This document shows positions 1 through 64,000 of a stretch of 64,000 nucleotides of DNA, piece after piece. The notes under the pieces are model-generated. The model was not told where the DNA came from. It did no database searches and was given only the letters and a program-made list of their open reading frames with translations. The stretch covers positions 62,001-126,000 of the forward strand of contig NZ_FOYM01000004.1 of assembly GCF_900115975.1 (NCBI RefSeq), written 5' to 3'. This DNA is from Desulfoscipio geothermicus DSM 3669. Its GTDB lineage: Bacteria; Bacillota; Desulfotomaculia; Desulfotomaculales; Desulfallaceae. Position 1 is the stretch's first letter. Every line of letters starts with the position of its first letter. Made by a program: the position numbers and the translations under genes.

Positions 1-1
1 T

Positions 2-457
2 ATTATCAAGGTCCCGTGCACCGGGGCGGTTAATATGATCATGGTTAATGATGCCATTGCGGAAGGTATTGACGGAATCATCGTAGCCGGCTGTGATTCC
101 AGCCAGTGTCAGCTCAGGAAAGGGAATGAATTGGCTCGGTACAGAATAGCCAATGCCCAAAAAGGTCTGGAAGAACAATTTCTGGAGAGAGAAAGACTGA
201 GTTATGTCGCTTTGGGCGAAGGGCTGGTAGAACCCTCTATAATAAACCACCAAAAATGTGCCGGTTGCGGTCTCTGCCGGCAGGTTTGTCCTTACGGAGC
301 AATTAAGATGGTTGAAGACGGCAAATTTGAAGTTAATGGTAAGGCTTGCCGGGGTTGTGGCACCTGTGTAAGTTCTTGCAGGTCCGGGGCAATTGACTTA
401 CCGTACTGTACTGACGAAAAGATAATAACGGCTATGAAGATTTTACTGGCGAGCTAG
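2..457 (+). CDS. MvhD/HdrA-type electron-transfer protein, 5' end outside window
   Basis: The reading frame is open from the first bases of the window, so the start lies upstream. The N-terminal part carries the MvhD/FrhD (hydrogenase delta subunit) signature: a PCTG motif followed by GCDSSQC, the cysteines that in this family bind an iron-sulfur cluster. Two [4Fe-4S] ferredoxin motifs follow, CAGCGLCRQVCP and CRGCGTCVSSCR. In the family such proteins pass electrons between a hydrogenase or formate dehydrogenase and HdrA in the cytoplasm. The next gene encodes an HdrA N-terminal-like domain, so this is the end of an Hdr-type cluster. The exact partner cannot be told from this fragment. Confidence 0.8.
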   Translation: MIKVPCTGAVNMIMVNDAIAEGIDGIIVAGCDSSQCQLRKGNELARYRIANAQKGLEEQFLERERLSYVALGEGLVEPSIINHQKCAGCGLCRQVCPYGAIKMVEDGKFEVNGKACRGCGTCVSSCRSGAIDLPYCTDEKIITAMKILLAS

Positions 458-468
458 GGGGGGGGAGC

Positions 469-921
469 ATGAAAACAAATATACTTATCTGCGCTAAAAA
501 AGAATGCCTTGGCGACATCATAGATTTTCCACAAATAAAAAAATACTTTGAAAGCAAAAGGCATGAAGTTATTATTCACGAAAATTTTTGCCTCGAAATA
601 AACAACTTAAAATTTATTTCCCCCTTTAATGTTCCTAAGCGTCCAACGGTTTTTGCGGGCTGTTCGCCACTTGTCATGGAGAACAGAATAAAAACGTTGT
701 TTGATGCGCCGGTGGAAATCGCAAATATCAGGGAACAATGTTCATGGGCATGCGAAGAACCTGATATTGCCACTAAACTTTGTAAGGAAATTATTTATTT
801 GGCTGTTAACCAAATCGTTTACACAAAGCGTTACAATCCTCCGGACAATGTTTTAAAGCAAAAATTGGCGGAGTATGAATCAGTAATCAAGGAAATCGGC
901 CCAAATCCGTTTAAATTGTAA
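469..921 (+). CDS. Stand-alone HdrA N-terminal-like domain protein
   Basis: A 150-aa protein starting 11 bases after the preceding stop, behind a run of G that serves as ribosome-binding site. The stretch NIREQCSW near residue 85 and the AGCSP motif near residue 62 match the N-terminal domain of HdrA (heterodisulfide reductase subunit A), where this region precedes the FAD domain. The FAD-binding and ferredoxin parts of HdrA are absent, so this is either a natural one-domain protein or a split HdrA. Coupling to the upstream MvhD-like gene supports a role in cytoplasmic electron transfer. The family call is fairly sure; the function of a lone domain is not known to me. Confidence 0.65.
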   Translation: MKTNILICAKKECLGDIIDFPQIKKYFESKRHEVIIHENFCLEINNLKFISPFNVPKRPTVFAGCSPLVMENRIKTLFDAPVEIANIREQCSWACEEPDIATKLCKEIIYLAVNQIVYTKRYNPPDNVLKQKLAEYESVIKEIGPNPFKL

Positions 922-1065
922 TTAATCTGTTTCGTCATAAGAAAGTCTGGTCACCCGGGTGAAATTACCTTTGCGGATTTCTTCCCGGGTGGCTTTTTTT
1001 TCTGAAAAATCGCTCATTCCCGGGGCTACTCGGGGGCGGGTGGTTTTTTTTCTTTCTTTTTTCAA
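922..1065 (-). CDS. Small basic protein of 47 aa, function unknown
   Basis: A short minus-strand frame begins with TTG at 1065-1063. A strong ribosome-binding site (GGAGGTG, 1078-1072 on the minus strand) lies five bases upstream. The product is highly charged, starts with KKERKKTTRPR, contains the segment APGMSDFSEKKATREEI and ends YDETD. It stops immediately next to the stop codon of the convergent HdrA-like gene. Its amino-acid composition is protein-like and the start signal is good, so I regard it as real. I do not assign a function. No membrane segment or cysteine is present. Confidence 0.6.
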   Translation of the reverse strand: MKKERKKTTRPRVAPGMSDFSEKKATREEIRKGNFTRVTRLSYDETD

Positions 1066-1185
1066 TCTGTTCACCTCCAAATTTATTTTACCCTATTATA
1101 GTTTTAAGTTATTGCATATTATTTTCCACCATTGAATTTTAGTTAATATTTAATGGTGGCCTCCTTATTGGGAAAATAACTAATA

Positions 1186-1214
1186 TTGACAATAATAATG
1201 AATAAAGATATTAT
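1186..1214 (+). promoter_or_regulatory. Sigma-A-type promoter of arsR
   Basis: A perfect -35 box TTGACA (1186-1191) is followed after exactly 17 bases by TATTAT (1209-1214). It lies about 45 bases before the arsR start. The AT-rich region with repeated AATATT around it could hold the ArsR operator, which is inferred from family behaviour. Confidence 0.7.
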
Positions 1215-1256
1215 TTAATAAAAAAATCATTATATAAATATTAATGGGGGTTGACA

Positions 1257-1652
1257 ATGAACTTAAATAATTATGTAAAGATATTTAAAGCCCTGGGCGA
1301 ACCCACCAGGTTGAAAATACTGAAACTTTTGTCCATCAGGCCCATGTACGTCTGCGAACTGGAGTCGGTGCTGCACATGAGCCAGCCGAGAATATCCCAG
1401 CATCTGCGGACCATGAAGGAAGCAGGATTGGTTACCGAAAAAAAAGAAGCCCAGCGTACCTTTTACAGCCTGCAAATCGAATACCTTGACGAGTGTTTTA
1501 ACAATTTAATTGCCTTTTTCCATGCCGACCTGGCCGACCTGCCGCAATTTAAAGAGGAGCATTTGCGGCTGAAGCAGCTGGAAAGCGATGCGGAAGTATC
1601 ACTTTGTAAAGAAGGGAAAACCCAGGTCTTAAATTTGAAACAGAATGCCTGA
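1257..1652 (+). CDS. arsR: ArsR/SmtB-family metal(loid)-sensing repressor
   Basis: A winged-helix protein of about 131 aa. The segment ALGEPTRLKILKLL followed by SQPRISQHLRTMKEAGLV is the classic ArsR helix-turn-helix. A cysteine sits in the MYVCEL motif near residue 32, the position where arsenic sensors use cysteine ligands, and another lies near the C-terminus (SLCKEG). I chose ATG at 1257 over TTG at 1251 because the GGGGG ribosome-binding site at 1246-1250 is correctly spaced only for the former. It should repress its own operon, but the adjoining arsenite pump gene is broken, so its present target may be only itself. Confidence 0.8.
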   Translation: MNLNNYVKIFKALGEPTRLKILKLLSIRPMYVCELESVLHMSQPRISQHLRTMKEAGLVTEKKEAQRTFYSLQIEYLDECFNNLIAFFHADLADLPQFKEEHLRLKQLESDAEVSLCKEGKTQVLNLKQNA

Positions 1653-1730
1653 ACTGCTGCACGTCAGACACGATTTAGTCTAAAATATAAGATGATTTTT
1701 ATATAATAGAATGTGTTGGGAGGCTTATAT

Positions 1731-2060
1731 ATGTCGGATTCAGTAACCGGCAAACTCTCTTTTCCGGACCGGTATTTAACTCTGTGGATCTTCCTGGCGA
1801 TGGCAGTGGGTGTGGCGGGCGGCTACATTTACCCGCAGATTGCCGGCTTTTGGGGACGCTGCCAGGTGGGCGCCACCAACATCCCCATTGCCATCGGCCT
1901 GATCGTCATGATGTACCCGCCCCTGGCCAGGGCGCCCGAGGTGTTATCCATGCTACAGGAAGCGAACGCCGACGTGCTGGTGTGCGGCCATACTCATCTG
2001 AAAGGAGGTGTAAAGCGTGATTTCCGTGGATATACCCGGTCGTGGTATGCTGCAGCTTAA
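1731..2060 (+). pseudogene. Chimeric remnant: ACR3 arsenite transporter start fused to a metallophosphoesterase tail
   Basis: The first about 65 codons match the beginning of ACR3 arsenite permeases (segment [16 protein letters not shown], then [18 protein letters not shown]). After about position 1925 the frame changes identity: [11 protein letters not shown] is the C-terminal metal-binding motif of YfcE-like metallophosphoesterases. The frame then runs into the start of the next gene and stops. Full ACR3 has ten membrane helices, so this cannot transport arsenite. A deletion joining two genes explains it. Start ATG follows a GGAGG site. Position next to arsR supports an original ars operon. 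Confidence 0.7.
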
Positions 2061-2487
2061 ATACATCGTGTTGGATTACAACGGCACGATGGCCCAAGAC
2101 GGCGTCCTGCTGCCCGGCGTCGAGGAAAGGTTGAATCAGCTCAGCGAGAGTCTCGAAGTGCACATCCTAACTGCCGATACCTTCGGCAAGTGCCGGGGTG
2201 AGTGCAAGGGCATCAAAGGTACCGTTCAGATTCTGTCCCAGCCAATCGGGGTCGGGGAAAAAGAAGCTTTTGTGGAAAGCCTGGGAGCGGAGAATACTGT
2301 GGCGGTGGGCAACGGCGCCAACGATAAGTTGATGCTGGCGAAAGCGGCCCTTGGTATTGTGGTTTTAGGACCGGAAGGAACTTCCGTGCAGGCGCTGCAA
2401 AATGCCGATGTAGCGGTAAAGGAAATCAATGAAGGCCTGGATCTACTGCTGCAGCCCAAACGATTGATTGCAACCCTACGTCTGTAG
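2017..2487 (+). CDS. HAD-family soluble P-type-ATPase-like phosphatase, copy 1
   Basis: A 156-aa HAD-fold protein starting with GTG behind GGAGGTG. Motif I is LDYNGTMA, the P-type-ATPase-like form of DxxGT, and motif IV is [16 protein letters not shown] near residue 98. The membrane and nucleotide-binding parts of a P-type ATPase are absent, matching the soluble P-type-ATPase group (COG4087). A near-identical gene lies inverted at 43546-44016, with about a dozen residue differences. Here it is followed by convergent crcB genes and UspA, while the other copy lies behind a fluoride riboswitch, so a role in fluoride stress is likely. The substrate is unknown. Confidence 0.75.
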
Positions 2488-2569
2488 CATCCTTTTTTGT
2501 TACTAACCAGCCATAGGAGTTATTAGTTGCGGTTCTGCTCAGAATAAACATAAATCATTGAGATTAAAT

Positions 2570-2938
2570 TTAAAAACAGTAGATGGCCAACCAGGCTAAA
2601 AGCAGACCTGTAATAATGGAAAGAATAATGTTGGCAGCGCTCAGGGACAAATTACCCCTTTCGGCCAGCATAAAACTCTCATATATCAAGGTAGAAAAGG
2701 TGGTAAAGGACCCCATAAAACCCACGCTTAAAGCTATGCGGGCGCTGCCGTCCATCAGCGTAGATATAAAATGGGGATGGCTCATCAGTAAGCCAAGGGC
2801 AAAACTACCCAACATATTAACCACAAAAGTGCTCAGTGGAAAATCCCTTTTCCAAAATTTACCAAGTAATCGTCCAATTAAATAGCGGCCGGTAGCGCCC
2901 AAAAAACCACCGGCACCCACTGCAACTAAATCAACCAT
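2570..2938 (-). CDS. crcB: CrcB/Fluc fluoride channel subunit
   Basis: A 122-aa, four-helix membrane protein. Family motifs are GGFLGATGRY at the N-terminus, a pore asparagine in FVVNMLGSF, and the phenylalanine-box segment GSFTTFSTL. Fluc channels export fluoride passively and work as antiparallel dimers. Its start overlaps the end of the upstream crcB by eight bases and has a GGGAGAAAG site. The two adjacent, diverged copies suggest a heterodimer in which each subunit adopts one orientation. It is the last gene of a minus-strand usp-crcB-crcB unit. Confidence 0.9.
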   Translation of the reverse strand: MVDLVAVGAGGFLGATGRYLIGRLLGKFWKRDFPLSTFVVNMLGSFALGLLMSHPHFISTLMDGSARIALSVGFMGSFTTFSTLIYESFMLAERGNLSLSAANIILSIITGLLLAWLAIYCF

Positions 2939-3362
2939 TTCTTTCTCCCTTTACACTTAAACCAGTCCATCTTTGACCCCAACCGGTGGTTAAGATATAT
3001 TGCCCCGTGGCATAACCGAACCAGGTAAAAATAAATCCTACCAAAAGTGTCAGCCCCAGGTAAAGCAATGCCAATGGTGCAGAAGTTTGAAAAAGTACGA
3101 TGCCTTCCACACTGAGCGTAGAAAAAGTGGTAAACGATCCGATAAAGCCGGTGGCAACGGCTAGCACGAAATATGATTGGCCGCTTAATTTATGCAGCAC
3201 CAGGGTTAGGAATAAGGCAATAAAAAAACAACCCCCTACATTTACGGCAAAAGTCCCCCAGGGAAGCATACCTTTGTCATTTAATAATAAACTTATGGCA
3301 TAGCGGGCCAGTGCGCCTAAAATTCCACCCACACCAACGCTAAAAAAGCGCAATTGCATCAC
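2931..3362 (-). CDS. crcB: CrcB/Fluc fluoride channel subunit, partner copy
   Basis: A four-helix membrane protein of about 143 aa with GGILGALARY, AVNVGGCFF and GSFTTFSTLSVEG, the three Fluc signatures. It begins seven bases after the stop of the upstream UspA gene. GTG at 3362 and ATG at 3359 are both possible starts. Translation is probably coupled to usp, and its end overlaps the second crcB. Together the two subunits should form the dual-topology fluoride channel of the inner membrane. No fluoride riboswitch is visible before this operon, although two occur elsewhere in the window. Confidence 0.9.
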   Translation of the reverse strand: MMQLRFFSVGVGGILGALARYAISLLLNDKGMLPWGTFAVNVGGCFFIALFLTLVLHKLSGQSYFVLAVATGFIGSFTTFSTLSVEGIVLFQTSAPLALLYLGLTLLVGFIFTWFGYATGQYILTTGWGQRWTGLSVKGERNG

Positions 3363-3368
3363 CTTGTC

Positions 3369-3797
3369 TTATTTTACTACGGTTACCGGGCAGTGTGCCT
3401 GATGAATAACTTTATTGCTAACGCTGCCCAGCAGCATCCCCTTTACATTACCCAGCCCCCGGGTACCCATGACAATAAGATCAAAATCATGTTCCCGGGC
3501 ATATTCAATGATGCTTTTGGCAATATCTCCCTGCAATATAACCTTTTCCACTATTAATCCTTCGCTTTTAAATAATTCCACAGCACTTTGCAGCAAACGA
3601 TCTGTATTGATTTGTAACGCATTGTCAAATTCAGCTTCGTTGGCGCCAAGAAATTCTGCCTCATCCTTAGTGAAGGAAGCCACAATAATTATAGTACACC
3701 GGGCTTCCGGTATGCTTTTGTGCAAATCAACAGCAAACTTAGCCGCCCGCAGTGCATTTTGTGATCCATCAAACGCTAGAAAAATTTTTTTAATCAA
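3369..3797 (-). CDS. Universal stress protein UspA family, ATP-binding type
   Basis: A Usp-fold protein of about 142 aa. The segment [18 protein letters not shown] fits the G-2x-G-9x-G(S/T) ATP-binding motif of MJ0577-type Usp proteins. I place the start at TTG 3797 because the AAGGAG site is then eight bases away; TTG at 3803 would be too close. It heads an operon with two crcB genes. Usp genes are known companions of crcB in fluoride-responsive operons, so the context suggests fluoride or general stress. The C-terminal part of a related Usp survives next to the second HAD copy at 43.4 kb. Confidence 0.85.
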   Translation of the reverse strand: MIKKIFLAFDGSQNALRAAKFAVDLHKSIPEARCTIIIVASFTKDEAEFLGANEAEFDNALQINTDRLLQSAVELFKSEGLIVEKVILQGDIAKSIIEYAREHDFDLIVMGTRGLGNVKGMLLGSVSNKVIHQAHCPVTVVK

Positions 3798-3965
3798 GCA
3801 CAATTCTCCTTCCAGTGCAGTTACCGCAGGTAAAATATATAAGTTAGATATATATATTAATTATATCATATATAACGCTAATAAAAAAAGGAAGGTATTC
3901 ATACTTTGCCTTATTTTACAGGCATTGTGCAGCTTTTTAGTTTCGTAATGAAAAAAATTGCTACA

Positions 3966-4070
3966 TTATGATCCGCGCAGTTTTCTATCATAGAATTCAT
4001 ATTTTCGAGCGGCAACTTCGGTCTTACTCATTGCTTTAACAAGATAATACCCGTCCTTTACTTTTTCCAC
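3966..4070 (-). CDS. Possible 34-aa protein or gene relic
   Basis: A minus-strand frame from GTG at 4070 reads EKVKDGYYLVKAMSKTEV and continues AARKYEFYDRKLRGS before a TAA. The composition looks protein-like, and the frame is open for 14 further codons upstream. No convincing ribosome-binding site is seen before either the GTG or an upstream TTG. It may be the tail of a lost gene. I do not recognise it. The rest of the 3.8-4.3 kb gap is AT-rich and holds only the terminator at 4191-4223. Confidence 0.25.
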   Translation of the reverse strand: MEKVKDGYYLVKAMSKTEVAARKYEFYDRKLRGS

Positions 4071-4190
4071 TTTTGAATATGAAATATTGCAATTACTCAA
4101 AAAAGGTGTTGGTTACCGGGCTTTATACCGGATTAAGTTTTATGCTGGGCTTTTTTTCAGCTTGGGTTACGTTACGATATATCCGGCTTT

Positions 4191-4223
4191 AAAAATAAAA
4201 AAAACAGGCTTTAATAAGCCGCT
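4191..4223 (-). terminator. Rho-independent terminator after the activator gene
   Basis: On the minus strand a GGCTT/AAGCC hairpin (4220-4207) is followed by a T-rich tract (4206-4191). It ends the HgdB/HgdC-type operon. Confidence 0.65.
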
Positions 4224-4300
4224 GAAATCACGAAAGACAATAAAGCGATTATTAATACACGTTCTTAAGTAAATTTTTGATAAAACGTCGGTGAAACCTT

Positions 4301-5050
4301 CTAATGCTGCTCTTTTGCCGCAGCCAGGGCGGCACCCAGGGCTCCCACCAGCTGTGGCTCCGGGGGCACCAGAACTTTCGTCCCCAGTTTTTCGGCCAGC
4401 AGGGTTACAATACACCGGTTGTTGGCCACCCCGCCGGAGAATACCAGCGGTGGAGTCAAGCCGATTCTTTGCAACATACCCGCGGTTCGTTCCACCACGG
4501 CGGAGTGCAATGCCAGGGCGATGTCTTCCCGGGCCGCTCCCCGGTGCATCAGGGACACCGCTTCTGATTCGGCAAATACGGTGCACATGTTGCTGATTTT
4601 AATGCCGCCGCTGCCCTGTAGAGCAGCCTCACCGAATTCGTCCATACCACCGTATCCAAGGGCGGCGGCCATCACCTCCAAAAATTTACCCGTTCCGGCG
4701 GAGCACCGGTCGTTCATTTGAAAATCGGCAACGACACCCCGCTCGTCAAGCAGGATAACCTTGGTATCCTGTCCGCCGATGTCCAGTACCGTGCGCACCC
4801 CGGGGAAAATATGGGCGGCCCCCAGGGCGTGGGCTTTTATTTCAGTAATCACCGCGTCGGCAAAGTGGGATTTGGCCGCGTGCCGGCCGTAACCGGTGGC
4901 CACCACCCGCCGGTACTTCTCTGTAAGCATATTTTTGGCCGCGCCCAGCGGTTCGAAACCGGTATCAATGAGCCGGGACAATGCCACCCGGCCTTCGGAA
5001 AGCACCACAAAACCGATGGTCCTGGACCCGATATCTATTCCTGCGTACAA
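4301..5050 (-). CDS. BadF/HgdC-type ATP-dependent activator (reductase component)
   Basis: A 249-aa ASKHA-fold ATPase. GIDIGSR at residues 4-10 and DIGGQDTK at 90-97 are its nucleotide-binding motifs. Cys116 (DRCSAGTGKFLE) and Cys156 (SNMCTVFAESE) are the ligands that bridge one [4Fe-4S] cluster across the homodimer. In this family ATP hydrolysis drives single-electron transfer to a 2-hydroxyacyl-CoA dehydratase or a double-cubane protein. The TTG start lies 14 bases after the stop of the dehydratase-like gene, so the two are co-expressed. The length is typical. The pairing with a single-subunit partner suggests a DCCP-reductase rather than a classic HgdC. Confidence 0.85.
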   Translation of the reverse strand: MYAGIDIGSRTIGFVVLSEGRVALSRLIDTGFEPLGAAKNMLTEKYRRVVATGYGRHAAKSHFADAVITEIKAHALGAAHIFPGVRTVLDIGGQDTKVILLDERGVVADFQMNDRCSAGTGKFLEVMAAALGYGGMDEFGEAALQGSGGIKISNMCTVFAESEAVSLMHRGAAREDIALALHSAVVERTAGMLQRIGLTPPLVFSGGVANNRCIVTLLAEKLGTKVLVPPEPQLVGALGAALAAAKEQH

Positions 5051-5064
5051 TGGCTTTAACCCCT

Positions 5065-6336
5065 TTACCCGAGCATTTCAATAAATGCCTCTATCCTGGT
5101 CTTCAATTGCCCGGCGTCTTCCTGGTCGTAACCCGTTTCGATCTTCAACAGCGGTATGTTTTCCTCTTTTAAAACCTTTTCCACCCGGTTGGCTTCCACG
5201 GCGTAAGGGTCACAGAAGGACAGGGCGCAGTGGATAACCCCGTCGGCGTTGTATTCCCTGACCAGCTGAACCAGCCGCTCCATACGCCCGGTGTTCGGTG
5301 TGAACACTGCGCAGTTGACTCCCAGGTACCGGGCTGCCACGTTTTCCAGCATGGCATCCATGGCCCCGGCATCTTCAGCCACTTCATTCTCAAAATAACG
5401 CAGTCCCGTGCACAGTTCCTCAGCCACTATCACCGCGCCGCTGGTTTCGATCAGGTGCGGCACTTTCCAGTTGGGAATGGCCATGGGGGTGCCGGTGACG
5501 ATCACCCTGGGGGTCCCGGAGGGGAAAACCCCTTCGCCGGTTTGCACTTTTTTATCCAGTTCATCGCAGAGTTCATTAACTTTGCCCGTGAACCTTTCCA
5601 CATCGTCATACATGGCGATTTGCTCAATAAGGAGACTGTCCAGGCCGCTGATAGGCGCGGGGTCGTTTTTGCGCAGTTCAGCCAGCCGGCGCAGGGCCCG
5701 CCGTTTGCCGTTCACTTCCCGGATGGATTTGGCCAGGGTTTCGGTAGTGAGCCTGTTGCCTGTGGTTTCCTCCACCAGACGCGCAAAATCCCTGACTTCC
5801 TCCAGCCACAGCTCCCGGTCCCGCCCCCTTTTCATCTGGGGCGTTTCCATAACGTGTACCGGCACGTAGTCGTTTAATATTTCAAAAGCTTTCTTTTTGC
5901 CGTCGCAGGTGGTCTCGCCCACCACCATGTCACAGGACTCAAAGTAGGGGCATATTTTGGCCAGCTTGAAGCCCATAAATGACTTGATCAGTGGGCAAAT
6001 GTTGCGCGGCAGCACCTTTTCGGCCTCGGCAGCGCCGATATCAATGCCGGAACAAAGGCCGATGCAGATGCCGCCGGCGGCGCGGACAATTTCTTCGGGC
6101 ACAAATACGCAAAATGCGCCGATTACTTTACCGCCGTTTTGCTTATGCTCCTGCAGTTCCTGGATTCTTAATCCGTGGATTTCGTTGACCACAAAATCGA
6201 AATATTCCAGGCCTTGCGGCCTGTTCGGCTGGGTCAGGTAGACATCGTGATATGTGGGCGGCAATGCTTGCAGCAACCGGTCATGGGCTTCCATGTTCAA
6301 CCCCAGGGAGCGCCACATTTCATTATAATTACTCAT
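5065..6336 (-). CDS. Single-subunit HgdB/double-cubane cluster protein (2-hydroxyacyl-CoA dehydratase family)
   Basis: A 423-aa protein of the 2-hydroxyacyl-CoA dehydratase D-component family. Conserved cysteines occur in GAFCVFVPEE, NICPLIKSFMG, KICPYFESCD and GETTCDGKKK, which in this family bind cubane or double-cubane clusters. Classic dehydratases have two different subunits (HgdA/HgdB), but only one is encoded here, followed directly by its activator. That arrangement fits the double-cubane cluster proteins (DCCP, YjiM type), which are reduced by the activator at the cost of ATP and can reduce small molecules. The natural substrate is unknown. A 2-hydroxyacyl-CoA substrate remains possible, given the CitE-like lyase upstream. 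Confidence 0.75.
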   Translation of the reverse strand: MSNYNEMWRSLGLNMEAHDRLLQALPPTYHDVYLTQPNRPQGLEYFDFVVNEIHGLRIQELQEHKQNGGKVIGAFCVFVPEEIVRAAGGICIGLCSGIDIGAAEAEKVLPRNICPLIKSFMGFKLAKICPYFESCDMVVGETTCDGKKKAFEILNDYVPVHVMETPQMKRGRDRELWLEEVRDFARLVEETTGNRLTTETLAKSIREVNGKRRALRRLAELRKNDPAPISGLDSLLIEQIAMYDDVERFTGKVNELCDELDKKVQTGEGVFPSGTPRVIVTGTPMAIPNWKVPHLIETSGAVIVAEELCTGLRYFENEVAEDAGAMDAMLENVAARYLGVNCAVFTPNTGRMERLVQLVREYNADGVIHCALSFCDPYAVEANRVEKVLKEENIPLLKIETGYDQEDAGQLKTRIEAFIEMLG

Positions 6337-6536
6337 TCAACTATCTTCCTTTCAAAAGAAAAAAATATCACAGGTGTATTTACACATATACATTATGAAT
6401 TATATATAAGCGTTTTGCATGATACAAATAAAATATTTTTATTAAAAAGCACGGTAAGCTAAAATCTATTTATTCTTAATGTAGGTTTTTAACTGTACTT
6501 GCCCTTCGCTTTAAGAACGAGCCGGGGGTAAACAAA

Positions 6537-6559
6537 AAGGAGAGGATAGCCCTCTCCTT
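6537..6559 (-). terminator. Terminator after the CitE-like gene
   Basis: A nine-base-pair GGAGAGG-type hairpin with a four- to five-base loop is followed on the minus strand by TTTTTG. It separates the lyase gene from the dehydratase operon. The rest of the gap to 6336 holds AT-rich promoter-like sequence. Confidence 0.75.
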
Positions 6560-6574
6560 ATTGTTTGACTTCAT

Positions 6575-7444
6575 TTAATTGAATTTTATCTTTTCCGCCG
6601 TGGTCAGGATTTGCCGGGCCCGGTTGACGATGGGGTATTCAACCATTTTGCCGTCTACCTGGATGACTCCGGTGCCCTCGGCTTCCGCTTTCTCGAAAGC
6701 GGCCACGATCTTTTCCGCCGCCGCCACTTCCTCCGGGGTGGGGCTGAATATTTCCTTCACTGGTTCAATTTGTGCCGGGTGGATGACCAGCTTGCCCTGG
6801 AAGCCCATTTTTCTGGCCCGGCGGGCGTCTTCCCGCAGGGCTTCGATGTTTTTAATGAAAGGGCAAACGGTATCCAGCGGCGGCTCGATGTCAGCCAGCC
6901 GCGAAGCCGCGATCAACCTGGCCCGGGCGTAAAACAACTCGGAGCCGTCTTCGGTATACGTGGTCCAGGTGTCGGCGGTATAATCATTGCCACCGAAGGC
7001 CAATCTTTTGACCCTGGGGCAGGAGGCGGCTATGTCGCCTGAGTTTTCAATGCCCCGGACACTTTCGATAAATGGAATCAACTCCAGGGTGCCCCGGGCA
7101 ATGCCCCGTTTTTCTTCCAGGAGCCCTATCAGCCAATCCGCGCGGCGCACTTCTTCGGCGGATTCGGCCTTGGCCAGCATGATGCCGCTCAGACCGGGTT
7201 GCACCACTGCCTGCAGGTCGTCCAGGATATACCGGGTTTGCACCCCGTTGACCCGTACGTAGGTGGTGGGTAAATCCGGGGAGCCGATTACTTCGCTGAT
7301 TACCTGCCGGGCGCTGTCCTTCTCGCTGAAAGCCACCGCGTCCTCCATGTCTATGATTACGGCATCGGCGTTCAGGGTATAGGCCTTTTGGATTTTTTTA
7401 CGGTCGGTGCCGGGCACGAACAACAGGCATCTAAACAAATCCAT
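6575..7444 (-). CDS. CitE-like HpcH/HpaI-family acyl-CoA lyase
   Basis: A 289-aa TIM-barrel protein. The N-terminus MDLFRCLLFVPGTDRKKI, the segment ADAVIIDMEDAVAFSEKD and the C-terminal GFQGKLVIHPAQIEPV are hallmarks of CitE/malyl-CoA-lyase-like proteins, with Mg-binding acidic residues and CoA substrates. ATG 7444 follows an AGGGGTG site; the open frame upstream of it does not resemble the family. No citrate lyase alpha or gamma subunit is nearby, so it is a stand-alone lyase or thioesterase such as those acting on malyl-, methylmalyl- or citramalyl-CoA. The specific substrate cannot be read from the sequence. Confidence 0.75.
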   Translation of the reverse strand: MDLFRCLLFVPGTDRKKIQKAYTLNADAVIIDMEDAVAFSEKDSARQVISEVIGSPDLPTTYVRVNGVQTRYILDDLQAVVQPGLSGIMLAKAESAEEVRRADWLIGLLEEKRGIARGTLELIPFIESVRGIENSGDIAASCPRVKRLAFGGNDYTADTWTTYTEDGSELFYARARLIAASRLADIEPPLDTVCPFIKNIEALREDARRARKMGFQGKLVIHPAQIEPVKEIFSPTPEEVAAAEKIVAAFEKAEAEGTGVIQVDGKMVEYPIVNRARQILTTAEKIKFN

Positions 7445-7601
7445 ATTAACACCCCTGCCTTCCTTAATAAAAATGGTTAATAATATTTTCGCCACCCCAA
7501 AGGCTATTCCTGTGCAAAGGGACGGTGAAAATATTAGCCGTCTAAAAAGAGGGATTTTACCGGACAAAATCGAATTTTTCGTTGTATTTGTGTAGGAGCG
7601 G

Positions 7602-8324
7602 GTGGGGCCCATGCAGTTGGAAAAAAGACACCAGCTGGTGCTGTTAATTATCGCAGCGTTCATTTTATTCGGCGCCGGTTATAAATATGCTTTGATAAAG
7701 GAAATTAATTCAGCAGGGGATAAACCCCTGGTGATGTCAGCCGGCGGTGCGGAAAACGGCCGGGAGGTGTCCCCGGCAGGGGAACAGGGTAAAACCGCCG
7801 GCTCCGGGGAAATTGTAGTCCATGTGGTCGGGGCGGTGCAAAAACCCGGCTTGTACCGCTTGTCTCCCGGTTCCCGGGTGGGTGATGCCGTGCATCAGGC
7901 GGGCCCGACAAACGACTCGGCGTTGGATTACCTGAACCTGGCCGCCCCGCTGGAGGACGGCCGGCAAATTGTAGTGCCTTCTCTGGAGGATATCAAGAGC
8001 CGGCAATCAGCGGCCGCCGCAGTGCCGCAAAAGCCGGCTGGCAGCGTTGGGGCAGTTGCATCGGGATTGCCCGGCGCTGCGCCCGCGTCGCCACCCGCGT
8101 ATGCCGCGCCAGGCGGCACAGGCTCTGCCGGAAAAATAAATCTAAATACAGCCGGGACAGCCGAACTGGAAAAGCTGCCCGGTATCGGCCCGGCCCTGGC
8201 GCAAAGAATTATCGACTATCGCAACCAAAACGGCCCTTTTATGGTTCCGGAGGATATAAAAAATGTTTCCGGTATCGGGGACAAGCGTTTTGAACAAATC
8301 AAGGATATGATCTTTATAAATTGA
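7602..8324 (+). CDS. comEA: ComEA-type competence DNA-binding protein
   Basis: About 240 aa. A single N-terminal membrane helix (residues about 10-27) anchors the protein. A SLBB domain follows (VHVVGAVQKPGLYRLSPG, residues about 70-130), then an Ala/Pro-rich linker and a C-terminal double helix-hairpin-helix (INLNTAGTAELEKLPGIGP). This order is that of ComEA, the receptor that binds incoming DNA outside the membrane. GTG 7602 or ATG 7611 could be the start; an AGGAG site lies at 7594-7598. comEC follows after one intervening gene. Confidence 0.9.
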   Translation: MGPMQLEKRHQLVLLIIAAFILFGAGYKYALIKEINSAGDKPLVMSAGGAENGREVSPAGEQGKTAGSGEIVVHVVGAVQKPGLYRLSPGSRVGDAVHQAGPTNDSALDYLNLAAPLEDGRQIVVPSLEDIKSRQSAAAAVPQKPAGSVGAVASGLPGAAPASPPAYAAPGGTGSAGKINLNTAGTAELEKLPGIGPALAQRIIDYRNQNGPFMVPEDIKNVSGIGDKRFEQIKDMIFIN

Positions 8325-8345
8325 ACAGTGCATTGAATAATGACC

Positions 8346-8446
8346 AAAAAGGGACTGGCTCCGGTAAAAGGGGATAAAAGGGGGACAGGTACCGATTCAC
8401 AAAACGAATCGGAGCCAGTCCCCTTTTACGGTGCCTGTCCCCTTTT
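8346..8446. repeat. Complex palindromic repeat with GGGGACAGG/CCTGTCCCC arms
   Basis: GGGACTGGCT (8351-8360) pairs with AGCCAGTCCC (8413-8422), and GGGGACAGGTACCG (about 8380-8393) pairs with CGGTGCCTGTCCCC further right. The two pairings are interleaved, so only one can form at a time or they form a pseudoknot. CCGATTC/GAATCGG makes an inner hairpin. The element fills most of the gap between comEA and the DUF169 gene. The remainder, to 8677, is AT-rich and should hold the promoter of the next gene. Confidence 0.6.
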
Positions 8447-8677
8447 TGTTTTTTTATTTCCCTTAAATTCAGTGACATGCCGTACGTGGAAAACATGTGC
8501 AGGGAAAATGTCACCCACAAGACATTATTTTGTCGCAAAAAAGACGTTCCGTATGTCGCTGCCGTGACATGAAAATTGTCGTGTATCTGTTAAGGTTATT
8601 ATAACAATTAATTATATTAAAAATAACCTGTGCTAATTAAAAAGTATTTATTTAAATAAAGGAGGGGAAAGGCAAGT

Positions 8678-9484
8678 ATGCTGTTAAACGTTGAGGCGCT
8701 TGCTAAAAAGGAGAATTTAACTTATTCCGAGATGGCCGATGCTATGGAGTATCTCTACAAGCTGGATTACCATCCCGTGGCCGTTAAATTCTTCTGGGAC
8801 GAAACCGAATATAACAACTTTAAGGCCGAAAAAGTGCCCGGGCCCAAGATGACCGTCTGCCAGATTGCCCTTGCTTCCCGCATGAATAATTACATCGTTA
8901 AAGCAAACGCGGATAATTTAATGTGCGGTAACGCCAAAACCTGTTTTGGCTTTCGGGCGGCCAGCGACGAAGAGGTTGACGGCCATGTAAAGTATACCGC
9001 CGACTGGGATTTTGCCAAAGAATGCCTGCTGGCCAAGCCGATGCTGCCCCTGGGCAAACTAAAAGGCTTTATGACGGCTCCGCTGGGCAAGACTCCGGTG
9101 GAACCGGACGTTGTTTTTATGGTGGTCAACGCCCTGCAGGCTTATCACATATTGAACGATTACATAGGGGGTAAAAAGGTGCCCACCTTGCAGTTCAACC
9201 ACACCGTTAATTCAGCGGTATGCGGTGGTATGGCCTGGTGCTATAATGAACAAAAGCCCAATATGAACACCATGTGCGCCGGCAGCTACACTTCCGGTAA
9301 AACCGAAAAGGGTGAATTGAACCTGTTTATACCCGGCGGGGATATCGGTGCGCTGGCCGGGCAGTTGGTGCGCCGCACCGCCAAGTACGGCGGACCTTCC
9401 ATGGTTGGTTCTCCCGGTCAGGAATGGCCCGGCCTTCATGTATGTAAGAAGTGCCCCATGGTTAAATTTAAAGATGCCGAATAA
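8678..9484 (+). CDS. DUF169-family protein
   Basis: A 268-aa cytoplasmic protein of the DUF169 family. Recognisable features are the early segment YHPVAVKFFWDE, cysteine-containing motifs (TVCQIAL, LMCGNAKTCFGF) and the central NALQAYHILNDY. A closing HVCKKCPMVKF, with CxxC, suggests metal or cluster binding. No signal peptide or membrane helix is visible. A GGAGGGG site precedes the ATG. The function of this family is not established. The gene interrupts the usual comEA-comEC pair but has its own promoter region and terminator, so it is probably an independent unit. Confidence 0.7.
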   Translation: MLLNVEALAKKENLTYSEMADAMEYLYKLDYHPVAVKFFWDETEYNNFKAEKVPGPKMTVCQIALASRMNNYIVKANADNLMCGNAKTCFGFRAASDEEVDGHVKYTADWDFAKECLLAKPMLPLGKLKGFMTAPLGKTPVEPDVVFMVVNALQAYHILNDYIGGKKVPTLQFNHTVNSAVCGGMAWCYNEQKPNMNTMCAGSYTSGKTEKGELNLFIPGGDIGALAGQLVRRTAKYGGPSMVGSPGQEWPGLHVCKKCPMVKFKDAE

Positions 9485-9498
9485 ATACTTAATACCGG

Positions 9499-9529
9499 GG
9501 ACGGAACAGCAGCATGTTCCGTCCTTTTT
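9499..9529 (+). terminator. Terminator of the DUF169 gene
   Basis: A perfect ten-base-pair stem GGACGGAACA/TGTTCCGTCC is followed by TTTTT. Confidence 0.85.
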
Positions 9530-9629
9530 GCTGTTTGATTTTAACGCCGGGAGTGCTATTATAATACTTGATTGCTTTAATTAAATAGTTGATGTTACGC
9601 AGCTGAAACAAATAAGTACGTGGTGAATT

Positions 9630-11987
9630 ATGGGCCGTCCTTTACTTGCTATGACGTTAGGTTTTATTACGGGAATAGTAATCAACTCCCTGTTTGAAGT
9701 GGATTCCGGGGTTGTTCTGCTTTTGGCCCTGGCTGTTTTTTGTGTGGCTGTGGTGGGGTATATATTGACCTGGCGTGAAAACCGCCGGGTTTTTGTTTTG
9801 CTGTTTATCCTGCTGGGCTGGGGGACTGCCGCGGTGGACAGTGCCAGGCCGCCGGACGGTCCGGAACGCTTTGCCGGCCACTTTGTGACGTTGGAGGGCA
9901 GGGTGGCCGCAGAGCCGCAGGTGGGCAAGGATAATGTCCGGTATCTGATACAGGCGGACATTGTGGCAATCGGTAAACACATTGTGGAAGTTTCCGGTTT
10001 GGTGCTGGTTAAAGCGGCGAAAAACGAGAGGGTTTATGGCTACGGTGACCGGCTGCGGTTGCGGGGTTTTCTGTACATTCCCGGGGAACCCGGCAATTTC
10101 GGTGCCTTTGATTACCGCTCATACCTGGAGCGGCGGGGAATTTACTGTTTAATGAAAGTTGACGGGCCCCGGGACGTCCGGCTGGTGGGTACCGGCGGCG
10201 GTAATGCGCCGGTGCGCCTCGCCCTGCGGGCCAAACAAGCATTGCTTAAGGTGGCGTACGAGACTTTGGACGAAAGACAGGCAGCGGTTATCAGCGGGGT
10301 GCTGTTTGGCAGCAGGGAAGGCATCGACCGGGCCACGGAGGACATCTTTGCAAGGAGTGGAGTGGCCCATGTGCTCTGCGTCAGCGGCCTGCATGTGGGC
10401 TATGTGCTGGCGGGTACCCTGCTGTTGGCCGGGGCGCTTAGGATGCCGCGCCGGGCGGCACTCTTGCTGGTCCTGCCGGTTTTGCTGTTTTACGCGGTGA
10501 TGACCGGCATGGGGCCGGCGGTGCAGCGGGCAGGCATTATGGCCGTGCTTGTGCTGCTGGCGGCGCAGCTGGGCCGGGAAAGGGACTGGCCCACGGCCCT
10601 GGCCCTGGCGGCCCTGGTTATTTTGGCTATTGATCCGTCTTCCCTTTATGAAACAGGCTTTCAACTGTCTTTCGCCGCCACCTGGGGCATTCTTTACCTG
10701 GGTCCCCCGCTGGGGAAATTACTTATTAAACGGTGGGGAATGCCCCGGTGGTTGGGCCTGCCCCTGCAAGTTACGGTGGCCGCCCAGTTGGGTACGCTGC
10801 CCCTGCTGATATATTACTTCAACCTGGTGACTCCGGTGGCTCCCCTGGCCAATTTATTATTGGTGCCGCTGGTCGGGGTGATAATGCTGCTGGGCTTTGC
10901 GGGCTGTGTGGTGGGGAGTATTTATTTGCCTGCGGCGGAACCGGTCAACTTCGGCACGGGGGTGTTGATAGACTTTTTCCTCTGGCTGGCTGCGCAAATA
11001 AGCATGATACCCGGCGGGTCCGCCTATGTGGCAGCGCCGCCCTGGTATGGGGTGATACTGTGGTATGCCGGGTTATATTTGTTTGTGGAAACGGTGCAGG
11101 GGCGTCTTGATTTATCCCGGGCCGGCCGGTACGAAAGATTTATCCCGGCGGCGACAGTGCCGCTGCTTGTCTTGGTCATCTGGTGGCCCTGGGGCGGTTC
11201 CGGCGATCAGTTGCGGGTGCATTTTATAGACGTGGGCCAGGGCGACAGCATTTTGGTGCAGTTTCCCGGCGGGCGTACTATGCTGGTTGACGCGGGCGGT
11301 CGGATGGGGGACCCGGAGGGAGGGCAAGCAGTGGGGGAATCGGTGGTGGTACCTTATCTACACCGGCTGGGCGTCAATAAGCTGGATGTGCTGGCAGTCA
11401 CGCACCCCCACGGCGATCATGCCGGCGGGGCGCTGCCGGTGGCTGATAAGCTGCATGCCGGAGCGGTGGTGATCACTGCTGCTTCAGGATATGAGGAACT
11501 ACTGGCCGGTCTGGCTCCTTTGCAAATACCCGTTTACCGGGTCGGGGCCGGTCAGATGTTGCAAATTGACGACCGGGTGGATGTACTGGTGCTGGGGCCT
11601 GGCGGAAAGCCGGCGCAGGAGCATGAGGATTTAAACGATGCTTCCCTGGTGCTGCGCCTGGAGTACCGGGATTTTTCCCTGCTGTTGACCGGCGATATCG
11701 AAGTGGAAGCCCAGCGGGCGCTGCTGGCCGGCGGTATGGAACTGCAATCGGACGTTCTAAAGGTGCCCCACCATGGCAGTCGTTTTTTTACACCCGGGTT
11801 TTTTCAAGCTGTGGCACCGGAATATGCCGTTATTCAGGTGGGCCGTCGCAACCGTTTTGGTCACCCGGCGCAGGAAACGCTGGACGCCCTGGAAAACACC
11901 GGCGCAAGTATTTTTCGTACCGACCGTGATGGTGCGGTGCTGATCACTTCCGACGGGAATAAAATAGTGGTAAAAACCGGCAGGTAA
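9630..11987 (+). CDS. comEC: ComEC/Rec2 DNA-uptake channel
   Basis: A 785-aa integral membrane protein with the three ComEC parts. The N-terminal region has helices and an OB-like domain (residues 1-190). The central competence domain (about 220-500) contains HVLCVSGLHVGYV and FQLSFAATWGILYLG. The C-terminal metallo-beta-lactamase-like domain (about 520-785) has FIDVGQGDSILV, THPHGDHAGG and VPHHGSR. It forms the channel for single-stranded DNA in transformation, and the beta-lactamase-like domain is the proposed nuclease. The length is full and all motifs look intact. Together with comEA it suggests the organism keeps at least part of the DNA-uptake machinery. Confidence 0.95.
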   Translation: MGRPLLAMTLGFITGIVINSLFEVDSGVVLLLALAVFCVAVVGYILTWRENRRVFVLLFILLGWGTAAVDSARPPDGPERFAGHFVTLEGRVAAEPQVGKDNVRYLIQADIVAIGKHIVEVSGLVLVKAAKNERVYGYGDRLRLRGFLYIPGEPGNFGAFDYRSYLERRGIYCLMKVDGPRDVRLVGTGGGNAPVRLALRAKQALLKVAYETLDERQAAVISGVLFGSREGIDRATEDIFARSGVAHVLCVSGLHVGYVLAGTLLLAGALRMPRRAALLLVLPVLLFYAVMTGMGPAVQRAGIMAVLVLLAAQLGRERDWPTALALAALVILAIDPSSLYETGFQLSFAATWGILYLGPPLGKLLIKRWGMPRWLGLPLQVTVAAQLGTLPLLIYYFNLVTPVAPLANLLLVPLVGVIMLLGFAGCVVGSIYLPAAEPVNFGTGVLIDFFLWLAAQISMIPGGSAYVAAPPWYGVILWYAGLYLFVETVQGRLDLSRAGRYERFIPAATVPLLVLVIWWPWGGSGDQLRVHFIDVGQGDSILVQFPGGRTMLVDAGGRMGDPEGGQAVGESVVVPYLHRLGVNKLDVLAVTHPHGDHAGGALPVADKLHAGAVVITAASGYEELLAGLAPLQIPVYRVGAGQMLQIDDRVDVLVLGPGGKPAQEHEDLNDASLVLRLEYRDFSLLLTGDIEVEAQRALLAGGMELQSDVLKVPHHGSRFFTPGFFQAVAPEYAVIQVGRRNRFGHPAQETLDALENTGASIFRTDRDGAVLITSDGNKIVVKTGR

Positions 11988-12028
11988 TTTTACCCAGTTT
12001 GATGATTGGTTGGATACTGTGAAAGCAT

Positions 12029-12060
12029 GCCTGGACGGCCGTGAGTGAGGCCGTCCAGGC
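12029..12060. terminator. Strong hairpin between convergent comEC and UPF0210 gene
   Basis: A twelve-base-pair GC-rich stem (GCCTGGACGGCC and its complement) with an eight-base loop sits between two convergent genes. No T-tract follows on either strand, so termination is inferred from position. Confidence 0.45.
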
Positions 12061-12085
12061 GCACCCCGGAGGGTTGGGGGCGTAT

Positions 12086-13450
12086 TTAATTGCTCAGGCT
12101 GTGGATGGGGGCCGGGATGCGGCCGCCCCGTTTGACAAAATCTGCGGCGGAGAAACGATGCACCGGCATTACCGGCGCGCGGCCCAAAAGGCCGCCGAAT
12201 TCCACATAGTCGCCCACATGTTTGCCCGGTGCCGGAATAATTCGCACAGCAGTTGTTTTCTGGTTGATCATGCCGATGGCCACTTCATCGGCGATAATGG
12301 CGGCTATGGTTTCCGCGCCGGTGTCGCCGGGCACGGCAATCATGTCCAGGCCCACAGAACACACGCAGGTCATCGCTTCCAGTTTATCCAGGTGAAGCGC
12401 ACCTTCTTCCACTGCGCGAATCATGCCCGCGTCTTCACTGACGGGGATGAAGGCGCCGGAAAGACCGCCCACGTAGGATGAGGCCATGGCCCCGCCTTTT
12501 TTGACGGCGTCGTTAAGCAGCGCCAGGGCCGCTGTGGTGCCGTGGGTGCCGCAGCGTTCCAGACCCATGGCCTCCAGTATTTCGGCCACGCTGTCCCCCA
12601 CCGCCGGGGTGGGCGCCAGGGAAATGTCCACGATACCGAAGGGCACGCCCAGTCTTTCGGCGGCGGTACGCCCCACCAGTTCACCCATGCGGGTGATTTT
12701 AAACGCTGTTTTCTTGACGGTTTCGGCCAGGGTGCCGAAGTCGCTTCCCTTGACCTTTTCCACGGCCCGCTTGACCACTCCGGGGCCGCTTACCCCCACG
12801 TTGAGCACCGATTCAGGTTCGCCCACGCCGTGAAAGGCACCGGCCATGAAGGGATTGTCCTCGGGTACATTGGCAAATACAACCAGCTTGGCGCACCCCA
12901 GGCCGTCCCGGTCGGCGGTTCGGGAGGCCACGTCCTTGATGATCCGACCCATCAGGGCCACCGCATCCATGTTAATGCCCGCCTTGGTGGTGGCCACGTT
13001 CACAGAGGCGCACACCCGCTCGGTGCCGGCCAGGGCGGCTGGGATGGATCGCAGCAGTTTTGCGTCACCGCCGGTGATTCCTTTGTGCACCAGGGCGGAA
13101 AAGCCGCCGATAAAGTTTACCCCCACCGCATCCGCCGCCCGGTCCAGGGTTTCGGCGAAAATCAGGTAATCATCCGCCTGGCTGCTTTCAGCCACAATGG
13201 ATATGGGGGTAACCGATATGCGCTTGTTGACGATGGGGATGCCGTATTCCCGGGCAATTTTTTCTCCCACCGGAACGAGGTTGCCGGCCAGCCGGGTGAT
13301 TTTATCGTAGATTTTGCGGCAGGCGGCCCGGGGGTCGGCGTCGGCGCAATCGCGCAAATTTATGCCCATGGTGATGGTGCGTATATCCAGGTGTTCCTCC
13401 TGGACCATGGTGATGGTTTCCATAATTTCCTGTATGGTAAGCAACAGCAC
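12086..13450 (-). CDS. UPF0210/DUF711 (PFL) family protein
   Basis: A 454-aa protein of the UPF0210 family, identified from its overall pattern: the N-terminal segment [46 protein letters not shown], and the C-terminal [19 protein letters not shown]. The glycine-rich motifs resemble those of glycyl-radical-like folds, but a catalytic function has not been established to my knowledge. It starts 11 bases after the stop of an ACT-domain gene. The same pair is found together in many Firmicutes, which suggests amino-acid or small-molecule regulated metabolism. Length is normal for the family. Confidence 0.8.
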
Positions 13451-13461
13451 AACCCCCTTTA

Positions 13462-13764
13462 TTACAGCCGGTGCATGAATTTGAAGGCGTCTTCGTGCTG
13501 GGCGTCGATGCGCACGCCCAGTTCTTCCCCTTTGCTGCTTAAATTGTCTTTAAGCGTGGAAAGGTCAATCTTGCTTTTTTCCATGTCGGCGATCAGTACC
13601 ATAACCAGAAATTCCTGCATAATGGTCTGGCTGATGTCCAGGATATTGATGTCATTGGCGGCCAGAATGCCGGTGACTCCGGCGATGATGCCGACCCGGT
13701 CGGGGCCGATAACGGTGATGATGATGCGTTTGCCCTGCTCTTTTTCTGTGTTCAAGTATTTCAT
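13462..13764 (-). CDS. ACT-domain protein, UPF0237 family
   Basis: A 100-aa single ACT-domain protein. The segment [20 protein letters not shown] is the ligand-binding loop and first helix, and [17 protein letters not shown] the following strand. ACT domains bind amino acids and regulate partner proteins. The gene leads a two-gene unit with the UPF0210 protein, and an AGGAGAG site precedes the ATG. Regulation of the partner by an amino acid is a reasonable inference, not a known fact. Confidence 0.8.
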
Positions 13765-13974
13765 GTATATCTCTCCTAAGTAAAAATTAACGCTTGGTTT
13801 GGCATGCTAAAGATGTTGAATAGCGGTGAAAAATAACCGGGTTTGCCCTACTTATGATACCACCCAGTATAAAAAATTACAAAGTTATCGATTTGCCAAC
13901 AGTTCTTTATTTTATTTTTTATGAAAAAATGGTCCTTGGATCTTGCCGGCGGGGGTTATCGGACCCACGCATAT

Positions 13975-14451
13975 TTATTGGGGTGTCTTTTCCGTCTTTT
14001 GCGCAGCCTGCAGGGCGGCCCGGAATACTTCCCGCAACGGCACGCCCCGTTCCAGCGCCCGGGCCCGGCAGTCTTCGTATTCGGGGCTGTACCGAACGGG
14101 CGTATTTTTATCGCCCGTATAAGCTACTTTTACCCGCACCGGTCCGTATTCTGTTTGGGCGGTTAAAAAGCTGCGGGCCAGGCAGGCCCTTTTCTCGGTG
14201 CGTATCCGCACCCCCAGGGTGGAGGTTTCGGTAAAAATAACTGCCAGCAGGTGATCCACGTCCCGGGGACGGGCCAGAACGGTGAGCAATACGCCGGGGC
14301 GGCCTTTTTTCATGATGATTGGCTGTAGGTAAGCGTCCAGCGCCCCCCCGGCCAGTAATTTTTCGATTACATAAGGATGAAATTCCGGGTTCATATCATC
14401 AATGGCCGTTTCCAGCACGGTGATCTCTTCCCAGTGGTAATGTGTTGTCAT
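13975..14451 (-). CDS. larC: LarC C-terminal domain (LarC2) as a separate gene
   Basis: A 158-aa protein that matches only the C-terminal half of LarC. The signatures are VLETAIDDMNPEF, GGALDAYLQPIIMKKGRPG and FTETSTLGVRIRTEKRACLAR, then EYGPVRVKV and YEDCRARA. LarC is the CTP-dependent nickel insertase that completes the nickel-pincer nucleotide of lactate racemase; in Lactobacillus its two halves are joined by programmed ribosomal frameshifting. Here the N-terminal half lies in the larB-larC1-larE operon on the opposite strand, with this half transcribed divergently from the same 205-bp gap. The two would have to associate as separate chains. A GGTGGTG site lies somewhat far upstream. Confidence 0.85.
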   Translation of the reverse strand: MTTHYHWEEITVLETAIDDMNPEFHPYVIEKLLAGGALDAYLQPIIMKKGRPGVLLTVLARPRDVDHLLAVIFTETSTLGVRIRTEKRACLARSFLTAQTEYGPVRVKVAYTGDKNTPVRYSPEYEDCRARALERGVPLREVFRAALQAAQKTEKTPQ

Positions 14452-14579
14452 CTTTGTTGCTGTTCACCACCTTTATTGTTCCGCTAAACTTATCCATATA
14501 ATATTTCGCCTACGATGGCGGATATTCCTTGCCCGTTCCCCGGGCAAATTGCGTTCCGGCATGCAAGTTACGTATCTTT

Positions 14580-14607
14580 TTAACTGTAAATAAAAATGTT
14601 ATATTAT
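14580..14607 (+). promoter_or_regulatory. Probable larB promoter
   Basis: TTAACT (14580-14585), 16 bases, then TATTAT (14602-14607) lie about 50 bases before larB in the divergent gap shared with larC2. The -35 match is moderate. Confidence 0.4.
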
Positions 14608-14656
14608 CTATGAAACGACACGGATATAAAATAGACTGGATAAGGAGTAAATTACA

Positions 14657-15421
14657 ATGCTGTTGTCTGAGTTGCGCGCATTGTTGAAAGAGGTGGAACA
14701 GCGGCGGGTAAGCGTGGAAGAGGCCCTGCACAGGCTGAAGACCCTGCCTTACGAGGACCTGGGATTTGCCAAGCTGGACCATCACCGGGGTTTGCGCAAG
14801 GGCTTCCCGGAGGTGGTTTTTTGTCAGGGTAAAACGGTGGAACAGGTGGCTGCCGTAGTGGAGAGACTGTGCGCCCACAGCAATAATGTTTTGGCGACCC
14901 GGGCCGGGCGGGAGGTTTTTGAGGCAGTCCGGGCGATCTGTGCCGACGCCCGGTATTCCGAACTGGGACGGGTCATTACCATCAGCCGCGGCGAGCCGTT
15001 GCCCCGGAAAGGAAACGTGCTGGTGATGAGCGCCGGCACCGCGGACCTGCCTGTGGCCGAGGAAGCCGCAGTCACCGCGGAAGTGATGGGCAATCATGTA
15101 CGGCGCTGTTATGACGTGGGGGTGGCGGGTATCCACCGTCTGCTGGACCAGCGGGAGCTGATGGAATGGTCCGATGTAATCATTGTGGTGGCCGGCATGG
15201 AGGGTGCACTGGCCAGCGTGGTGGGCGGGCTGGCGGACCGGCCCGTTGTCGCCGTGCCCACCAGTGTGGGGTACGGGGCCAGCTTCAACGGGCTGGCCGC
15301 TTTGCTTAGTATGTTGAACAGTTGCGCGTCCGGAGTGGGTGTGGTGAATATAGACAATGGCTTTGGGGCGGCGGCGCTGGCGGATGCCGTAACCCGGGTC
15401 AAGTGGGAGGCGGCGAAATGA
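14657..15421 (+). CDS. larB: LarB, pyridinium-3,5-biscarboxylate mononucleotide synthase
   Basis: A 254-aa protein of the LarB/PurE-like family. The C-terminal half shows the PurE-like signature (VLVMSAGTADLPVAEEAAV) and VAGMEGALASVVGGLADRPVVAVPTS. LarB carboxylates and hydrolyses nicotinic acid adenine dinucleotide in the first step of nickel-pincer cofactor synthesis. An AAGGAG site precedes the ATG. Its stop overlaps the larC1 start (ATGA), so translation is coupled. No lactate racemase (LarA) gene is in the window; the cofactor user is elsewhere. Confidence 0.92.
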   Translation: MLLSELRALLKEVEQRRVSVEEALHRLKTLPYEDLGFAKLDHHRGLRKGFPEVVFCQGKTVEQVAAVVERLCAHSNNVLATRAGREVFEAVRAICADARYSELGRVITISRGEPLPRKGNVLVMSAGTADLPVAEEAAVTAEVMGNHVRRCYDVGVAGIHRLLDQRELMEWSDVIIVVAGMEGALASVVGGLADRPVVAVPTSVGYGASFNGLAALLSMLNSCASGVGVVNIDNGFGAAALADAVTRVKWEAAK

Positions 15422-16230
15422 GAATAGCGTTTTTTGATTGTTTTTCAGGTGTCAGCGGTGACATGTGCCTCGGGGCCCTGGTGGGAGCGGGGGTTGATAT
15501 CGACAGGCTGCGGCAGGAATTGGCCGGGCTTCCTGTGGAAGGGTATGCGCTGCGCCGTGAACAGGTAATACAGTCGGGTATTACCGCCGAAAACATTACC
15601 GTGGCACTGGCCGAATTCGAGCAGCCGGCCCGTCACCTGCCGGAAATTGAGCAGCTTATCGACGCCGCCGGCCTGCCGGAAAGGGTTAAGGATAAAAGCA
15701 AACAGGTTTTTCAAACCCTGGCCCGGGCGGAGGCTCGAGTCCATGGCACCAGCCCGGATAAAATTCACTTTCACGAGGTGGGGGCGGTGGATGCCATAAT
15801 CGATGTGGTGGGTACGGTGCTGGGGCTGCACCTGCTGGGTGTGGATAAAGTATATATTTCGCCCCTGCCCCTGGGGTCGGGGTTCATCCACTGCCGGCAC
15901 GGCGTGATACCTTCGCCCGCCCCGGCCACCCTGGAGATATTGGCCGGGGCAAGTCTACCGGTATACGACGCCGGTGTGCGCATGGAAACGGTTACGCCCA
16001 CGGGCGCGGCCCTGATGGCTGTGCTGGCCCGGGGGCGGGTGGGATTACCCTCCATGACCGTGGAACGGGTCGGTTACGGAGCCGGCAAACGGCAATATGA
16101 CCGGCCCAACCTGTTGCGAGTGATTATTGGGGAACCGGCTACGGAAAACTACCGCCCGGTTGACCTCCATGCCGTGCAAACGCATCACCGGCATGGGGCT
16201 GAATGCGTAAACGGGGGAAACAATAAATGA
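15418..16230 (+). CDS. larC: LarC N-terminal part (LarC1)
   Basis: A 270-aa protein matching the N-terminal half of LarC: it begins MRIAFFDCFSGVSGDM and has HFHEVGAVDAIIDVVG and SPLPLGSGFIHCRHG. It ends with a His-rich tail after RVIIGEP, exactly where full LarC would go on into its nickel-insertase domain. That second domain is encoded separately at 13975-14451 on the other strand. The ATGA overlaps on both sides tie it to larB and larE. No slippery site leading into a LarC2 frame is possible, because larE follows directly. Confidence 0.9.
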   Translation: MRIAFFDCFSGVSGDMCLGALVGAGVDIDRLRQELAGLPVEGYALRREQVIQSGITAENITVALAEFEQPARHLPEIEQLIDAAGLPERVKDKSKQVFQTLARAEARVHGTSPDKIHFHEVGAVDAIIDVVGTVLGLHLLGVDKVYISPLPLGSGFIHCRHGVIPSPAPATLEILAGASLPVYDAGVRMETVTPTGAALMAVLARGRVGLPSMTVERVGYGAGKRQYDRPNLLRVIIGEPATENYRPVDLHAVQTHHRHGAECVNGGNNK

Positions 16231-17051
16231 ACAGTGATAAACTGGCCCGGCTCCAACAGATCTTGCGGGAAATGGGCAGCGTACTGATAGCCTTGTCGGG
16301 AGGCGTGGACAGTTCCTTGTTGGCGCGGGTGGCCGTGGAGACGCTGGGTGAAAAGGTGCTGGCCGTTACCCTGGTTTCGGAATTGAACCCGCCGGGGGAG
16401 GTTGAGGATGCCCGCAAGGTGGCCGTCCTGTCCGGGATCCGGCACCGGGTGGAAAAAGTGGACCCGCTGTCGGTGCGGGAGGTGGCCCAGAATGATGAGC
16501 AGCGTTGTTACCATTGCAAGAAATATATAATGTCTGTTTTACTGGACCTGGCCCGCCGGGAAAACCTCGCCGTGGTGGTCGACGGTACCAATGCAGGGGA
16601 TATGCACGACTATCGCCCCGGGATGCGGGCCCTGCGGGAACTGGGTATCCGCAGTCCCCTGCTGGAAGCGGGCATTGACAAAACTGACGTGCGGGCGCTT
16701 TCCCGGCATCTGGGCCTCTTTACGGCGGACAAGCCCCCGGCGGCCTGTCTGGCCTCCCGGATTCCTTACGGCACGCCGGTTACGTCGGAAAAACTGCGCC
16801 GCATCGGCGCCGCGGAACAATGGCTGCGAGAGCGCGGTTACAGGCAGGTGCGGGTGCGGTATCACGGTGATCTGGCCCGCATTGAAGTGCCACCCGCCGA
16901 TATTGTGCGCCTGGCGGGAGAATATGCGCAAGTGGCGCGCGCACTGCGGGAAATGGGGTTTGGATATGTAACGCTGGACCTATGCGGTTATCGCACGGGA
17001 AGTCTGAATGAATTATTGGAAAAAAGGTATGCCTGCCAAAAGGGTGATTAA
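16227..17051 (+). CDS. larE: LarE, ATP-dependent sulfur insertase
   Basis: A 274-aa PP-loop protein. SGGVDSSLLARVA at the N-terminus is the ATP pyrophosphatase loop. Cys174 in AACLASRIPYG is at the position of the sacrificial cysteine whose sulfur LarE gives to the pincer cofactor. An extra CYHC pair lies near residue 93. LarE adenylates the carboxylate and inserts sulfur twice, supplying the dithiodicarboxylate product to LarC. The start overlaps the larC1 stop (ATGA), and a terminator follows. Confidence 0.92.
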   Translation: MNSDKLARLQQILREMGSVLIALSGGVDSSLLARVAVETLGEKVLAVTLVSELNPPGEVEDARKVAVLSGIRHRVEKVDPLSVREVAQNDEQRCYHCKKYIMSVLLDLARRENLAVVVDGTNAGDMHDYRPGMRALRELGIRSPLLEAGIDKTDVRALSRHLGLFTADKPPAACLASRIPYGTPVTSEKLRRIGAAEQWLRERGYRQVRVRYHGDLARIEVPPADIVRLAGEYAQVARALREMGFGYVTLDLCGYRTGSLNELLEKRYACQKGD

Positions 17052-17097
17052 GTTAAGTCCAAATTTTGGATCTGCCTATAATTTAGACGCCCTCCTT

Positions 17098-17126
17098 TTA
17101 GGCCTTTAGCGAGGCCTTATTTTTAT
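17098..17126 (+). terminator. Terminator of the lar operon
   Basis: A TAGGCCT/AGGCCTTA hairpin is followed by TTATTTTTATT. Confidence 0.8.
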
Positions 17127-17231
17127 TATTTATTAGCGATTACTTTCGGCCATATTGTCGCAAACGCGATATGCTTTTAAATCATCCGGTGCGCACTACA
17201 CTTAAAAAAGTATTTAGAAATATAATATAAG

Positions 17232-17290
17232 TTCATAAACTTCCCAATCTTTTCTCACAGTTTGTTCACAATTGGTGGGTAGAATATAGT
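17232..17290 (+). promoter_or_regulatory. Direct-repeat operator and promoter of the spy/two-component operon (site A)
   Basis: Hexamers lie 11 bases apart: TTCATA (17232), CCCAAT (17243, poor), CTCACA (17254), TTCACA (17265). CTCACA ends exactly 20 bases before TAGAAT (17280-17285), a plausible -10. The same layout recurs before the units at 28.4, 32.6 (minus) and 32.8 kb. The hexamer fits the TT(A/C/T)A(C/T)A boxes of PhoP-type OmpR regulators. The rest of the gap after larE shows nothing else. Confidence 0.65.
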
Positions 17291-17348
17291 TAGCACAGGG
17301 AAAATAACTAAAATTTCTGTGCAATCAGATGGGAAAGGAGGTGTAATA

Positions 17349-17815
17349 GTGAACAAGAAAATAGTGCTTTTGACCGTTACACTACTTTTGGTATTCGGTA
17401 TTGTCCAGGTGGCTGCGGCGGCCGGAATGGGCTGGGGTGGTAACGGCCCGCGTATGCTTAATAGCGATGACTGGGTCAGCCCGGTGCCTTAAATCTCACT
17501 GACCAGCAAATCGCTAAAATGCAGGAAATCAGGCAAAAAACCTACGCGCAAACCCGCGACCTGCGCATTAAGTTGATGGACAGCATGCAAGAGCTGAAGC
17601 AGCTACAGCTGCAGAAAAACCCGGACAAAGCCAAAATAGACGCCAAGATCAAGGAGATTAACGATCTGCGCGGCAAACTGTATGGCATCGCCCAGCAAAG
17701 CCGGGAGCAGTGCCAGTCTTTACTCACCCAGGAGCAGTTGGCCCAGATGGCCCAAAACAGGGGCAAATGGGGCCGCGGCTTTCGGGGAGGCTTTGGGGCC
17801 GGCAGCACCCAGTAA
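17349..17815 (+). pseudogene. Spy/CpxP-like envelope protein, frameshifted copy
   Basis: GTG behind GGAGGTG opens a frame with a signal peptide (KKIVLLTVTLLLVFGIVQ, cut after VAAAA), then GWGGNGPRMLNSDDWVSPV and a stop after 47 codons. The remaining sequence to 17815 continues the protein in another frame. Comparison with the intact copy at 48154 shows that four bases (GATG) are missing near 17486. The family (LTxxQ motif; here LTDQQ and LTQEQL) consists of helical periplasmic chaperone-like proteins; here it would be exported. It heads the two-component operon. A sequencing error cannot be excluded. Confidence 0.75.
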
Positions 17816-17835
17816 ATGATTTGTTTTGGTAACTG

Positions 17836-17873
17836 AAAAGGGAGGGACGGATTTTATGCGCCCTCCCCTTTTA
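17836..17873 (+). terminator. Hairpin between spy-like gene and response regulator
   Basis: AAAAGGGAGGG pairs with CCCTCCCCTTTT. The T-tract is part of the stem, so it may act as a partial terminator that sets the ratio of the abundant first gene to the regulator. The duplicate at 48645-48682 has the same hairpin. Confidence 0.5.
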
Positions 17874-17966
17874 ACAACGCCCATGAAGCTCAGTTCACGC
17901 CAGTAATATAAAAGTGCTACGGTTTTGCATTATCGTAAAAAGGACGGGGGTAAGGGAGGTGTAAAA

Positions 17967-18665
17967 ATGCAGGAATATGCCGGTAATATACTGGTTGTGG
18001 AAGATGAAGAACCGGTAAGGGAGCTGTTGCGGCTATACCTGGAAAAGGAAGGTTACCAAGTGGAAATAGCCGTGGATGGGGAAGAAGCCCTGCAAAAAGT
18101 GCCCAGCCGCCACCCGGACCTGATCCTTTTGGATATCATGCTGCCTAAAAAGGACGGCTGGGCAGTGTGCCGGGAAATCAGAAAACAACTTTCCATACCC
18201 ATTATTATGCTGACCGCCCGGGGAGAGGAGCTGGACCGGGTGCTGGGCCTGGAAATGGGGGCGGACGATTACATAACCAAGCCCTTTTCCCCCCGGGAAA
18301 TGGTGGCCCGGGTCAAAGCCGTGTTAAGGCGGGTGCACCAGGCGGAGGAAAAAAAAGACGCTGAGGTGATCACTTTACCAGGCCTAATCATAGATAACGC
18401 CGCCAAACAGGTGGAAATGAACGGGCAGGTTTTCTCCATGCCCCCCAAGGAGTTTGAGCTTTTGTGGTTTTTGGCCGCTAACCCGGACCGGGTTTTTACG
18501 CGGGAACAGCTGCTGCAGCAGGTTTGGGATTATGACTACCTGGGTGACCCTCGCACCGTGGACACGCATATCAAACGTTTGCGCGAAAAACTCAGCGCCC
18601 ATACGGGTAAGCGCTACATAAAAACGGTCTGGGGCCAGGGCTATAAATTTGAGGCAGGCAATTAA
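17967..18665 (+). CDS. OmpR/PhoP-type response regulator
   Basis: A 232-aa regulator. The receiver domain (residues about 5-120) has the acidic pair VVEDEE, phospho-acceptor Asp56 in LLDIMLPKKDG, the switch threonine in MLTARG and lysine in TKPFSP. The C-terminal winged helix (about 135-230) has the OmpR recognition segment DPRTVDTHIKRLREKL. The start at ATG 17967 follows GGAGGTG. It is followed without a gap by its kinase. The 11-bp direct repeats before this operon are of the type bound by such regulators, so autoregulation is likely. A receiver-truncated copy lies at 48717-49311. Confidence 0.92.
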   Translation: MQEYAGNILVVEDEEPVRELLRLYLEKEGYQVEIAVDGEEALQKVPSRHPDLILLDIMLPKKDGWAVCREIRKQLSIPIIMLTARGEELDRVLGLEMGADDYITKPFSPREMVARVKAVLRRVHQAEEKKDAEVITLPGLIIDNAAKQVEMNGQVFSMPPKEFELLWFLAANPDRVFTREQLLQQVWDYDYLGDPRTVDTHIKRLREKLSAHTGKRYIKTVWGQGYKFEAGN

Positions 18666-20438
18666 ATGTTCAAAAGTTTATTTAGCAAGCTAATGTCCAC
18701 CTACATCGCCATTATTTTAATCACCCTGCTGGTGCTGGGCCTGGCCATGTCCTACCTGTTGGGTGACTACTATTACTCTACTAAAGAGGCAGAGCTATTA
18801 AATAAAGGCCGGGAAGTGTCGCGCATTATGGCTGAAAACACCGGACAGAACCGGCCTGCCGCCGATGTAGTGGACATTTTAAACCGTTTTGGGGATAATC
18901 ACATGTCCTTAATCAACAGGGATAAGCTTTTACTGATGGCCCACAGCGAATTTTCCGGCACTTCGCGGCGTTTCTGGCTGGAACCGGTCGACGCCCAAAA
19001 GCTTCTGGATGGCCAAACCGTTTCCAGGCGGGGGTATCTCCCCCGTTTTGAACAACTGGTTATTTTTGCCGCCGTGCCTATGCTGGTAAATAACGAGGTG
19101 CAGGGAGCGCTGCTTCTGTCGGCCCCGATGGCCGATATCACCGATACCGTTGGGGCTGTGCGCCGGTTGATGTTCTTGGCCGCCCTGCCGGCCCTGTTGC
19201 TGGCGGCCCTGCTGGGTTTATTATTATCCCGTTCGGTGGCCCGGCCGCTGCGCCGGCTCAGTGAAGCCACCGTACAAATAGCGGACGGTGATTATAAACA
19301 GCGGGTGGAACTTAAGTCCGGTGATGAAATCGGCCACCTGGCGCAAAATTTCAACCGTATGGCTTTATCTCTGGAAGAGACCGTGGGCGCATTGGCCCTG
19401 GAAAAGGAGAAAATAGAAAACATTCTGGCCCACATGGCCGAAGGGGTGGTAGCTGTAGACGGCGCCAACCGGGTGATTTTACTTAACAATCGGGCGGCCC
19501 GCACCTTCGGGTTGGGGGAATCCGCAGACTTTTTAGCGCAAGCCTACGGGGAACCCGTCCCGGATAAACAGTTGCATGAATTGTTTGCCAAGGTTCTAGC
19601 ATCCGGGGAGCCGTGCAGCAGGGAATATACACCTGATGGCGGGCGGACTTATACCCTGGCCCATATTTCTCTGCTAACTGACCAGACAGGCTACAGCTTC
19701 GGTGCCGTGGGCGTGTTGCAGGATATTACCGAATTAAGGAAACTGGATCAACTGCGCCGGGACTTCGTGGCCAACGTATCCCACGAATTGCGTACTCCCC
19801 TCACTTCGGTCCAGGGTTACGTGGAAGCCATGCTGGATCGCGCCATCCCTGGCGAGGACCAAGACAAGTACCTGACCATTATCCACCGGGAAACGCTGCG
19901 CCTAAAAAAATTAATCTATGACCTGTTGGATTTATCGCGGATTGAATCGCGTAAGGAAAGATGGGATATGAACGAAATAGACGTACCGGAACTTGTGGAC
20001 CAGGTATTGGTAAAACTGCGACCGCTTATAAAAAAGCAGCAGGTAACTGTTGACAGGTATTTTCCGGACCAGTTGCCGCCAATGCTGGGCAACGAAGACC
20101 GCATTGAACAGGTGCTGGTGAACCTGCTGGACAACGCCGTAAAATTTTCATGCCCCGGCGGGAAGGTTACGGTGCGGGCGCAGGCGCAGGATGATAACAT
20201 CACGGTCAGTATCGCCGACCAGGGGCCGGGCATCCCGCCCGAAGACCTGGAACATATTTGGGAGCGCTTTCACCGGGTGGAGAAATCCCGTTCCCGGGCT
20301 TTGGGGGGTACGGGGCTGGGGCTGGCCATCGCCCGGCAAATTGTGGAGGCCCACGGCGGTAAAGTAAGCGTGCAGAGCGAAGCGGGCCAGGGGTCCACCT
20401 TTAGTTTTACTATGAAAACTGTACCGGCTGAAATATAA
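18666..20438 (+). CDS. Membrane sensor histidine kinase (PhoR/ResE type)
   Basis: A 590-aa kinase whose ATG directly follows the regulator stop. Helix 1 (residues about 10-32) and helix 2 (about 170-192) enclose an external sensing domain of about 135 residues. HAMP (about 193-245), PAS (about 255-360), HisKA with the phosphorylated histidine His373 in [10 protein letters not shown], and HATPase_c ([48 protein letters not shown]) follow. The layout is that of PhoR/ResE/VicK kinases. Neighbouring Spy-like protein and MacAB-type exporter suggest it senses envelope or antimicrobial stress. The signal is not known. Confidence 0.92.
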
Positions 20439-20483
20439 GGTTAAAGGATCATGGTAATTTTTTCAGCCAGTGGGGGGGGTAAT

Positions 20484-20702
20484 ATGCACCACTCGATTAC
20501 GGGTTTTAACCTGGGAAATTGGTTGTGGCCCATCATGATTATCGGTATCGTTGGTTTGGTTTACCTGGTGGCCAAATGTGGTAAGCAAGATCTTTCCACC
20601 CTTGACGAGGAGGAAATAGCGGCTGAACAATGCCCCAACCTGTACGCGGAGCTGATTCAGCTTAGGGAAGAAGTGCAGCGGCTAAAGGGTAAATCGCCAT
20701 AG
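20484..20702 (+). CDS. Small membrane protein with coiled tail
   Basis: About 72 aa. After a short N-terminus (MHHSITGFNLGN) comes one membrane helix (WLWPIMIIGIVGLVYLVAKC), then an acidic cytoplasmic tail ending in a likely helical segment LYAELIQLREEVQRLKG. A run of G before ATG 20484 is the probable ribosome-binding site; an upstream ATG at 20451 has none. It sits between the sensor kinase and the exporter genes. It resembles small accessory membrane proteins of stress operons. I do not recognise a family. Confidence 0.6.
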   Translation: MHHSITGFNLGNWLWPIMIIGIVGLVYLVAKCGKQDLSTLDEEEIAAEQCPNLYAELIQLREEVQRLKGKSP

Positions 20703-20841
20703 AAGCCACAGGTAACAGGAAATAAAATGCACCGGGTAGCCTTTGGTAAGCAAAAAAGATGGCCACACTAGACAGACGGGTTGCTATTGTGAAATTTTGC
20801 AAAATAACAAGTCCACTACAGAAAAAATACTAGAGAAGGTG

Positions 20842-21381
20842 ATGATAAGTTTGCGCCTTAAAAAAGTCATATTCTTGCTCATTAGCCTGCTTGTTTTTGT
20901 ACTGCTTCAGGGCTGTAATTCAGGAAGCAATGATACCGCCAATGCCCCCGCGCAAAGCTCCGGCCAGTCCTCCCAAAATGTAACCCGGTGGGGTGGTCCG
21001 GAAAGGCCGGCGGATTTATGGGGCCAGGTCAAGACCATTCGGGGCAACAAACTGACTGTTTTTAAAGTGGAAAACAACATTGCTCAAACGGAGGAAGAAA
21101 GGGAAGCGCTGCGGGGTCAAATGCAGTCTTTAAGCCCTGAGGAAAGGGCCCAGGCCCGGGCGGAGCGGATTAAGGTGAGTGACGAAACGGTGGACATTAT
21201 CATCCCGGTGGGCGTGCCGGTGATCGCCACCGGTAATTTTGGCGGGGAAGCCGCGGAAGTGGACATTTCCCAAATTAAACAGGGCGACATAGTTAAATTC
21301 TGGCTGGAAGAGGAACCTTCTGGCGAGGGGGAGTCAATGGCTGAATTTGTGCAAATTAATCAAGGCGGCTATGGTCAGTAG
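20842..21381 (+). CDS. Putative lipoprotein of the envelope operon
   Basis: About 180 aa. The N-terminus LRLKKVIFLLISLLVF ends in a lipobox VLLQGC, so it should be a lipid-anchored surface protein. A Ser/Asn/Ala-rich linker follows, then a domain with VKTIRGNKLTVFKVENN and SPEERAQARAERI. The latter is an LTxxQ-like stretch, and the domain has OB-like strands thereafter. TTG 20851 is an alternative start with a better-spaced AAGGTGATG site. Its place before the ABC exporter genes suggests a role in substrate handling or sensing. No family name can be given. Confidence 0.6.
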   Translation: MISLRLKKVIFLLISLLVFVLLQGCNSGSNDTANAPAQSSGQSSQNVTRWGGPERPADLWGQVKTIRGNKLTVFKVENNIAQTEEEREALRGQMQSLSPEERAQARAERIKVSDETVDIIIPVGVPVIATGNFGGEAAEVDISQIKQGDIVKFWLEEEPSGEGESMAEFVQINQGGYGQ

Positions 21382-21399
21382 CTTTATGGGGGCTAATTT

Positions 21400-22098
21400 A
21401 TGATTGTGATGCGAGATATCGTCAAAATATATAAAAACGGCCTGCTGGAATTAAAGGCCCTGGATCAGGTCAGCTTAACGGTGTCCAAAGGGGAATTTGT
21501 CGCCATCACAGGCACCTCCGGATCGGGTAAATCCACTCTGATGCACATCATGGGCTGTCTCGACCGGCCCAATGCCGGGGAATATTTCCTGGACGGGGAA
21601 GATGTACTGGCCTGCCCCGAACAAAAGCTGGCCGCCGTGCGCAACTGCAAAATAGGATTTGTGTTTCAAAAGTTTAATTTACTGCCCAAGCTGGACGCCC
21701 AGACCAACGTGGAAATCCCGCTAATTTACCGGGGCGAGGATAGGAGCGTTTCCCGGGAGCGGGCCGCCCGGCTCCTGGAAATGGTGGGCCTGGGCGACCG
21801 GCTGCGCCACCGGCCCAACGAACTGTCCGGAGGCCAGCAGCAGCGGGTGGCCATCGCCCGGGCGCTAATCGGCGATCCCCCTTTGATTTTAGCCGACGAA
21901 CCCACGGGGAACCTGGACTCCCGCTCGGGGGCGGAAATCATGGAACTGTTTAAACAACTGAACAACCAGGGGCGTACCTTGGTTTTAATCACCCATGACC
22001 AGGACATTGCCCGGCAGGCCAACCGGATTATTTACCTGCAGGACGGCCGGGTGATACCGGCCTCCGGGGGTACTGCAGCGAAAAGAGAGGTGAGTTGA
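21400..22098 (+). CDS. MacB/LolD-type ABC transporter ATPase
   Basis: A 232-aa nucleotide-binding subunit. Walker A is GTSGSGKST (residues about 38-46), the Q-loop lies in GFVFQKFNLLP, the signature is LSGGQQQRVAIARAL, Walker B is LILADEPTGNLD, and the switch histidine is in LITHD. It belongs to the MacB/LolD/FtsE subfamily that drives mechanotransmission rather than ordinary transport. It is followed two bases later by the MacA-like gene and then by the permease, forming an ABC type VII exporter. Confidence 0.92.
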   Translation: MIVMRDIVKIYKNGLLELKALDQVSLTVSKGEFVAITGTSGSGKSTLMHIMGCLDRPNAGEYFLDGEDVLACPEQKLAAVRNCKIGFVFQKFNLLPKLDAQTNVEIPLIYRGEDRSVSRERAARLLEMVGLGDRLRHRPNELSGGQQQRVAIARALIGDPPLILADEPTGNLDSRSGAEIMELFKQLNNQGRTLVLITHDQDIARQANRIIYLQDGRVIPASGGTAAKREVS

Positions 22099-22099
22099 C

Positions 22100-23314
22100 T
22101 TGAGTCTACCGGAAAAGCTGACTGGCTTAAAAAATAAAAAAACATTTCTAATCATAGCAGCGGCTTTGTGTCTTTCCATTGCCCTTGGCCTGTATTCTTT
22201 TGCGGTCGGCCGCGGTGGGGAAGCGGTGGCCGAAGAAATAAAGGAAGTAACGGTAAAAAAGGGGGAGCTGAAAATTGACCTGGCCGCGGACGGTAAAGCC
22301 GAACTGGACACGGTGGGGCTGAATTTTCAAATTAATGGAGTAATTAAGGAAATCTCCGTCCAACCGGGTGATCAAGTTAAGGCCGGGGATATCATTGCCC
22401 GGCTGGACGCGGAAAAATACCAGCTGGAGTTGGAAGCCGCCCGGGCGGGTTACGAAGCGGCCCGGGCCAAGCTGGCTAAAGCCAAAGATGATTATAACAA
22501 TAAACTGATCGCGGCCAAGGAAAAAATGGACAACGCCATGCTGGTCTACCAGCCCATGAGCGAAGTGCCCGACATTTTCCCGGCGCAGGAAGTGGCTTTA
22601 AAAAAACTGGCCGCGGACAGCGCCCGGGAGGCCTATGAAGCGGCCAAGCGGGCCACTTCAGATATCCAAATGGAAGAAGCCGCTGTGGCCCAGGCCCTGG
22701 TTAACCTGAAAAAGGCGGAAAAGAACCTGGAGGATACTGTGTTAAGAGCCCCGGTGAACGGTACAGTGCTCTACATTGCCAATAAGGTGGGGGAAACCGT
22801 GTCCGGCGGAGGGGATAATGCGGACAAACAATTTGCCGTGGTGTCCACCGGCGATGCCGTGACGGTTATTTCCCAGGTCCTGGAGCTGGATATTGCCGAG
22901 GTGACACTGGGCCAGGCGGCGGAGGTGGAGTTTGAAGCCCTGCCGGGTGAGACATTTTCTGGTAAAGTTGGCGGTATTGAAGCATTGCCTGTTTCAGACC
23001 CTAGCGGCATTGTCGCGTATGAGGTCAGTATACTGCTTGATCAGCCCGACGCCCGGATTAAAAACGGCATGACGGGGGCCGTGTCCTTGATCATTGAACA
23101 AAAGAAAGATGTATTAATTATTCCCAACGCAGCGGTGAAAAGGGTGGACGGCGCGGCAGTGGTGGAAATGTATAACGAGGCCGGTGAAATTGTGACCCGA
23201 AAGGTTAAGACGGGCTTTACCGATGGCAGTAACGTGGAAGTGATTGACGGCTTGCAGCAGGGAGATAAAGTGGTCATCCGGACCAGGCCCGCCGGCCAGG
23301 GGGGTAAGGTGTGA
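22100..23314 (+). CDS. MacA-like periplasmic adaptor (HlyD/RND-MFP family)
   Basis: About 404 aa with TTG start. An N-terminal membrane anchor (residues about 15-33) is followed by a first half-lipoyl motif (EISVQPGDQVKAGDIIARLD). Next come an alpha-helical hairpin of about 100 residues rich in Ala, Lys and Glu, the second half (VLRAPVNGTVLYIANKVGETV), and beta-barrel and membrane-proximal domains. Such adaptors link a MacB permease to an outer channel in Gram-negatives; in Firmicutes they act in antimicrobial peptide export or resistance. The end overlaps the macB-like start by four bases. Confidence 0.88.
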   Translation: MSLPEKLTGLKNKKTFLIIAAALCLSIALGLYSFAVGRGGEAVAEEIKEVTVKKGELKIDLAADGKAELDTVGLNFQINGVIKEISVQPGDQVKAGDIIARLDAEKYQLELEAARAGYEAARAKLAKAKDDYNNKLIAAKEKMDNAMLVYQPMSEVPDIFPAQEVALKKLAADSAREAYEAAKRATSDIQMEEAAVAQALVNLKKAEKNLEDTVLRAPVNGTVLYIANKVGETVSGGGDNADKQFAVVSTGDAVTVISQVLELDIAEVTLGQAAEVEFEALPGETFSGKVGGIEALPVSDPSGIVAYEVSILLDQPDARIKNGMTGAVSLIIEQKKDVLIIPNAAVKRVDGAAVVEMYNEAGEIVTRKVKTGFTDGSNVEVIDGLQQGDKVVIRTRPAGQGGKV

Positions 23315-24504
23315 AATACAGTGAACTGATTAAAATGGTCTTTGTAAACATCTACGCCAATAAATTCCGGGCCTTTCTCACCGCCCTGGGCATTATTGTG
23401 GGCGCGGCTACCATTTTGCTGGTGGTGGCCGTGGGCAAGGGCGGCGAGGCCTCGGTGGCGGAGCAGTTTGCCAAACTTAACGCCGGCACCATTTATGTCA
23501 TGTCCGCCCGGGGGAGCGATATGTACAGAAAGCCCTTAACCACCACCGATGTGGAGGCCATCAAAGAAAAAGCGCCCTCGGTGGAAATGGTCACCATAGC
23601 TATTAATGGCAAGGTTGAAGCTAGTTATAACGACATCACTTTTCAGGGCGATGCGATCGGCGCCTTTCCCGAATACCAGGCCCTGAGCAACCTGAAACTG
23701 CAAGCGGGCGCGTTCATCAGCGATGAAGACAATGAGCAAAGAAACCGGGTGGCCGTGCTGGGGGCGGAACTGGCCGAAGAGTTGTTCGGCGGTGATGCGG
23801 CGGCCGCCGTGGGCAGTACCGTCAAAATCGACCGGCGCAACTTCCAGGTTATCGGGGTGCTGGAGCGGCTGGGGGACGCCACGGGCGGCGTCAATACCGA
23901 TGAAAGTGCTATTGTGCCGTACGTGGTGGCGGAAAAATATATCCTAGGCGCCAACGTGTACCCCCGCATGATCGCCCTGGCCAGGGATTTGGAAAGCGTG
24001 CCCTCGGCCATGCGGGAAATTGCCGGGGTGCTCCGGGAAACGCACCGTATCCGCGGGCAGGATGACTTTATGATCAGGGATGCCGGCAGCCGCCTGGCCG
24101 CGGCCCAGGATACGGCCCGCACCATGTCCGTACTGCTGGTCATCGTAGCCACTATAGTGCTGATCGTGGGCGGCATCGGCATCATGAACGTCATGTTTGT
24201 CTCAGTCAAGGAGCGCACCAGGGAGATCGGCATCTTAAAGGCCATCGGGGCCAGGAAAACCGATATCCTGCTCCAGTTTTTGCTGGAGGCGGTAATCATC
24301 AGCCTGGCCGGAGGGGTGATTGGGGTGGCCCTGGGCGCGCTGGTGGTCCCCCTGATGCAGTATTTTGATTTGCAGGCTATGCCGACTCCGCTGGGTGGAA
24401 TTTTGGGGCTGGTTTTCTCCGTGTTCACGGGCACTTTTTTCGGCTATTACCCGGCCCTGAAAGCCGCGGGCTTAAGCCCGCTGGAGGCATTGAGTCACGA
24501 ATAA
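23311..24504 (+). CDS. MacB-like permease (FtsX fold)
   Basis: A 397-aa membrane subunit. Helix 1 lies near residues 15-40 (FRAFLTALGIIVGAATILL), an extracellular MacB core domain covers about 45-260, and three helices follow with the FtsX signature ([25 protein letters not shown]), ending SPLEALSHE. GTG start overlaps the adaptor stop. With the ATPase and adaptor it forms a MacAB-type exporter for peptides or lipophilic toxins. Two fragments of this gene are present in the condensed duplicate at 49.3 kb. Confidence 0.9.
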   Translation: MKYSELIKMVFVNIYANKFRAFLTALGIIVGAATILLVVAVGKGGEASVAEQFAKLNAGTIYVMSARGSDMYRKPLTTTDVEAIKEKAPSVEMVTIAINGKVEASYNDITFQGDAIGAFPEYQALSNLKLQAGAFISDEDNEQRNRVAVLGAELAEELFGGDAAAAVGSTVKIDRRNFQVIGVLERLGDATGGVNTDESAIVPYVVAEKYILGANVYPRMIALARDLESVPSAMREIAGVLRETHRIRGQDDFMIRDAGSRLAAAQDTARTMSVLLVIVATIVLIVGGIGIMNVMFVSVKERTREIGILKAIGARKTDILLQFLLEAVIISLAGGVIGVALGALVVPLMQYFDLQAMPTPLGGILGLVFSVFTGTFFGYYPALKAAGLSPLEALSHE

Positions 24505-24512
24505 CGCGAATA

Positions 24513-24586
24513 AAGGTGCCTGTCTGGCACTCCTTAATTTCGACAAAAAACGGATATTAAAAATTATTGTCGGTGCCAGGCATCAA
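24513..24586. repeat. GGTGCCTG/CAGGCATC inverted repeat
   Basis: GGTGCCTGtctGGCAC at the left end and GTGCCAGGCATC at the right end can pair around an AT-rich centre. A shortened relative follows the macB fragment at 49520-49550, so the element was copied with the operon. Confidence 0.55.
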
Positions 24587-24611
24587 TAATCTACATGGGA
24601 GGCGGGGTTAG

Positions 24612-25775
24612 TTGTTAAAAAAATTGCTGCTTGCGATTTTAATTGTCAGCTTTACGTTCAGTGGGCTGCAGCCTGCGTTGGCCAGGGAACCCGCGCGGCC
24701 CGAGCTTACCCTGAACGAGGCCATAGAAAAGGCGATTAAGCACAGCGAAGTGGTCAAAAAAGCTGATTTGGAAATAGATCGCACCGAAGCGCTTAGGGAT
24801 GAGGCGTCTGATCAGCTGGATTTTATCCCCACCGTCGGAGATGTGGTCTATTATGATCCGCAGTTTGAAATTGCCTGGGCCTCCTTGCTGCAGGCGGACC
24901 TGACCTGGCGCATGTCTAAAAAAAGTTACGACGCCCGGCTGGACGGCATCGCCCTGGATACCTACCAGCTGTACTGGAATGTTTTAAAGGCCCGGGAAAG
25001 TGTAGAAGTAAAAGAAATTGTTCTTGAGCAAGCCCGCCTGGAACTGCAGCAATCCCGGGCGGCCTACCAGCATGGAATTGTGGCCAAGTTCGGCCAAGGT
25101 AACTCAGCCGGAACAACCATGATGGCGCTGGATCAGGCCGAGGCGGCGATGGATAAAGCGGAAAGCGACCTGGCGGCGGCGCAAAATGAACTGGATCACG
25201 CTTACACGGAATTTAACCAGTTGGTGGGGCTGTGGCCCGAGGACCGGCCGGTGTTGGTGGACGAACTGGAATTTCACCCGCTGGAGGTAACCAACCTGGA
25301 CACCGAGGTTAACCGCGCTCTGGAGAACAGCCCGTCCGTGTGGCTGGCCGAGCAGGGGGTGCAGCTTCAGGAATATATTAACGACCTGGCGTGGGCCAAG
25401 GGGCAGTATACCCCCTACGATGCCCGGGAGGCGGAATTGGAGCAGGCCGAACTGGACGCCCAAAGCGCCAAAGATGCCACCCGCCTCCTGGTGCGAGACC
25501 TGTACTATACCCTGAAAAACCTGGAGGAATCTTATAAGTCTGCGGAAAAGGGAGTGACCAGGGCCGAGGAGGAACTAAAAACCAAAGAGTTGATGTACCA
25601 GGCCGGGGTTGCCGGCAAACTTGATGTGGCAGCCGCAGAGGTTGCCTTGGCCGAGGCGGAGCAACTGCTGAAAGAACTAGCCGCCCAGCACGCCTACACC
25701 AAGCTGCTATTCCAGAAGCCCTGGGCGCCCGCCTACAGCACGCTGGGCGGTACGAGCGGGTCTTCAGGTAAGTAA
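24612..25775 (+). CDS. TolC-family coiled-coil protein
   Basis: A 387-aa exported protein. A signal peptide (LLLAILIVSFTFSGLQPALA) is followed by the TolC-family opening LTLNEAIEKAIKHS. Long alpha-helical coiled segments rich in Glu and Ala follow, including the paired repeat regions around LYWNVLKARESVEVKE and DLYYTLKNLEESYKSAE. TolC proteins form outer-membrane ducts. In an organism that looks Gram-positive, the family member must either sit on the outer side of the cell membrane or act as a shorter scaffold. TTG start follows GGAGGCGGGG. It completes a MacA-MacB-TolC set. Confidence 0.75.
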   Translation: MLKKLLLAILIVSFTFSGLQPALAREPARPELTLNEAIEKAIKHSEVVKKADLEIDRTEALRDEASDQLDFIPTVGDVVYYDPQFEIAWASLLQADLTWRMSKKSYDARLDGIALDTYQLYWNVLKARESVEVKEIVLEQARLELQQSRAAYQHGIVAKFGQGNSAGTTMMALDQAEAAMDKAESDLAAAQNELDHAYTEFNQLVGLWPEDRPVLVDELEFHPLEVTNLDTEVNRALENSPSVWLAEQGVQLQEYINDLAWAKGQYTPYDAREAELEQAELDAQSAKDATRLLVRDLYYTLKNLEESYKSAEKGVTRAEEELKTKELMYQAGVAGKLDVAAAEVALAEAEQLLKELAAQHAYTKLLFQKPWAPAYSTLGGTSGSSGK

Positions 25776-25821
25776 TATCGTAAGTATATTTAAATAATTA
25801 AGGGAACATCGTGGAGTGGAG

Positions 25822-26780
25822 ATGGGTATTTTACGAGATAATAAATTACTTTTGATAACCCTGTTATTGTAATTGTCGGGATATTATTCTTAGCCTATCA
25901 AAACGCTGATCTATTTAACCCCGGAACCGAAGATAAAGATACCTTCGGAGATGCAGTTGAAAAACCTTCTAATTTAAAAACACCGGAACCACCACCCCAA
26001 ACACCTTCGGAAAAACAGGATTCCCCCAAAAGCCTAGAGCCGGTTCTGTATCAGGTGGCAGCCGGGGATACCTTGAGCGGCATAGCGGAGCGTTACGGTA
26101 TTGATGTGGAAACCATCCTGGGGGCCAATGACCTGCCCAACCCCCACCGGCTGGACGTGGGCCAGGAACTGGTCATTCTGCCGGTAAAGGGTTTGCTGCA
26201 CCGGGTTGTACCGGGGGAAACCCTTGCGGCAATAGCGCTGCGCTACCGGGTTGAAGTTGAAAGCATTCTGGAAGCAAATAGTAACCTTGACCCCCTTGGT
26301 CTGCAGCCCGGGCAGAAGATAATCATCCCCGGAGCCAGGCCGGTAAGAACGATGAGATCAACGGCCAATGTACCGGCAACTTCCCGCAGCGGCACGGCCA
26401 GGAAATTCACTTTACCGGTCCAGGGCCGCCTTACCGCCGGGTATGGGCAGCGCACCCATCCCATTACCGGCAGCCGGGACTTTCACGAGGGCTGGGATTT
26501 GGCCGCGCCGGAAGGAACGCCGATCAGGGCGGCCGCGGCCGGCCGGGTGACCTTCGCCGGCTGGGACGGCGGTTACGGGCTGGCGGTTAGGATCGACCAC
26601 GGCAATGGCGTTACTACTCTATACGCTCACGCCTCTTCCATCCTGGTGTCCGTGGGAGAACAGGTTTCCCCGGGAACGGTGATCGCCAGGGTGGGCAATA
26701 CAGGGCTATCCACCGGGCCACATGTGCATTTGGAAGTCCGGGTCGATGGCCGTCCGGTGGACCCGGGGCAATATTTTTAA
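25822..26780 (+). pseudogene. LysM/M23 peptidoglycan endopeptidase with frameshift in its membrane anchor
   Basis: ATG 25822 opens GILRDNKLLLITLLL and then meets TAA at 25870. Reading one base back continues the membrane helix naturally (VIVGILFLAYQNADLF) and stays open to 26780, so a single base has probably been lost near 25869. The rest is intact: a Pro/Glu linker, two LysM domains (residues about 75-175) and an M23 domain with HEGWD and HVHLEV zinc ligands. The enzyme would be anchored outside and cut peptidoglycan cross-links. Without repair, only internal starts such as GTG 26055 remain. Sequencing error is possible. Confidence 0.7.
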
Positions 26781-26878
26781 TGCTGGGTTTTTACCTGAGC
26801 ATGATTTCAGACCTGCGTTAAAGTGAGGCAATTTTATGGACCGGGCCATTAGCTTGCAGTTAAAAGGAAGGTTCGCGC

Positions 26879-27328
26879 GTGTTCCGGATTTTCCTGGTTG
26901 AAGATGAGATAAATTTAAATCAAATATTAACTTGCTATTTAAAAAAAGAAGGCTGGGAAGTACGGTCCTTTACCAATGGGCAATCTGCGCTGCAAGCCAT
27001 TGAAAAGCACCCGCACCTCTGGATTTTAGATATTATACTTCCTGATATTGACGGCTACCAGCTGCTGTGCAGTATCAAAGAGGCGTCCCCGGACATTCCC
27101 GTTATTTTTATGTCCGCCCGGGATGCCGATTTGGATCGCATCATGGGCCTGGAGATGGGAAGTGATGACTACCTGGCAAAACCATTTTTACCCCGGGAAC
27201 TTGTTACTTGCACACACCGTCTCCTGGAACGGGTTTACAAATCAACTGAGGCAAAAAAACCATTTATTAATCCGGATTGTCCCTATATTCCAGATGAAGA
27301 TAAGCGTATAGCCCATAAAGAAGGTTAA
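26879..27328 (+). CDS. Response regulator cut off before its DNA-binding domain
   Basis: 149 aa starting with GTG after AAGGAAGG. The receiver is complete: VEDE, phospho-acceptor Asp51 in ILDIILPDIDGY, MSARD and AKPFLPREL. The sequence YIPDEDKRIAHKEG, which normally opens the winged-helix domain, is followed at once by a stop and by the start of an htrA remnant. An OmpR-type output domain and a partner kinase have therefore been lost, probably by one deletion. The protein could still be phosphorylated and act as a phosphate sink, but cannot bind DNA in the usual way. Confidence 0.7.
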   Translation: MFRIFLVEDEINLNQILTCYLKKEGWEVRSFTNGQSALQAIEKHPHLWILDIILPDIDGYQLLCSIKEASPDIPVIFMSARDADLDRIMGLEMGSDDYLAKPFLPRELVTCTHRLLERVYKSTEAKKPFINPDCPYIPDEDKRIAHKEG

Positions 27329-27329
27329 T

Positions 27330-28114
27330 ATGAAAAATTTAACTGATTTCAGGCGCAAACTGCTTTTTATTGCCCTGACTGCCTTTGTGGCGGGGGTGAT
27401 GTTTGCCGGGGGATGCCTTTTGGTGAACGACTTGAGCCCGGGCAACAGGCGCCTCGGATTTGGGATTGATCACCGCCAGCGCCACCGGACTCCCACCAGG
27501 TACAGGAACTGAAACCGTGGCCAACACGGTGGAGAAAGTCGGGTCGGCGGTGGTAAAAATTGATACCGTAAGCACCAGCGGAGGGGTGGACCCTTTTTTT
27601 AACGACCCTTTCTTTAGGCAATTTTTTGGCGGCCCCTACGGGTACAGGACCCAGCCGCGGGAACAACAAGGCCTGGGTTCCGGCTTTATTATTTCTGAAG
27701 ATGGATATATTTTAACCAACGAACACGTCATTGACGGGGCGACCAAAATAACCGTGACCATAGAAGGAATGGACAGCCCGCTGCCGGCGAAGGTGGTGGG
27801 GTCGGATTACAATTTGGATTTGGCGGTGCTCAAAGTGGATGCCGGGCGAACCCTGCCGTATCTTAAATTGGGGGATTCATCCAAGGTAGAGGTGGGCAAC
27901 TGGGTAATCGCCATCGGCAACCCGTTCGGGCTGGACCATACCGTAACCGTCGGCGTAATCAGCGCCAAGGGACGCCCGGTGCAGGTAGAAAACCGCAGCT
28001 ACAAGAACCTGCTGCAAACCGACGCCTCGAATCGGCCAAAAGGTGGACATTGTTCTCTATCGCGGCAATCAGCAGCGATCCTTATCCATAACAGTAACGG
28101 AACAACCAAATTAG
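27330..28114 (+). pseudogene. HtrA/DegP-like serine protease, broken
   Basis: Three reading frames carry consecutive parts of one HtrA. The first (from ATG 27330) gives the membrane anchor (LLFIALTAFVAGVMF). A shift near 27450 leads to the protease domain, with histidine in TNEHVIDGA and aspartate in NLDLAVLKV, up to LLQTDAS. There the sequence jumps directly to the end of a PDZ domain (IGQKVDIVLYRGNQQRSLS, then ITVTEQPN and stop) in the third frame. The GNSGG catalytic serine and most of the PDZ domain are deleted. The product cannot be a protease. Confidence 0.8.
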
Positions 28115-28188
28115 GCCGGGTAAAACTGCCTTTGGGATTTCTTCCATTGGTAGTTTGCAGTTTAAACCGATTTAGTGTAAAAGGCAAA

Positions 28189-28234
28189 AAACAAATGCCA
28201 AGCTACTTTGCGTTAACTGGCATTTGTTTTTTTT
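28189..28234 (+). terminator. Terminator after the htrA remnant
   Basis: A twelve-base-pair stem AAACAAATGCCA/TGGCATTTGTTT is followed by an eight-base T-tract. Confidence 0.85.
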
Positions 28235-28289
28235 ATTCATAAATTGTTCATGTGTAAAAAATTCTTTTGGAGGAACTTGCCTGAAATAA

Positions 28290-28343
28290 TTCATAAAAAT
28301 GTCAACATTTATTCACAGTTTGCTCAAATTTAAGGGATAAAAT
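28290..28343 (+). promoter_or_regulatory. Direct-repeat operator and promoter (site B)
   Basis: Four in-phase hexamers 11 bases apart: TTCATA (28290), GTCAAC (28301), TTCACA (28312), CTCAAA (28323). TTCACA ends exactly 20 bases before TAAAAT (28338-28343), the probable -10. The layout matches site A, including the TTCATA at the upstream end. Confidence 0.7.
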
Positions 28344-28391
28344 CAGGAAAAGAAGAACCATAAACTGCACTATTAACAGGGAGGGGTAATA

Positions 28392-28760
28392 ATGCCTGGG
28401 AAAAATACGGCCATGCTCATTGAAGACGATGAGTTGCTGCAGGCAGTGATTAGCGTCGGCCTGGAAGCGGAAGGGTTTTATGTGATCATGGCCTCGAATG
28501 CCGAAGAGGCGGAAAAATTTTTATTAGAAATAAAACCGGATCTGATTGTATTAGATCGAGCATTGAGTGATATAAACAGCATTCGAGAGCATTGCCGTAA
28601 AATATTTAAACGCTGGGAAATACCAATCATAGCCATTGGTGGTGCTGAAAATGTGAACCTGGAAAAGCCTCTCGATGATAAGATAGCTAAAACATATGAT
28701 TTTAACGGTGACAAAAGCGGCCTGGACGATTTAATGAATAGAGTCCGATTTGCAATCTAA
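28392..28760 (+). CDS. Receiver-only protein with degenerate phosphorylation site region
   Basis: A 122-aa single receiver domain. The acidic pair (LIEDDE) and a central aspartate (LIVLDRALSD) are present, but the switch threonine/serine position reads IAIGG and the conserved KP lysine motif is not clear (LEKPLDDK lies too early). Such atypical receivers often work without phosphorylation or serve as adaptors. The gene stands alone behind the TTCACA-type promoter, so it probably belongs to the regulon of the 18-kb two-component system. GGGAGGGG precedes the ATG. Confidence 0.65.
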   Translation: MPGKNTAMLIEDDELLQAVISVGLEAEGFYVIMASNAEEAEKFLLEIKPDLIVLDRALSDINSIREHCRKIFKRWEIPIIAIGGAENVNLEKPLDDKIAKTYDFNGDKSGLDDLMNRVRFAI

Positions 28761-28826
28761 TTTTTAACAAGCGTGGTATAACCGGGTTGGCTCTATGGGT
28801 AAGGATCAAGAACAGTGCCGATTAAA

Positions 28827-29049
28827 AAAGCCGAGTGGTGGTACCTTCCGCTCACTGACTCGGCCTTATAATTGTATGAGCCTACTTTAGCTCCGGGCGG
28901 CTGCATAACTCGGCCCTTCGGGCCTCAAACAGATTCGCCGCTTATCCTCCGCCTCGTTCGCTCTTTTAAGGAGAGGGGACACACCTCTTCGAGGAATGTC
29001 CCCAATTTATGGCTTCGTATGTTCGCTCCAGGTACCACCACTCGGCTTT
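28827..29049. mobile_element. MITE-like element with 20-bp terminal inverted repeats
   Basis: AAAGCCGAGTGGTGGTACCT (28827-28846) recurs as a perfect inverted copy at 29030-29049. Between them are about 183 bases with no gene, further short hairpins (CGGGCGGC, CGGCCCTTCGGGCC) and the GGGGACA...TGTCCCC palindrome listed separately. No transposase is inside. No target-site duplication is obvious. The element fills most of the 415-base gap between the receiver gene and the ccdA terminator. Confidence 0.5.
28975..29003. repeat. GGGGACACACCT...AGGAATGTCCCC palindrome, copy 1
   Basis: The arms GGGGACACACCTC and GAGGAATGTCCCC enclose only three to five bases. The same arms occur at 35825-35855, 45113-45246 and 47159-47212, with differing centres. 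Confidence 0.65.
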
Positions 29050-29072
29050 GACTGCAATTAAGTATACTTTAA

Positions 29073-29117
29073 CAATAAAAAAGTCCGTTTCAGAGTGGCT
29101 ACCCCGGAACGGACTTC
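29073..29117 (-). terminator. Terminator of the rhodanese-CcdA operon
   Basis: On the minus strand AAGTCCGTT pairs with AACGGACTT and is followed by TTTTTTATTG. It ends the operon that finishes with ccdA. Confidence 0.8.
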
Positions 29118-29175
29118 TTGGCGTCATAACGGCGGGGGCATGTTTATCTTGTGCTCCCGTAATTTTTGTCAAGCT

Positions 29176-29847
29176 TTAGCTAATGGTACTATATAACAAA
29201 TAGAATCCTAATCCTACCAGCGCCAGGCCGCTTATCTTTTGTATCACCTCGCTAACCCGGGCGAATTTGGATGCGTTTTTAAGTACCGAGGTGAAGGTGC
29301 CCGCCGCCAGTAAAGGGATGCTGCGCCCAATGGCATATACAAACAGGAGGATAAAACCGTTAAATACATTACCCTTGGTGGCGGCATAAGCCAGTACCGT
29401 GGCTGTGACCGGAGTGGTGCAGGGAGAGGCAATTATGGCAAAGGGAATACCCAGCAGGAATGCCCCTAACACTCCGCTGCTCCGCTTAATGCCGGGCAGA
29501 TTTACAGAATAACTTGGTAGCGTAAACAAGCCAAGCATGTTGGCGCCCATCAGTACCGCCACAAAAGCAGCTATGTACCAGACAACACTGCTGCCTAAAA
29601 ACATCTTACCGGCCAGGGAAACAAAGGCACCGGCAGCGGCCAGGGTAAGGGAAAGCCCCAACACAAAAGATAAAGATAATATAAACCCTTTTAACCGGGA
29701 GCGGTTGTCGTGTCCTCCCACATAGGCCACCACCATTACCACTGTGGGCAAAGTGCAGGGGCTCAATCCACTAACCAATCCGGCGGCCAAAACGGCCAGC
29801 AGTGAAAAACCCAATGAGCCGGCTAATAGTGCATCCACTGATGGCAT
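29176..29847 (-). CDS. ccdA: CcdA/DsbD-type transmembrane thiol-electron transporter
   Basis: A 223-aa protein with six predicted helices. The segments AGLVSGLSPCTLPTVVMVVAY and IIASPCTTPVTATVLAYAA carry the paired PC motifs whose cysteines relay electrons across the membrane in CcdA/DsbD. It receives electrons from cytoplasmic thioredoxin and reduces an external thiol protein. The adjoining thioredoxin-like gene, five bases upstream, would be that partner. Neighbouring rhodaneses suggest a system for external sulfane sulfur or disulfide handling. Confidence 0.85.
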   Translation of the reverse strand: MPSVDALLAGSLGFSLLAVLAAGLVSGLSPCTLPTVVMVVAYVGGHDNRSRLKGFILSLSFVLGLSLTLAAAGAFVSLAGKMFLGSSVVWYIAAFVAVLMGANMLGLFTLPSYSVNLPGIKRSSGVLGAFLLGIPFAIIASPCTTPVTATVLAYAATKGNVFNGFILLFVYAIGRSIPLLAAGTFTSVLKNASKFARVSEVIQKISGLALVGLGFYLLYSTIS

Positions 29848-29851
29848 GTAC

Positions 29852-30397
29852 TTAATTCACCACCTGTTCTATAGCCTGGCTTACTTCTTCTTGATTCAAT
29901 TCTCCAATCCAGCTTTTAATCACCTTGCGGTTGTTATCCAACAATACTACGGCGGGAACGGAATTGACATTTAATTCTTCAGCAACTTCCATTAATTTAT
30001 CGTGTTCCAGTTGATCATATATGGCAATATCAATCCAGGCAAAACTAACTTTTTCCCCGTATTTCTTTTCAATCTCCTGGGTAGTTGCCCGGTGTTCGTC
30101 GAAAAATTTCTTGGTATCCGGGCAGCAATCCGCATCATACGTTAGTATCACTGCTACGGGTTTCCCTGTGGCGAAACTGTTATCCAGCAGTTGAGTCAGG
30201 GTGACTGCACCGGTATCCGCTGCAACGCCAGGAGTTGGTGTATCTTGCCCTGGAACTTCTTGGGCCGTAACAGCTGACTGCTCTGAATCAACATCGACCC
30301 GGTCTTCTTAATTTGTCCACAGCGGTTTGGTTCCTATGACTATGAAGGCTAATATAATCAATCCGAATATAATTGTTTTTGCATTGGGCTTGTGCAT
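29852..30397 (-). pseudogene. Membrane-anchored thioredoxin-like protein interrupted by one in-frame stop
   Basis: ATG 30397 sits behind a perfect AGGAGGT site and opens HKPNAKTIIFGLIILAF, a membrane anchor. Codon 30 is TAA (30310-30308). The same frame then continues without fault through a linker and a thioredoxin fold ending in QAIEQVVN. A single change, for example CAA to TAA, explains it. The active-site region reads DADCCPDT, so only the first cysteine of a CxxC remains. GTG 30151 starts the open downstream part but has no ribosome-binding site. Partner of CcdA by context. Sequencing error or readthrough cannot be excluded. Confidence 0.7.
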
Positions 30398-30484
30398 TTT
30401 GACCTCCTATCTTCGTTAACACTGTGTATATGATTAAAGGTTATTTCGCATCTGTCTCAAGATAGATTAGTACGATGGTAATTA

Positions 30485-30787
30485 TCAGTGTATTTGTATG
30501 GCTAAAACTACAAGCCTGGTAATGGCGGTAATCTTACGCTCCTTATTCGCCGGTACCATGATCAATATACCCTCTTGCATATCTTGTTTTTCTCCCTCCA
30601 TTTCCAGCAGGCCCTTTCCTTCCACAGTGTAAAATATTAGATCAGAGGCCATTATACAGGGTGGAACTGATTGGCCCGGTTCAAAACAGATTAACAGTCC
30701 TTTGGTTTTGGGTAGATCAAACAAAACCTTTTTTACCTGCTCCCGGCCTGAGAATTCAATTAAATTTTTTATATTCAAAACTGACAT
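30485..30787 (-). CDS. Small cupin-domain protein
   Basis: About 100 aa forming one cupin barrel. The second motif region reads EGKGLLEMEGEKQDMQEGILIMVPANKERKI. The metal-binding histidines of the classic cupin motif 1 are not evident, so it may bind a ligand without metal. ATG 30787 follows GAGGTG at good distance. It sits in the rhodanese-thioredoxin operon; a sensor or small-molecule binding role is possible. The family call is sure, the function is not. Confidence 0.75.
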   Translation of the reverse strand: MSVLNIKNLIEFSGREQVKKVLFDLPKTKGLLICFEPGQSVPPCIMASDLIFYTVEGKGLLEMEGEKQDMQEGILIMVPANKERKITAITRLVVLAIQIH

Positions 30788-30836
30788 TCTAGACACCTCA
30801 TTTCCTTGAAATAGGTATGCTTTTCTAACCTAATCG

Positions 30837-31538
30837 TTAGCTATCTCCCGCGACTAAATCATATCCAGCACGCACCCAATCAATTTTTCCACCGGCCAGG
30901 TTATATACATTTCGATACTCAGTCCCCAATAATAATTTTGCAACCATGTAGCTTTTGTTGCCCGTTTCACAGGTTAGCACAATGGTATCGGATTTATTTA
31001 TTCCCAGTGAATCCAGGTATTGTTCCGGCTGCGTCCGCATCAACCGTAAATCTCCAAGCAATGAACCTTCAATATGCCCCTCCTGATATTCACCCGGGGT
31101 GCTAATGTCAATAATGACCAGATTTGTTGATGAAGCGATCATTTCATTTAAGTCACGGGCGCTGATTTCCTTAACCCCGGTGCTATCTTTTGGGGTAACA
31201 GCTTGATCGGAACTACTTTGTTGGGAAGAGGATAGGTCGGTATTCTCTTGTTGTTCAGATGAAATGGGTGTTTGCATCTGGTTGTTCTCAATGACATTGT
31301 TTGATTTTATACTACCGGCGGTTGGTTCCGAATTAATTGGTTCTTCGTCAACACCGTTAGTATGTGGTAGGTTTTCTTCCGCGTAGGCATTATTTATTTC
31401 CTCTTGCTGTTCAGGCGACACGGAAACAACCGGTGTTTGATCATGATTGCTTTCATTGCTTGGCAAGCAACCCACTGAGCTTATTGACAAAATTAATATG
31501 AGGAAAAGTACGGCACATAGATTTTTAAGCGCAGTCAT
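30837..31538 (-). CDS. Rhodanese-domain lipoprotein
   Basis: A 233-aa protein. The signal sequence LCAVLFLILILSISSVGC ends in a lipobox, so the protein is lipid-anchored outside the membrane. A long Ser/Gln/Asn-rich linker (residues about 25-130) leads to a rhodanese domain (about 135-233) with the active-site cysteine in VLTCETGNKS. Rhodaneses carry persulfide sulfur. The unusual linker probably lets the domain reach away from the membrane. It shares the operon with a second rhodanese, MauE/DoxX, thioredoxin and CcdA. Confidence 0.85.
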   Translation of the reverse strand: MTALKNLCAVLFLILILSISSVGCLPSNESNHDQTPVVSVSPEQQEEINNAYAEENLPHTNGVDEEPINSEPTAGSIKSNNVIENNQMQTPISSEQQENTDLSSSQQSSSDQAVTPKDSTGVKEISARDLNEMIASSTNLVIIDISTPGEYQEGHIEGSLLGDLRLMRTQPEQYLDSLGINKSDTIVLTCETGNKSYMVAKLLLGTEYRNVYNLAGGKIDWVRAGYDLVAGDS

Positions 31539-31553
31539 AAAAAGTGACTCCTT

Positions 31554-32012
31554 TCAGGACTTGTTTTTACCGGTAAGTGCTGCCAACGGGGTCAGTTTAA
31601 CCCGGTCAAAGTAAAGTAGAAAAAGGGCTCCTGCCAGCATGGCTAAATCTTCAAAGATAGCCAAAAAGCCCACCGTTCTTTCCACCCCGCTAAAACAACC
31701 GCAATCAACGTCCAGGCCGCGAACGGCGCTGATTATTAAAATGATTATAAACATAGTTAGCAACCCGGCTATGGCCAGCGAACCTCCTTTGGTGTTAAAC
31801 CCCAGCAGCAAACAAATTCCGGCCAGGGTTTCAATCCAGGGAATGGCTACCGCCACCGGGCCGATCAGTTCATCAGGCAAGAGTTTATAATTGTACATAG
31901 AGGCGGCAAAATCCAAAGGAGCAATGATTTTGCCAAGGCCTGCATAGAGAAACAACCCGCCCATGATCAGCCTGACCGCCAATTGAAAATAATCATTATG
32001 TAAAAGTTTCAT
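31554..32012 (-). CDS. MauE/DoxX-family membrane protein
   Basis: A 152-aa protein with four helices, beginning QLAVRLIMGGLFLYAGLGKI, the typical MauE/DoxX opening. A DCGCFSG motif between helices 3 and 4 supplies a vicinal cysteine pair. MauE proteins support disulfide formation in other proteins, and DoxX relatives take part in thiosulfate oxidation. Its stop and start interlock with the second rhodanese gene (one-base overlap at 32012). The context suggests quinone- or thioredoxin-linked thiol redox work. Confidence 0.8.
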   Translation of the reverse strand: MKLLHNDYFQLAVRLIMGGLFLYAGLGKIIAPLDFAASMYNYKLLPDELIGPVAVAIPWIETLAGICLLLGFNTKGGSLAIAGLLTMFIIILIISAVRGLDVDCGCFSGVERTVGFLAIFEDLAMLAGALFLLYFDRVKLTPLAALTGKNKS

Positions 32013-32590
32013 CAGCTTATATCACCTCCATTAGGATTAGACACTGGGTAACCCGCGTCCAACCAGCCGGGATAACCCTCACCCAACACGTACACATTGG
32101 TATAGCCGCGTTCCACCAGTTCTTTGGCCATTTCCACCCCCACATCGCATTCCCCGCCGCTGCAATAGGTTACAATAACGGCGTTATGGTCGGGTATGGC
32201 TTCTTCCAGCACCACTTCCCCTTTCACTACCGACATCAGGGATATGCCAATAGAGCCGGTGATAGTCCCTGCCGCATGTTCTTCAGGGCTTCTGGCGTCT
32301 AGAAAAATAGCCTGCCGTTCATCAAACAGTTTCTTGGCGGAAATTAGGTCGATAAACCTTATATCGGTGCTTAATTGCTCCGCCTTTGCTTTGAGATCAG
32401 CAAGCTGCTTTTGTTGAATTTCGGCCAGTAGTTCACCGCCAAGTGATTTTACTACCAATGGATAGTTAAATGTCCAGCCCAGTAAACATGCCAGCACGAC
32501 TAAAAATAAGCACTGTTTTAGGGCCGTACCGGCTAGATTTTTCTTCGGCGTCATCTCCCTGCCATCCCCTTGGTTATTTCCAGTATTCAT
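32012..32590 (-). CDS. Membrane-anchored rhodanese
   Basis: 192 aa. One N-terminal helix (residues about 20-42, LFLVVLACLLGWTFNYPLVV) anchors the protein, followed by a short helical linker and a rhodanese domain with active-site cysteine in TYCSGGECDVG and the closing GYPGWLDAGYPV. The catalytic loop has the six-residue length of sulfur-transferring rhodaneses. It is the first gene of the minus-strand operon and is controlled from the bidirectional TTCACA region. Its active site should face outside if the positive-inside rule holds. Confidence 0.85.
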   Translation of the reverse strand: MNTGNNQGDGREMTPKKNLAGTALKQCLFLVVLACLLGWTFNYPLVVKSLGGELLAEIQQKQLADLKAKAEQLSTDIRFIDLISAKKLFDERQAIFLDARSPEEHAAGTITGSIGISLMSVVKGEVVLEEAIPDHNAVIVTYCSGGECDVGVEMAKELVERGYTNVYVLGEGYPGWLDAGYPVSNPNGGDIS

Positions 32591-32630
32591 TTCAATTAGT
32601 ACCCCCCTTCCAGTTCCTGCATATTATTAT

Positions 32631-32679
32631 AGCTACTATTTGGGGCTATTTTGTGAAAAAAGTTTGAACATCCTGTGAA
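32631..32679 (-). promoter_or_regulatory. Direct-repeat operator and promoter of the rhodanese operon (site D)
   Basis: Read on the minus strand: TTCACA (32679-32674), TTCAAA (32668-32663), TTCACA (32657-32652), each 11 bases apart. After exactly 20 bases comes a perfect TATAAT (32631-32626 continuing the minus strand). The layout is the same as at sites A, B and C. Confidence 0.7.
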
Positions 32680-32699
32680 CAGGTAAAGTTCCGGATTTA

Positions 32700-32742
32700 T
32701 TCACAGTTCATTCACAGAACAGTAAAAAATACCTTATATAAT
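32700..32742 (+). promoter_or_regulatory. Direct-repeat operator and promoter of the second spy-like gene (site C)
   Basis: Two perfect TTCACA boxes (32700-32705 and 32711-32716) are 11 bases apart. TATAAT (32737-32742) begins exactly 20 bases after the second. Together with site D this makes a divergent control region with two opposed arrays only 20 bases apart. Confidence 0.75.
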
Positions 32743-32811
32743 AAAAAGCGTAAGAGCCCGGCGGGATAGCCCACAGAACAGTTTTTTAAGTTAAGGAGGG
32801 AATTGATACAA

Positions 32812-33279
32812 GTGAAAAAGAAGATGATAGTTTTAACTGTAACGCTGGTGCTGGTCCTCGGCATCGCCCAGGTGGCCTCGGCTGCCGGCATGGGCTGGGG
32901 CGGCGGCCCGCGGATGCTGGACAGTGACAACTGGGTCAGCCCGGTGGAGGCCTTGAACCTGACCGACCAGCAAATTGAAACAATGCAGCAGTTACAAAAG
33001 AGTTCTTATGAGCAAACCGGGGACCTGCGGGACAAGTTGCGCGACTTAATGTTTGACCTGCGGCAGTACCAGCTGCAAAAGGACCCCGACCAGGCCCAGA
33101 TCGACGCCAAGATTAAACAAATTAATGATCTGAGAAGCCAGTTGTACAATATCAAGGCGCAAAACAGAGAGCAGATGCAGTCCCAGCTGACCACTGAGCA
33201 GTTGGCGGAGATGGCTAAAATGAGGGGTTTCGGTAAACACGGGGCCCGTGGATTTGGCGGTTTTAGTGGAACCAATTAA
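32812..33279 (+). CDS. Spy/CpxP-like exported helical protein, second paralogue
   Basis: About 155 aa. A signal peptide (MIVLTVTLVLVLGIAQVASA) is followed by the motif GMGWGGGPRMLDSDNWVSPV shared with the 17.3- and 48.1-kb copies. A helical domain follows with LTDQQIETMQQLQ and LTTEQLAEM, the paired LTxxQ-type motifs of Spy/CpxP, and a Gly/Phe-rich tail. GTG 32812 is chosen by homology with the paralogues and its spacing to AAGGAGGG; TTG 32803 is too close. Spy proteins prevent aggregation of exported proteins; here it probably acts between membrane and wall. It is the intact Spy copy with an intact TTCACA promoter. Confidence 0.8.
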   Translation: MKKKMIVLTVTLVLVLGIAQVASAAGMGWGGGPRMLDSDNWVSPVEALNLTDQQIETMQQLQKSSYEQTGDLRDKLRDLMFDLRQYQLQKDPDQAQIDAKIKQINDLRSQLYNIKAQNREQMQSQLTTEQLAEMAKMRGFGKHGARGFGGFSGTN

Positions 33280-33315
33280 ATAATTCCGGCAAAACAATAG
33301 CAACCGGCCGGGCGG

Positions 33316-33340
33316 GAGGGGAAATCATTCCCCTCTTTTT
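33316..33340 (+). terminator. Terminator of the second spy-like gene
   Basis: GAGGGGA/TCCCCTC stem followed by TTTTT. Confidence 0.85.
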
Positions 33341-33402
33341 GCTTCTATTTTAAAAAAGTATATGCTGGCTATATTTAGCCAGTCTAAACATTAAAATATT
33401 GA

Positions 33403-33439
33403 AAAGCGCGCTTTAATGTAATTGATCTAAGCGCGCTTT
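33403..33439. terminator. AAGCGCGCTT hairpin between convergent units
   Basis: AAAGCGCGCTT and AAGCGCGCTTT flank a 15-base loop, and each arm is itself palindromic. It lies between the spy-like gene and the end of the ABC-2 permease gene, so it may serve the minus strand. A smaller CTGGCTA hairpin lies at 33365-33382. Confidence 0.45.
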
Positions 33440-33548
33440 CTTTAACAGGTCAAGGTTTTTAGTACAAAGTATAACTAATAATATTTATTAGCGGTTTCTC
33501 TGATTTAAGAGGCGTTTGCGAAGGCGGTTGCAGTTTTCCCAAAGCCGT

Positions 33549-34319
33549 TTAAAAAACGCGCACGATGCCGCGCCGGTGGAAAAAGACGGCGGCTTGTAAA
33601 AAAACGGCGATAAAAAACAACAAGGCCGCAAAGTTAAGATAACCTCCCCACAGGGAACCATGCCCCAGGGCCAGGCGCATCAGGTCGCTGGTATAACTCA
33701 GCGGAGACAGCATGGCCAGCTTTTGCCCCCAAACTGGCATTTGGTTAATCGGGATAAAAACTCCGCTGATAAACAGCAATGGAATTCGCACCAGGTTGGA
33801 CAGCATCATCACCATTGAGGGCTCATCGGTGGGCAGGGCTGCCATTAACGCGCCCAGTGCAGCAAAGCAAAATGCGGATAAGATAAGGCCGGCGGCGTAA
33901 AGAAGGGGATATTCGATATGCGCCCCCAGGATCAAGATGCCCAGCAGTAACGGCACCAGGGATATCACAAGGCCGTAGATAAATCCGGCCAGGATATCGC
34001 CCAAAACCAGTTGCAAGATGGACAGGGGCGCAGACAACAGTCGTTCGTAAGTTTTGGCCTTGCGTTCCCACGGGGCGATCATGGGACCTACCGAAGAGGC
34101 GGTAAACAAAATGGTCATGGCTATCAGCCCCGGGGCCAGGGACTGGCGGGGTACATCGCGCCCCACTGCGAAGGCAAGGAACATAAATACGGGAAACAGC
34201 ACGCCGAAAATTAAAACCGGTGGTTTCAAATAGTAAATCATAGCGTTTTTTTTGGCCACCGCCAGGGAACGCCGCAGGCCGGTGGTCGCAGATTGGCTAA
34301 CAGCTTGCATTGTGAGCAC
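33549..34319 (-). CDS. ABC-2 type exporter permease
   Basis: A 256-aa membrane protein with six helices of the ABC-2 family (drug, polysaccharide or Nod-factor export type). The segments LIAMTILFTASSVGPMIAPWERKAKTYERLL and LFISGVFIPINQMPVWGQ are the typical internal motif and the conserved loop before the last helices. The start overlaps the ATPase gene by 23 bases. It works with that ATPase as an exporter; the substrate cannot be predicted from sequence. Confidence 0.82.
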   Translation of the reverse strand: MLTMQAVSQSATTGLRRSLAVAKKNAMIYYLKPPVLIFGVLFPVFMFLAFAVGRDVPRQSLAPGLIAMTILFTASSVGPMIAPWERKAKTYERLLSAPLSILQLVLGDILAGFIYGLVISLVPLLLGILILGAHIEYPLLYAAGLILSAFCFAALGALMAALPTDEPSMVMMLSNLVRIPLLFISGVFIPINQMPVWGQKLAMLSPLSYTSDLMRLALGHGSLWGGYLNFAALLFFIAVFLQAAVFFHRRGIVRVF

Positions 34320-35250
34320 CTCTTTTTTCTTGCCCCCCGGTCAGCCTTAAAAAAACATCCTCCAGGCTGGGGCCGAGGGTGTTGATGGACAGGATTTCCA
34401 GGTTATGCCGGCGGGCTAAATCCACCACCGATAAAATGGCTCTGGCCGGCTGATTTGTATAAAGCCTGAATTTATCGCCCGTCTTCTTAACCTCGTTAAC
34501 CGCTTCCACGGAATACAATATATCCATTGATTGTAAAGGCGAGCTAAACGCTACTTCCAGCGATTGCAGGCTCTGCAGGGTAAGTTTTAAATTTTGCGGC
34601 CGGTCAATGGCCACGACCCGGCCCCGGTTGATGATAGCCACCCGGTCACAGAGCTGGTTGGCTTCCTCGATGTTGTGGGTGGTTAAAAAGATCGTCTGGC
34701 CCCGGGCGTTGAACTCCCGCAACAAATTACGAATCAGGTGTGTACTCTGTACATCCAGCCCGGAGGTCGGTTCGTCCAGGAACAGAGTTTGCGGGTCGTT
34801 CATCATGGCCATGCAGATTAAGAGCCGCTGCTTCATGCCCTTGGAAAAACCTTTGGCTTTAAGGTCTTTCTTCTCCAGCAAATTAAATTGCTCCAGAAGC
34901 CGGGCAGCCCGGCTTATCCGGGTCTTTTTACCAATCCCATACAGTTCGCCCATGAACATCAGGTTGTTCCAGGCCGACAAATCCACGTAAACATTGGCCA
35001 TTTCCGGGACGATGCCCATCAGCTGCTTGGCCGGGTTGGGGCAGCGCAGCAGGTCATAGCCGAAAATTTGGATGTCCCCGGCGTCCGGGGCGATGACCCC
35101 GGTGAGCATGCGCTGGGTGGTGCTTTTACCGGCCCCATTGGGCCCCAAAAAACCGAAAATCTCCCCCGGAGCCACGGAAAAAGAAACATCATCCACCGCC
35201 AGGACGGATCCATACCTTTTCACCAGATTTTGTGCCTGAATAGCTTGCAA
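34297..35250 (-). CDS. ABC exporter ATPase (DrrA/NatA-like)
   Basis: About 317 aa. Walker A is GPNGAGKST, the signature FSKGMKQRLLICMAM, Walker B TLFLDEPTSGLD, with H-loop LTTHNIEEA. A C-terminal extension of about 90 residues, ending SLEDVFLRLTG, is typical of the DrrA/NatA group of ABC-2 partners. TTG 35250 is preferred because AAGGTGGGG lies just upstream. It follows the split permease genes on the same strand at a short distance, but those have no clear relation to it. Confidence 0.85.
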   Translation of the reverse strand: MQAIQAQNLVKRYGSVLAVDDVSFSVAPGEIFGFLGPNGAGKSTTQRMLTGVIAPDAGDIQIFGYDLLRCPNPAKQLMGIVPEMANVYVDLSAWNNLMFMGELYGIGKKTRISRAARLLEQFNLLEKKDLKAKGFSKGMKQRLLICMAMMNDPQTLFLDEPTSGLDVQSTHLIRNLLREFNARGQTIFLTTHNIEEANQLCDRVAIINRGRVVAIDRPQNLKLTLQSLQSLEVAFSSPLQSMDILYSVEAVNEVKKTGDKFRLYTNQPARAILSVVDLARRHNLEILSINTLGPSLEDVFLRLTGGQEKRGAHNASC

Positions 35251-35297
35251 AAGTATCCCCACCTTGTTAACCGTAAATTTCAATTAACATTACCGGT

Positions 35298-35879
35298 TTA
35301 CACATGTTCCGCCGGGGGCACCTCGGCTTGCGGTTGCCCGGCCAGCAATTTTTCCAGCAGGTAACCCGTTATAATTATGGCGGGCAGGGTCAGAACCAGG
35401 CGGAGCAGGGCGAAGGACAGGCCCATAAACTTAATCTCCATCATTAACATAGGTATTTTGATGGTGGCCCAGGTGCCCAGGAAAATGACCGCGTTGGCCA
35501 TCCGGCAGCCTTTTTTGAGCAAAGCGTAAGCCACCGGAAACCCGGCGTACAGGGGGCCGGCCGCCGCCGTGGCCACCAGGATGGAGATGATGATACCTTT
35601 AATTCCAGACTCGGGACCCACGTGTTTTTCCACGATTTTACGCGGCACCCAAACATCCAGCAGGCCCACCAGCACAAAAATGGGCGGGATAAATAAAAGC
35701 ATCTCTATCAGGTAATCCGCCGCGCTGGTAATGGCCGACACACCCCGGTCCGGGTAGTAATACCACAGAAAGCCGTCTGCAATAACCACGAGTAGAAATA
35801 ACAGGTACTTTTTATACTTTAATTGGGGACATTCCTTGTTCAGAGGTGTGTCCCCTTTCATCTTATACTGATTTTTCAT
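35298..35879 (-). CDS. ArsP/DUF318-type permease half, with palindromic repeat inside its 5' end
   Basis: A 193-aa membrane protein with about five helices of the PF03773-like permease family (arsenic/organic-metal efflux relatives). Conserved parts are IFVLVGLLDVWVPRKIVEKHVG and LYAGFPVAYALLKKGCRMANAVIFLGTWATIK. Its ATG overlaps the stop of the preceding half-gene, so the two are coupled and together give a full-length permease. The first 20 codons include GDTPLNKECPQL, which is encoded by the GGGGACACACCT...AGGAATGTCCCC repeat. The repeat thus adds residues to the protein or reveals a later start. Substrate unknown. Confidence 0.7.
   Translation of the reverse strand: MKNQYKMKGDTPLNKECPQLKYKKYLLFLLVVIADGFLWYYYPDRGVSAITSAADYLIEMLLFIPPIFVLVGLLDVWVPRKIVEKHVGPESGIKGIIISILVATAAAGPLYAGFPVAYALLKKGCRMANAVIFLGTWATIKIPMLMMEIKFMGLSFALLRLVLTLPAIIITGYLLEKLLAGQPQAEVPPAEHV
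35825..35855. repeat. GGGGACACACCT palindrome, copy 2, within a coding sequence
   Basis: Arms GGGGACATTCCTTG and CAGAGGTGTGTCCCC, in the orientation opposite to copy 1. It lies in the N-terminal codons of the permease half-gene and keeps the frame open. Confidence 0.65.
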
Positions 35880-36352
35880 TATAAAATCGCCCCCATGATG
35901 ATGCCAATGGCCAGCGCAGTCACCAGGCCGGCCGCGTTACGCCAAATGGTAAACCGCTTGCCGAAAAGCTCTATTTCCATCGGCGCTGTGACCACGCCTA
36001 CCATCAGCACGGTGGTTAAAAAACAGGCCACCGCCGTCACGCTGGCCCCCGCGGCAATTAATGAGGCGCCCAGGGGAAAACCGATAAACGCCGGGATTAA
36101 AGTAATGGAGCCGATTAAAGAAATGACCAGGATGCCCAGCGGGCTGTCGTTGCCGAAAAAGCCGGCGATAACCTCCCGGGGCACCAGGGCCAGCATCAGG
36201 CCGATGAGGCCGATAATCCCCAGCATGCTGGGCAACAGGTTAAAAAATTGTTTTTTGGCGATCTGCAGGGCTTTGCCGGTTTTTTCCCGGTCCTTACGCC
36301 AGGAAACAATTAGAGCCACCGCCGCGAGGATAAAAAGCGCAGCATTGAACAT
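35879..36352 (-). CDS. ArsP/DUF318-type permease, other half
   Basis: A 157-aa membrane protein with about four to five helices. The segments LLPSMLGIIGLIGLMLALVPREVIAGFFG and GSITLIPAFIGFPLGASLIAAGAS are characteristic of the permease family of the next gene. Each half alone is too short, so the pair likely forms one transporter from two chains, which is common for this family in Clostridia. An adjacent direct repeat lies just upstream at 36357-36385. Confidence 0.7.
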   Translation of the reverse strand: MFNAALFILAAVALIVSWRKDREKTGKALQIAKKQFFNLLPSMLGIIGLIGLMLALVPREVIAGFFGNDSPLGILVISLIGSITLIPAFIGFPLGASLIAAGASVTAVACFLTTVLMVGVVTAPMEIELFGKRFTIWRNAAGLVTALAIGIIMGAIL

Positions 36353-36356
36353 ATCG

Positions 36357-36914
36357 TTAACCTCATTTCATTATAATGGCGTTAAATATCATAATGTCGT
36401 GGTTGAGTCCTTTTGCCACCGGGGCAAGAAGGAATTTTTGGTAACTCATTAGAATAATGTTCATTAAATATTGCTCATTGTCGCATAGATTTAACAACAC
36501 GGGGGAACATGCATGATAGAATTTCTGGGTTGGCTCGGTTTTACCTTGCTAGTAAGCACCTTGATGCCTTTTTTATTGCGCCGTTTAAAGTTTTGGCGAA
36601 AAGGGTTGACTTTTTGGGTTCGCTATCACCACCACCTGGCTCTGGCATGCCTGGCTGTATTAACCCTGCATGGCCTTGAGGCCTTAAATGGAAGGCGAGG
36701 GTGGGGATGGGGAGCCCGGGTGCATTATCAGAATGAGATTATTAGCGGGATACTTGCCTGGTTGGTACTATTGGTCGTAAGTGTGTTAGCATTGTCTGCG
36801 TTTCGGCAAATACCCTTTAAACGTAACCATTGTTGGTTGGTGGGGTTGCTGGTTCTATTAGTGCTGTACCACGTTTAGCGTTCGGTAACCTCATTTCGTT
36901 ATAAATGGCGTTTT
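36357..36914. repeat. Direct repeat flanking the small haem-protein-like gene
   Basis: TAACCTCATTTCATTATAA at about 36360-36378 recurs almost unchanged (TAACCTCATTTCGTTATAA) at about 36887-36905, each followed by ATGGCGTT. The feature spans both copies and the gene between. It suggests a short duplication or insertion event. Confidence 0.4.
36513..36878 (+). CDS. Small four-helix membrane protein, His-rich
   Basis: 121 aa with four predicted helices. The loop WVRYHHHLALACLAVLTLHGLEALNG and the histidines in VHYQNE resemble the haem-ligating pattern of cytochrome b561/ferric-reductase-like proteins, though with only four helices. A GGGGGAACATGC sequence precedes the ATG. The gene is alone, flanked by a short direct repeat. 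Redox function is an inference from the histidines. Confidence 0.5.
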   Translation: MIEFLGWLGFTLLVSTLMPFLLRRLKFWRKGLTFWVRYHHHLALACLAVLTLHGLEALNGRRGWGWGARVHYQNEIISGILAWLVLLVVSVLALSAFRQIPFKRNHCWLVGLLVLLVLYHV

Positions 36915-36993
36915 ATCCTGGGTTTAGATTTCCTTATATTCTGTCCTACTTTATTTCTATCGCATATTACTAAAAGGTTAATTGGTTAACCGG

Positions 36994-37021
36994 AAAAAGG
37001 AGAGGTTTAAGCCTCTCCTTT
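36994..37021 (-). terminator. Terminator overlapping the end of the Cys/His-rich gene
   Basis: On the minus strand AAAGGAGAGG and CCTCTCCTTT form a stem whose loop contains the stop codon, followed by TTTCC. Coding end and terminator are merged. Confidence 0.7.
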
Positions 37022-37288
37022 AAGCTCCTTGATCTTTTCTTCCACTGCCTTGGCTTCCAACTTTAAATCCTGCAGGTATTTTTCCAGCTTGACTGCTTGT
37101 TCCTCTTTACCGAAAAACTGGCGCTTAAACCCGTCGGAGCTGCAGCAGCAGCCTTCATGCCGGACCGGTTGATGATGTGAGCCACCGTGGCACCGGTTCA
37201 TGTGCTGGTGTGGGCCTTGGTGACAGGTGTTAATTTGCTGCGGGCCTCCATGACAACGGTTGAAATGATGCTTATTTCCATGACACAT
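37007..37288 (-). CDS. Cys/His-rich metal-binding-like protein (DUF5320-like)
   Basis: 93 aa. The N-terminal half is a repeated Cys/His pattern: RCHGGPQQINTCHQG, then RCHGGSHH and EGCCCSSDG. The C-terminal half is a coiled-coil helix (AVKLEKYLQDLKLEAKAVEEKIKEL). This two-part build matches small DUF5320-type proteins found beside NifX/NifB-like and PadR genes in anaerobes. It probably binds metal or an iron-sulfur precursor. Two PadR genes with metal-like features follow, supporting a metal-linked cluster. Confidence 0.6.
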   Translation of the reverse strand: MCHGNKHHFNRCHGGPQQINTCHQGPHQHMNRCHGGSHHQPVRHEGCCCSSDGFKRQFFGKEEQAVKLEKYLQDLKLEAKAVEEKIKELKGEA

Positions 37289-37397
37289 GTTCCAACTCTC
37301 CTTTCAAAATAATTTACTTTTACAGCAAAGTGCATATAGCCATATTTATGGCAAACGCAAGGTATCATATTTTTAAAAGCGCGCGCTAGGGGTTTAT

Positions 37398-37820
37398 TCA
37401 GGGCTCGCCTTTCTTATTCGTTGGTTCCTGGAACTGGCTTTGATACTGCTCCAAAAACTTTTCCAGCCGCTGCTTGTTAAAATTGATGGTGACCGCCCAG
37501 GCATGAAGAATTTCCTCCCCTTCGGCGGTGATTTCATACAATCTTTTGGCCGGGCCGCCTTGCTCCGTTTCCCACCGCGAACGCACCAGCCTTTCGTCCT
37601 CCATTTTGCGCAGATGGCGGTAGGTTGTCCCGGGGTCAATTTCACTGCTGGCGAAACCAAACTCCTCCAGTTGCTGCATCAGTTCATAACCGTGAGTGGA
37701 CTGGCGGTGCAGCAGTAATAGCAGGCAGGGCTGCATAAACCGCCCCATTTGCATACCCGCGCAGCGGCAGCTGCCTTTGTGATGGCTACCGTGATCCTGG
37801 CACAAAATCAAAACCCCCAT
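37398..37820 (-). CDS. PadR-family regulator with N-terminal Cys/His extension
   Basis: 140 aa. The PadR winged helix (residues about 28-110) has the motifs LLLLHRQSTHGYELMQQL and EIDPGTTYRHLRKMEDERLV. A 25-residue N-terminal extension reads LCQDHGSHHKGSCRCAG, with four cysteines and histidines that could bind metal. A C-terminal helix allows dimerisation. No clear ribosome-binding site precedes the ATG, so translation may start without a leader or further in. It lies next to the Cys/His-rich protein and divergent from a second PadR unit; metal-responsive repression is an inference. Confidence 0.72.
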   Translation of the reverse strand: MGVLILCQDHGSHHKGSCRCAGMQMGRFMQPCLLLLLHRQSTHGYELMQQLEEFGFASSEIDPGTTYRHLRKMEDERLVRSRWETEQGGPAKRLYEITAEGEEILHAWAVTINFNKQRLEKFLEQYQSQFQEPTNKKGEP

Positions 37821-38018
37821 ATATGGATATTGCCTATATAGAATATTATCATAGGTTCATTAAGCTGGCAATAATTAAAACCAGATGGCTGGTAATTAAA
37901 TATTGTAAAACTACAGAAAAAATGCTATTATATTTGCAACAACGTTAAGTGCATGATGCACATAGGTTTAAGTAAGCCTGAAATGACCGTAAAATTCTTT
38001 ACATTTGGAGGGATGACA

Positions 38019-38243
38019 ATGGAAAGGATGATCATCCAGCTTAATCAAAAATGTCCTGCTGCTAGTTTGCCCAACATCAAGGATATCCTTCGCTGTAAAC
38101 CGGGACTACGTTTAAGCAGTTTTGATGTAACAGCCAGGCGGGTTATGATTTCATTTAATCCTACCTGTATTGATGCGGATACGATAATGGAAGCCTTACT
38201 GCAAAAGGGCTATGATATTGACTATTTCTGCAACGTCGCTTGA
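38019..38243 (+). CDS. Small HMA-like protein without CxxC
   Basis: About 74 aa with the ferredoxin-like pattern of heavy-metal-associated domains: VTARRVMISFNPTCIDADTIMEALLQKGYDID is the second half. The usual MxCxxC metal loop is missing; cysteines sit at NQKCPAA and ILRCKPG instead. ATG 38019 follows GGAGG at good spacing. Its stop overlaps the ATG region of the next PadR gene by four bases, so the two are translated together. It may act as a sensor or chaperone partner for the regulator. Confidence 0.5.
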   Translation: MERMIIQLNQKCPAASLPNIKDILRCKPGLRLSSFDVTARRVMISFNPTCIDADTIMEALLQKGYDIDYFCNVA

Positions 38244-38638
38244 ACGGGGAGGTAAAAATGGCCGCGGGAAAAACTGAAAATGGCGCTGGTGTTTCTCTGG
38301 ACAGAATGATCCAGCCCATGCTTCTTTTGCTTATTTTAAAAAAACCGACCCACGGTTATGAACTTATCCAAAGTTTTAATGCTTTGCACGAAGGTGAAAT
38401 AGTGGAGCCGGGCACTATTTACCGGAACCTACGGCGCATGGAAAAGGAAGGGTTTGTCTTATCCAGCTGGGAGGCTGCCGAGTCCGGGCCGGCCCGGAGA
38501 AAGTATGCCATCACCGGAGAAGGGATTAAAGCCTTGCAAGAAGCTATGCTGAAACTGAAGCAACAAAAGAGACAAATTGAAGATTTCTTGACGGAATATG
38601 ATATTCTAGCGACAAGGGGGAGCATTAATGAAAACTGA
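38240..38638 (+). CDS. PadR-family transcriptional regulator
   Basis: About 132 aa; ATG 38258 after GGGGAGG is an alternative start to 38240. The winged helix has LLLLILKKPTHGYELIQSF and EPGTIYRNLRRMEKEGFV, close to the other PadR at 37.4 kb but without its Cys/His extension. A C-terminal helix (EAMLKLKQQKRQIEDFL) would mediate dimerisation. The gene overlaps the following ModA-like gene by 11 bases. Control of that three-gene unit, including itself, is likely. Confidence 0.8.
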   Translation: MNGEVKMAAGKTENGAGVSLDRMIQPMLLLLILKKPTHGYELIQSFNALHEGEIVEPGTIYRNLRRMEKEGFVLSSWEAAESGPARRKYAITGEGIKALQEAMLKLKQQKRQIEDFLTEYDILATRGSINEN

Positions 38639-39440
38639 CCCAAACGCGCTGAAAATCCTGCATGCCGGCGCGCTCAGAAAGCCCATCAAAGAGTGCATCC
38701 ATATCCTTTGGGAAAAATACCCGAATTTAAAAGTGGAGCTTGATTACGCTGGCTCACGGGCTTGCGCCAAAGCCGTGGCGGAAGGCAAAATTGTGGATGT
38801 AATTGCCCTGGCGGATTACCAGGTGTTTAACGATCTTTTAATCCCCCGGTTTGTGGACACCTCCTTTGTTTTTGCCACCGACCAAATGGTGCTGGCCTTT
38901 GATGAATTTTCCACGGATAGGAACAAAATTAACGAGCAAAACTGGATGGATGTGCTGCTGGGCAATCCCACCATTAAATACGCGCGTTCCGATCACCCTT
39001 GCGGTTACCGCACTTTGATACTCTGGCAGCTGGCGGAACAATATTACCACAGGCCCGGTTTGTACCAGGCGCTGGAAAACGGCTGGAGCAACTTATACCC
39101 CAAATCCCTCGACCTGGCCATGGCCTTGATGGAAGGCAAAATTGACTACGGTTTTGAGTACTTGTCCGTGGCCAAGCAAATGAATTTGCCATATATCCAG
39201 TTCCCGCCCGAGATAAATCTGAGCGACCCCCGCTTTGCGGATCATTACGCCCGGGCCAAGGTAACCATTGAGGGTAATTACCCCGGCCTGGAAACTGTAA
39301 TCGTAGGCGCTCCCATTGAATTCGCCGTGGCCATACCCAAAAATTCCAATCAAAAGGAACTGGCGCAGGAATTTATTGAAATCCTTACGGGACCCCGGGG
39401 AGAGGAGATATTGGAAGAGAACGGGCTAATTCCCTGTTAG
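38628..39440 (+). CDS. ModA/WtpA-like oxyanion-binding protein without signal peptide
   Basis: 270 aa with the periplasmic-binding-protein fold of ModA/WtpA-type proteins. The opening LKILHAGALRKPIKECIHI, the segment YAGSRACAKAVAEGKIVDV and ARSDHPCGYRTLILWQLAE match this group, as does GAPIEFAVAIPKNSNQKELAQEFIEIL. There is no signal peptide or lipobox, so it stays in the cytoplasm. It is coupled to a PadR regulator instead of a permease. A role as intracellular molybdate/tungstate reservoir or sensor is possible. Missing transporter genes make a transport role unlikely. Confidence 0.65.
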   Translation: MKTDPNALKILHAGALRKPIKECIHILWEKYPNLKVELDYAGSRACAKAVAEGKIVDVIALADYQVFNDLLIPRFVDTSFVFATDQMVLAFDEFSTDRNKINEQNWMDVLLGNPTIKYARSDHPCGYRTLILWQLAEQYYHRPGLYQALENGWSNLYPKSLDLAMALMEGKIDYGFEYLSVAKQMNLPYIQFPPEINLSDPRFADHYARAKVTIEGNYPGLETVIVGAPIEFAVAIPKNSNQKELAQEFIEILTGPRGEEILEENGLIPC

Positions 39441-39455
39441 GGAAGTGATTTTTAG

Positions 39456-39641
39456 ATGGTTTACTATAATGTAAAGGAAAAAAAACTGGATAAACGGATA
39501 GAAACATATGAAAAACAAATATCCTGGAACCTAATATTGATCTTTCTGGTTAGCTCGGTGTTGATCTACCAGCTTATATTTAACTGCATTTTTGCGCCCC
39601 AAATATATAACCTGGCATTGGGGGATATACCTGCAATATGA
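39456..39641 (+). CDS. Small single-helix membrane protein
   Basis: 61 aa with a charged N-terminal half (KEKKLDKRIETYEKQ) and one strong membrane helix (WNLILIFLVSSVLIYQLIF). A GGAAGTGA site lies 12 bases before the ATG. It follows the ModA-like gene by 15 bases, so it may be in its transcript. Not recognised. Confidence 0.45.
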   Translation: MVYYNVKEKKLDKRIETYEKQISWNLILIFLVSSVLIYQLIFNCIFAPQIYNLALGDIPAI

Positions 39642-39900
39642 GGAAACCAAAAAAGGCACAAACCCGGGCGCAAGCAGCCAGGAGCCTAAAGTTATTATAT
39701 GGCGGGAAAAAAAGGGAGACGTAACCAGGTCTGTAAACGATGTACCTACTATATGCGGTGTTCAGCTGCCGCAATTCTGTTTTATCGCTATTATTGCGGC
39801 TTTAGGTCTGGGAATGTATAACATCAGGGCATTGCTTTTAAAGGAATTCGTCCTTAAGTTAAAAGACGACCTGCTCAACCAGGGCGACGGGAGGGGTTAA
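39592..39900 (+). CDS. Possible membrane protein of up to 102 aa with unclear start
   Basis: The frame carries VIIWREKKGDVTRSVNDVPT and then one membrane helix (CFIAIIAALGLGMYNIRALLL). TTG 39592 is the furthest start but has no ribosome-binding site and overlaps the previous gene. The true beginning may lie inside, or the two frames may once have been one gene. The end lies two bases before the JAMM-protein start. I do not recognise it. Confidence 0.35.
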   Translation: MRPKYITWHWGIYLQYEETKKGTNPGASSQEPKVIIWREKKGDVTRSVNDVPTICGVQLPQFCFIAIIAALGLGMYNIRALLLKEFVLKLKDDLLNQGDGRG

Positions 39901-39902
39901 GA

Positions 39903-40667
39903 ATGACCGCCGTGAACTGCGCCTTTATGCCGAGGGATATATTCAGTATTGTCCAAGTGCAAGATATCGCCACCCAAGAACAAGAACGGGCGGTTTTAAT
40001 TTTTGGTGGGAGTGAGGGTAAGGTGTCAGTATTGTGCGGACAAAGCTGCAGCGATACCTGGGCCATTATACCGCCCGTCAACAAGATCATCGAGTGGGTC
40101 AGTGAAACCAAGACTTATTTCCGGGAAGCCATAGTGGTACATAACCACCCGCATCTACCCTGGCATGGAGAAATTATCCCTTCCGATGATGATATAGCCG
40201 CCACCGAATTTTTAAAATGGCAGCTGGCCTTACTGGGTATCACACTGCATGACCATATAATTATTTCCGGAAATAAAAAACGATCTTTATTGGAAATGAA
40301 CCTGTACCATAACGGTCCGCTAAAAACCAGCGGTTTTGAGATCAAGCGTTTCCTTTATTGCTTTTTGGTGCAGGTGTCACTTGTACTGGAACATCACCCG
40401 GTCGTAGATACCATAATAAACCTCTTGGAAAAAAATTTGGATATGATTAGAAACTATTATGAAAAACCTTGGTATTTACGGGTCTTTACGCCAAAACCTG
40501 ATGACGGTGGATTTAAGTCCGAACTGGCCGGGCTTAAAACTTCGGATAATTTGCTTAGCCGGCTTGTGGATGCTTTAATTCAGCTCGAAGGTGACCGAAA
40601 CTTTAAAATTCAACCGGAAAAGGTTATTCCTTATGGAATAGAGCTGTGGAAAAGAATAATTAAATAG
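39903..40667 (+). CDS. JAMM/JAB-domain protein (RadC/Mov34-like)
   Basis: 254 aa. Residues about 75-125 carry a JAMM metallopeptidase-like motif, VVHNHPHLPWHGEIIPSDDDI, with HxHP followed by S-x-x-D, as in RadC-type JAB domains. The C-terminal 110 residues, rich in hydrophobic and charged helices, match nothing I know. The spacing between the histidines and the serine is longer than in standard RadC (about 11 versus 7 residues), so zinc binding is likely but activity is unsure. It is the last gene of the run beginning with the PadR gene. Confidence 0.6.
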   Translation: MTAVNCAFMPRDIFSIVQVQDIATQEQERAVLIFGGSEGKVSVLCGQSCSDTWAIIPPVNKIIEWVSETKTYFREAIVVHNHPHLPWHGEIIPSDDDIAATEFLKWQLALLGITLHDHIIISGNKKRSLLEMNLYHNGPLKTSGFEIKRFLYCFLVQVSLVLEHHPVVDTIINLLEKNLDMIRNYYEKPWYLRVFTPKPDDGGFKSELAGLKTSDNLLSRLVDALIQLEGDRNFKIQPEKVIPYGIELWKRIIK

Positions 40668-40781
40668 GAGTATAACCGGTCACTGATCATTAAACAAGCG
40701 GGCCCACAGGGGTGTGGCGTTGCTTGCAACGCTAGTATATACAAGGCTGTTTTTACATTATTTAAAGAGGAGTGGATATAA

Positions 40782-41750
40782 TTGTTTTTTCCTGTTTCCG
40801 GTGTGGAGATTAACCCGTTAATTCCTCCGCTGGTGGCGTTTATTGTCTCGTCAATTACCGCCTCCGCCGGAGTGTCCGGCGCATTTTTACTGCTGCCTTT
40901 TCAGGTTAGCGTGCTGCACTATACCAGCCCTTCGGTCAGCCCGACCAACTTGATTTATAATATCGTGGCCATTCCGGGCGGCCTTTATAGGTTTATTAGA
41001 GAGGGGCGCATGGCTTGGCCGCTGACCTGGGTGGTGTCTATCGGTACTTTGCCGGGGGTTTTCTTAGGTTCATGGGTGAGGATAGAGTATTTGCCCGACC
41101 CCCGTTCGTTTAAATTATTTATGGGCGGCGTATTACTGTATCTCGGGTTAAAAATTGTTACCGAATTTACCAGCGGCTCAAAAAAACAAAAGGCGCAAAA
41201 TAAAGCGCTGGAGCAAAAGTTTAAAGAACGGGTGGCTAAGATTAAGGCGGAGAGCAACAAAAAAATAGCCGCCGGGTTGCCGACAGACGCTGTTGTAAAA
41301 ACCAAAAGCTTTTCTTTGACCAGGATAGAATATGAATTCTGGGGTGAAACTTATTCTTTCAGCACCATAACCATTTTTACGCTGGCGCTGGCGGTGGGAT
41401 TGATCGGCGGCATTTACGGTATCGGCGGCGGCGCTATCATCGCTCCCTTTTGCGTTTCCATCCTTGGTCTGCCCGTTTACACCGTGGCCGGGGCGGCCCT
41501 GGCCGGGACGTTCCTTACCTCCATAGCGGGAGTCATATTTTATTCCATTCTAGCGATGACCGCCGTGGGCGCGTCCACCAACGTGGCCCCCGACTGGGCG
41601 CTGGGCGCGCTGTTCGGAGTTGGCGGCCTGCTGGGGACATACTGCGGCGCGTATATTCAAAAGTATCTCAAGGAGAACATTGTAAAAGCCATTATGGCAG
41701 CATTGATTCTTTTCCTGGCGTTGCGCTATGTTATACAGTTTTTTCTTTAA
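40782..41750 (+). CDS. TauE/SafE-family sulfite/organosulfonate exporter
   Basis: A 322-aa membrane protein with eight helices and the duplicated TauE motifs SSITASAGVSGAFLLLPFQ near the N-terminus and GLIGGIYGIGGGAIIAPFCV in the second half. A charged cytoplasmic loop of about 60 residues separates the halves. The family moves sulfite, sulfoacetate or similar anions across the membrane. A TTG start follows GAGGAG. The gene stands alone. A sulfite or sulfur-compound export role suits a sulfur-metabolising anaerobe. Confidence 0.85.
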   Translation: MFFPVSGVEINPLIPPLVAFIVSSITASAGVSGAFLLLPFQVSVLHYTSPSVSPTNLIYNIVAIPGGLYRFIREGRMAWPLTWVVSIGTLPGVFLGSWVRIEYLPDPRSFKLFMGGVLLYLGLKIVTEFTSGSKKQKAQNKALEQKFKERVAKIKAESNKKIAAGLPTDAVVKTKSFSLTRIEYEFWGETYSFSTITIFTLALAVGLIGGIYGIGGGAIIAPFCVSILGLPVYTVAGAALAGTFLTSIAGVIFYSILAMTAVGASTNVAPDWALGALFGVGGLLGTYCGAYIQKYLKENIVKAIMAALILFLALRYVIQFFL

Positions 41751-41821
41751 TTGATAGTGGCTATGGTCAAGATTCAAATTTTTTAAAGAGAGTAATTTTA
41801 ACGTGGCTAAATAGCTTTAAA

Positions 41822-41845
41822 GATCAGGGTTACGATCAGGGTTAC
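41822..41845 (+). repeat. Twelve-base tandem repeat
   Basis: GATCAGGGTTAC occurs twice in direct succession, in the gap after the TauE gene. Two copies only. Confidence 0.6.
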
Positions 41846-41926
41846 ATTTTTTTTACTTTCCTACTTATAATGGTATTTAAATGCTTAAAAAGCATATATG
41901 GCAATATCTTATTAATGAAAATTATA

Positions 41927-42244
41927 CTAAACCCCCAATGCTTCCATGATCCCCTGCAGTGGCTCCAGCAGGTCTTCTTTTCCCGGTTCCCAAATCGGCG
42001 GGCAGTCCTTTAATTGTTTTTCTCCCATAACCAACTTGGCGGCAAAGGCCAGGCAGGTGGGCTCGCCGCACAACCGGCAGCCGGACTTTTTAGGCAGCCA
42101 GCCGTATATCTCCAAAGGGGTGGGTTTGGCCCTTCTTTCGTACATGGGCTTAATTTTGTCCTTGTTGGCGTAAGTGTCATTAATCAAGTTTTTTACCCAG
42201 TCGGTCAGCTCGTAAGCATCTGTGCTACTGAGCGCTTTAGCCAC
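41927..42244 (-). pseudogene. 5'-truncated (4Fe-4S)-domain protein
   Basis: The remaining 105 codons hold ALSSTDAYELTDWVKNLI and an FeS domain, SGCRLCGEPTCLAFAAKL with a further Cys in LKDCPP (the CxxC-x4-C-x16-C pattern of PF04060). The frame continues upstream of GTG 42244 with QVEQRLLTLYPLELA up to about 42277, where transposase sequence begins. No start codon with a ribosome-binding site exists, so the N-terminal part was removed by the insertion. The intact family may couple to corrinoid or hydrogenase systems; function unknown. Confidence 0.65.
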
Positions 42245-42279
42245 GGCCAGTTCTAGGGGGTAAAGGGTAAGCAGCCTCT

Positions 42280-42686
42280 GTTCTACTTGCCGGAAGAAGA
42301 AGTGATCCGTATTTACGGCCTGCGCTGGGATATTGAAGTTTATTTTAAGGTTTGTAAGTCTTTTTTACGACTGGCCAAAGAATTTCAATCGCGTAGTTAT
42401 GATGCCATGTTTGCACATATAACAATTGTAACCATACGTTATATAATGTTAGCCGTTGAAAACCGGGAGCAAGTCGATAACCGGGCTTACGGGGGTATCT
42501 TTTATCAATTTTGAAGTGGCCGATATGGATTTTTCGCAAGCTTTGCTTTATTTGTTGGATTTATTTAAACAAACTCTTCGGGAAAATCTGTTTTTGTCTG
42601 ATGCCATGATTGACCAAATCTTAACACGCTTTTTAGAAAAATTACCCAGTTTTATTAAACTGCGTTTATGTTTTCAAGCAGCATAA
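42280..42686 (+). pseudogene. IS4-family transposase C-terminal remnant
   Basis: The segments GLRWDIEVYFKVCKSFLRLAKE and RSYDAMFAHITIVTIRYIML are the C-terminal signature of IS4-type DDE transposases (the YREK region, here reading EVYFKVCK). A frameshift near 42500 separates FYQF from EVADMDFSQALLYLLDLF, and the frame ends LRLCFQAA. The first three-quarters of the gene are gone. Genes on both sides are truncated at its borders, so the insertion and later deletion damaged them. Confidence 0.75.
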
Positions 42687-42699
42687 ATCTGCTTTTTTG

Positions 42700-43350
42700 T
42701 CAAGTGCGAAATTTGAGATAATTAATTAATTCATCCCAGAAATCTTTACCCGTTTTCCAGGCAAAGTCTTCCGCCCCCATCATACACCTGCGATGGTAAT
42801 TGCCCGGGGAAGGCCCGGCCAGCACCTGCAGGTGCGGGTGGACCAGGGTACCGCCGGAGTAGGGCATATAGTTCCAATTGGCGGTCATGTAAGCCGCTCC
42901 TGCGGCGTCTTTGGCGGCACACTTTTGCAAAAATAAGACGGCGGCCTCCAAAGAATCATTTACCAAATCAAAACTAATTTCCTCCAGGGGAACGTAATGA
43001 TCGGGAACCATGACCACCACCGCGGAATAGCGGTCATAAGGGGAAAGGTTTGGCACCACCGTAGCCCTGCCCACCCCAATCCGCCCTTCCTCAATAAGAT
43101 CTTTGGGAAATTGCGGGGTCATTTGGAACAGGTTTTCCCCGCAAAACGGGCAGGGGGTTTGCAGTGAGCGCTTCACTGCTTTGGACCAATCCACAATGGG
43201 AAGCTGAAATTTTTTAAAACCGACAACTCTGCTCACATCACCGGTCAACGGGTCGAAACGTTTTTCCACTATCATTTTCTTGGGCGTAAAATTCGACCCG
43301 GGGTCAAGTAAAACTACTTCTTCCCGCACAATGTTTAACTGCAGGCTCAT
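42700..43350 (-). pseudogene. GalT-like nucleotidyltransferase, probably 3'-truncated
   Basis: About 216 aa. The zinc-site-like CPFCGENL and the HIT-superfamily motif GGTLVHPHLQVLAG, with HxHxQ catalytic histidine, match galactose-1-phosphate uridylyltransferase-like proteins. Such proteins usually exceed 300 residues; here the sequence ends DELINYLKFRT close to the transposase remnant, so the C-terminal third is missing. The catalytic motif survives, but the dimer and fold may not. ATG 43350 follows AGGTG. Confidence 0.6.
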
Positions 43351-43396
43351 ATATAACACCTGCCCTCCAAAAATTATAAAATTTGTAATTCCCCAA

Positions 43397-43545
43397 CTAC
43401 TTAACCACTAATACAGGACAGTGCGACTGTTGGATAACCCTTCGGCTAACGCTGCCCAGCAGCATACCTTTAAAGTCGCCGCGCCCCCTGGTGCCGACAA
43501 CAATTAAGTCGCAATTATTATTACAGCCATCCGCAACCTTATCAA
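43397..43545 (-). pseudogene. UspA C-terminal fragment
   Basis: Starting right after the HAD stop codon, the minus strand reads [20 protein letters not shown] and on to SHCPVLVVK and a stop, about 49 residues. It equals the end of a UspA protein, including the ATP-binding motif, and resembles the intact UspA at 3.4 kb. The N-terminal two-thirds are missing, joined out to the HAD gene by deletion. The order HAD-usp next to a fluoride riboswitch repeats the fluoride gene set of the window start. Confidence 0.75.
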
Positions 43546-44016
43546 CTACAGGCGTAGGGTTGCAATCAAACGTTTGGGCTGCAGCAGCAGCTCCAGTCCT
43601 TCATTAATATCTTTTACCGCCACATCAGCATTTTGCAGCGCCTGCACGGAAGTTCCCTCCGGCCCTAAAACCACAATGCCCAGGGCCGCTTTTGCCAGCA
43701 TCAGCCTGTCGTTGGCGCCGTTGCCCACCGCCACTGTATGCTCTGCCCCCAGGCGTTCCACAAAGGCTTCTTTTTCATCGCCCCCGATCGGCTGGGCCAG
43801 GATCTGAACGGTGCCTTTGATGCCTTTGCATTCACTCCGGCACTTGCCGAAGGTGTCGGCAGTAAGGATGTGTACTTCGAGACTCTCGCTGAGCTGATTT
43901 AACCTTTCTTCGACGCCGGGCAGCAGTATGCCGTCTTTGGCCATCGTGCCGTTATAATCCAGCACGATGTATTTTAGCTGCAGCATGCCGCGGCCGGGTA
44001 TATCCACGGAAATCAC
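43546..44016 (-). CDS. HAD-family soluble P-type-ATPase-like phosphatase, copy 2
   Basis: 156 aa, nearly identical to the gene at 2017-2487: motif [12 protein letters not shown] and motif [19 protein letters not shown] are intact. The GGAGGTG site and the GTG start are also shared, and similarity begins at the ribosome-binding site, so the copies come from a duplication in inverted orientation. Here the gene follows an XRE regulator in a unit led by a fluoride riboswitch. That supports a role in fluoride tolerance, perhaps hydrolysis of a fluoride-inhibited phosphate compound, which is inference. Confidence 0.8.
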
Positions 44017-44074
44017 GCTTTACACCTCCTTTCGATGGGAATTATTTGCGCGCTGGCGCCTTCACCCAACTTGA

Positions 44075-44593
44075 TTAAGTTTTGCAAGTTAACCACGGGA
44101 GGTTCTTTAAAATGCTTAAGACTACTTCCTGCTCCACGGTTAAACCAGCTTGATTGCCGTCTTTATTGCCCTCCGTCAAGCCAAACAAATAATCCAGGCT
44201 GACGTTGAAATAACTGGCAATTTTTAAAGACAGCAGGTAACCGGGGGGCCTGCGCCCTGATTCGCAGCCGGCCAGCACGGATTTACGACAGTCCAGTATT
44301 TCCGCCAATTGCTCCTGGGTCAGGCCGGATAGTTTACGCAAGCTGTGCAGCCGCTCTGCAAATACAGGCAGGTTTTCCGCAATTTGCTTCATTTCTGCCC
44401 GGGCCATCAATTCCGCCAGCGGCTGTTCCAGCGCCCTGGCCAGTTTCCTGACCATGCGCGGGGTAGGTTTTCTGCTGCCCTGCTCCAGCCTGCATAAAGT
44501 GCTGGGATCTATCCCCGCTAAACGGGCCAGTTCCTTTTGGGTCAAGTTTTTTTTATTGCGGAGCTGTTTCAGGTAATTGCCGAATGTTTGCAT
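44075..44593 (-). CDS. Double XRE-type helix-turn-helix regulator
   Basis: About 172 aa with two successive XRE domains: the first (residues about 5-60) LRNKKNLTQKELARLAGIDPS, the second (about 75-135) LRKLSGLTQEQLAEILDCRKS. A short C-terminal tail follows. ATG 44593 has an AAGGTGA site; the upstream frame has none. It sits between a fluoride riboswitch and the HAD gene. A regulator under fluoride riboswitch control is unusual and would spread the fluoride signal to other genes. Confidence 0.8.
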   Translation of the reverse strand: MQTFGNYLKQLRNKKNLTQKELARLAGIDPSTLCRLEQGSRKPTPRMVRKLARALEQPLAELMARAEMKQIAENLPVFAERLHSLRKLSGLTQEQLAEILDCRKSVLAGCESGRRPPGYLLSLKIASYFNVSLDYLFGLTEGNKDGNQAGLTVEQEVVLSILKNLPWLTCKT

Positions 44594-44661
44594 AAAATCA
44601 CCTTTCACATGACGCGCTCCAGTTAAGCTAACCAATTACATTACCCGGCTTGTGCGGTAAA

Positions 44662-44740
44662 CAAAAAAGCTCCTACCAAACCCGTTAAAGGTGGTAGGAG
44701 CTATTAGCTTTGCAGCGTTAAGCGAGCTCCATCGCTGTAA
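44662..44740 (-). ncRNA. Fluoride (crcB-motif) riboswitch with terminator, controlling XRE-HAD unit
   Basis: The minus strand reads GCGATGGAGCTCGC, then TTAACGCTGC, then AAAGCTAATAGCTCCTACC. This is the fluoride aptamer pattern with its GATGG...TCGC first hairpin and the conserved GCTAAT...CTCCTACC end. The last arm AGCTCCTACC can instead pair with GGTAGGAGCT to form a terminator stem (44702-44668) followed by TTTTTT. Fluoride binding would free the aptamer side and allow read-through, as in the known ON-switches. It lies about 70 bases before the XRE start. Confidence 0.85.
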
Positions 44741-45112
44741 TATGTAACTTATAACAAATGTAATTGCCCGGAAAGAAACAGTCAATTGTCATATTCTGCA
44801 AAAAATAATGATTATAACCATCCCATGCCTTTGTGCTCGCTTATCCTGGACTATTCTCTAATTTATAATGTTTAATTTGTCATTTAACAATTGTTATTTA
44901 CAATTGCCGCCTTGTTTCATTCCCCGTACAGACATGGTTTAAATGTTTGCCATTGGGGCATAGCGCGGTAACCTAAAACTTCTCTAATATAACTGCACTT
45001 AATATAACATGCACCTGTAAGCAAAGTGGATACCCGGGGTCTTAATTTGTTTTATGCTTGACAAGTATGTGCAATTGTTTAATAATGTTTGTAACTATTG
45101 TTAGTAAGGAAT
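44741..45112. other. Gap without recognisable gene
   Basis: About 370 AT-rich bases. No coding frame of protein-like composition and no stable hairpin is seen. It should contain the promoter of the riboswitch transcript (a TTGACT lies near 44806 on the minus strand with poorly spaced -10). Confidence 0.4.
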
Positions 45113-45246
45113 GGGGACACACCTTCCGTGGTTGTCCAAGATGCGCAAATTTGTAGGGGCGGACGACTCTGTCCGCCCGGTCCGGGCGCGCCTTCCTTGG
45201 TGCTCAAGATGCACAAATTGTATAAATAACGGGGAAGGAATGTCCC
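45113..45246. repeat. GGGGACACACCT palindrome, copy 3, expanded
   Basis: GGGGACACACCTTCC at the left and GGAAGGAATGTCCCT at the right are inverted arms around about 104 bases. Inside are TTGTAGGGGCGGACGACT and its partial complement CCGCCCGGTCCGGG, and the near-direct repeats CCTTCCGTGGTTGTCCAAGA and CCTTCCTTGGTGCTCAAGA. It is the longest copy of the element. Confidence 0.6.
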
Positions 45247-45267
45247 TAACTTATGGAGGTGAAATCT

Positions 45268-45801
45268 GTGGAATGGTTGATTTTAATCTATAAAATACCG
45301 GCTGAGCCTTCCCGGTACCGGGCGTCGGTTTGGAGAAAAATTAAGGAGATCGGGGCGGTTTACCTGCAAAATTCAGTTTGCATCCTGCCGTTTAACAAAA
45401 AAACCGAGCGGGTCTTTCGCAAGATTAAAAATGAAATTGAAAATTACGGCGGTGAGGGGTATTTGATCAAGGCTGATTTTATCGGCCCGGAAAACAAAAT
45501 CATTAATTTGTTTAACGACACCAGGGACGAAGAATATGCCGAGATAATTGAGAAGTGCCACGATTTTTTCTATGAACTGGATGCTGAGGCAAAAGCAGCG
45601 CATTTTACCTATGCCGAGCTGGAAGAAAATGAAGAGGATTTGAAAAAGCTGTACAACTGGTTTGAAAAGGTGCGGGAGCGGGATTATTTCACTTCATTCC
45701 TGCAGGAAAAAACCTACCAACTGCTGGCATCATGCCGGGCTTGCCTGGATAATTTTGGCGACCAGGTGTTCGCCCGGGAAGATATGGACAACATTGATTA
45801 G
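45268..45801 (+). CDS. ChrB-like protein (chromate resistance regulator N-domain)
   Basis: About 177 aa. The segments WLILIYKIPAEPSRYRASVWRKIKEIGAVYLQNSVCILP and ERVFRKIKNEIENYGGEGYL are typical of the ChrB N-terminal domain. Only that domain is present. GTG 45268 is chosen because GGAGGTG precedes it at the right distance, while ATG 45253 overlaps that site. The family is linked to chromate resistance, and an MFS transporter follows within 85 bases, which would be its natural partner. Whether chromate is the ligand here is unsure. Confidence 0.75.
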   Translation: MEWLILIYKIPAEPSRYRASVWRKIKEIGAVYLQNSVCILPFNKKTERVFRKIKNEIENYGGEGYLIKADFIGPENKIINLFNDTRDEEYAEIIEKCHDFFYELDAEAKAAHFTYAELEENEEDLKKLYNWFEKVRERDYFTSFLQEKTYQLLASCRACLDNFGDQVFAREDMDNID

Positions 45802-45884
45802 TCTTTGCGGAGCCGGCCAAATTGCAGCAAATAATAATGACAAATGGTGGGGACCATGATGTCAGAAAGGTGGTTTGGTATTAA

Positions 45885-47048
45885 ATGTTTAACATAATTA
45901 TCCTCGGGCTGACCAGTTTATTAACCGATATTGGCTCCGAAATGGTCTACCCCTTAATTCCGCTGTTTTTAGTGCAGCAGCTGGGGGCCACCCCGGCTGT
46001 TGTCGGATTAATCGAGGGGATAGCCGAGAGCCTGGCTTCCCTGCTTAAAGTTTTTTCCGGTCGGGTATCCGATAAACTGCAGCGCCGCAAGCCGCTGGCC
46101 ATAGCAGGTTACGCTTCTTCCGCGTTATCGAAAATTCTCATCATTGCGGCGGTCTCCTGGGCCTGGGTGCTGGCGGGACGCATCGGGGACCGTTTTGGCA
46201 AAGGGATCAGGACCGCTCCCCGGGATGCCATTATTGCCGATTCCACCGACCCGCGTCAAAAGGGCAAATCCTTCGGACTGCACCGGATGCTGGACACCGC
46301 CGGAGCAGTAATCGGGGTTGCCCTGGCTTATTACTTGTTTACATCATATCAGGGGGATTACCGTCATGTATTCATCTGGTCATTGGTTCCGGCTTTCCTC
46401 GGTGTGCTGATTTTGGCGCTGGTGCGCGAGGCCAAAGAAAAAACGCCTAAAAGTTCGATTAAGGACGTGCCGCTGAATTGGCAATCTTTAAACCCGCGCT
46501 TAAAAGGTTTTTTAATTGTCGTTTTTCTTTTCGCCCTGGGCAATTCATCCAACCAGTTTCTGCTGCTGCGGTCCTCGGACCTGGGGATGCACCCGGCACA
46601 GGTTATTTTACTGTACCTGGTATTTAACGTCAGCTACGCCCTTGTTTCCTTCCCGGCGGGCGTGTTATCGGATAAAATCGGCCGGCGGCAGTTATTGATT
46701 ACCGGCTATTTAATTTATAGCGCCGTTTATTTTGGTTTTGCCCGGGTGCACGATGCCGGCCATCTATGGCTATTATTCATTATTTACGGGCTGTATCACG
46801 GGGTAACGGAAGGCGTGGAAAAAGCTCTTGTGGCCGATGTGGCGCCACAACAACACAGGGCCACCATGCTGGGATTGCATGCCACTTTGGTGGGCATCGG
46901 ATTGCTGCCGGCATCCCTTTTGGCCGGTTTGATCTGGCATTACTTTGGCGCTGCCTATACATTTTATTTCGGGAGTGTTATGGGCCTGCTGGCGGCGCTG
47001 GGCCTGGCGGTGGTGCTAAAAATGGAGGACACCAAACAAGCCGGTTAA
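45885..47048 (+). CDS. MFS transporter, multidrug/resistance type
   Basis: 387 aa with twelve helices. The MFS motif A region reads GRVSDKLQRRKPLAIAGY in the first half and GVLSDKIGRRQLLITGY in the second. GDRFGKGIRTAPRDAIIAD lies after helix 4, a segment typical of a subgroup linked with chromate or metal resistance. It follows the ChrB-like gene and probably shares its transcript. The substrate cannot be determined. Confidence 0.82.
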   Translation: MFNIIILGLTSLLTDIGSEMVYPLIPLFLVQQLGATPAVVGLIEGIAESLASLLKVFSGRVSDKLQRRKPLAIAGYASSALSKILIIAAVSWAWVLAGRIGDRFGKGIRTAPRDAIIADSTDPRQKGKSFGLHRMLDTAGAVIGVALAYYLFTSYQGDYRHVFIWSLVPAFLGVLILALVREAKEKTPKSSIKDVPLNWQSLNPRLKGFLIVVFLFALGNSSNQFLLLRSSDLGMHPAQVILLYLVFNVSYALVSFPAGVLSDKIGRRQLLITGYLIYSAVYFGFARVHDAGHLWLLFIIYGLYHGVTEGVEKALVADVAPQQHRATMLGLHATLVGIGLLPASLLAGLIWHYFGAAYTFYFGSVMGLLAALGLAVVLKMEDTKQAG

Positions 47049-47107
47049 TGTATTTGGCGAAAATAAATATAACTAACAGAGAGCTAGCAAAGCTACATCG
47101 TTTAGCC

Positions 47108-47150
47108 CGTGTTATTGCGAGGAGTTAAGCGACGCGGCAATCTATACTTC
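47108..47150. repeat. ATTGCGAGGAG...CGACGCGGCAAT repetitive palindrome
   Basis: The sequence GTTATTGCGAGGAGTTAAGC followed by GACGCGGCAATCT has the form of a widespread intergenic palindrome of the type ATTGCGAGGAGC-n-GCGACGCGGCAAT. It adjoins copy 4 of the GGGGACA element. Confidence 0.6.
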
Positions 47151-47158
47151 ATAGGAAA

Positions 47159-47212
47159 GGGGACACACCTCCTCTTTAGGGTTTGCAGATTTGGGGTCGG
47201 AGGAATGTCCCC
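47159..47212. repeat. GGGGACACACCT palindrome, copy 4
   Basis: GGGGACACACCTCCTC and GGAGGAATGTCCCC enclose about 24 bases. It lies 75 bases before the YueI-like gene. Confidence 0.65.
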
Positions 47213-47286
47213 AAATACTGCCGCGCTACGCCTATAATGACAAAAGCGGGGCGAGGAAGATATATACCACCGAAAGAGGTTTAAAC

Positions 47287-47883
47287 ATGACAGAACAAGA
47301 TATTCAAGCGGAAGCAATTGGCACATGGATGAATAAAAATGAACTGGAAAAAGCACTGGCCATAGGTATTTACGGGCCTCCGGAACTCAAACACGATGAA
47401 AAAGTTCATTACCTGGGAGAATTTAAGGAGCGGGTTATCAGGCTGCTGACCAGGAAGCAGGTGGCGGAACCGGCCATTTACCCGGAAATAATTGAGGCCC
47501 TAAAGGACAAAAGGGCTGCCAGATTGGTCATCAATGGCGACATTGCTGATTGCTTTATTGAAAAATACGAGGAATTGGCCCGGAAATTGGGAAAGCCTTA
47601 CACGGTGGTGCATGACCCGGAATTAAAAGGGGAAGCCGGTTTAGCCGTGGTCAGCAACGATGCCGTAGACGTAGAAGAATTTAATGTGCCGGATAGAGAA
47701 ATAAGGTTAAGTAAACTGGGGCTTTCCAAAGCTTTAATTAATGCTGCGGGAAAAAAAGTTTGCTCGCATTGCTTAGAAAAAATTATTCGTGCCGACCCCG
47801 GCGAAGTTATCAATTATCATAAGCTTACTATGTCAGATCGTTTTTGGGGGGAGCATTGCCGGGCCTGTGCAAGTAAACCATAA
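47287..47883 (+). CDS. YueI/DUF1694-family protein with Cys-rich tail
   Basis: About 198 aa. The body matches the YueI/DUF1694 family: IYGPPELKHDEKVHYLGEFKERV and AARLVINGDIADCFIEKYEELA. The C-terminal 50 residues are extra, with CSHCLEKIIR and HCRACASKP, two CxxC-like pairs that could bind zinc. ATG 47287 follows GAGG. Function of the family is unknown. The gene ends before the second fluoride riboswitch. Confidence 0.7.
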   Translation: MTEQDIQAEAIGTWMNKNELEKALAIGIYGPPELKHDEKVHYLGEFKERVIRLLTRKQVAEPAIYPEIIEALKDKRAARLVINGDIADCFIEKYEELARKLGKPYTVVHDPELKGEAGLAVVSNDAVDVEEFNVPDREIRLSKLGLSKALINAAGKKVCSHCLEKIIRADPGEVINYHKLTMSDRFWGEHCRACASKP

Positions 47884-47939
47884 GCCGTAACAGTTTTTAA
47901 AGGCAAGCTTTTAGAGTAATTTAATATCAAATGAATTTC

Positions 47940-47967
47940 TTGACTATCTAAACCAAAGTGATATAAA
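47940..47967 (+). promoter_or_regulatory. Promoter of the second fluoride riboswitch
   Basis: TTGACT (47940-47945), 16 bases, TATAAA (47962-47967), then the aptamer begins 19 bases further on. Confidence 0.6.
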
Positions 47968-47985
47968 ATTACCCCAAAAATAACC

Positions 47986-48062
47986 AGGCGATGGGGCCCG
48001 CCGTAGAACCGCCGGTCAGGCTAATAGCTCCTACCAACTTGTGGTGGGAGCTGTTTTTTTTT
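47986..48062 (+). ncRNA. Second fluoride riboswitch with terminator, now in front of a captured spy-like gene
   Basis: GGCGATGGGGCCCGCC forms the first hairpin, followed by GTAGAACCGCC and GGCTAATAGCTCCTACC, the conserved closing part of the fluoride aptamer. AGCTCCTACCA can alternatively pair with TGGTGGGAGCT (48042-48052) and is followed by ten T, a strong terminator. The original downstream gene is missing; 90 bases later begins the duplicated spy-like gene. The riboswitch itself looks functional. Confidence 0.87.
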
Positions 48063-48153
48063 ATGCAATGCACAGGCAATAATATTTTTTTAAAGGCCCC
48101 AAACATAAAACCAATTTACTAAGGAGGAATCAGATGGGAAAGGAGGTGTAATA

Positions 48154-48624
48154 GTGAACAAGAAAATAGTGCTTTTGACCGTTACACTACTTTTGGTATT
48201 CGGTATTGTCCAGGTGGCTGCGGCGGCCGGAATGGGCTGGGGTGGTAACGGCCCGCGTATGCTTAATAGCGATGACTGGGTCAGCCCGGTGGATGCCATA
48301 AATCTCACTGACCAGCAAATCGCTAAAATGCAGGAAATCAGGCAAAAAACCTACGCGCAAACCCGCGACCTGCGCATTAAGCTAATGGACAGCATGCAGG
48401 AGCTGAGGCAGCTACAGCTACAGAAAAACCCGGACAAAGCCAAAATAGACGCCAAGATCAAGGAGATTAACGATCTGCGCGGCAAGCTGTACGGCATCGC
48501 CCAGCAAAGCCGGGAGCAGTGCCGGTCTTTACTTACCCAGGAGCAGTTGGCCCAGATGGCCCAAAACAGGGGCAAATGGGGCCGCGGCTTTCGGGGAGGC
48601 TTTGGGGCCGGCAGCACCCAGTAA
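48154..48624 (+). CDS. Spy/CpxP-like exported helical protein, intact copy of the 17.3-kb gene
   Basis: 156 aa. Signal peptide KKIVLLTVTLLLVFGIVQ with cut after VAAAA, then GMGWGGNGPRMLNSDDWVSP, a helical domain with LTDQQIAKMQEI and LTQEQLAQM (LTxxQ motifs), and a Gly-rich end. It differs from the broken 17.3-kb gene by a few bases and by four extra bases (GATG) that keep the frame. Similarity to that locus begins just 26 bases before the GTG, so the TTCACA promoter was not copied. The nearest promoter is that of the fluoride riboswitch. Ribosome-binding site GGAGGTG is intact. Confidence 0.82.
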   Translation: MNKKIVLLTVTLLLVFGIVQVAAAAGMGWGGNGPRMLNSDDWVSPVDAINLTDQQIAKMQEIRQKTYAQTRDLRIKLMDSMQELRQLQLQKNPDKAKIDAKIKEINDLRGKLYGIAQQSREQCRSLLTQEQLAQMAQNRGKWGRGFRGGFGAGSTQ

Positions 48625-48644
48625 ATGATTTGTTTTGGTAACTG

Positions 48645-48682
48645 AAAAGGGAGGGACGGATTTTATGCGCCCTCCCCTTTTA
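48645..48682 (+). terminator. Hairpin copied with the spy-like gene
   Basis: Same AAAAGGGAGGG/CCCTCCCCTTTT hairpin as at 17836-17873. Confidence 0.5.
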
Positions 48683-48716
48683 ACAACGCCCATGAAGCTC
48701 AGTTTACGCCAGTAAT

Positions 48717-49311
48717 ATTGGATGGGGAAGAAGCCCTGCAAAAAGTGCCCATTCGCCACCCGGACCTGATCCTTTTGGACATCATGCTGCCCAAAAAGGA
48801 CGGCTGGGCAGTGTGCCGGGAAATCAGAAAACAGCTTTCCATACCCATAATTATGCTCACCGCCCGGGGAGAGGAACTGGACCGGGTGCTGGGCCTGGAA
48901 ATGGGGGCGGACGATTACATAACCAAGCCCTTTTCCCCCCGGGAAATGGTGGCCCGGGTTAAAGCCGTATTAAGGCGGATGCACCACGCGGAGGGAAAAA
49001 AAGACGCTGAGGTTATCACATTACCCGGTTTGATCCTAAATAACGCCGCCAAACAGGTGGAAATGAACGGGCAGGTTGTCTCCATGCCCCCCAAGGAGTT
49101 TGAGCTGTTGTGGTTTTTGGCCGGTAACCCGGACCGGGTTTTTTCGCGGGAACAGCTGTTGCAGCAGGTTTGGGAATATGACTACCTGGGTGACCCCCGC
49201 ACCGTGGATACGCATATCAAACGTTTGCGCGAAAAACTCAGCGCCCATATGGGTAAACGCTATATCAAAACGGCCTGGGGCCAGGGCTATAAATTTGAGG
49301 CAGGTAATTAA
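48717..49311 (+). pseudogene. Response regulator duplicate lacking the first 35 codons
   Basis: Relative to the intact gene at 17967, about 164 bases including the start, its ribosome-binding site and the acidic pocket are missing; the join lies after AGTAATAT at 48718. From DGEEALQKVP onward the copy is open to its normal stop and retains LLDIMLPKKDG and the whole winged helix (DPRTVDTHIKRLREKL). TTG 48718 could start a truncated product with intact DNA-binding domain but a crippled receiver. If made, it might compete with the full regulator. Confidence 0.8.
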
Positions 49312-49521
49312 ATGTCGGCCCAGGATACGGCTCGCACCATGTCCGTACTACTGGTCATTGTAGCCACCATAGTGCTGATCGTGGGCGGCATCGGCATCAT
49401 GAACGTTATGTTTGTCTCGGTCAAGGAACGTACCAGGGAGATCGGCATTTTAAAGGCCATCGGGGCCAGGAAAACGGATATTTTGCTTCAGTTTTTGCTG
49501 GAGGCGTTAAGCCACGAATAA
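49312..49521 (+). pseudogene. MacB permease fragment fused to a kinase start codon
   Basis: The ATG is the former start codon of the duplicated histidine kinase, joined after one base to macB sequence ([19 protein letters not shown]). The fragment covers the penultimate part of MacB with [16 protein letters not shown], then jumps from FLLEA directly to the gene end (LSHE). Two internal deletions have thus removed about 5.4 kb and about 0.2 kb. The 69-aa product would have one membrane helix and no function of MacB. Confidence 0.8.
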
Positions 49522-49804
49522 AGGTGCCTGGCACTCCTTAATTTCAATAAAAATAGATATTAAACATTGTTTTTTATCTTTCGGGTAAAGCCGGGTGTTG
49601 GTAAAGAGACCGCATTCGGTAAAGTTTTTTTGTTGGTTTGTGATCATAAGCCCGTCATTCCATTCATGGAGGAGTAACCGGCATTCATCACCCACTTTAA
49701 AAGTGGTGTCTTCTACCGAGAGCTGATAAAAAGAATAGCCGGCAGTATCTTGCAAATTACCGCAAAATGCTGCCGGCTATAAGTTTAGAGTGTTTTTGAC
49801 TAAA
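49522..49804. other. Gap after the condensed duplicate
   Basis: The first 40 bases continue the homology with the region after macB (GGTGCCTGGCACTCCTTAAT). The rest may contain a relic on the minus strand (reads VEDTTFKVGDECRLLLHEW and on), which I cannot assign, and the ADH terminator. Confidence 0.35.
49726..49778 (-). terminator. Terminator of the alcohol dehydrogenase gene
   Basis: On the minus strand AGCCGGCAG and CTGCCGGCT form a stem with a long loop, followed by ATTCTTTTT. Confidence 0.7.
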
Positions 49805-51007
49805 TCACAGCGTCGGTTCCACCAGGCCAAAGCAGCGCTTGTAAATCCACTCGTAACCCTTAACATTAATATCCCTGGGGTTGCCCACCGTCTGCGGGTC
49901 GTTGAAAGCTTCCCTGGCCAGTCGCGGTATCATGTCCTCCGGCACTCCCTGCTCCGCCAGGGTGGGGATGCCCAGATCATCCACCAGTTGGTATACGGCC
50001 AGTACGGCCTCTTTGGCCGCTTCTTCCACGGACAGCCCGAAGGTGTTTACCCCCATGGCTTGGGCGATGCGGGCAAATTTCTCCGGCTCGCCCATCCAGT
50101 TGTATTCCATGACGGGCCCCAGCATGGTGGCCACGCACGGGCCGTGGGCCACGGGGATGATGCCGCCCAGGGTCTGGGACATGGCATGGGCGGCGCCCGC
50201 CGATTCGCTGCCATAAGACAAACCGGCCAGCATGGCTGCCTGGGCCATGGCATAACGGGCTTCTATGTCCTGACCGTTGGCGCAGGCCCGCCGCAGGTAT
50301 TTGGCGCAGTACTCAATGGCCAGCAGCGCCACCGCATCGGTGATGGGCTGGGCATAGTGGCAGGTATAGCACTCAATGGCGTGGCAAAGCGCATCCATGC
50401 CCGTTCCGGCGGTAATGTGGGGCGGCATGGATATGTGCAACTCCGGATCGATGACCGCCAGGTGGGCGGCAATCAGCGGTCCGCCGGTGTTGAACTTAAA
50501 CTGCCGCGCCGGGTCGGTAATGACCGCCCACTGGGTGACTTCGCTGCCCGTGCCCGCGGTGGTGGGGACGGTGGTCAGCGGCGGAATTCTCTTGCTTAAA
50601 GGCTTTTTACCCTCCGCACATTCGTATTCCAGGACGGGTTTACCATGTGCCACTTCCACGCCGATGGCCTTGGCCGTGTCCATGGAACTGCCGCCGCCCA
50701 CGGCAATCAGGCCGTTGCAGTTGTTTTCCAGGTATTTTTTAGTGCCGGCGGCCACCACATCCAGCGGCGGGTTGGCCACCACGCTGTCGTAAAGTACATA
50801 TTCCACGCCGGCCTGCTTGAGGCTGTCCATGACCGGTTCTATTAAGCCGGCCTCGCAAACACCCTTATCCGTTACCAGGAGTGCTTTATCGACCCCCAGG
50901 TTTTTTACCTCATCGCCAAGGTGCTTGATAACTCCTATGCCGTGTTTAACTACTGTCGGCATCTCGAAACTTTTTAATCTGGCCATGCGCTCAAAACGCA
51001 TATTCAA
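49805..51007 (-). CDS. Iron-containing (type III) alcohol dehydrogenase, GbsB-like by context
   Basis: 400 aa. The NAD-binding loop GGGSSMDTAKA lies at residues 104-114. The iron ligands are Asp205, His209, His274 and His288 (in GMDALCHAIE, GAAHAMSQ and PVAHGP), as in type III alcohol dehydrogenases. TTG 51007 follows GGGGGAG. The gene is divergent from a GbsR-like regulator, and a half-palindrome of the presumed GbsR operator lies 40 bases upstream. In Bacillus, GbsB of this family oxidises choline. Choline is therefore a candidate substrate, but ethanol or another alcohol feeding the AORs is equally possible. Confidence 0.82.
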   Translation of the reverse strand: MNMRFERMARLKSFEMPTVVKHGIGVIKHLGDEVKNLGVDKALLVTDKGVCEAGLIEPVMDSLKQAGVEYVLYDSVVANPPLDVVAAGTKKYLENNCNGLIAVGGGSSMDTAKAIGVEVAHGKPVLEYECAEGKKPLSKRIPPLTTVPTTAGTGSEVTQWAVITDPARQFKFNTGGPLIAAHLAVIDPELHISMPPHITAGTGMDALCHAIECYTCHYAQPITDAVALLAIEYCAKYLRRACANGQDIEARYAMAQAAMLAGLSYGSESAGAAHAMSQTLGGIIPVAHGPCVATMLGPVMEYNWMGEPEKFARIAQAMGVNTFGLSVEEAAKEAVLAVYQLVDDLGIPTLAEQGVPEDMIPRLAREAFNDPQTVGNPRDINVKGYEWIYKRCFGLVEPTL

Positions 51008-51046
51008 GTGTATCTCCCCCTTGTATTAATGTTAAGATGGTTTATA

Positions 51047-51069
51047 ATGTTTAATACTTTTTAAATGTT
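51047..51069. promoter_or_regulatory. Candidate GbsR operator in the adh-gbsR divergent region
   Basis: ATGTTTAATA is followed after two bases by an imperfect inverse TTTTTAAATGT. It resembles the perfect palindrome at 51870-51891. Confidence 0.4.
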
Positions 51070-51234
51070 AGCATGTAAAAAATAACTGTTCAACTCAGAA
51101 ATTTAGGCAAAATTTATAAATACCTCGTAATTTCGGTGCTATATAGGCATTTACATTATTTTTTTTATAAGATATGATTAAAATATCTTAAACAAAGGTA
51201 GTAGGTACATTTCCTAAGTGAAAGGTTTGATGAT

Positions 51235-51819
51235 ATGTATAACGATAAAAAAAGAAATCGGGGTGATTATTTGGTCCCGGGTCGTTTGGAAGAAAAAATA
51301 ATTCAGGCCAAGGATAAAGTGATCAACGCCATGGCTGAAACCATGGACCTATACGGCGTCACGGCTTCCATCGGGCGGCTTTACGGCACGCTTTATTTTC
51401 AGCAGTACCCGATGACGCTGGATGAAATGAAAGATGAACTGGGCATGAGCAAACCCAGTATGAGTCTGGCGGTTCGCTCCCTGCTGGATATGAAAGTGGT
51501 GCAAAAAGTCTGGCAAAAGGGGACCCGCAAGGATTTATACGTGGCGGAAAAGGATTTTTTTAAATTTTTTCAGGTCTTTTTTTCCACCAAGTGGCGCCGG
51601 GAAATTGAGGTTAATTTACACGCTATAGATGAAGCTCTGACAGAATTAGATACATTACTGGAAAACCCCGATTTATCACCCGAAAAAAAGAAGGAAGCAG
51701 AAGCATTCAAACAGCAAATAGAGAATTCAAAAGTGTACTATAACTGGCTGGATGACCTAGTAAAAAGTCTGGAAAGCGGGCGCCTTTTTGAACTTATTCC
51801 GCCGAAAAAAGTAGATTGA
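51235..51819 (+). CDS. gbsR: GbsR/OpcR-like MarR-type regulator
   Basis: 194 aa. The start region GVTASIGRLYGTLYFQQYPMTLDEM and the recognition segment ELGMSKPSMSLAVRSLLDM are close to GbsR/OpcR, MarR-fold regulators of glycine betaine and choline genes. A long C-terminal helix provides dimerisation. An AAAGG site precedes the ATG. GbsR senses choline through an aromatic pocket and represses uptake and oxidation genes. Here it lies between an ADH gene and opuA-type genes, the same kind of targets. Confidence in family is high, in ligand moderate. Confidence 0.82.
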   Translation: MYNDKKRNRGDYLVPGRLEEKIIQAKDKVINAMAETMDLYGVTASIGRLYGTLYFQQYPMTLDEMKDELGMSKPSMSLAVRSLLDMKVVQKVWQKGTRKDLYVAEKDFFKFFQVFFSTKWRREIEVNLHAIDEALTELDTLLENPDLSPEKKKEAEAFKQQIENSKVYYNWLDDLVKSLESGRLFELIPPKKVD

Positions 51820-51869
51820 CGTATTAAGCCCCTCACATCAGCGTGGATAGGGGCTTAAAAATTTACAAT

Positions 51870-51961
51870 ACGTTTAATAGATATTAAACGTATAAGACAG
51901 TAATCATAAGTTATATCAATTAATCTATGATATAGTTAGTTTTATTAATAGATATTAGACT
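51870..51961. promoter_or_regulatory. Operator palindromes upstream of the betaine transporter
   Basis: A perfect inverted repeat has arms ACGTTTAATA and TATTAAACGT around GA (51870-51891). A second, weaker site (TTTATTAATA, GA, TATTAGAC) follows about 48 bases later. They lie between gbsR and opuAC and are the probable targets of GbsR. The rest of the 324-base gap is AT-rich promoter region. Confidence 0.6.
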
Positions 51962-52143
51962 TTGACTTTGCGGACAACTTCGTGGTTTTATTAAGTTGGT
52001 AGTTAGCTTGTAGCATTTTGCGTTAAGAGGGGGGATATGGCGTAGCAAAGACTTTCGTCAGGGGTATTAGTCAAAATCTGAAATTCTGTGCTATGCAAAT
52101 ACTAATCTTGTTGGTAGGTATCATTTAAGAGGGGGAATTAGAA

Positions 52144-53175
52144 ATGAGCATTTTTAGAAAGAAAAACAAAACCCTGTGGCTGGTAATTTCATTGTTTGTG
52201 GCGGTGGCCTTGCTGACTGCCGGTTGCGGCGGGGGTGAAAAACAGGCGGCCGAAAAGAAAAAAGAGACCATCATTTTTGCCGATGCCGGGTGGGATAGCA
52301 TTCGCTTGCATAACGAAATAGCCGGCATAATATTGAGAGAGGGTTACGGCTATAAAACGGACGTGATTCCGGGCGGTGAGCCGTCGTCCTTGACCGGCGT
52401 CAGTACCGGCGACATTGACGTGTACATGGAAGTTTGGAGCGGCAATGTTATCGACAAGTACAATAAACTGGTTGAGAACGGAGACATTATTGAAGTGGGG
52501 CTGAACTTCGACGATAACAAGCAGGGTCTTTATGTACCGACATACGTTATTAAAGGTGACCCCGCCAGGGGTATTGAGCCCATGGCGCCGGATTTGAAGT
52601 CTATCCACGACCTTCCCAAATACTGGGAGTTGTTTAAAGACCCGGAAGACCCCGGCAAGGGAAGAATATACGGCTCTATACCGGGTTGGACGGCGGACAC
52701 CGTTTTGCAGGCCAAGTACAAGAACTATGGCCTGGACAAGAACTTCAATTACTTCCAGCCCGGTTCCGACACCGCTCTGGCCACCTCTTTGACCAAGGCC
52801 ATCGAAGAAGGCAAACCCTGGGTCGGTTATTACTGGGAGCCGACCTGGATATCCGGTAAGTATGATTTAACCCTGTTGGAAGATGCGCCCTACAGCGACG
52901 AGCTGTGGAAAGATGGCTATCGTTGTGAATACCCGTCCCAAAGGCTCACTATAATTGTCCAGAAAAAACTACCCGAGCAGGCGCCTGAAGTGGTGGAATT
53001 TTTAAAACACTACCATACCAGCAGCGAACTGGTTAGTGAAGCGCTGGCTTACATGCAGGATAATCAAGCAACTACTCAGGAAACAGCGAAATGGTTTTTA
53101 AAGGAACATAAAGACCTGTGGACCGAGTGGGTACCTGCGGATGTGGCGGAAAAGGTAAATGCAGCAATCAAATAA
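52144..53175 (+). CDS. opuAC: Glycine betaine/choline-type substrate-binding lipoprotein
   Basis: 343 aa. Signal and lipobox LLTAGC, then an OpuAC domain. Tryptophans in MEVWSG, IPGWTAD and YYWEPTW are placed like the aromatic cage that holds the trimethylammonium group. It delivers betaine-like compounds to the membrane subunit from outside the cell. GAGGGGG site. First gene of the opuAC-opuAB-opuAA order, directly after gbsR. A paralogue lies at 57919. Confidence 0.88.
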   Translation: MSIFRKKNKTLWLVISLFVAVALLTAGCGGGEKQAAEKKKETIIFADAGWDSIRLHNEIAGIILREGYGYKTDVIPGGEPSSLTGVSTGDIDVYMEVWSGNVIDKYNKLVENGDIIEVGLNFDDNKQGLYVPTYVIKGDPARGIEPMAPDLKSIHDLPKYWELFKDPEDPGKGRIYGSIPGWTADTVLQAKYKNYGLDKNFNYFQPGSDTALATSLTKAIEEGKPWVGYYWEPTWISGKYDLTLLEDAPYSDELWKDGYRCEYPSQRLTIIVQKKLPEQAPEVVEFLKHYHTSSELVSEALAYMQDNQATTQETAKWFLKEHKDLWTEWVPADVAEKVNAAIK

Positions 53176-53271
53176 TTGGAATTTCTTTGGGTTGACAAGG
53201 TTGGCCGGTATGTTTTCCGGCCAACCTGACTTATACCGTGGGAGACAAGAGGAAACAGTAAAAGGGGGTTA

Positions 53272-54159
53272 ATGGCTGCGGGGCAACTGAGCCTGCAGCT
53301 ACCGTACATGAATAATTTCCCTGAGTTTTTAACCTTTAATTTGGGAGTGTATGTAGAGAAATTTGTCAAGTGGCTGGATATAAACTTTGGAGATTTTTTT
53401 GAAGCTGTCAGCAATGCTATTTTATGGCTGATGATCCACATTGAAGACTTGTTGCTGTGGCTGCCCTGGTGGCTGGTTGTTATCGTTGTTCTAATAATGG
53501 GCTGGCGTTTTTCATCAGTTATTGCCGGCATTGTATTTTCGCTGATGCTGGTTCTGGTAGGGACTTTTGGTTACTGGGATTATATGATGTACACCCTGGC
53601 CATAGTACTGGCATCCGTTATAATCTCCCTGATATTCGGCATCCCAATAGGCATTTTGATGGCTTACAGTTCTTATGTTCAGGCATTAATGCGGCCTGTG
53701 CTCGATTTTATGCAAACCATGCCCAGTTTTGTTTACCTGATTCCCGCCATGTTGCTGTTCGGGTTGGGTAAAGTGCCGGCGGTTTTCGCCACCACCGTTT
53801 ACGCCATCCCTCCTGTAATCAGGCTGACGGACCTGGGGATTCGCCAGGTTTCCAAGGAAATGGTCGAGGCCGCGATTTCATTTGGTTCCGGTTCGTGGGA
53901 TGTATTGACCAAGGTCCAGCTGCCCCAGGCTTTGCCGGCGATAATGGCCGGAATTAACCAGACAACCATGATGGCCCTGTCCATGGTGGTTATTGCTTCC
54001 ATGATCGGCGCCAAGGGATTGGGTATGGAAGTTTTGATAGCCATTAACCGAATAGAAATCGGGCGCGGATTTGAAGCAGGATTGGGGATAGTTATCATTG
54101 CCATTATTATGGACAGGATATCTCAGGGTATTGCCAATCGTTTTAAAATTCCCGGTTAA
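53272..54159 (+). CDS. opuAB: Glycine betaine ABC transporter permease
   Basis: 295 aa with about six or seven helices, N-terminal amphipathic part, and the binding-protein-dependent permease signature EAAISFGSGSWDVLTKVQLPQALPAIMAG (EAA motif). The final segment GLGIVIIAIIMDRISQGIA is typical of OpuAB/ProW. AAAAGGGGG site. Works with the ATPase that follows 24 bases later. Confidence 0.9.
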   Translation: MAAGQLSLQLPYMNNFPEFLTFNLGVYVEKFVKWLDINFGDFFEAVSNAILWLMIHIEDLLLWLPWWLVVIVVLIMGWRFSSVIAGIVFSLMLVLVGTFGYWDYMMYTLAIVLASVIISLIFGIPIGILMAYSSYVQALMRPVLDFMQTMPSFVYLIPAMLLFGLGKVPAVFATTVYAIPPVIRLTDLGIRQVSKEMVEAAISFGSGSWDVLTKVQLPQALPAIMAGINQTTMMALSMVVIASMIGAKGLGMEVLIAINRIEIGRGFEAGLGIVIIAIIMDRISQGIANRFKIPG

Positions 54160-54189
54160 AAGCTAAAAAATGAAAGTGGGAGTTTGATA

Positions 54190-55362
54190 ATGCCGGTTAA
54201 AGTAGAGGTAAAAAATTTAACCAAAATTTTTGGGCGTAATCCCAAAGCGATACTGGAAAAAGTAAAACAGGGGATGTCAAAAGAGAAGATACTGGAAGAT
54301 ACCGGGCATACCGTGGGTATCAGGAACGCTTCCTTTCAGGTTGAAGAAGGGGAAGTGTTTGTCATTATGGGCCTGTCCGGCAGCGGTAAGTCAACCCTGA
54401 TACGCTGCCTGAATTTACTCAACAAACCCACTGCCGGAGAAATATATGTTGACGGGGACAATATTTTGGAATACGACAAAAAGCAGCTTAAAAAATTCAG
54501 GCAGGAAAAGGTGGCCATGGTATTTCAGCATTTTGGCCTGCTCAGCCATCGAACAGTCATCGGCAATGTTGAATACGGCCTGGAAGTTAAAAAAATACCC
54601 AAAAATGAGCGCTGTGAAATCGCCAAAAAGGCCATTGCCAATGCCGGACTGGCCGGCTGGGAGAATAAAATGCCCAATGAATTGAGCGGCGGTATGCAAC
54701 AGCGCGTGGGGTTGGCCCGGGCCCTGGCCAATGACCCGGACATCCTTTTAATGGATGAACCTTTCAGCGCCCTGGACCCGCTGATCCGGCGCGATATGCA
54801 GTATGAATTGATGGAACTGCAGTCCAGGTTGAAAAAAACCATCATATTTATTACCCACGATATTAATGAAGCTTTTAAAATCGGTGACCGGGTGGCGGTA
54901 ATGAAAGATGGTGTAATCGAACAGATCGGTACGCCGGAGGAACTTCTGGCTTCCCCCGAAAGTGAGTACATCGAGAATTTTGTTAAGGACATTGACCGGT
55001 CCAAGGTTCTGCAGGCCAAACATGTCATGTTTAAACCCACCGTTCTGGTTTCCATCAAGGAAGGGCTGAAAGCAGCCATGATGGAGATGAAGTCAAACGG
55101 CATTTCCAGTGTATTTGTCGTTGATTCGGAAAAAAGGCTGCAGGGCATTGTTACCATAGATGATACCATTAAAGCGATCAAGGAGAATAAAACGCTGCGG
55201 GAGATATTAAAACATGATTATTACACCACCGACTGCGAAGCATTCCTGCAGGACCTGATCCCCAAAGCCACGGATACCAAGTACCCTCTGGCCGTAATAG
55301 ATGAAGATGGCAAACTGTTGGGCCTGATATCCCGCGTCTCCGTGTTGTCAGCTTTGGTATAA
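54190..55362 (+). CDS. opuAA: Glycine betaine ABC transporter ATPase with CBS pair
   Basis: About 390 aa. Walker A GLSGSGKST, signature LSGGMQQRVGLARAL, Walker B ILLMDEPFSALDP, switch FITHDINEA. Two CBS domains fill the C-terminal 120 residues (SSVFVVDSEKRLQGIVTIDD and KYPLAVIDEDGKLLG); in OpuA-type ATPases these sense ionic strength and switch transport on. ATG 54190 has a GTGGGAG site at good spacing, unlike TTG 54184. Confidence 0.92.
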   Translation: MPVKVEVKNLTKIFGRNPKAILEKVKQGMSKEKILEDTGHTVGIRNASFQVEEGEVFVIMGLSGSGKSTLIRCLNLLNKPTAGEIYVDGDNILEYDKKQLKKFRQEKVAMVFQHFGLLSHRTVIGNVEYGLEVKKIPKNERCEIAKKAIANAGLAGWENKMPNELSGGMQQRVGLARALANDPDILLMDEPFSALDPLIRRDMQYELMELQSRLKKTIIFITHDINEAFKIGDRVAVMKDGVIEQIGTPEELLASPESEYIENFVKDIDRSKVLQAKHVMFKPTVLVSIKEGLKAAMMEMKSNGISSVFVVDSEKRLQGIVTIDDTIKAIKENKTLREILKHDYYTTDCEAFLQDLIPKATDTKYPLAVIDEDGKLLGLISRVSVLSALV

Positions 55363-55406
55363 AGATATAATGTAAACAATATGTTCGTTGGGATGGGGGT
55401 TATATT

Positions 55407-55826
55407 TTGCGAACAGTAATACACTGTAATTTTGACCTGTGTACCGGTTGTTCTATTTGCCAGATGGCGTGTGCACAGATTAAAACCGGGGGCACGAATC
55501 CCCGCCTGGCTTTATTGAGGCTGGAAAAACAGGGCCTGATTTGCCGGCCCGTCCTTTGTGCCCAGTGCCGGAACGCCTTCTGCATGCAGGTTTGTCCCAG
55601 TGAGGCTATCTGCCGGGAAGACGATGGCCGGGTGGTTATTCGGGAGGAAAAATGTACCGGGTGCGGGTTGTGCGTTGAAGCATGTCAGGTAGACATGGTG
55701 TTTTTTGACAGCGATAATAAATCGGCACGCAAATGCGACCTGTGCGGCGGAGACCCGGCTTGTGTCAAATACTGCCCCACCGGCGCCCTGGAAAAAATTA
55801 AGCTGGGAGGGGATGCAGATGCCTAG
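55407..55826 (+). CDS. Polyferredoxin electron carrier for aldehyde oxidoreductase
   Basis: 139 aa with four [4Fe-4S] motifs: CTGCSICQMAC, CAQCRNAFCMQVCP, CTGCGLCVEAC and CDLCGGDPACVKYCP. The build matches the small subunits of AOR, CooF and HycB-type enzymes. TTG start after GGGGG. Its stop overlaps the AOR start by eight bases, so the two are made together. It should accept electrons from the AOR tungsten centre and pass them to ferredoxin or a membrane partner. Confidence 0.88.
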   Translation: MRTVIHCNFDLCTGCSICQMACAQIKTGGTNPRLALLRLEKQGLICRPVLCAQCRNAFCMQVCPSEAICREDDGRVVIREEKCTGCGLCVEACQVDMVFFDSDNKSARKCDLCGGDPACVKYCPTGALEKIKLGGDADA

Positions 55827-57675
55827 CGGCTACATGAATAAATTCCTGTTTGTTAACCTTACCACCGGTGAAGTCAAGCCAATGGAAGTGCCGGAATGGC
55901 TGCGCGATAATTTCATCGGGGGCAAGGGATTCGGCATGAAATTGCTGTATGACCTGGTGCCGCAATATTGCGACCCTTTGGGTCCGGAGAATGTATTGAT
56001 GTTTATGACCGGGCCGCTGACCGGTACCCTGGCGCCGTCCATGCGGGCCTGCGTGGTTACCAAATCTCCCCTCACCGGCACGCTGCTGGACTCATATTTT
56101 GGCGGGTCATTCGGCCATGAGATAAAGTATGCCGGGTACGACGGCATTATTATCACCGGCAGGGCCAGTGAGCCCGTTTATTTGTGGATATATAACGACA
56201 GCGTGGAAATTCGCCCGGCGAAGGGTTGCTGGGGCATGGGCACCCTGGAGGCCAACCGCGCTATTAAAGAAGAACTGCGGGATCCTTCGATTAAAATAGC
56301 CGGCATCGGGCCCGCCGGTGAAAACCTGGTGCGGTTTGCCTTAATTTCTTGCGAATACAACCGCCAGGCCGGACGGGGCGGCGCCGGAGCGGTAATGGGG
56401 GCCAAAAACCTGAAGGCCGTTGCGTTAAAAGGCACCCGGCCGGTTTACGTGCATGATCAAGATGCCTTTTTAAAGGCAGTGGAACAGGGCTACCGGGATC
56501 TAAAGGCCAGCCCGGATATCCAGGCGCTGGTGGATACCGGAACCGCTTCAGCGGTGCCCTTTGCCAATGAAGTGGGGGTACTGCCCAGGCGTAATTATTT
56601 TGACGGTACCTTTGCAGGAGCCAACAGTATCAGTGACTTCGGGCAAAGCAAGCACCTGTGGTTGAGAAGCGACGCCTGTTTGGGCTGCCCGGTGCGCTGC
56701 AGCAAGGTCGGGTATATCCGGACCGGCCGCTATAAAGGTACGGTTTCCGATATTGTAGAGTACGAATCCGCGGCCATGCTGGGCTCCAACCTGGAGATCG
56801 ACGATATTAAAGCGGTAACTTATCTCACCCACCTGTGTGATGAGCTGGGACTGGACAGTATGTCCGCCGGGGGAGTGCTGGGTTTTGCCATGGAGGCCGC
56901 GGATAAAGGGATATTGCCGCAAAAGGAAGTGGCGGGGCAGCCTGTGCGGTTCGGCAACCCCCTGGCAGCGGAAAAGATGCTTGAGGCCGTTGCCTATCGC
57001 CGGGGAGACCTGGGGAATTTACTGGCGGACGGGGTGCAGCGGGCGGCAGCCAAACTGGGACCTGCGGCGGAGGAGTTTGCCGTGCATATCAAGGGTTTGG
57101 AAACGCCGGCCTGGGGTCCCCGGGGGGCGACGGGTATTGCCCTGGCCCTGATGACCGCCGACCGGGGCGGCTGTCACCAGCGCGGTATGCCTTTGGGCGA
57201 AGACCTGGGCGGCGCTCTCTGGAACGGCCGGCCGGTAGACCGGTTGGCCCTGTCCGGCAAGGCGGAAATCGTCATTCATTACCAGAACTACCTGGCGGCC
57301 CTGGATACACTGGTCAAGTGCGATTTCGGCGCCTTCGGTATACAGCCGCAAACTTACCTGGAGCTGTACCGGACGTGTACGGGGCGCGATCTTGATGGTG
57401 AGGACGGTCTGCAACTGCTGGGGGCCAGGATATGGAACCTGGGACGGCAGTTTAACCTGCGTGAGGGTCTGGACCCCGGGTTGGATACGCTGCCCAAGCG
57501 TTTCTTTGCACCTTTGCCCAGCGGACCATGCAAGGGCCACCGGTTTACTGCGGAAGATGTGCAGGTAATGTTGCGCGAGTATTACCTGCTGCGCGGCTGG
57601 AATGCCGACGGCCGCCCCGGGCAGGAAGTATTGCAAGAACTTGGTCTTGATAATGTAAAAACAACCAACATTTAG
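55819..57675 (+). CDS. Tungsten-type aldehyde:ferredoxin oxidoreductase 1
   Basis: 618 aa. The AOR N-terminal domain (YMNKFLFVNLTTGEVK at the start) and the pterin-binding RGGAGAVMGAKNLKAV segment are clear. Cluster ligands lie at ACLGCPVRCSK (Cys at about 286, 289 and 293) and VKCDFGAFG (about 501). The enzyme oxidises aldehydes to acids with a tungstobispterin cofactor and a [4Fe-4S] cluster. ATG 55819 follows GGGAGGGG. The gene is flanked by betaine transport genes, so betaine aldehyde is a candidate substrate (inference). Confidence 0.88.
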   Translation: MPSGYMNKFLFVNLTTGEVKPMEVPEWLRDNFIGGKGFGMKLLYDLVPQYCDPLGPENVLMFMTGPLTGTLAPSMRACVVTKSPLTGTLLDSYFGGSFGHEIKYAGYDGIIITGRASEPVYLWIYNDSVEIRPAKGCWGMGTLEANRAIKEELRDPSIKIAGIGPAGENLVRFALISCEYNRQAGRGGAGAVMGAKNLKAVALKGTRPVYVHDQDAFLKAVEQGYRDLKASPDIQALVDTGTASAVPFANEVGVLPRRNYFDGTFAGANSISDFGQSKHLWLRSDACLGCPVRCSKVGYIRTGRYKGTVSDIVEYESAAMLGSNLEIDDIKAVTYLTHLCDELGLDSMSAGGVLGFAMEAADKGILPQKEVAGQPVRFGNPLAAEKMLEAVAYRRGDLGNLLADGVQRAAAKLGPAAEEFAVHIKGLETPAWGPRGATGIALALMTADRGGCHQRGMPLGEDLGGALWNGRPVDRLALSGKAEIVIHYQNYLAALDTLVKCDFGAFGIQPQTYLELYRTCTGRDLDGEDGLQLLGARIWNLGRQFNLREGLDPGLDTLPKRFFAPLPSGPCKGHRFTAEDVQVMLREYYLLRGWNADGRPGQEVLQELGLDNVKTTNI

Positions 57676-57682
57676 TTGGAAG

Positions 57683-57708
57683 CTCCCGCTTTAAGCGGGA
57701 GTTTTTTT
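57683..57708 (+). terminator. Terminator after AOR 1
   Basis: CTCCCGCTT/AAGCGGGAG hairpin followed by seven T. Confidence 0.88.
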
Positions 57709-57918
57709 AGCGTTACTTTCATGCTTATCAGTATAATGCAAATATAAAGGTGCAAATGGACAGGCTTTAGGACCTGTGCTATAATTACCACAGTCATACA
57801 AGCAACTTGTTGGTTTTTATAAGTTGCTCGCAATTTAGAATTTTGAATTGAGTGAGGTGTTTACGGGATGTTCTGATTACAATGAAAAAAACAACTAATA
57901 GCTATAGGGGGTATAATT

Positions 57919-58947
57919 ATGTTGCGAAATAAGCTGCCATTGCTTGTGCTTATAACCGCTTTATTTTTTACGCTTGCCGGAGTTGCCGGGTGCTCTTCCG
58001 GGGAAGCAGACAATGCAGGGGAAAGCAACAGTGCCAAGGAGACCATTGTATTTGCCGATTACAACTGGCAAAGTGCCCTGTTTAACAACCGCGTGGCGCA
58101 GTTCATCATTGAAAACGGTTATGGCTATAAAACCGACAGCATGCCGGGTGAAACTATTCCTCTGATGCAGGGTATGAGTACGGGCGACATTGATGTCTCT
58201 ATGGAGATATGGGTGCAAAATGCCCAGGAGGCTTACGATAAATGGATGGGAGAAGGGAAATACATAGATCTGGGAACAAACTTTGATGACAACGTGCAGG
58301 GCTTGTTTGTTCCCACCTATATTATCAAGGGGGACCCCGAGAGGGGTATAGAACCTATGGCGCCCGACCTCAAGTCCATTGAAGACCTCCCCAGGTACTG
58401 GGAATTATTCAAGGATCCTGAAGATCCCACCAAGGGGCGGTTTTACGGTGGCGTTCCCGGGTGGGAAGCGGACAAAATCCTGACCGAGAAATTTGCAACT
58501 TACGGCCTGGATAAACATTATAAAATATTCCGCCCCGGTTCGGGCACTGCGCTGGCTACCTCCCTGGTGAAAGCCTATGAGGAGGGCAAACCCTGGTTTG
58601 GTTACTACTGGGCTCCAACATGGGTTTTCGGGGCCCTGGACCTTACCCAAATTGAAGAACCCGCATACAGCGAAAAGTTGTGGAAAGACGGTTACGGGTG
58701 TGCGTTCCCCTCAGTGGATGTTAATATTGTAGTGTATAAGGATATGCCGGAAAAAGCTCCCGAGGTCGTTGAATTTTTAAAGAACTACAGTTTAAAAAGT
58801 GCACTGATCAGTGAAGCGCTGGCCTATATGCGGGAGAACAAGGTGGACGCGGATGAGGCGGCGATCTGGTTCTTGCGGGAGAAGACCGATATTTGGACCA
58901 AGTGGGTCCCGGATGACGTAGCTGAAAAAGTTAAGCAAAAACTATAA
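57919..58947 (+). CDS. Second betaine-type substrate-binding lipoprotein
   Basis: 342 aa, clearly paralogous to the protein at 52144. Lipobox VAGC. The tryptophans MEIWVQN, VPGWEAD and YYWAPTW are kept, but other pocket residues differ, so it may prefer another quaternary amine. It has its own terminator upstream and no permease gene nearby, so it probably delivers substrate to the same OpuAB/OpuAA transporter or is a stand-alone second specificity. A GGGGG site precedes the ATG. Confidence 0.85.
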   Translation: MLRNKLPLLVLITALFFTLAGVAGCSSGEADNAGESNSAKETIVFADYNWQSALFNNRVAQFIIENGYGYKTDSMPGETIPLMQGMSTGDIDVSMEIWVQNAQEAYDKWMGEGKYIDLGTNFDDNVQGLFVPTYIIKGDPERGIEPMAPDLKSIEDLPRYWELFKDPEDPTKGRFYGGVPGWEADKILTEKFATYGLDKHYKIFRPGSGTALATSLVKAYEEGKPWFGYYWAPTWVFGALDLTQIEEPAYSEKLWKDGYGCAFPSVDVNIVVYKDMPEKAPEVVEFLKNYSLKSALISEALAYMRENKVDADEAAIWFLREKTDIWTKWVPDDVAEKVKQKL

Positions 58948-59074
58948 AAAGTGTTTGATTTTATAACATTGACAAATCAGTTTGTTCAATGTAACCTGAG
59001 ATTGTAGCAAGTTTTATATTATACGGTAAACTTATTAACAGGTCAACCGGTAAATTAAAAAAGGGGGATTGTCT

Positions 59075-60802
59075 GTGGCCAAATTTTTAAGGGTTGATAT
59101 GTCGGCTAAACAGGCCAAGTTTGAAGAAGTTTCGGACAAGTACCTGACCCTGGGGGGGCGTGCTCTCACTTCCCAGCTGGTGGCTGATGAAGTGCCCGCT
59201 GTCTGTGACCCGTTGGGACCGTTTAATAAACTGGTGATTGCCCCCGGGTTGCTTTCGGGAACCAACGCTCCTTCCTCGGGACGCCTTTCGGTGGGCGGCA
59301 AAAGCCCGCTGACCGGCGGCATCAAGGAAGCCAACGCCGGCGGTATCACATCGCAAAAACTGGCCAACCTGGACATTAAGGCCGTTATTATTGAAGGCAA
59401 GCCTGCGGATAAAGGGTTTTTCCTGTTGAAAATCACTCCGGACGGAGTGGAAATGCTGTCCGCCGACGATCTGGCCGGCAAGGGCACCTATGAAGTAACC
59501 GCCATTTGCCGGGAACGTTACGGTGACAAAGTGGCCGTTATTACCATCGGCCCGGCCGGAGAAATGCTCATGCCTTCCGCCGGCGTTAGCAACAATGACA
59601 GCGACGGCAACAGCAGCCGCTACGCCGGTCGCGGTGGATTGGGCGCGGTAATGGGCTCCAAGGGCCTGAAAGCCATTGTTGTGGACTGCCCCAAAACATT
59701 CGACGCCCCGGTCAAAGACCCCGAGCGTTTCAAGGCAGCCGCCAAGAAATTCGCGAAGATATTGCTGGACCACCCGGTATGCGGCCAGGGCCTGCCCTCT
59801 TACGGCACCAATGTGTTGATGAATATTATCAACGAAGCCGGAACTCTACCGACACGGAATTTTAAATTCGGTCGTTTTGACAAGGCCGGAGAAGTAAGCG
59901 GCGAAAAACTGGCCGAAGTGGCCACCGCCCGCGGCGGCAAGGCCACCCACGCCTGTCACCCCGGTTGCGTAATGCGCTGCTCCAATGTGTACCCCATGCC
60001 GGACGGCAAGGTTTGCGCCCCCATTGAGTATGAAACCGCCTGGTGCTTCGGGCCCAACCTGGAAATCAGCGACCTGGACGTCGTGGCCAAGTTGAACTAC
60101 ATCTGCAACGACGTAGGCTTGGACACCATCGAAGCGGGCTGCACCCTGGGCGTATTGATGGAAGCCGGTGTCATCCCATTCGGTGACGGGCAGGCCGCCA
60201 TCGCCGCGCTTGAAGAAGTGGCCAAGGGTACGCCGCTGGGCCGCATTATCGGCAGCGGCGCCACCAATGCAGGTAAGGTATACGGTGTAACCAGGGTGCC
60301 CGCCGTCAAGGGCCAGGGCATTCCGGCCTACGACCCGCGTTCCTGCAAAGGCAACGGCGTCACCTACGCCACCACCCCCATGGGCGCAGACCACACCGCC
60401 GGTTACGCCGTAACGGCCAACATCTTGAAAGTAGGCGGGTTTGTCGATCCCACCAACAAGGACGGCCAGGTGGAACTGTCCCGCAACCTGCAGGTAGCCA
60501 CCGCGGCTATTGACGCTACCGGCCTGTGCCTGTTCGTGGCCTTCGCGGTGCTGGATAACCCCGAGGGTCTGCCCACCATCGTGGAAATGCTGAACGCCCA
60601 GTACGGCACCGAGCTAACCGTGGACGACGTGGCAGCTCTGGGGCAAAACATTCTCAAGGTGGAACGCCGGTTCAACCTGGATGCCGGCTTTACCAAGGCC
60701 GACGATCGGCTGCCCGAGTTTTTCTCAACAGAGGAATTGCCGCCGCATAATACCAAATTTGATATTTCGGACAATGACCTGGACGAGGTATTTAACTTCT
60801 AG
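59075..60802 (+). CDS. Tungsten-type aldehyde:ferredoxin oxidoreductase 2
   Basis: 575 aa, another AOR family member but only moderately similar to AOR 1. YAGRGGLGAVMGSKGLKAIVV is the pterin segment; cluster ligands are ACHPGCVMRCSN (Cys about 294, 298 and 302) and TGLCLFVAFA (about 485). GTG 59075 is preferred over TTG 59069 because GGGGG is then eight bases away. No polyferredoxin follows it, so it may use free ferredoxin. Followed by a terminator and a MoaD-like gene. Confidence 0.88.
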   Translation: MAKFLRVDMSAKQAKFEEVSDKYLTLGGRALTSQLVADEVPAVCDPLGPFNKLVIAPGLLSGTNAPSSGRLSVGGKSPLTGGIKEANAGGITSQKLANLDIKAVIIEGKPADKGFFLLKITPDGVEMLSADDLAGKGTYEVTAICRERYGDKVAVITIGPAGEMLMPSAGVSNNDSDGNSSRYAGRGGLGAVMGSKGLKAIVVDCPKTFDAPVKDPERFKAAAKKFAKILLDHPVCGQGLPSYGTNVLMNIINEAGTLPTRNFKFGRFDKAGEVSGEKLAEVATARGGKATHACHPGCVMRCSNVYPMPDGKVCAPIEYETAWCFGPNLEISDLDVVAKLNYICNDVGLDTIEAGCTLGVLMEAGVIPFGDGQAAIAALEEVAKGTPLGRIIGSGATNAGKVYGVTRVPAVKGQGIPAYDPRSCKGNGVTYATTPMGADHTAGYAVTANILKVGGFVDPTNKDGQVELSRNLQVATAAIDATGLCLFVAFAVLDNPEGLPTIVEMLNAQYGTELTVDDVAALGQNILKVERRFNLDAGFTKADDRLPEFFSTEELPPHNTKFDISDNDLDEVFNF

Positions 60803-60816
60803 TATAATATGCTGAG

Positions 60817-60857
60817 CAGGGTTGTGGGAGGAAGCCCTCCTGCAACCCTGTCTTTTC
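60817..60857 (+). terminator. Terminator after AOR 2
   Basis: CAGGGTTG/CAACCCTG outer stem with GGAG/CCTCC inner pairing, then TCTTTT. Confidence 0.75.
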
Positions 60858-60888
60858 AAATACAGAGGAAAACGCGGGGGTGAATCAA

Positions 60889-61128
60889 TTGCGGATCGAA
60901 GTGCGGGTATTCAGCGGTCTGGAAAAATTTTTACCCAACAAGAGCTTTGGCGAGCCGTTGCCGGTTGAACTGCCGGAGGGCGGGACAATCAGAGACTTGT
61001 TGCTCAAGATAGGCATTCCTAAAGACCATGTGTTTACCATTCTGGTGGACGGCAAGCACCGATCCTTTGATTATACTGTCAGGGACGGTGAAAGAATATC
61101 TTTATTCCCGCCGGTGGGAGGCGGTTAA
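60889..61128 (+). CDS. MoaD/ThiS-family sulfur carrier protein
   Basis: About 79 aa with the ubiquitin-like fold of MoaD and the C-terminal GGG tail (PPVGGG) that is adenylated and thiocarboxylated. It is placed directly behind an AOR gene, as are MoaD-like genes in many AOR clusters, where they serve pterin-cofactor synthesis. TTG 60889 is spaced correctly from GGGGGTG; GTG 60880 overlaps that site. It ends immediately before the ModE-like gene. Confidence 0.8.
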   Translation: MRIEVRVFSGLEKFLPNKSFGEPLPVELPEGGTIRDLLLKIGIPKDHVFTILVDGKHRSFDYTVRDGERISLFPPVGGG

Positions 61129-61476
61129 ATGGTTACCGGCGACACCTTCAGCCCCGGCTACAAAATTTGGCTGGAGAAAAACGGAGGTGTGCAGGGGGAC
61201 GGTTTTTTCCAACTGCTTGAATATATAAATCAAACCGGCAGTATATCGGGAGCCGCCTCAGCCATGGGGATGTCCTACCGGGCCGCCTGGGGTAAGATCA
61301 AGGCGGCGGAAAAAAAGTGGGGCATGGATTTGGTGACCACCAGGGTGGGCGGCGAAACGGGCGGTGGTGCCAGGTTGACACCCGAGGCCGGCAAGTTGCT
61401 ACGGCGGTATTACCGTTTTCGTGAAACGGTGGAACGGGAAATAAGCAATATTTTCATACGAATTTTCAACGACTAA
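61129..61476 (+). CDS. ModE N-terminal-domain (LysR-like) regulator
   Basis: 115 aa. TGSISGAASAMGMSYRAAWGKIKAAEK is the winged-helix of the ModE DNA-binding domain, and the C-terminal molybdate-binding MOP domains are absent. Such short ModE proteins regulate molybdenum or tungsten genes through a separate sensor. The ATG directly follows the MoaD-like stop. Targets probably include the neighbouring AOR, tup and moa genes. Confidence 0.85.
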   Translation: MVTGDTFSPGYKIWLEKNGGVQGDGFFQLLEYINQTGSISGAASAMGMSYRAAWGKIKAAEKKWGMDLVTTRVGGETGGGARLTPEAGKLLRRYYRFRETVEREISNIFIRIFND

Positions 61477-61530
61477 TTTTTTTGCAGGCGTTATGTTCAA
61501 TTAAGCATACTGAGATGAGGTTTTTAGGCT

Positions 61531-62229
61531 GTGGAGCAAATCTGGGAAGGTTTGACTAAAGCATTATATATGTTGATTTCCGGTGACCCGGAAGTACTGC
61601 GAATTACGCTTTTTACCATGCGCGTTTCCGGCACGGCCACCTTGATCAGTGTATTAATCGGGGTGCCTGTGGGGCTTTTCCTGGCTTTTCGGGTTTTTCC
61701 GGGGCGCAACCTGGCGGTCAGCCTGGTGAATCTGGGCATGGGATTGCCCCCGGTGGTGGTCGGCCTTTTTGTCAGCCTGATGCTTTGGCGTTCCGGACCC
61801 CTGGGTTTTTTAGGGCTGCAGTACACGCCGGCGGCCATCATCATTGCCCAGGGCATTATTGCTTCACCCATTGTGACGGGCTTCAGCATGGCGGCCATTG
61901 GGCAGCTGAATCCTAAAATCAGGTTGCAGATTTTGGCTCTGGGGGCGTCCCGGTGGCAGTTGATTTGGTTGCTGCTTAAAGAAGCCCGGCTGGGCCTGCT
62001 GGCCGCGGTGATCGCGGGTTTTGGCGGGGTGATTTCCGAGGTGGGCGCCGCCATGATGGTGGGGGGCAATATATCGGGCTATACCCGGACGTTGACTACG
62101 GCCACCGTATTGGAAGTGAACAAAGGTAATTTTGATATCGGCATTGCCCTGAGCGTGATTTTGCTGCTGCTGGCGTACCTGATCACTTTCAGCCTCACTT
62201 TTTTGCAGCAGAAGGGTCGGTATTCTTAG
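61531..62229 (+). CDS. tupB: Tungstate ABC transporter permease (TupB-like)
   Basis: 232 aa with five or six helices. The segment LQILALGASRWQLIWLLLKEARLGLLAAVIAGFGGVISEVGAAMMVGG contains the EAA motif and the TupB/WtpB pattern. GTG start. Neither a TupA binding protein nor a TupC ATPase is in this window, so it relies on subunits encoded elsewhere, for example the signal-less ModA-like gene is not a substitute. It should bring tungstate into the cell for the two AORs. Confidence 0.82.
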   Translation: MEQIWEGLTKALYMLISGDPEVLRITLFTMRVSGTATLISVLIGVPVGLFLAFRVFPGRNLAVSLVNLGMGLPPVVVGLFVSLMLWRSGPLGFLGLQYTPAAIIIAQGIIASPIVTGFSMAAIGQLNPKIRLQILALGASRWQLIWLLLKEARLGLLAAVIAGFGGVISEVGAAMMVGGNISGYTRTLTTATVLEVNKGNFDIGIALSVILLLLAYLITFSLTFLQQKGRYS

Positions 62230-62360
62230 TGGTTGGTTGTTGGTCGCTGGGTTGTGATTAGCGCTCATACCATATTATGTACATTTCCGGCAAAACATTG
62301 TAGTCACGTTATTTTGAGCAAGATTATTTTTTAATCAATCATACAAAAGAAGGTGTTATA

Positions 62361-63341
62361 ATGCAGGACAGATTCCAGCGGCAAATTCAGTACTTGCGTA
62401 TATCGGTTACCGACCGGTGCAACCTGCGCTGTGTTTATTGCATGCCTGCTGAAGGTGTCAGGAGCATACCGCACAACGAAATACTGACCATGGAGGAAAT
62501 AGCCGCCATCGTGGAAGCCGGGGTGCAGGTGGGCATTAAAAAAGTGCGCCTTACCGGTGGGGAACCGCTGGTGCGCCGCGGGATTCTGGACCTGGTTAAA
62601 AATTTAAGCCGGATTCCGGAAATTGATGACATAGCTATCACCACCAACGGCATTTTGCTGGCGGAAATGGCCGCCGACCTCAAGGCCGCGGGGGTGAACC
62701 GCGTCAATATCAGCCTGGATACCTTGCGGGCCGGGCGGTTTAAGCGGATTACCAGGGGAGGGTGCCTGGACACGGTGCGGCGGGGTATAAACGCCGCATT
62801 GGAAACGGGCCTTAATCCGGTGAAAATAAATACCGTGGCCATTCGGGGCTTCAACGATGACGAATTGCTGAGCCTGGCCAGGTTGACCCTGGACCACCCG
62901 CTGCACATCCGGTTTATAGAACTCATGCCCATCGGTACCGCCGACGGCTGGGACAGGGCCAGGTTCATATCTTCCGCGGAGGTCAGGGAATTGATTACCG
63001 GGGCCCTGGGTACGCTGGAAGATGTAAAAAATGTTCGGGGCAACGGCCCGGCTCGCTACAGCCGTCTCCCGGGGGGCCGGGGCACCATCGGGTTTATTTC
63101 GGCAGTGAGCAACCACTTCTGCACCCGGTGCAACAGGCTGCGCCTGACAGCTACCGGGCAGTTGCGCCCGTGCCTGTTCAACCACCGGGAAATGGACCTG
63201 AAAGAACCCTTGCGGGCCGGCGCTGGTCGGGAAGAACTGGTGCGGGTGTTCCATGAGGCAATTTTAAGTAAACCGAACGGTCATGATTTGGCGGTCAACT
63301 GGCAGGAAGATGACCGGATCATGTCGCAAATCGGAGGGTAA
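62361..63341 (+). CDS. moaA: MoaA, GTP 3',8-cyclase
   Basis: 326 aa radical-SAM enzyme. DRCNLRCVYCMP (residues about 20-31) binds the SAM cluster, CTRCNRLRLTATGQLRPC (about 258-275) the second [4Fe-4S] cluster, and the GG at the end (QIGG) completes the active site with GTP. It catalyses the first step of molybdopterin synthesis. AAGAAGG site. Followed by moaC and a MOSC gene with which it shares an operon. Confidence 0.95.
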   Translation: MQDRFQRQIQYLRISVTDRCNLRCVYCMPAEGVRSIPHNEILTMEEIAAIVEAGVQVGIKKVRLTGGEPLVRRGILDLVKNLSRIPEIDDIAITTNGILLAEMAADLKAAGVNRVNISLDTLRAGRFKRITRGGCLDTVRRGINAALETGLNPVKINTVAIRGFNDDELLSLARLTLDHPLHIRFIELMPIGTADGWDRARFISSAEVRELITGALGTLEDVKNVRGNGPARYSRLPGGRGTIGFISAVSNHFCTRCNRLRLTATGQLRPCLFNHREMDLKEPLRAGAGREELVRVFHEAILSKPNGHDLAVNWQEDDRIMSQIGG

Positions 63342-63347
63342 TCAGCA

Positions 63348-63857
63348 ATGCATGATAATGGCTATAAAGGTTTAAATCATTTCGATAACAAGGGTAATGC
63401 CAGGATGGTGGATATCAGCGTTAAGGATGACACCACGCGCGAAGCGGTGGCCCGGGGCGAGGTTATAATGCAGCCGGCCACGCTGGAATTGATCGCCCGG
63501 GGCCGGGTGGCCAAGGGTGATGTGCTGGGCGTGGCCCGGGTGGCCGGCATTATGGCGGCCAAGGAAACGGGGCGACTCATCCCCATGGCCCATCCCATTA
63601 CCATTACCGGGGTTAACGTGGATTTTCGCCTGCGGCAACCCGATCGGGTGGAAATCCAGGCACGGGTGCGCACCACCGGTAAAACCGGGGTGGAAATGGA
63701 GGCGCTGACGGCGGTTTCCGTCGCCGGCCTGACCATCTATGACATGTGCAAAGCCGTTGACCGGGAAATGGTGCTGGGCCGGGTCAGACTGGTTCACAAA
63801 TCCGGCGGTAAAAGCGGCACATTTGAAAGAAAGGACGAGGATTCATGGGATATGTAG
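63348..63857 (+). CDS. moaC: MoaC, cyclic pyranopterin monophosphate synthase
   Basis: 169 aa. [14 protein letters not shown] and [27 protein letters not shown] are the MoaC signature. It converts the MoaA product to precursor Z. GGAGGG precedes the ATG nine bases later. Its end overlaps the MOSC gene start by 13 bases. About ten more N-terminal residues than usual. Confidence 0.93.
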
Positions 63858-64000
63858 TGGCTGTTTGCACCAGCCCCAAAAAGGGCATGCGTAAAAAAAA
63901 CATCGGTACGGGCCGGCTGGTGGTTGACCACGGCCTGGAGGGCGACGCGCACGCCGGTCCGTGGCACAGGCAGGTCAGCCTGCTGGCCCTGGAAAGCGTA
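63845..64000 (+). CDS. MOSC-domain protein, runs out of window
   Basis: 52 codons are visible. The beginning [22 protein letters not shown] and the loop [20 protein letters not shown] are typical of MOSC proteins (GLxGDxHAG). Such genes often follow moaC and may be fused to MogA; they are thought to carry sulfur for cofactor maturation. The start ATG lies inside the end of moaC. Confidence 0.85.

Follow-up and report, generated by a model that had tools for sequence, protein, structure and literature searches.

The window is the whole 64-kb stretch of DNA analysed. It contains four promoters (sites A to D) and the genes read from them.

17349-17815, + strand: spy-like gene, first of unit A; frameshifted in the assembly (an intact copy, 48154-48624, is 4 bases longer)
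17967-18665, + strand: OmpR/PhoB-family response regulator (PF00072 and PF00486), the proposed binder of A to D
18666-20438, + strand: histidine kinase with HAMP, PAS, HisKA and HATPase domains
20743-21381, + strand: lipoprotein-like ORF; the true start is probably further in
21400-22098, + strand: MacB-type ABC ATPase; best NCBIfam match MacB, under cut-off
22100-23314, + strand: MacA/HlyD-type adaptor; RND_mfp over cut-off, MacA under
23311-24504, + strand: MacB-type permease; best NCBIfam match MacB, under cut-off
24612-25775, + strand: TolC-like OEP protein (PF02321)
28392-28760, + strand: receiver-only protein (PF00072), downstream of B
29176-32590, - strand: unit D, encoding a rhodanese, MauE/DoxX, a rhodanese lipoprotein, a cupin, a thioredoxin-like protein and a CcdA/DsbD-like protein
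32803-33279, + strand: intact spy-like paralogue downstream of C; PF13801 over cut-off; probable start GTG 32812

An ORF fragment of the frameshifted spy-like gene (17519-17815) scored 25.3 bits against PF13801, under the cut-off of 29.2. The kinase was under the curated cut-off in the best 25 of its 94 matched NCBIfam families. The lipoprotein-like ORF had no Pfam match. It is 23% identical over 209 aa to a lipoprotein of genome G007 that bears its own four-slot site. The intact spy-like protein downstream of C is 89% identical to a protein of G063. A single transcript for unit D is uncertain because a 334-bp gap lies ahead of the thioredoxin-like gene. For the first gene of unit D, a search of the other 15 family genomes at E <= 1e-8 found nothing.

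The regulator at 17967-18665 had been annotated as part of the only complete OmpR/kinase pair. No second full-length regulator similar to it was found in the window; the similar genes are the receiver-only gene at 28392, whose product is 30% identical to the receiver of the regulator, and two truncated copies (26879-27328, 48718-49311). Orthologues of the regulator were found in five other family genomes (81-84% identity) and in G063 (81%). The recognition-helix segment RTVDTH[IV]KRLREKL is common to the window regulator and its six orthologues of at least 80% identity, in a comparison in which L186 was taken in the wrong frame.

Layout of the arrays

The four sites lie where the first-pass annotation had placed them, and in each the distance from the end of one box to a -10-like hexamer is exactly 20 bp. 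Site C ends at 32742 as annotated but starts at 32689, not 32700. The common 11-bp phase also held. The box pair at 20 bp was replaced by four slots: all four sites fit four TTCACA-like hexamers in one direction, ending 42, 31, 20 and 9 bp upstream of the -10 hexamer.

17232-17285, + strand: site A; TTCATA at 17232, CCCAAT at 17243, CTCACA at 17254, TTCACA at 17265; -10 TAGAAT at 17280-17285
28290-28343, + strand: site B; TTCATA/GTCAAC/TTCACA/CTCAAA; -10 TAAAAT at 28338-28343; 0 mismatches to the four-slot pattern
32689-32742, + strand: site C; TTCCGG/TTCACA/TTCACA/GTAAAA; -10 TATAAT at 32737-32742
32626-32679, - strand: site D; TTCACA/TTCAAA/TTCACA/GCCCCA; -10 TATAAT at 32631-32626

The pairs of 20-bp slot box and -10 are CTCACA/TAGAAT (A), TTCACA/TAAAAT (B), TTCACA/TATAAT (C) and TTCACA/TATAAT (D). 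Weak slot matches include slot 31 of A (CCCAAT) and slot 9 of D (GCCCCA). The main box pair of A, B and C is YTCACAGTTYRYTCAMA. Each site has at least two same-direction half-sites with an 11-bp period, as in the tandem direct repeats of OmpR/PhoB-type operators. The earlier proposal of PhoP-type boxes was supported as far as a common operator type of PhoP/PhoB-like architecture; the regulator is not the phosphate PhoP. With a 17-bp spacer to the -10 assumed, the -35 positions read ACAGTT, ACAGTT, ACAGAA and ACAAAA, and a canonical -35 is absent at all four. The arrays are predicted to overlap this non-canonical -35 region (same spacer assumed).

C and D are two divergent arrays 9 bp apart, which gives the stretch between them an inverted appearance. 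A CRP/FNR-type palindrome was rejected, as the boxes repeat in one direction.

Recurrence of the array

The first-pass annotation had proposed a genome scan for two or more TTCA(C/T)A boxes with an 11-bp period and a -10 after 20 bases. The bare pair was not enriched: TTCAYA-N5-TTCAYA with at most 1 mismatch gave 51 matches in the host genome against 66 for the reversed control. Five of the 51 were inside the window, against 0.9 expected from its length. The claim was therefore moved to the whole array: the full set of four slots, not the bare pair, is the exceptional feature.

The four-slot pattern was designed after inspection of the window sites, contig C27 and sites in related genomes, so its counts in the window, host genome and family are descriptive. 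With at most 3 mismatches it had 4 matches in the window against 0.02 expected (100 shuffles), a count made with A to D already known. The host genome had 13 at this threshold against 5 in the control. At most 2 mismatches left 6, namely A to D, one on C27 and one within an ORF.

The independent test of the array was a matrix trained only on sites of other genomes. It ranked A, D, C and B 1 to 4 in the window (55.7-37.4); the next score was 5.0, a gap of more than 30 bits. The top score of 30 column-permuted matrices was at most 19.4. A to D were still top with the matrix reduced to hexamers and -10 (at least 31.8; next 18.5) and with the -10 left out (at least 28.6; next 8.6). The 8 training sites were picked for clear TTCACA pairs, a choice that favours the regulon reading. 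Four were spy promoters (L052, L053, L056 and L058) from 15 spy upstream regions elsewhere, the other 11 being left out; the remaining four were drawn from 3 of 5 other loci scanned.

Across 113 genomes of the order, the fixed pattern with at most 1 mismatch had 34 matches against 3 for the reversed control. The fixed-pattern test comprises only the 97 of these genomes outside the family. Matches were present there in 14 of 44 regulator-positive and 4 of 53 regulator-negative genomes (p 0.0024), with at most 25 regulator candidates scored per genome and an E-value cut that may admit paralogues (56-81% identity). The other 30 of the 44 had no match at this threshold. Within the family, matches were present in 6 of 6 genomes with an orthologue of the regulator and in 0 of 10 without (Fisher p 1.2e-4). 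Both p values overstate independence, since the genomes are related (G099 and G100, for example, have identical proteins). At most 2 mismatches gave 22 matches in the 16 family genomes against 4 in the control. Eight of these were in 6 of the 10 genomes without an orthologue, including three beside a second paralogous system.

The array is directly upstream of the regulator gene in G063, G066, G080 and G109. In G045 and G111 it precedes spy- or HtrA-regulator units, and HtrA-type genes are downstream of arrays in G093 and G111. Genes near the matches of the order scan include the regulator-kinase pair, Spy-like proteins, HtrA and MacAB/TolC-type genes. Near-perfect counterparts of A precede spy in G003, G005, G008 and G012 and the regulator in G063. 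The spy promoters of A and of these four spy genes have 0-1 mismatch in slots 20 and 9, against 2-6 in genomes without an orthologue; in this comparison the L057 anchor was corrected by eye (TTCATA/TTCATA, 8-bp gap) and the L060 anchor is doubtful. G007 has an orthologue and a decayed spy promoter (4 mismatches in these slots), and the second spy promoter of G003 has 5.

The divergent C/D pair recurs in G063, which belongs to another family. Between the window and G063, 52 of 60 slot and -10 bases of C and D are identical; elsewhere the figure is 94 of 147 (p 0.0007). Rhodanese, MauE/DoxX and lipoprotein genes follow the D counterpart there, and no thioredoxin- or CcdA-like ORF was found within the next 1.6 kb. 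For site B no orthologous site was found, nor a clear orthologue of gene 28392-28760 in the family.

Candidate regulator and alternative readings

Sites A to D are predicted operators and are likely to serve one OmpR/PhoB-family activator, for which the regulator at 17967-18665 is the strongest candidate. It had been proposed as their binder. Its standing as the probable cognate regulator held (6 of 6 against 0 of 10 family genomes, and sites directly upstream of it elsewhere); regulation by it alone is less certain, given the array and paralogue on C27.

The C27 regulator is 50-53% identical to the window regulator, and its recognition-helix segment is nearly the same, RTVDTHIKKLRQKL. Beside this paralogous two-component system, a four-slot site with 0 mismatches precedes a YkcB/PMT-like glycosyltransferase. 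The boxes alone therefore do not name the regulator. Four hit-bearing genomes outside the family lack a 17967-type regulator. Judged by eye, three of these (G095, G096 and G097) carry C27-like sites; a C27-type regulator is nearby in G095 and G097 (82% and 84% identical to that of C27). A C27-like site also precedes a PMT-like gene in G033. A to D might then be bound mainly by the C27 regulator, or by both, in a cross-talking network and not one dedicated regulon. We consider this rather unlikely, since co-occurrence and adjacency track the 17967 orthologue and the spy promoters are mostly poorer in genomes without it. The two systems may cross-regulate. How two paralogous regulators with apparently near-identical boxes stay apart in one cell is a question raised by these sites.

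It is far less probable that the sites share ancestry and not regulation, with A and C as duplicated spy promoters, B and D as chance or derived copies, and no regulator. Spy paralogues do lie downstream of both A and C, and a TGGG(T/C)A-type -10 persists at the spy promoter of several family genomes that lack the orthologue and have poor boxes. Against this, slots and phase are common to arrays before rhodanese, HtrA, VTC/CotH and regulator genes, A and C are each similar to a different class of site in the matrix comparison, and the -35 is not canonical. The phosphate regulon was rejected on pst gene linkage and curated model scores, and PHO boxes are a highly improbable reading of the arrays. 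The kinase has a HAMP-PAS layout and the 11-bp direct repeats resemble PHO boxes (GTTCACC in Streptomyces coelicolor, PMC4415409). Yet pstS, pstC and pstA are beside the C48 regulator and pstB is beside the C68 regulator (over curated cut-offs), the window regulator scored 263 bits against the PhoB cut-off of 296 (TIGR02154), and no phosphate gene was found among the window ORFs examined around A to D.

Under the preferred reading, of one activator encoded at 17967-18665, a single stress-sensing regulator very probably switches on cell-envelope repair genes jointly through A to D. An envelope signal would lead the kinase to phosphorylate the regulator, as their domains suggest. Up to 4 protomers would bind along the 11-bp repeats in head-to-tail order, on one helix face. 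The array would occupy the place of the -35, and the downstream protomers would hold RNA polymerase on the -10, as PhoB/PhoP work suggests. Outputs would be Spy-like chaperones, a MacAB/TolC-type pump, the receiver-only protein and the rhodanese/MauE unit, perhaps with thioredoxin/CcdA. Unit A includes the regulator gene, so the regulator is probably positively autoregulated through A. The envelope theme of the first-pass annotation held (Spy, HtrA, MacAB/TolC); its thiol part is a weak suggestion resting on site D.

Relatives have comparable arrays close to this regulator as well, so a real but little-studied stress response looks likely. Among the open-access titles listed, none described envelope-stress control in spore-forming sulfate reducers, and the subject seems little studied. 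The four-slot rule provides a search pattern for regulon members and a specific prediction of the binding regulator. More speculatively, a Bae/Cpx-like envelope-stress regulon based on four-slot arrays could have evolved separately in Desulfotomaculum-type bacteria. It would comprise Spy, HtrA and MacAB/TolC, and in some lineages sulfur-carrier and disulfide genes as additions. In the host genome it might have a self-limiting arm, in which the regulator switches on the site B receiver-only protein and this draws phosphate off the kinase. A paralogous system that reads these boxes might couple it to cell-surface glycosylation. This larger picture is possible but doubtful.

Comparison with known systems

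BaeSR and CpxAR of Escherichia coli are two-component systems that control spy and efflux genes. Their boxes differ from the TTCACA arrays. The arrays ahead of Spy-type, efflux and regulator genes suggest a similar layout by promoter position only. By analogy, the system is best read as one that would work like BaeSR/CpxAR with PHO-box-type operators. RegX3 was the best PDB match of the window regulator and a BaeR structure the second. The regulator scored 239 bits with the BaeR model (cut-off 380) and 191 with the CpxR model (cut-off 341), and none of the curated BaeR, CpxR, BaeS and CpxA models reached its cut-off for the window regulator or kinase. Nor did the curated WalRK models (WalR(YycF) 268 against 340 bits, WalK 425 against 725).

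CssRS is a Gram-positive two-component system that controls HtrA in Bacillus subtilis. HtrA-type genes likewise lie behind arrays in G093 and G111. The paralogues here that we take to be CssR-like, 26879-27328 and C82, are other genes. In B. subtilis, the four-box promoters of PhoP have boxes at about -22 to -60.

The PHO-box operators of PhoB/PhoP in E. coli and S. coelicolor consist of 11-nt direct repeats (PMC4415409), and PhoB sites overlap the -35 (PMC3348028). A to D are like them in the repeats and in the predicted overlap with the -35. They differ in having TTCACA and not CTGTCAT, in having four slots, and in the envelope rather than phosphate genes downstream. Mycobacterium tuberculosis PhoP recognizes TCACAGC direct repeats with a 4-bp spacer, and it bound arrays of three and of four motifs more tightly than pairs (PMC4832192). 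The main box pair found in A, B and C is like these operators. The lineage is different, and the comparison covers the repeats.

A sporulation or stress sigma factor was considered and set aside. By eye, the -10 of the spy promoters, TGGGTAGAAT, resembles the consensus GGnnAnAnT of such a factor, but a matching -35 was not seen, and C and D have a plain TATAAT.

Layout of sites A to D

All four promoters have the same four-slot anatomy. Each contains four hexamers in the same direction with an 11-bp period, ending 42, 31, 20, and 9 bp 5' of a -10-like hexamer.

17232-17285, plus strand: site A, four-slot array and -10-like hexamer
28290-28343, plus strand: site B, four-slot array and -10-like hexamer
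32689-32742, plus strand: site C, four-slot array and -10-like hexamer
32679-32626, minus strand: site D, four-slot array and -10-like hexamer

The shared layout described in the first-pass annotation was confirmed and extended. The box that it placed 20 bp before the -10 is present at all four sites and is only the third of the four slots. The strongest slots are 20 and 9 in A and B, 31 and 20 in C, and 42, 31, and 20 in D. The hexamers 17 bp 5' of the -10 are ACAGTT (A and B), ACAGAA (C), and ACAAAA (D), so none of the four sites contains a canonical -35. An extra TTCATA-N5-TTCATG pair is located upstream of site B (28236-28252), out of exact 11-bp phase with it.

The regulator encoded in the window belongs to the OmpR/PhoB family. 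It scored below the curated cut-offs of all 25 subfamily models listed, of 104 matched, including YycF, PhoB, MtrA, BaeR, and CpxR. The system resembles BaeSR and CpxAR through its presumed outputs, and the regulator is not assigned as a member of either. PhoP of M. tuberculosis is described as a tandem dimer on TCACAGC repeats with a 4-bp spacer, with higher affinity for three or four motifs than for two (PMC4832192). PhoB sites are reported to overlap the -35 (PMC3348028). PHO boxes are given as 11-nt direct repeats, and in S. coelicolor their conserved motif is GTTCACC (PMC4415409). SARP activators are described with an OmpR-type DNA-binding domain and direct repeats whose 3' copy lies 8 bp from the -10 (PMC10936776). 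By the same logic, a row of protomers would stand in for the -35 contact at A to D. The presumed outputs of the regulon point to envelope damage as its possible signal.

Matrix and cross-genome support for the proposed regulon

Genome-wide, the bare pair of boxes 11 bp apart was not more common than in the reversed control (51 versus 66 matches, ≤1 mismatch). The full array matched four times in the window against 0.02 expected (≤3 mismatches), with a pattern designed after the sites were seen. A matrix built from eight sites, all from other genomes, gave a cleaner test. It placed A (55.7), D (43.8), C (39.0), and B (37.4) at ranks 1 to 4, followed by 5.0 at rank 5; the maximum of 30 column-permuted control matrices was 19.4. 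With the four spy-type sites alone in the matrix, A, B, and D ranked highest and C was at rank 8. The other four training sites put C, D, and B on top, with A tied at rank 6. The sites therefore fall into two sub-classes, a spy type (A and B) and a type represented by C; D is near to each of them. Site B is a candidate by its own sequence alone.

The family sample contained 16 genomes, with related record names including Desulfallas, Desulfoscipio, Desulfotruncus, and Sporotomaculum. Spy-like proteins were found in 15 of them, and the regulator orthologue (81-84%) in the window genome and five others. Matches with ≤1 mismatch occurred in 6/6 genomes with the orthologue and 0/10 without. G003, G005, and G008 contain a near-perfect site A followed by spy, regulator, and kinase. 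A four-slot site also heads the unit in G007 and G012, which has VTC/CotH genes 5' of the regulator-kinase pair (L133 and L134; CotH in both, VTC by Pfam in G007). This is an unexpected tie to polyphosphate- or coat-type proteins. Further four-slot sites lie 5' of a lipoprotein gene in G007 and of secreted protein, lipoprotein, and MacAB-type genes in G008 (genes assigned by eye). Where the orthologue is absent, slots 20 and 9 of the spy promoters show 2-6 mismatches.

Some results count against a single regulon. With ≤2 mismatches the family gave 22 matches versus 4 in the control; matches, one or two per genome, also appeared in 6 of the 10 that lack the orthologue. Three of the latter matches lie 3' of a kinase gene belonging to a second paralogous system. 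In G006, G010, and G011 (L170, L173, and L174) another kinase-like gene is followed by a similar array, ATCAWA-N5-ATCACA-N9-TAAAAT, and then by a small secreted protein; these loci represent a second paralogous system whose promoter is of the same type. G007 has the orthologue, yet its spy promoter is decayed, as is that of the second spy in G003. Genomes lacking the orthologue often retain the -10 region of the spy promoter.

The order scan covered 113 genomes with a fixed pattern. It gave 34 matches in 24 genomes versus 3 control matches. Outside the family, a site was found in 14/44 genomes with a regulator match (E ≤ 1e-80) versus 4/53 without (P = 0.0024), and in 13/32 versus 5/65 at a 60% identity cut (P = 0.0002); all P values given here are optimistic because the genomes are related. 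The other 30 of the 44 had no match at ≤1 mismatch, which counts against the reading. Three of the four exceptions (G095, G096, and G097) carry sites that by eye resemble that of C27, and a C27-type regulator lies close by in G095 (82%) and G097 (84%); the G036 site is within an ORF. Sites lie directly 5' of the regulator in G063, G065 (a broken copy), G066, G080, and G109. They head a spy-regulator unit in G045 and an HtrA-regulator unit in G111. Genes 3' of sites encode an HtrA-type protein (G093), Spy (G112), a DUF2680 protein (G080), a PMT-like glycosyltransferase and HlyD-type adaptor (G033), and a beta-lactamase-fold protein (G099; identical in G100, 82% in G101). Downstream of the regulator-kinase pair, G066, G080, and G109 encode MacB-type permeases, and G109 also has an OEP/TolC-like gene. 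Telling neighbor genes were absent at several matches (e.g., G078 and G096). The single regulon proposed for A to D in the first pass is well supported as a candidate by this comparison of sequences; its thiol part is a suggestion.

Paralogous systems and the C/D pair

Across the host genome, the four-slot pattern gave 13 matches versus 5 in the control (≤3 mismatches). With ≤2 mismatches it retrieved A to D, C27:6390-6443, and one position within an ORF. The C27 site was also the best matrix hit (33.6; next, 12.1) in 119 kb outside the window, in stretches picked around regulators and box matches. Contig C27 encodes a regulator 50-53% identical to that of the window and a kinase-like ORF, followed by the array and a PMT/YkcB-like glycosyltransferase. 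This type of operator therefore seems to serve two or more systems of the same cell. A truncated receiver of CssR-like appearance and a truncated HtrA occupy 26879-28242. Contig C82 (L037) encodes a full-length regulator similar to this receiver, with a kinase-like ORF.

G063, from another family, has site A 5' of its regulator and a divergent C/D pair 9 kb on, with spy on one side and the rhodanese-MauE genes on the other. The spy products of G063 and the window are 89% identical. Between G063 and the window, the slot and -10 bases of the C/D pair agree at 52/60 positions versus 94/147 elsewhere (P = 0.0007). In the other 15 family genomes nothing matched the D-unit rhodanese at E ≤ 1e-8, so the C/D cluster was likely shared horizontally. 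No thioredoxin- or CcdA-like ORF accompanies the D-type unit in G063 (ORFs ≥45 amino acids, by eye).

Duplicate of the A unit and fluoride riboswitches

The spy copy behind site A (17349-17815) has a 4-base frameshift relative to a near-identical intact copy at 48154-48624. The latter is in a partial duplicate of the A unit.

44688-44745, minus strand: fluoride riboswitch (Rfam RF01734)
47978-48040, plus strand: fluoride riboswitch (Rfam RF01734)
48100-49520: incomplete second copy of the A unit, with intact spy, a regulator without its first 32 residues (92% identical), and a macB remnant

The duplicate contains no site A. It lies directly behind the riboswitch at 47978-48040 and a terminator-like hairpin, and its spy may therefore now be under fluoride control. 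The two riboswitches are at most 3.4 kb apart.

Follow-up and report, generated by a model that had tools for sequence, protein, structure and literature searches.

A fluoride riboswitch, probably taken over from an enolase, precedes a copied spy-like gene in Desulfoscipio geothermicus

We analysed a window of 64,000 nucleotides (positions 62,001–126,000 of contig NZ_FOYM01000004.1) from Desulfoscipio geothermicus DSM 3669, whose 3.65-Mb genome is assembled in 83 contigs and which is the sole member of its genus in the genome set compared; relatives in the family include Desulfotruncus, Desulfallas and Desulfoscipio. Using the RF01734 covariance model, we found two fluoride riboswitches in the whole genome, both inside this window. 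The stronger aptamer, on the forward strand at 47978–48040, scores 48.9 bits (E = 1.6e-10; gathering score 34). Its transcript would start from a promoter-like TTGACT-18-TAAAAT (47940–47969, forward strand; 10 of 12 consensus matches), which is the only sigma-70-like match across 47800–48760, where about 1.4 would be expected by chance, and which is conserved in Desulfotruncus alcoholivorax. An intrinsic terminator with its T run spans 48023–48061 (forward strand), the hairpin itself (48023–48055) having 14 pairs, -21.9 kcal/mol and a z score of -6.1. These results uphold a preliminary description of this DNA, which had placed a good promoter, a fluoride aptamer and a strong terminator in front of a spy-like gene.

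The 3′ pseudoknot strand of the aptamer, CTCCTAC, lies inside the 5′ arm of the terminator, so that pseudoknot and terminator exclude one another in this expression platform; in a pattern test, 52 of 101 riboswitches of the order showed this arrangement. As the TAATAG directly before CTCCTAC is the commonest variant among the parsable riboswitches of the order, the aptamer is not degenerate at this point. Riboswitches of the fluoride class are transcriptional ON switches, in which fluoride stabilises the pseudoknot and the terminator fails. We infer that the layout at 47978–48055 is such a switch for the spy-like gene, with ligand response and read-through to match: without fluoride the terminator would form and spy would be off, while with fluoride the aptamer pseudoknot would hold CTCCTAC, no terminator would form and polymerase would run on into spy.

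The gene behind the terminator (48154–48624, forward strand) is intact and encodes a protein of 156 amino acids. This Spy-like protein matches PF13801 (Metal_resist; 53.3 bits, cut-off 29.2) and PF07813 (LTXXQ; 28 bits, cut-off 24.3), and its alignment profile weakly matches ZraP-like, CpxP and Spy structures. It carries two LTxxQ motifs, LTDQQ and LTQEQ, and a hydrophobic N terminus that ends in AAAAG and, read by eye, is consistent with export. The start codon is the GTG at 48154, with its own Shine–Dalgarno sequence AAAGGAGGTG, and a mini-ORF of five codons, MGKEV (48134–48151, forward strand), has its stop two bases ahead of this GTG. A strong hairpin at 48643–48683, between spy and a truncated response regulator gene, is also present in the native operon and may be an attenuator or terminator.

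Self-comparison of the window related this locus to the operon at 17323–24568, of which it holds four collinear fragments: 48128–48718 (97.5% identical), 48719–49315 (94.1%), 49316–49510 (92.8%) and 49515–49571 (82%). The captured spy corresponds to 17323–17909; behind it stand a response regulator relic without its N terminus (48719–49311, forward strand; copy of 18073–18665) and macB remnants with their 3′ flank (49316–49571, forward strand; copy of 24101–24295 and 24507–24568). The locus is therefore what is left of a copied whole spy–response regulator–histidine kinase–ABC–macB operon, diverged and with most of the later genes deleted, and no fresh copy of a single gene. The preliminary description had spoken of a duplicated spy-like gene; a second copy does exist, but more than one gene was copied. 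Two of its other points were borne out, namely that homology with the source begins only 26 bases before the start codon (48128, equivalent to 17323) and that the original is frameshifted: in the native spy (17349–17815, forward strand), a 4-base deletion and one substitution near 17486 bring a frameshift and a stop. Its claim that the captured gene is the only intact copy is true for this version of spy but not overall, since a third paralogue (32803–33279, 66% identical) is intact too, with a perfect TTCACA-N5-TTCACA upstream.

Over the 106 codons that follow the frameshift, 8 codons distinguish the spy copies, 6 of the changes being synonymous and 2 non-synonymous (dN/dS 0.07); dN/dS between the copies is 0.14 for the response regulator and 0.02 for macB. 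These low values suggest that most of the divergence between the operon copies arose while selection opposed changes to the proteins, and that they decayed later. The first 164 bases of the two spy copies are identical and the rest of the operon copy is diverged, which suggests gene conversion between them; the low ratio for spy may in part stem from gene conversion, or from selection at a time when the native copy was still whole. The same 164 identical bases, in a genome of 83 contigs, would also fit an assembly artefact that joined two loci at a repeat. This is very unlikely, because the two copies share one contig and one orientation, and exchanging the flanks of such direct repeats would leave a separate 30.8-kb circle; moreover, the copy has deletions and substitutions of its own and the join, described below, has an ordinary microhomology structure.

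The gene normally behind this riboswitch, which the preliminary description had proposed to seek in relatives, is an enolase in Desulfotruncus alcoholivorax DSM 16058 (G006), where the orthologous riboswitch leads into such a gene. Both genomes have a ChrB–MFS pair between two divergent fluoride riboswitches, the ChrB–MFS–DUF1694 genes of the window lying at 45253–47883 (forward strand), upstream of the stronger riboswitch. Alignment of the two leaders extends through AAGGAGGAATC, which is the ribosome-binding site of the enolase, so that the rest of the former enolase leader survives in the window at 48062–48131 (forward strand) and ends in this Shine–Dalgarno sequence (48121–48131). Past AATC, the Desulfotruncus sequence runs TTTTTTATG into enolase and the window runs AGATGGG, like the spy source, which reads TGTGCAATCAGATGGG at the join position. 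Because AATC is common to both parents, we placed the join on this 4-bp microhomology (48128–48131, forward strand). As a result of the fusion, the enolase Shine–Dalgarno sequence stands six bases before the ATG of the mini-ORF (48134), which may, with this good Shine–Dalgarno sequence behind its initiation, couple that of spy.

The enolase of D. alcoholivorax is broken, with roughly residues 177–317 missing and the frame changed; it lies behind the riboswitch at 7525–8371 of locus L019. Its identity is 80–85% with a riboswitch-linked enolase from another family (G095) and 66–69% with housekeeping enolases. As it resembles the former more than the housekeeping enolase of D. alcoholivorax itself, it appears to be part of a transferred cassette. 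Riboswitch–enolase pairs also occur in G074, G075, G077 and G095, and both enolase and universal stress genes have been documented under fluoride riboswitches (PMC5533749, PMC11139923). The genome of D. geothermicus has one enolase, a housekeeping gene on another contig, and a search of the window for an enolase remnant returned chance-level matches only.

The native spy has, 95 bases upstream, the regulatory repeat CTCACA-N5-TTCACA (17254–17270, forward strand; 1 mismatch of 12). The TTCACA-N5-TTCACA repeat recurs with 0–2 mismatches 71–112 bases upstream of its own paralogue and of eight genes of relatives; several other relatives have no clear repeat upstream of spy, so it is common and not universal. 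In the 350 bases before the captured spy the repeat is absent, the best match having 4 mismatches, as in shuffles. The TTCACA promoter was thus left behind, as had been proposed. In three relatives, response regulator and histidine kinase genes come after spy, and the old control of spy therefore probably lay with the adjacent two-component system.

These data also bear on the reverse history, in which spy was ancestrally under the riboswitch and the 17-kb copy is derived. Although the riboswitch-linked copy is indeed the intact one, we rejected this pairing as scarcely credible. None of 39 other spy loci (some of them the same genome twice, so that the independent genomes are fewer) has a fluoride riboswitch in its flanks; orthologues have the TTCACA element and, in three relatives, the two-component genes downstream; and the orthologous riboswitch precedes enolase, whose leader and Shine–Dalgarno sequence are still in the window.

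An independent promoter at 48063–48140 would count against riboswitch control of spy. A strict sigma-70-like scan between the terminator and the spy start codon found none, and in a relaxed scan of the leader (48021–48153) the best site matched 7 of 12 positions, not above shuffles. The riboswitch could nevertheless be a bystander, with spy unexpressed or transcribed from a leader promoter that escaped recognition, as such scans would miss promoters of other sigma factors. We regard this as unlikely: no sigma-70-like site in 48021–48153 rises above background, and read-through from the upstream genes must also pass the riboswitch terminator.

We therefore favour, with good confidence, a history in which a riboswitch–enolase cassette was fused to a copy of the spy operon, the enolase was lost, the original spy broke and the captured spy became fluoride-switched. 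The ancestral cassette (promoter, aptamer, terminator, leader and ribosome-binding site) would have driven a fluoride-type enolase. It would have fused at AATC, just past the enolase ribosome-binding site, to a spy–response regulator–histidine kinase–macB operon copy that starts 26 bases ahead of the spy start codon. This position would have lost its enolase, the genes further along the copied operon would have decayed and the original spy would have been frameshifted. Fluoride now probably switches spy on in place of the old promoter, with translation from the gene's own Shine–Dalgarno sequence, perhaps aided by the mini-ORF. That rearrangement set spy behind the riboswitch had already been suggested, and the riboswitch–enolase arrangement of D. 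alcoholivorax and the position of the join agree with it. Our sequence comparison directly shows the parts and their join, and also that the old promoter element was lost and what became of both copies.

The second riboswitch (44688–44745, reverse strand; 34.1 bits) precedes an XRE-type regulator gene and a HAD-like gene; compared with D. alcoholivorax, the dynamin gene between these two and the CPA2 antiporter gene after them are gone. The HAD-like gene occurs twice in inverted orientation (2000–2487 and 43546–44033, 90% identical), one copy staying with the riboswitch and the other standing beside crcB–crcB–Usp (2570–3803), and the fluoride island of D. alcoholivorax is therefore split over 41 kb here. 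The crcB pair in the window has no recognisable riboswitch. A fragment of a universal stress protein gene lies at 43412–43504, downstream of the HAD-like gene.

The neighbourhood is decaying, having lost enolase, parts of the second fluoride operon and the greater part of the copied one, so the riboswitch–spy fusion could be a transient by-product. It is possible, though on balance doubtful, that the riboswitch works and the fusion is neutral, the enolase having been useless already and fluoride control of spy bringing no benefit and being due to decay. The broken orthologous enolase of D. alcoholivorax and the decay of genes elsewhere in the copied operon and in the fluoride island fit this view, whereas among the copied genes spy alone has stayed complete, most of its differences from the native copy are synonymous, and promoter, aptamer and terminator are still intact. 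The stronger version of our reading, which we hold tentatively and just short of an even call, is that illegitimate recombination recruited the riboswitch and transferred control of an envelope stress protein from a two-component system to fluoride, with selection keeping the circuit and the old copy silenced. Making the Spy-like protein under fluoride stress may bring a benefit.

We surveyed 113 genomes of the order and read 101 fluoride riboswitch loci, taking as the gene behind each riboswitch the longest same-strand ORF starting within 600 bases; widening the search to the class reached no genomes beyond these 113. The commonest were genes for dynamin-like GTPases (25) and CPA2-type antiporters (22), followed among various others by universal stress proteins (7) and enolase (5, four by classifier plus L103); crcB was rare (3 of 101). 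Only the present locus has spy behind its riboswitch (1 of 101). In two genomes of different families the riboswitch is followed by a dihydroxy-acid dehydratase gene (ilvD-like; L020 5913–7813 and L161). The parts are known, and no other riboswitch–spy combination turned up in the genomes searched; the literature searched held no report of a Spy-family protein linked to fluoride and nothing close to riboswitch capture by rearrangement.

The gain of new target genes by riboswitches is usually deduced from scattered distributions. Here the donor, the recipient, the join, the lost gene and the abandoned promoter element are all readable at base level, and a close relative preserves the earlier riboswitch–enolase arrangement. 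The locus also suggests, in a way that can be tested, that the reach of fluoride stress extends to the cell envelope.

The locus resembles several known systems and departs from each. It shares with transcription-terminator riboswitches of RF01734 (crcB RNA motif) the aptamer score, the pseudoknot strand in the terminator arm and the promoter just upstream, but its target is of the Spy/Metal_resist type, found behind none of the other riboswitches among the 101. Like Spy, CpxP and ZraP, which are encoded beside two-component systems, the protein has the family sequence, LTxxQ motifs and a hydrophobic N terminus, and its native copy adjoins response regulator and histidine kinase genes; the intact copy, in contrast, has a riboswitch ahead of it and no longer the conserved promoter element. 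The cassette derives from a unit such as the riboswitch-controlled enolase of fluoride operons (Enterobacter cloacae FRM, PMC5533749), with enolase leader and Shine–Dalgarno sequence kept, but spy now stands in place of the enolase. The capture of promoters by duplicated and rearranged genes is a general phenomenon in bacteria, with PMC11111574 as one example; as there, a gene copy would have gained new expression from other regulatory DNA, whereas the element captured in this case is a riboswitch that senses a ligand.
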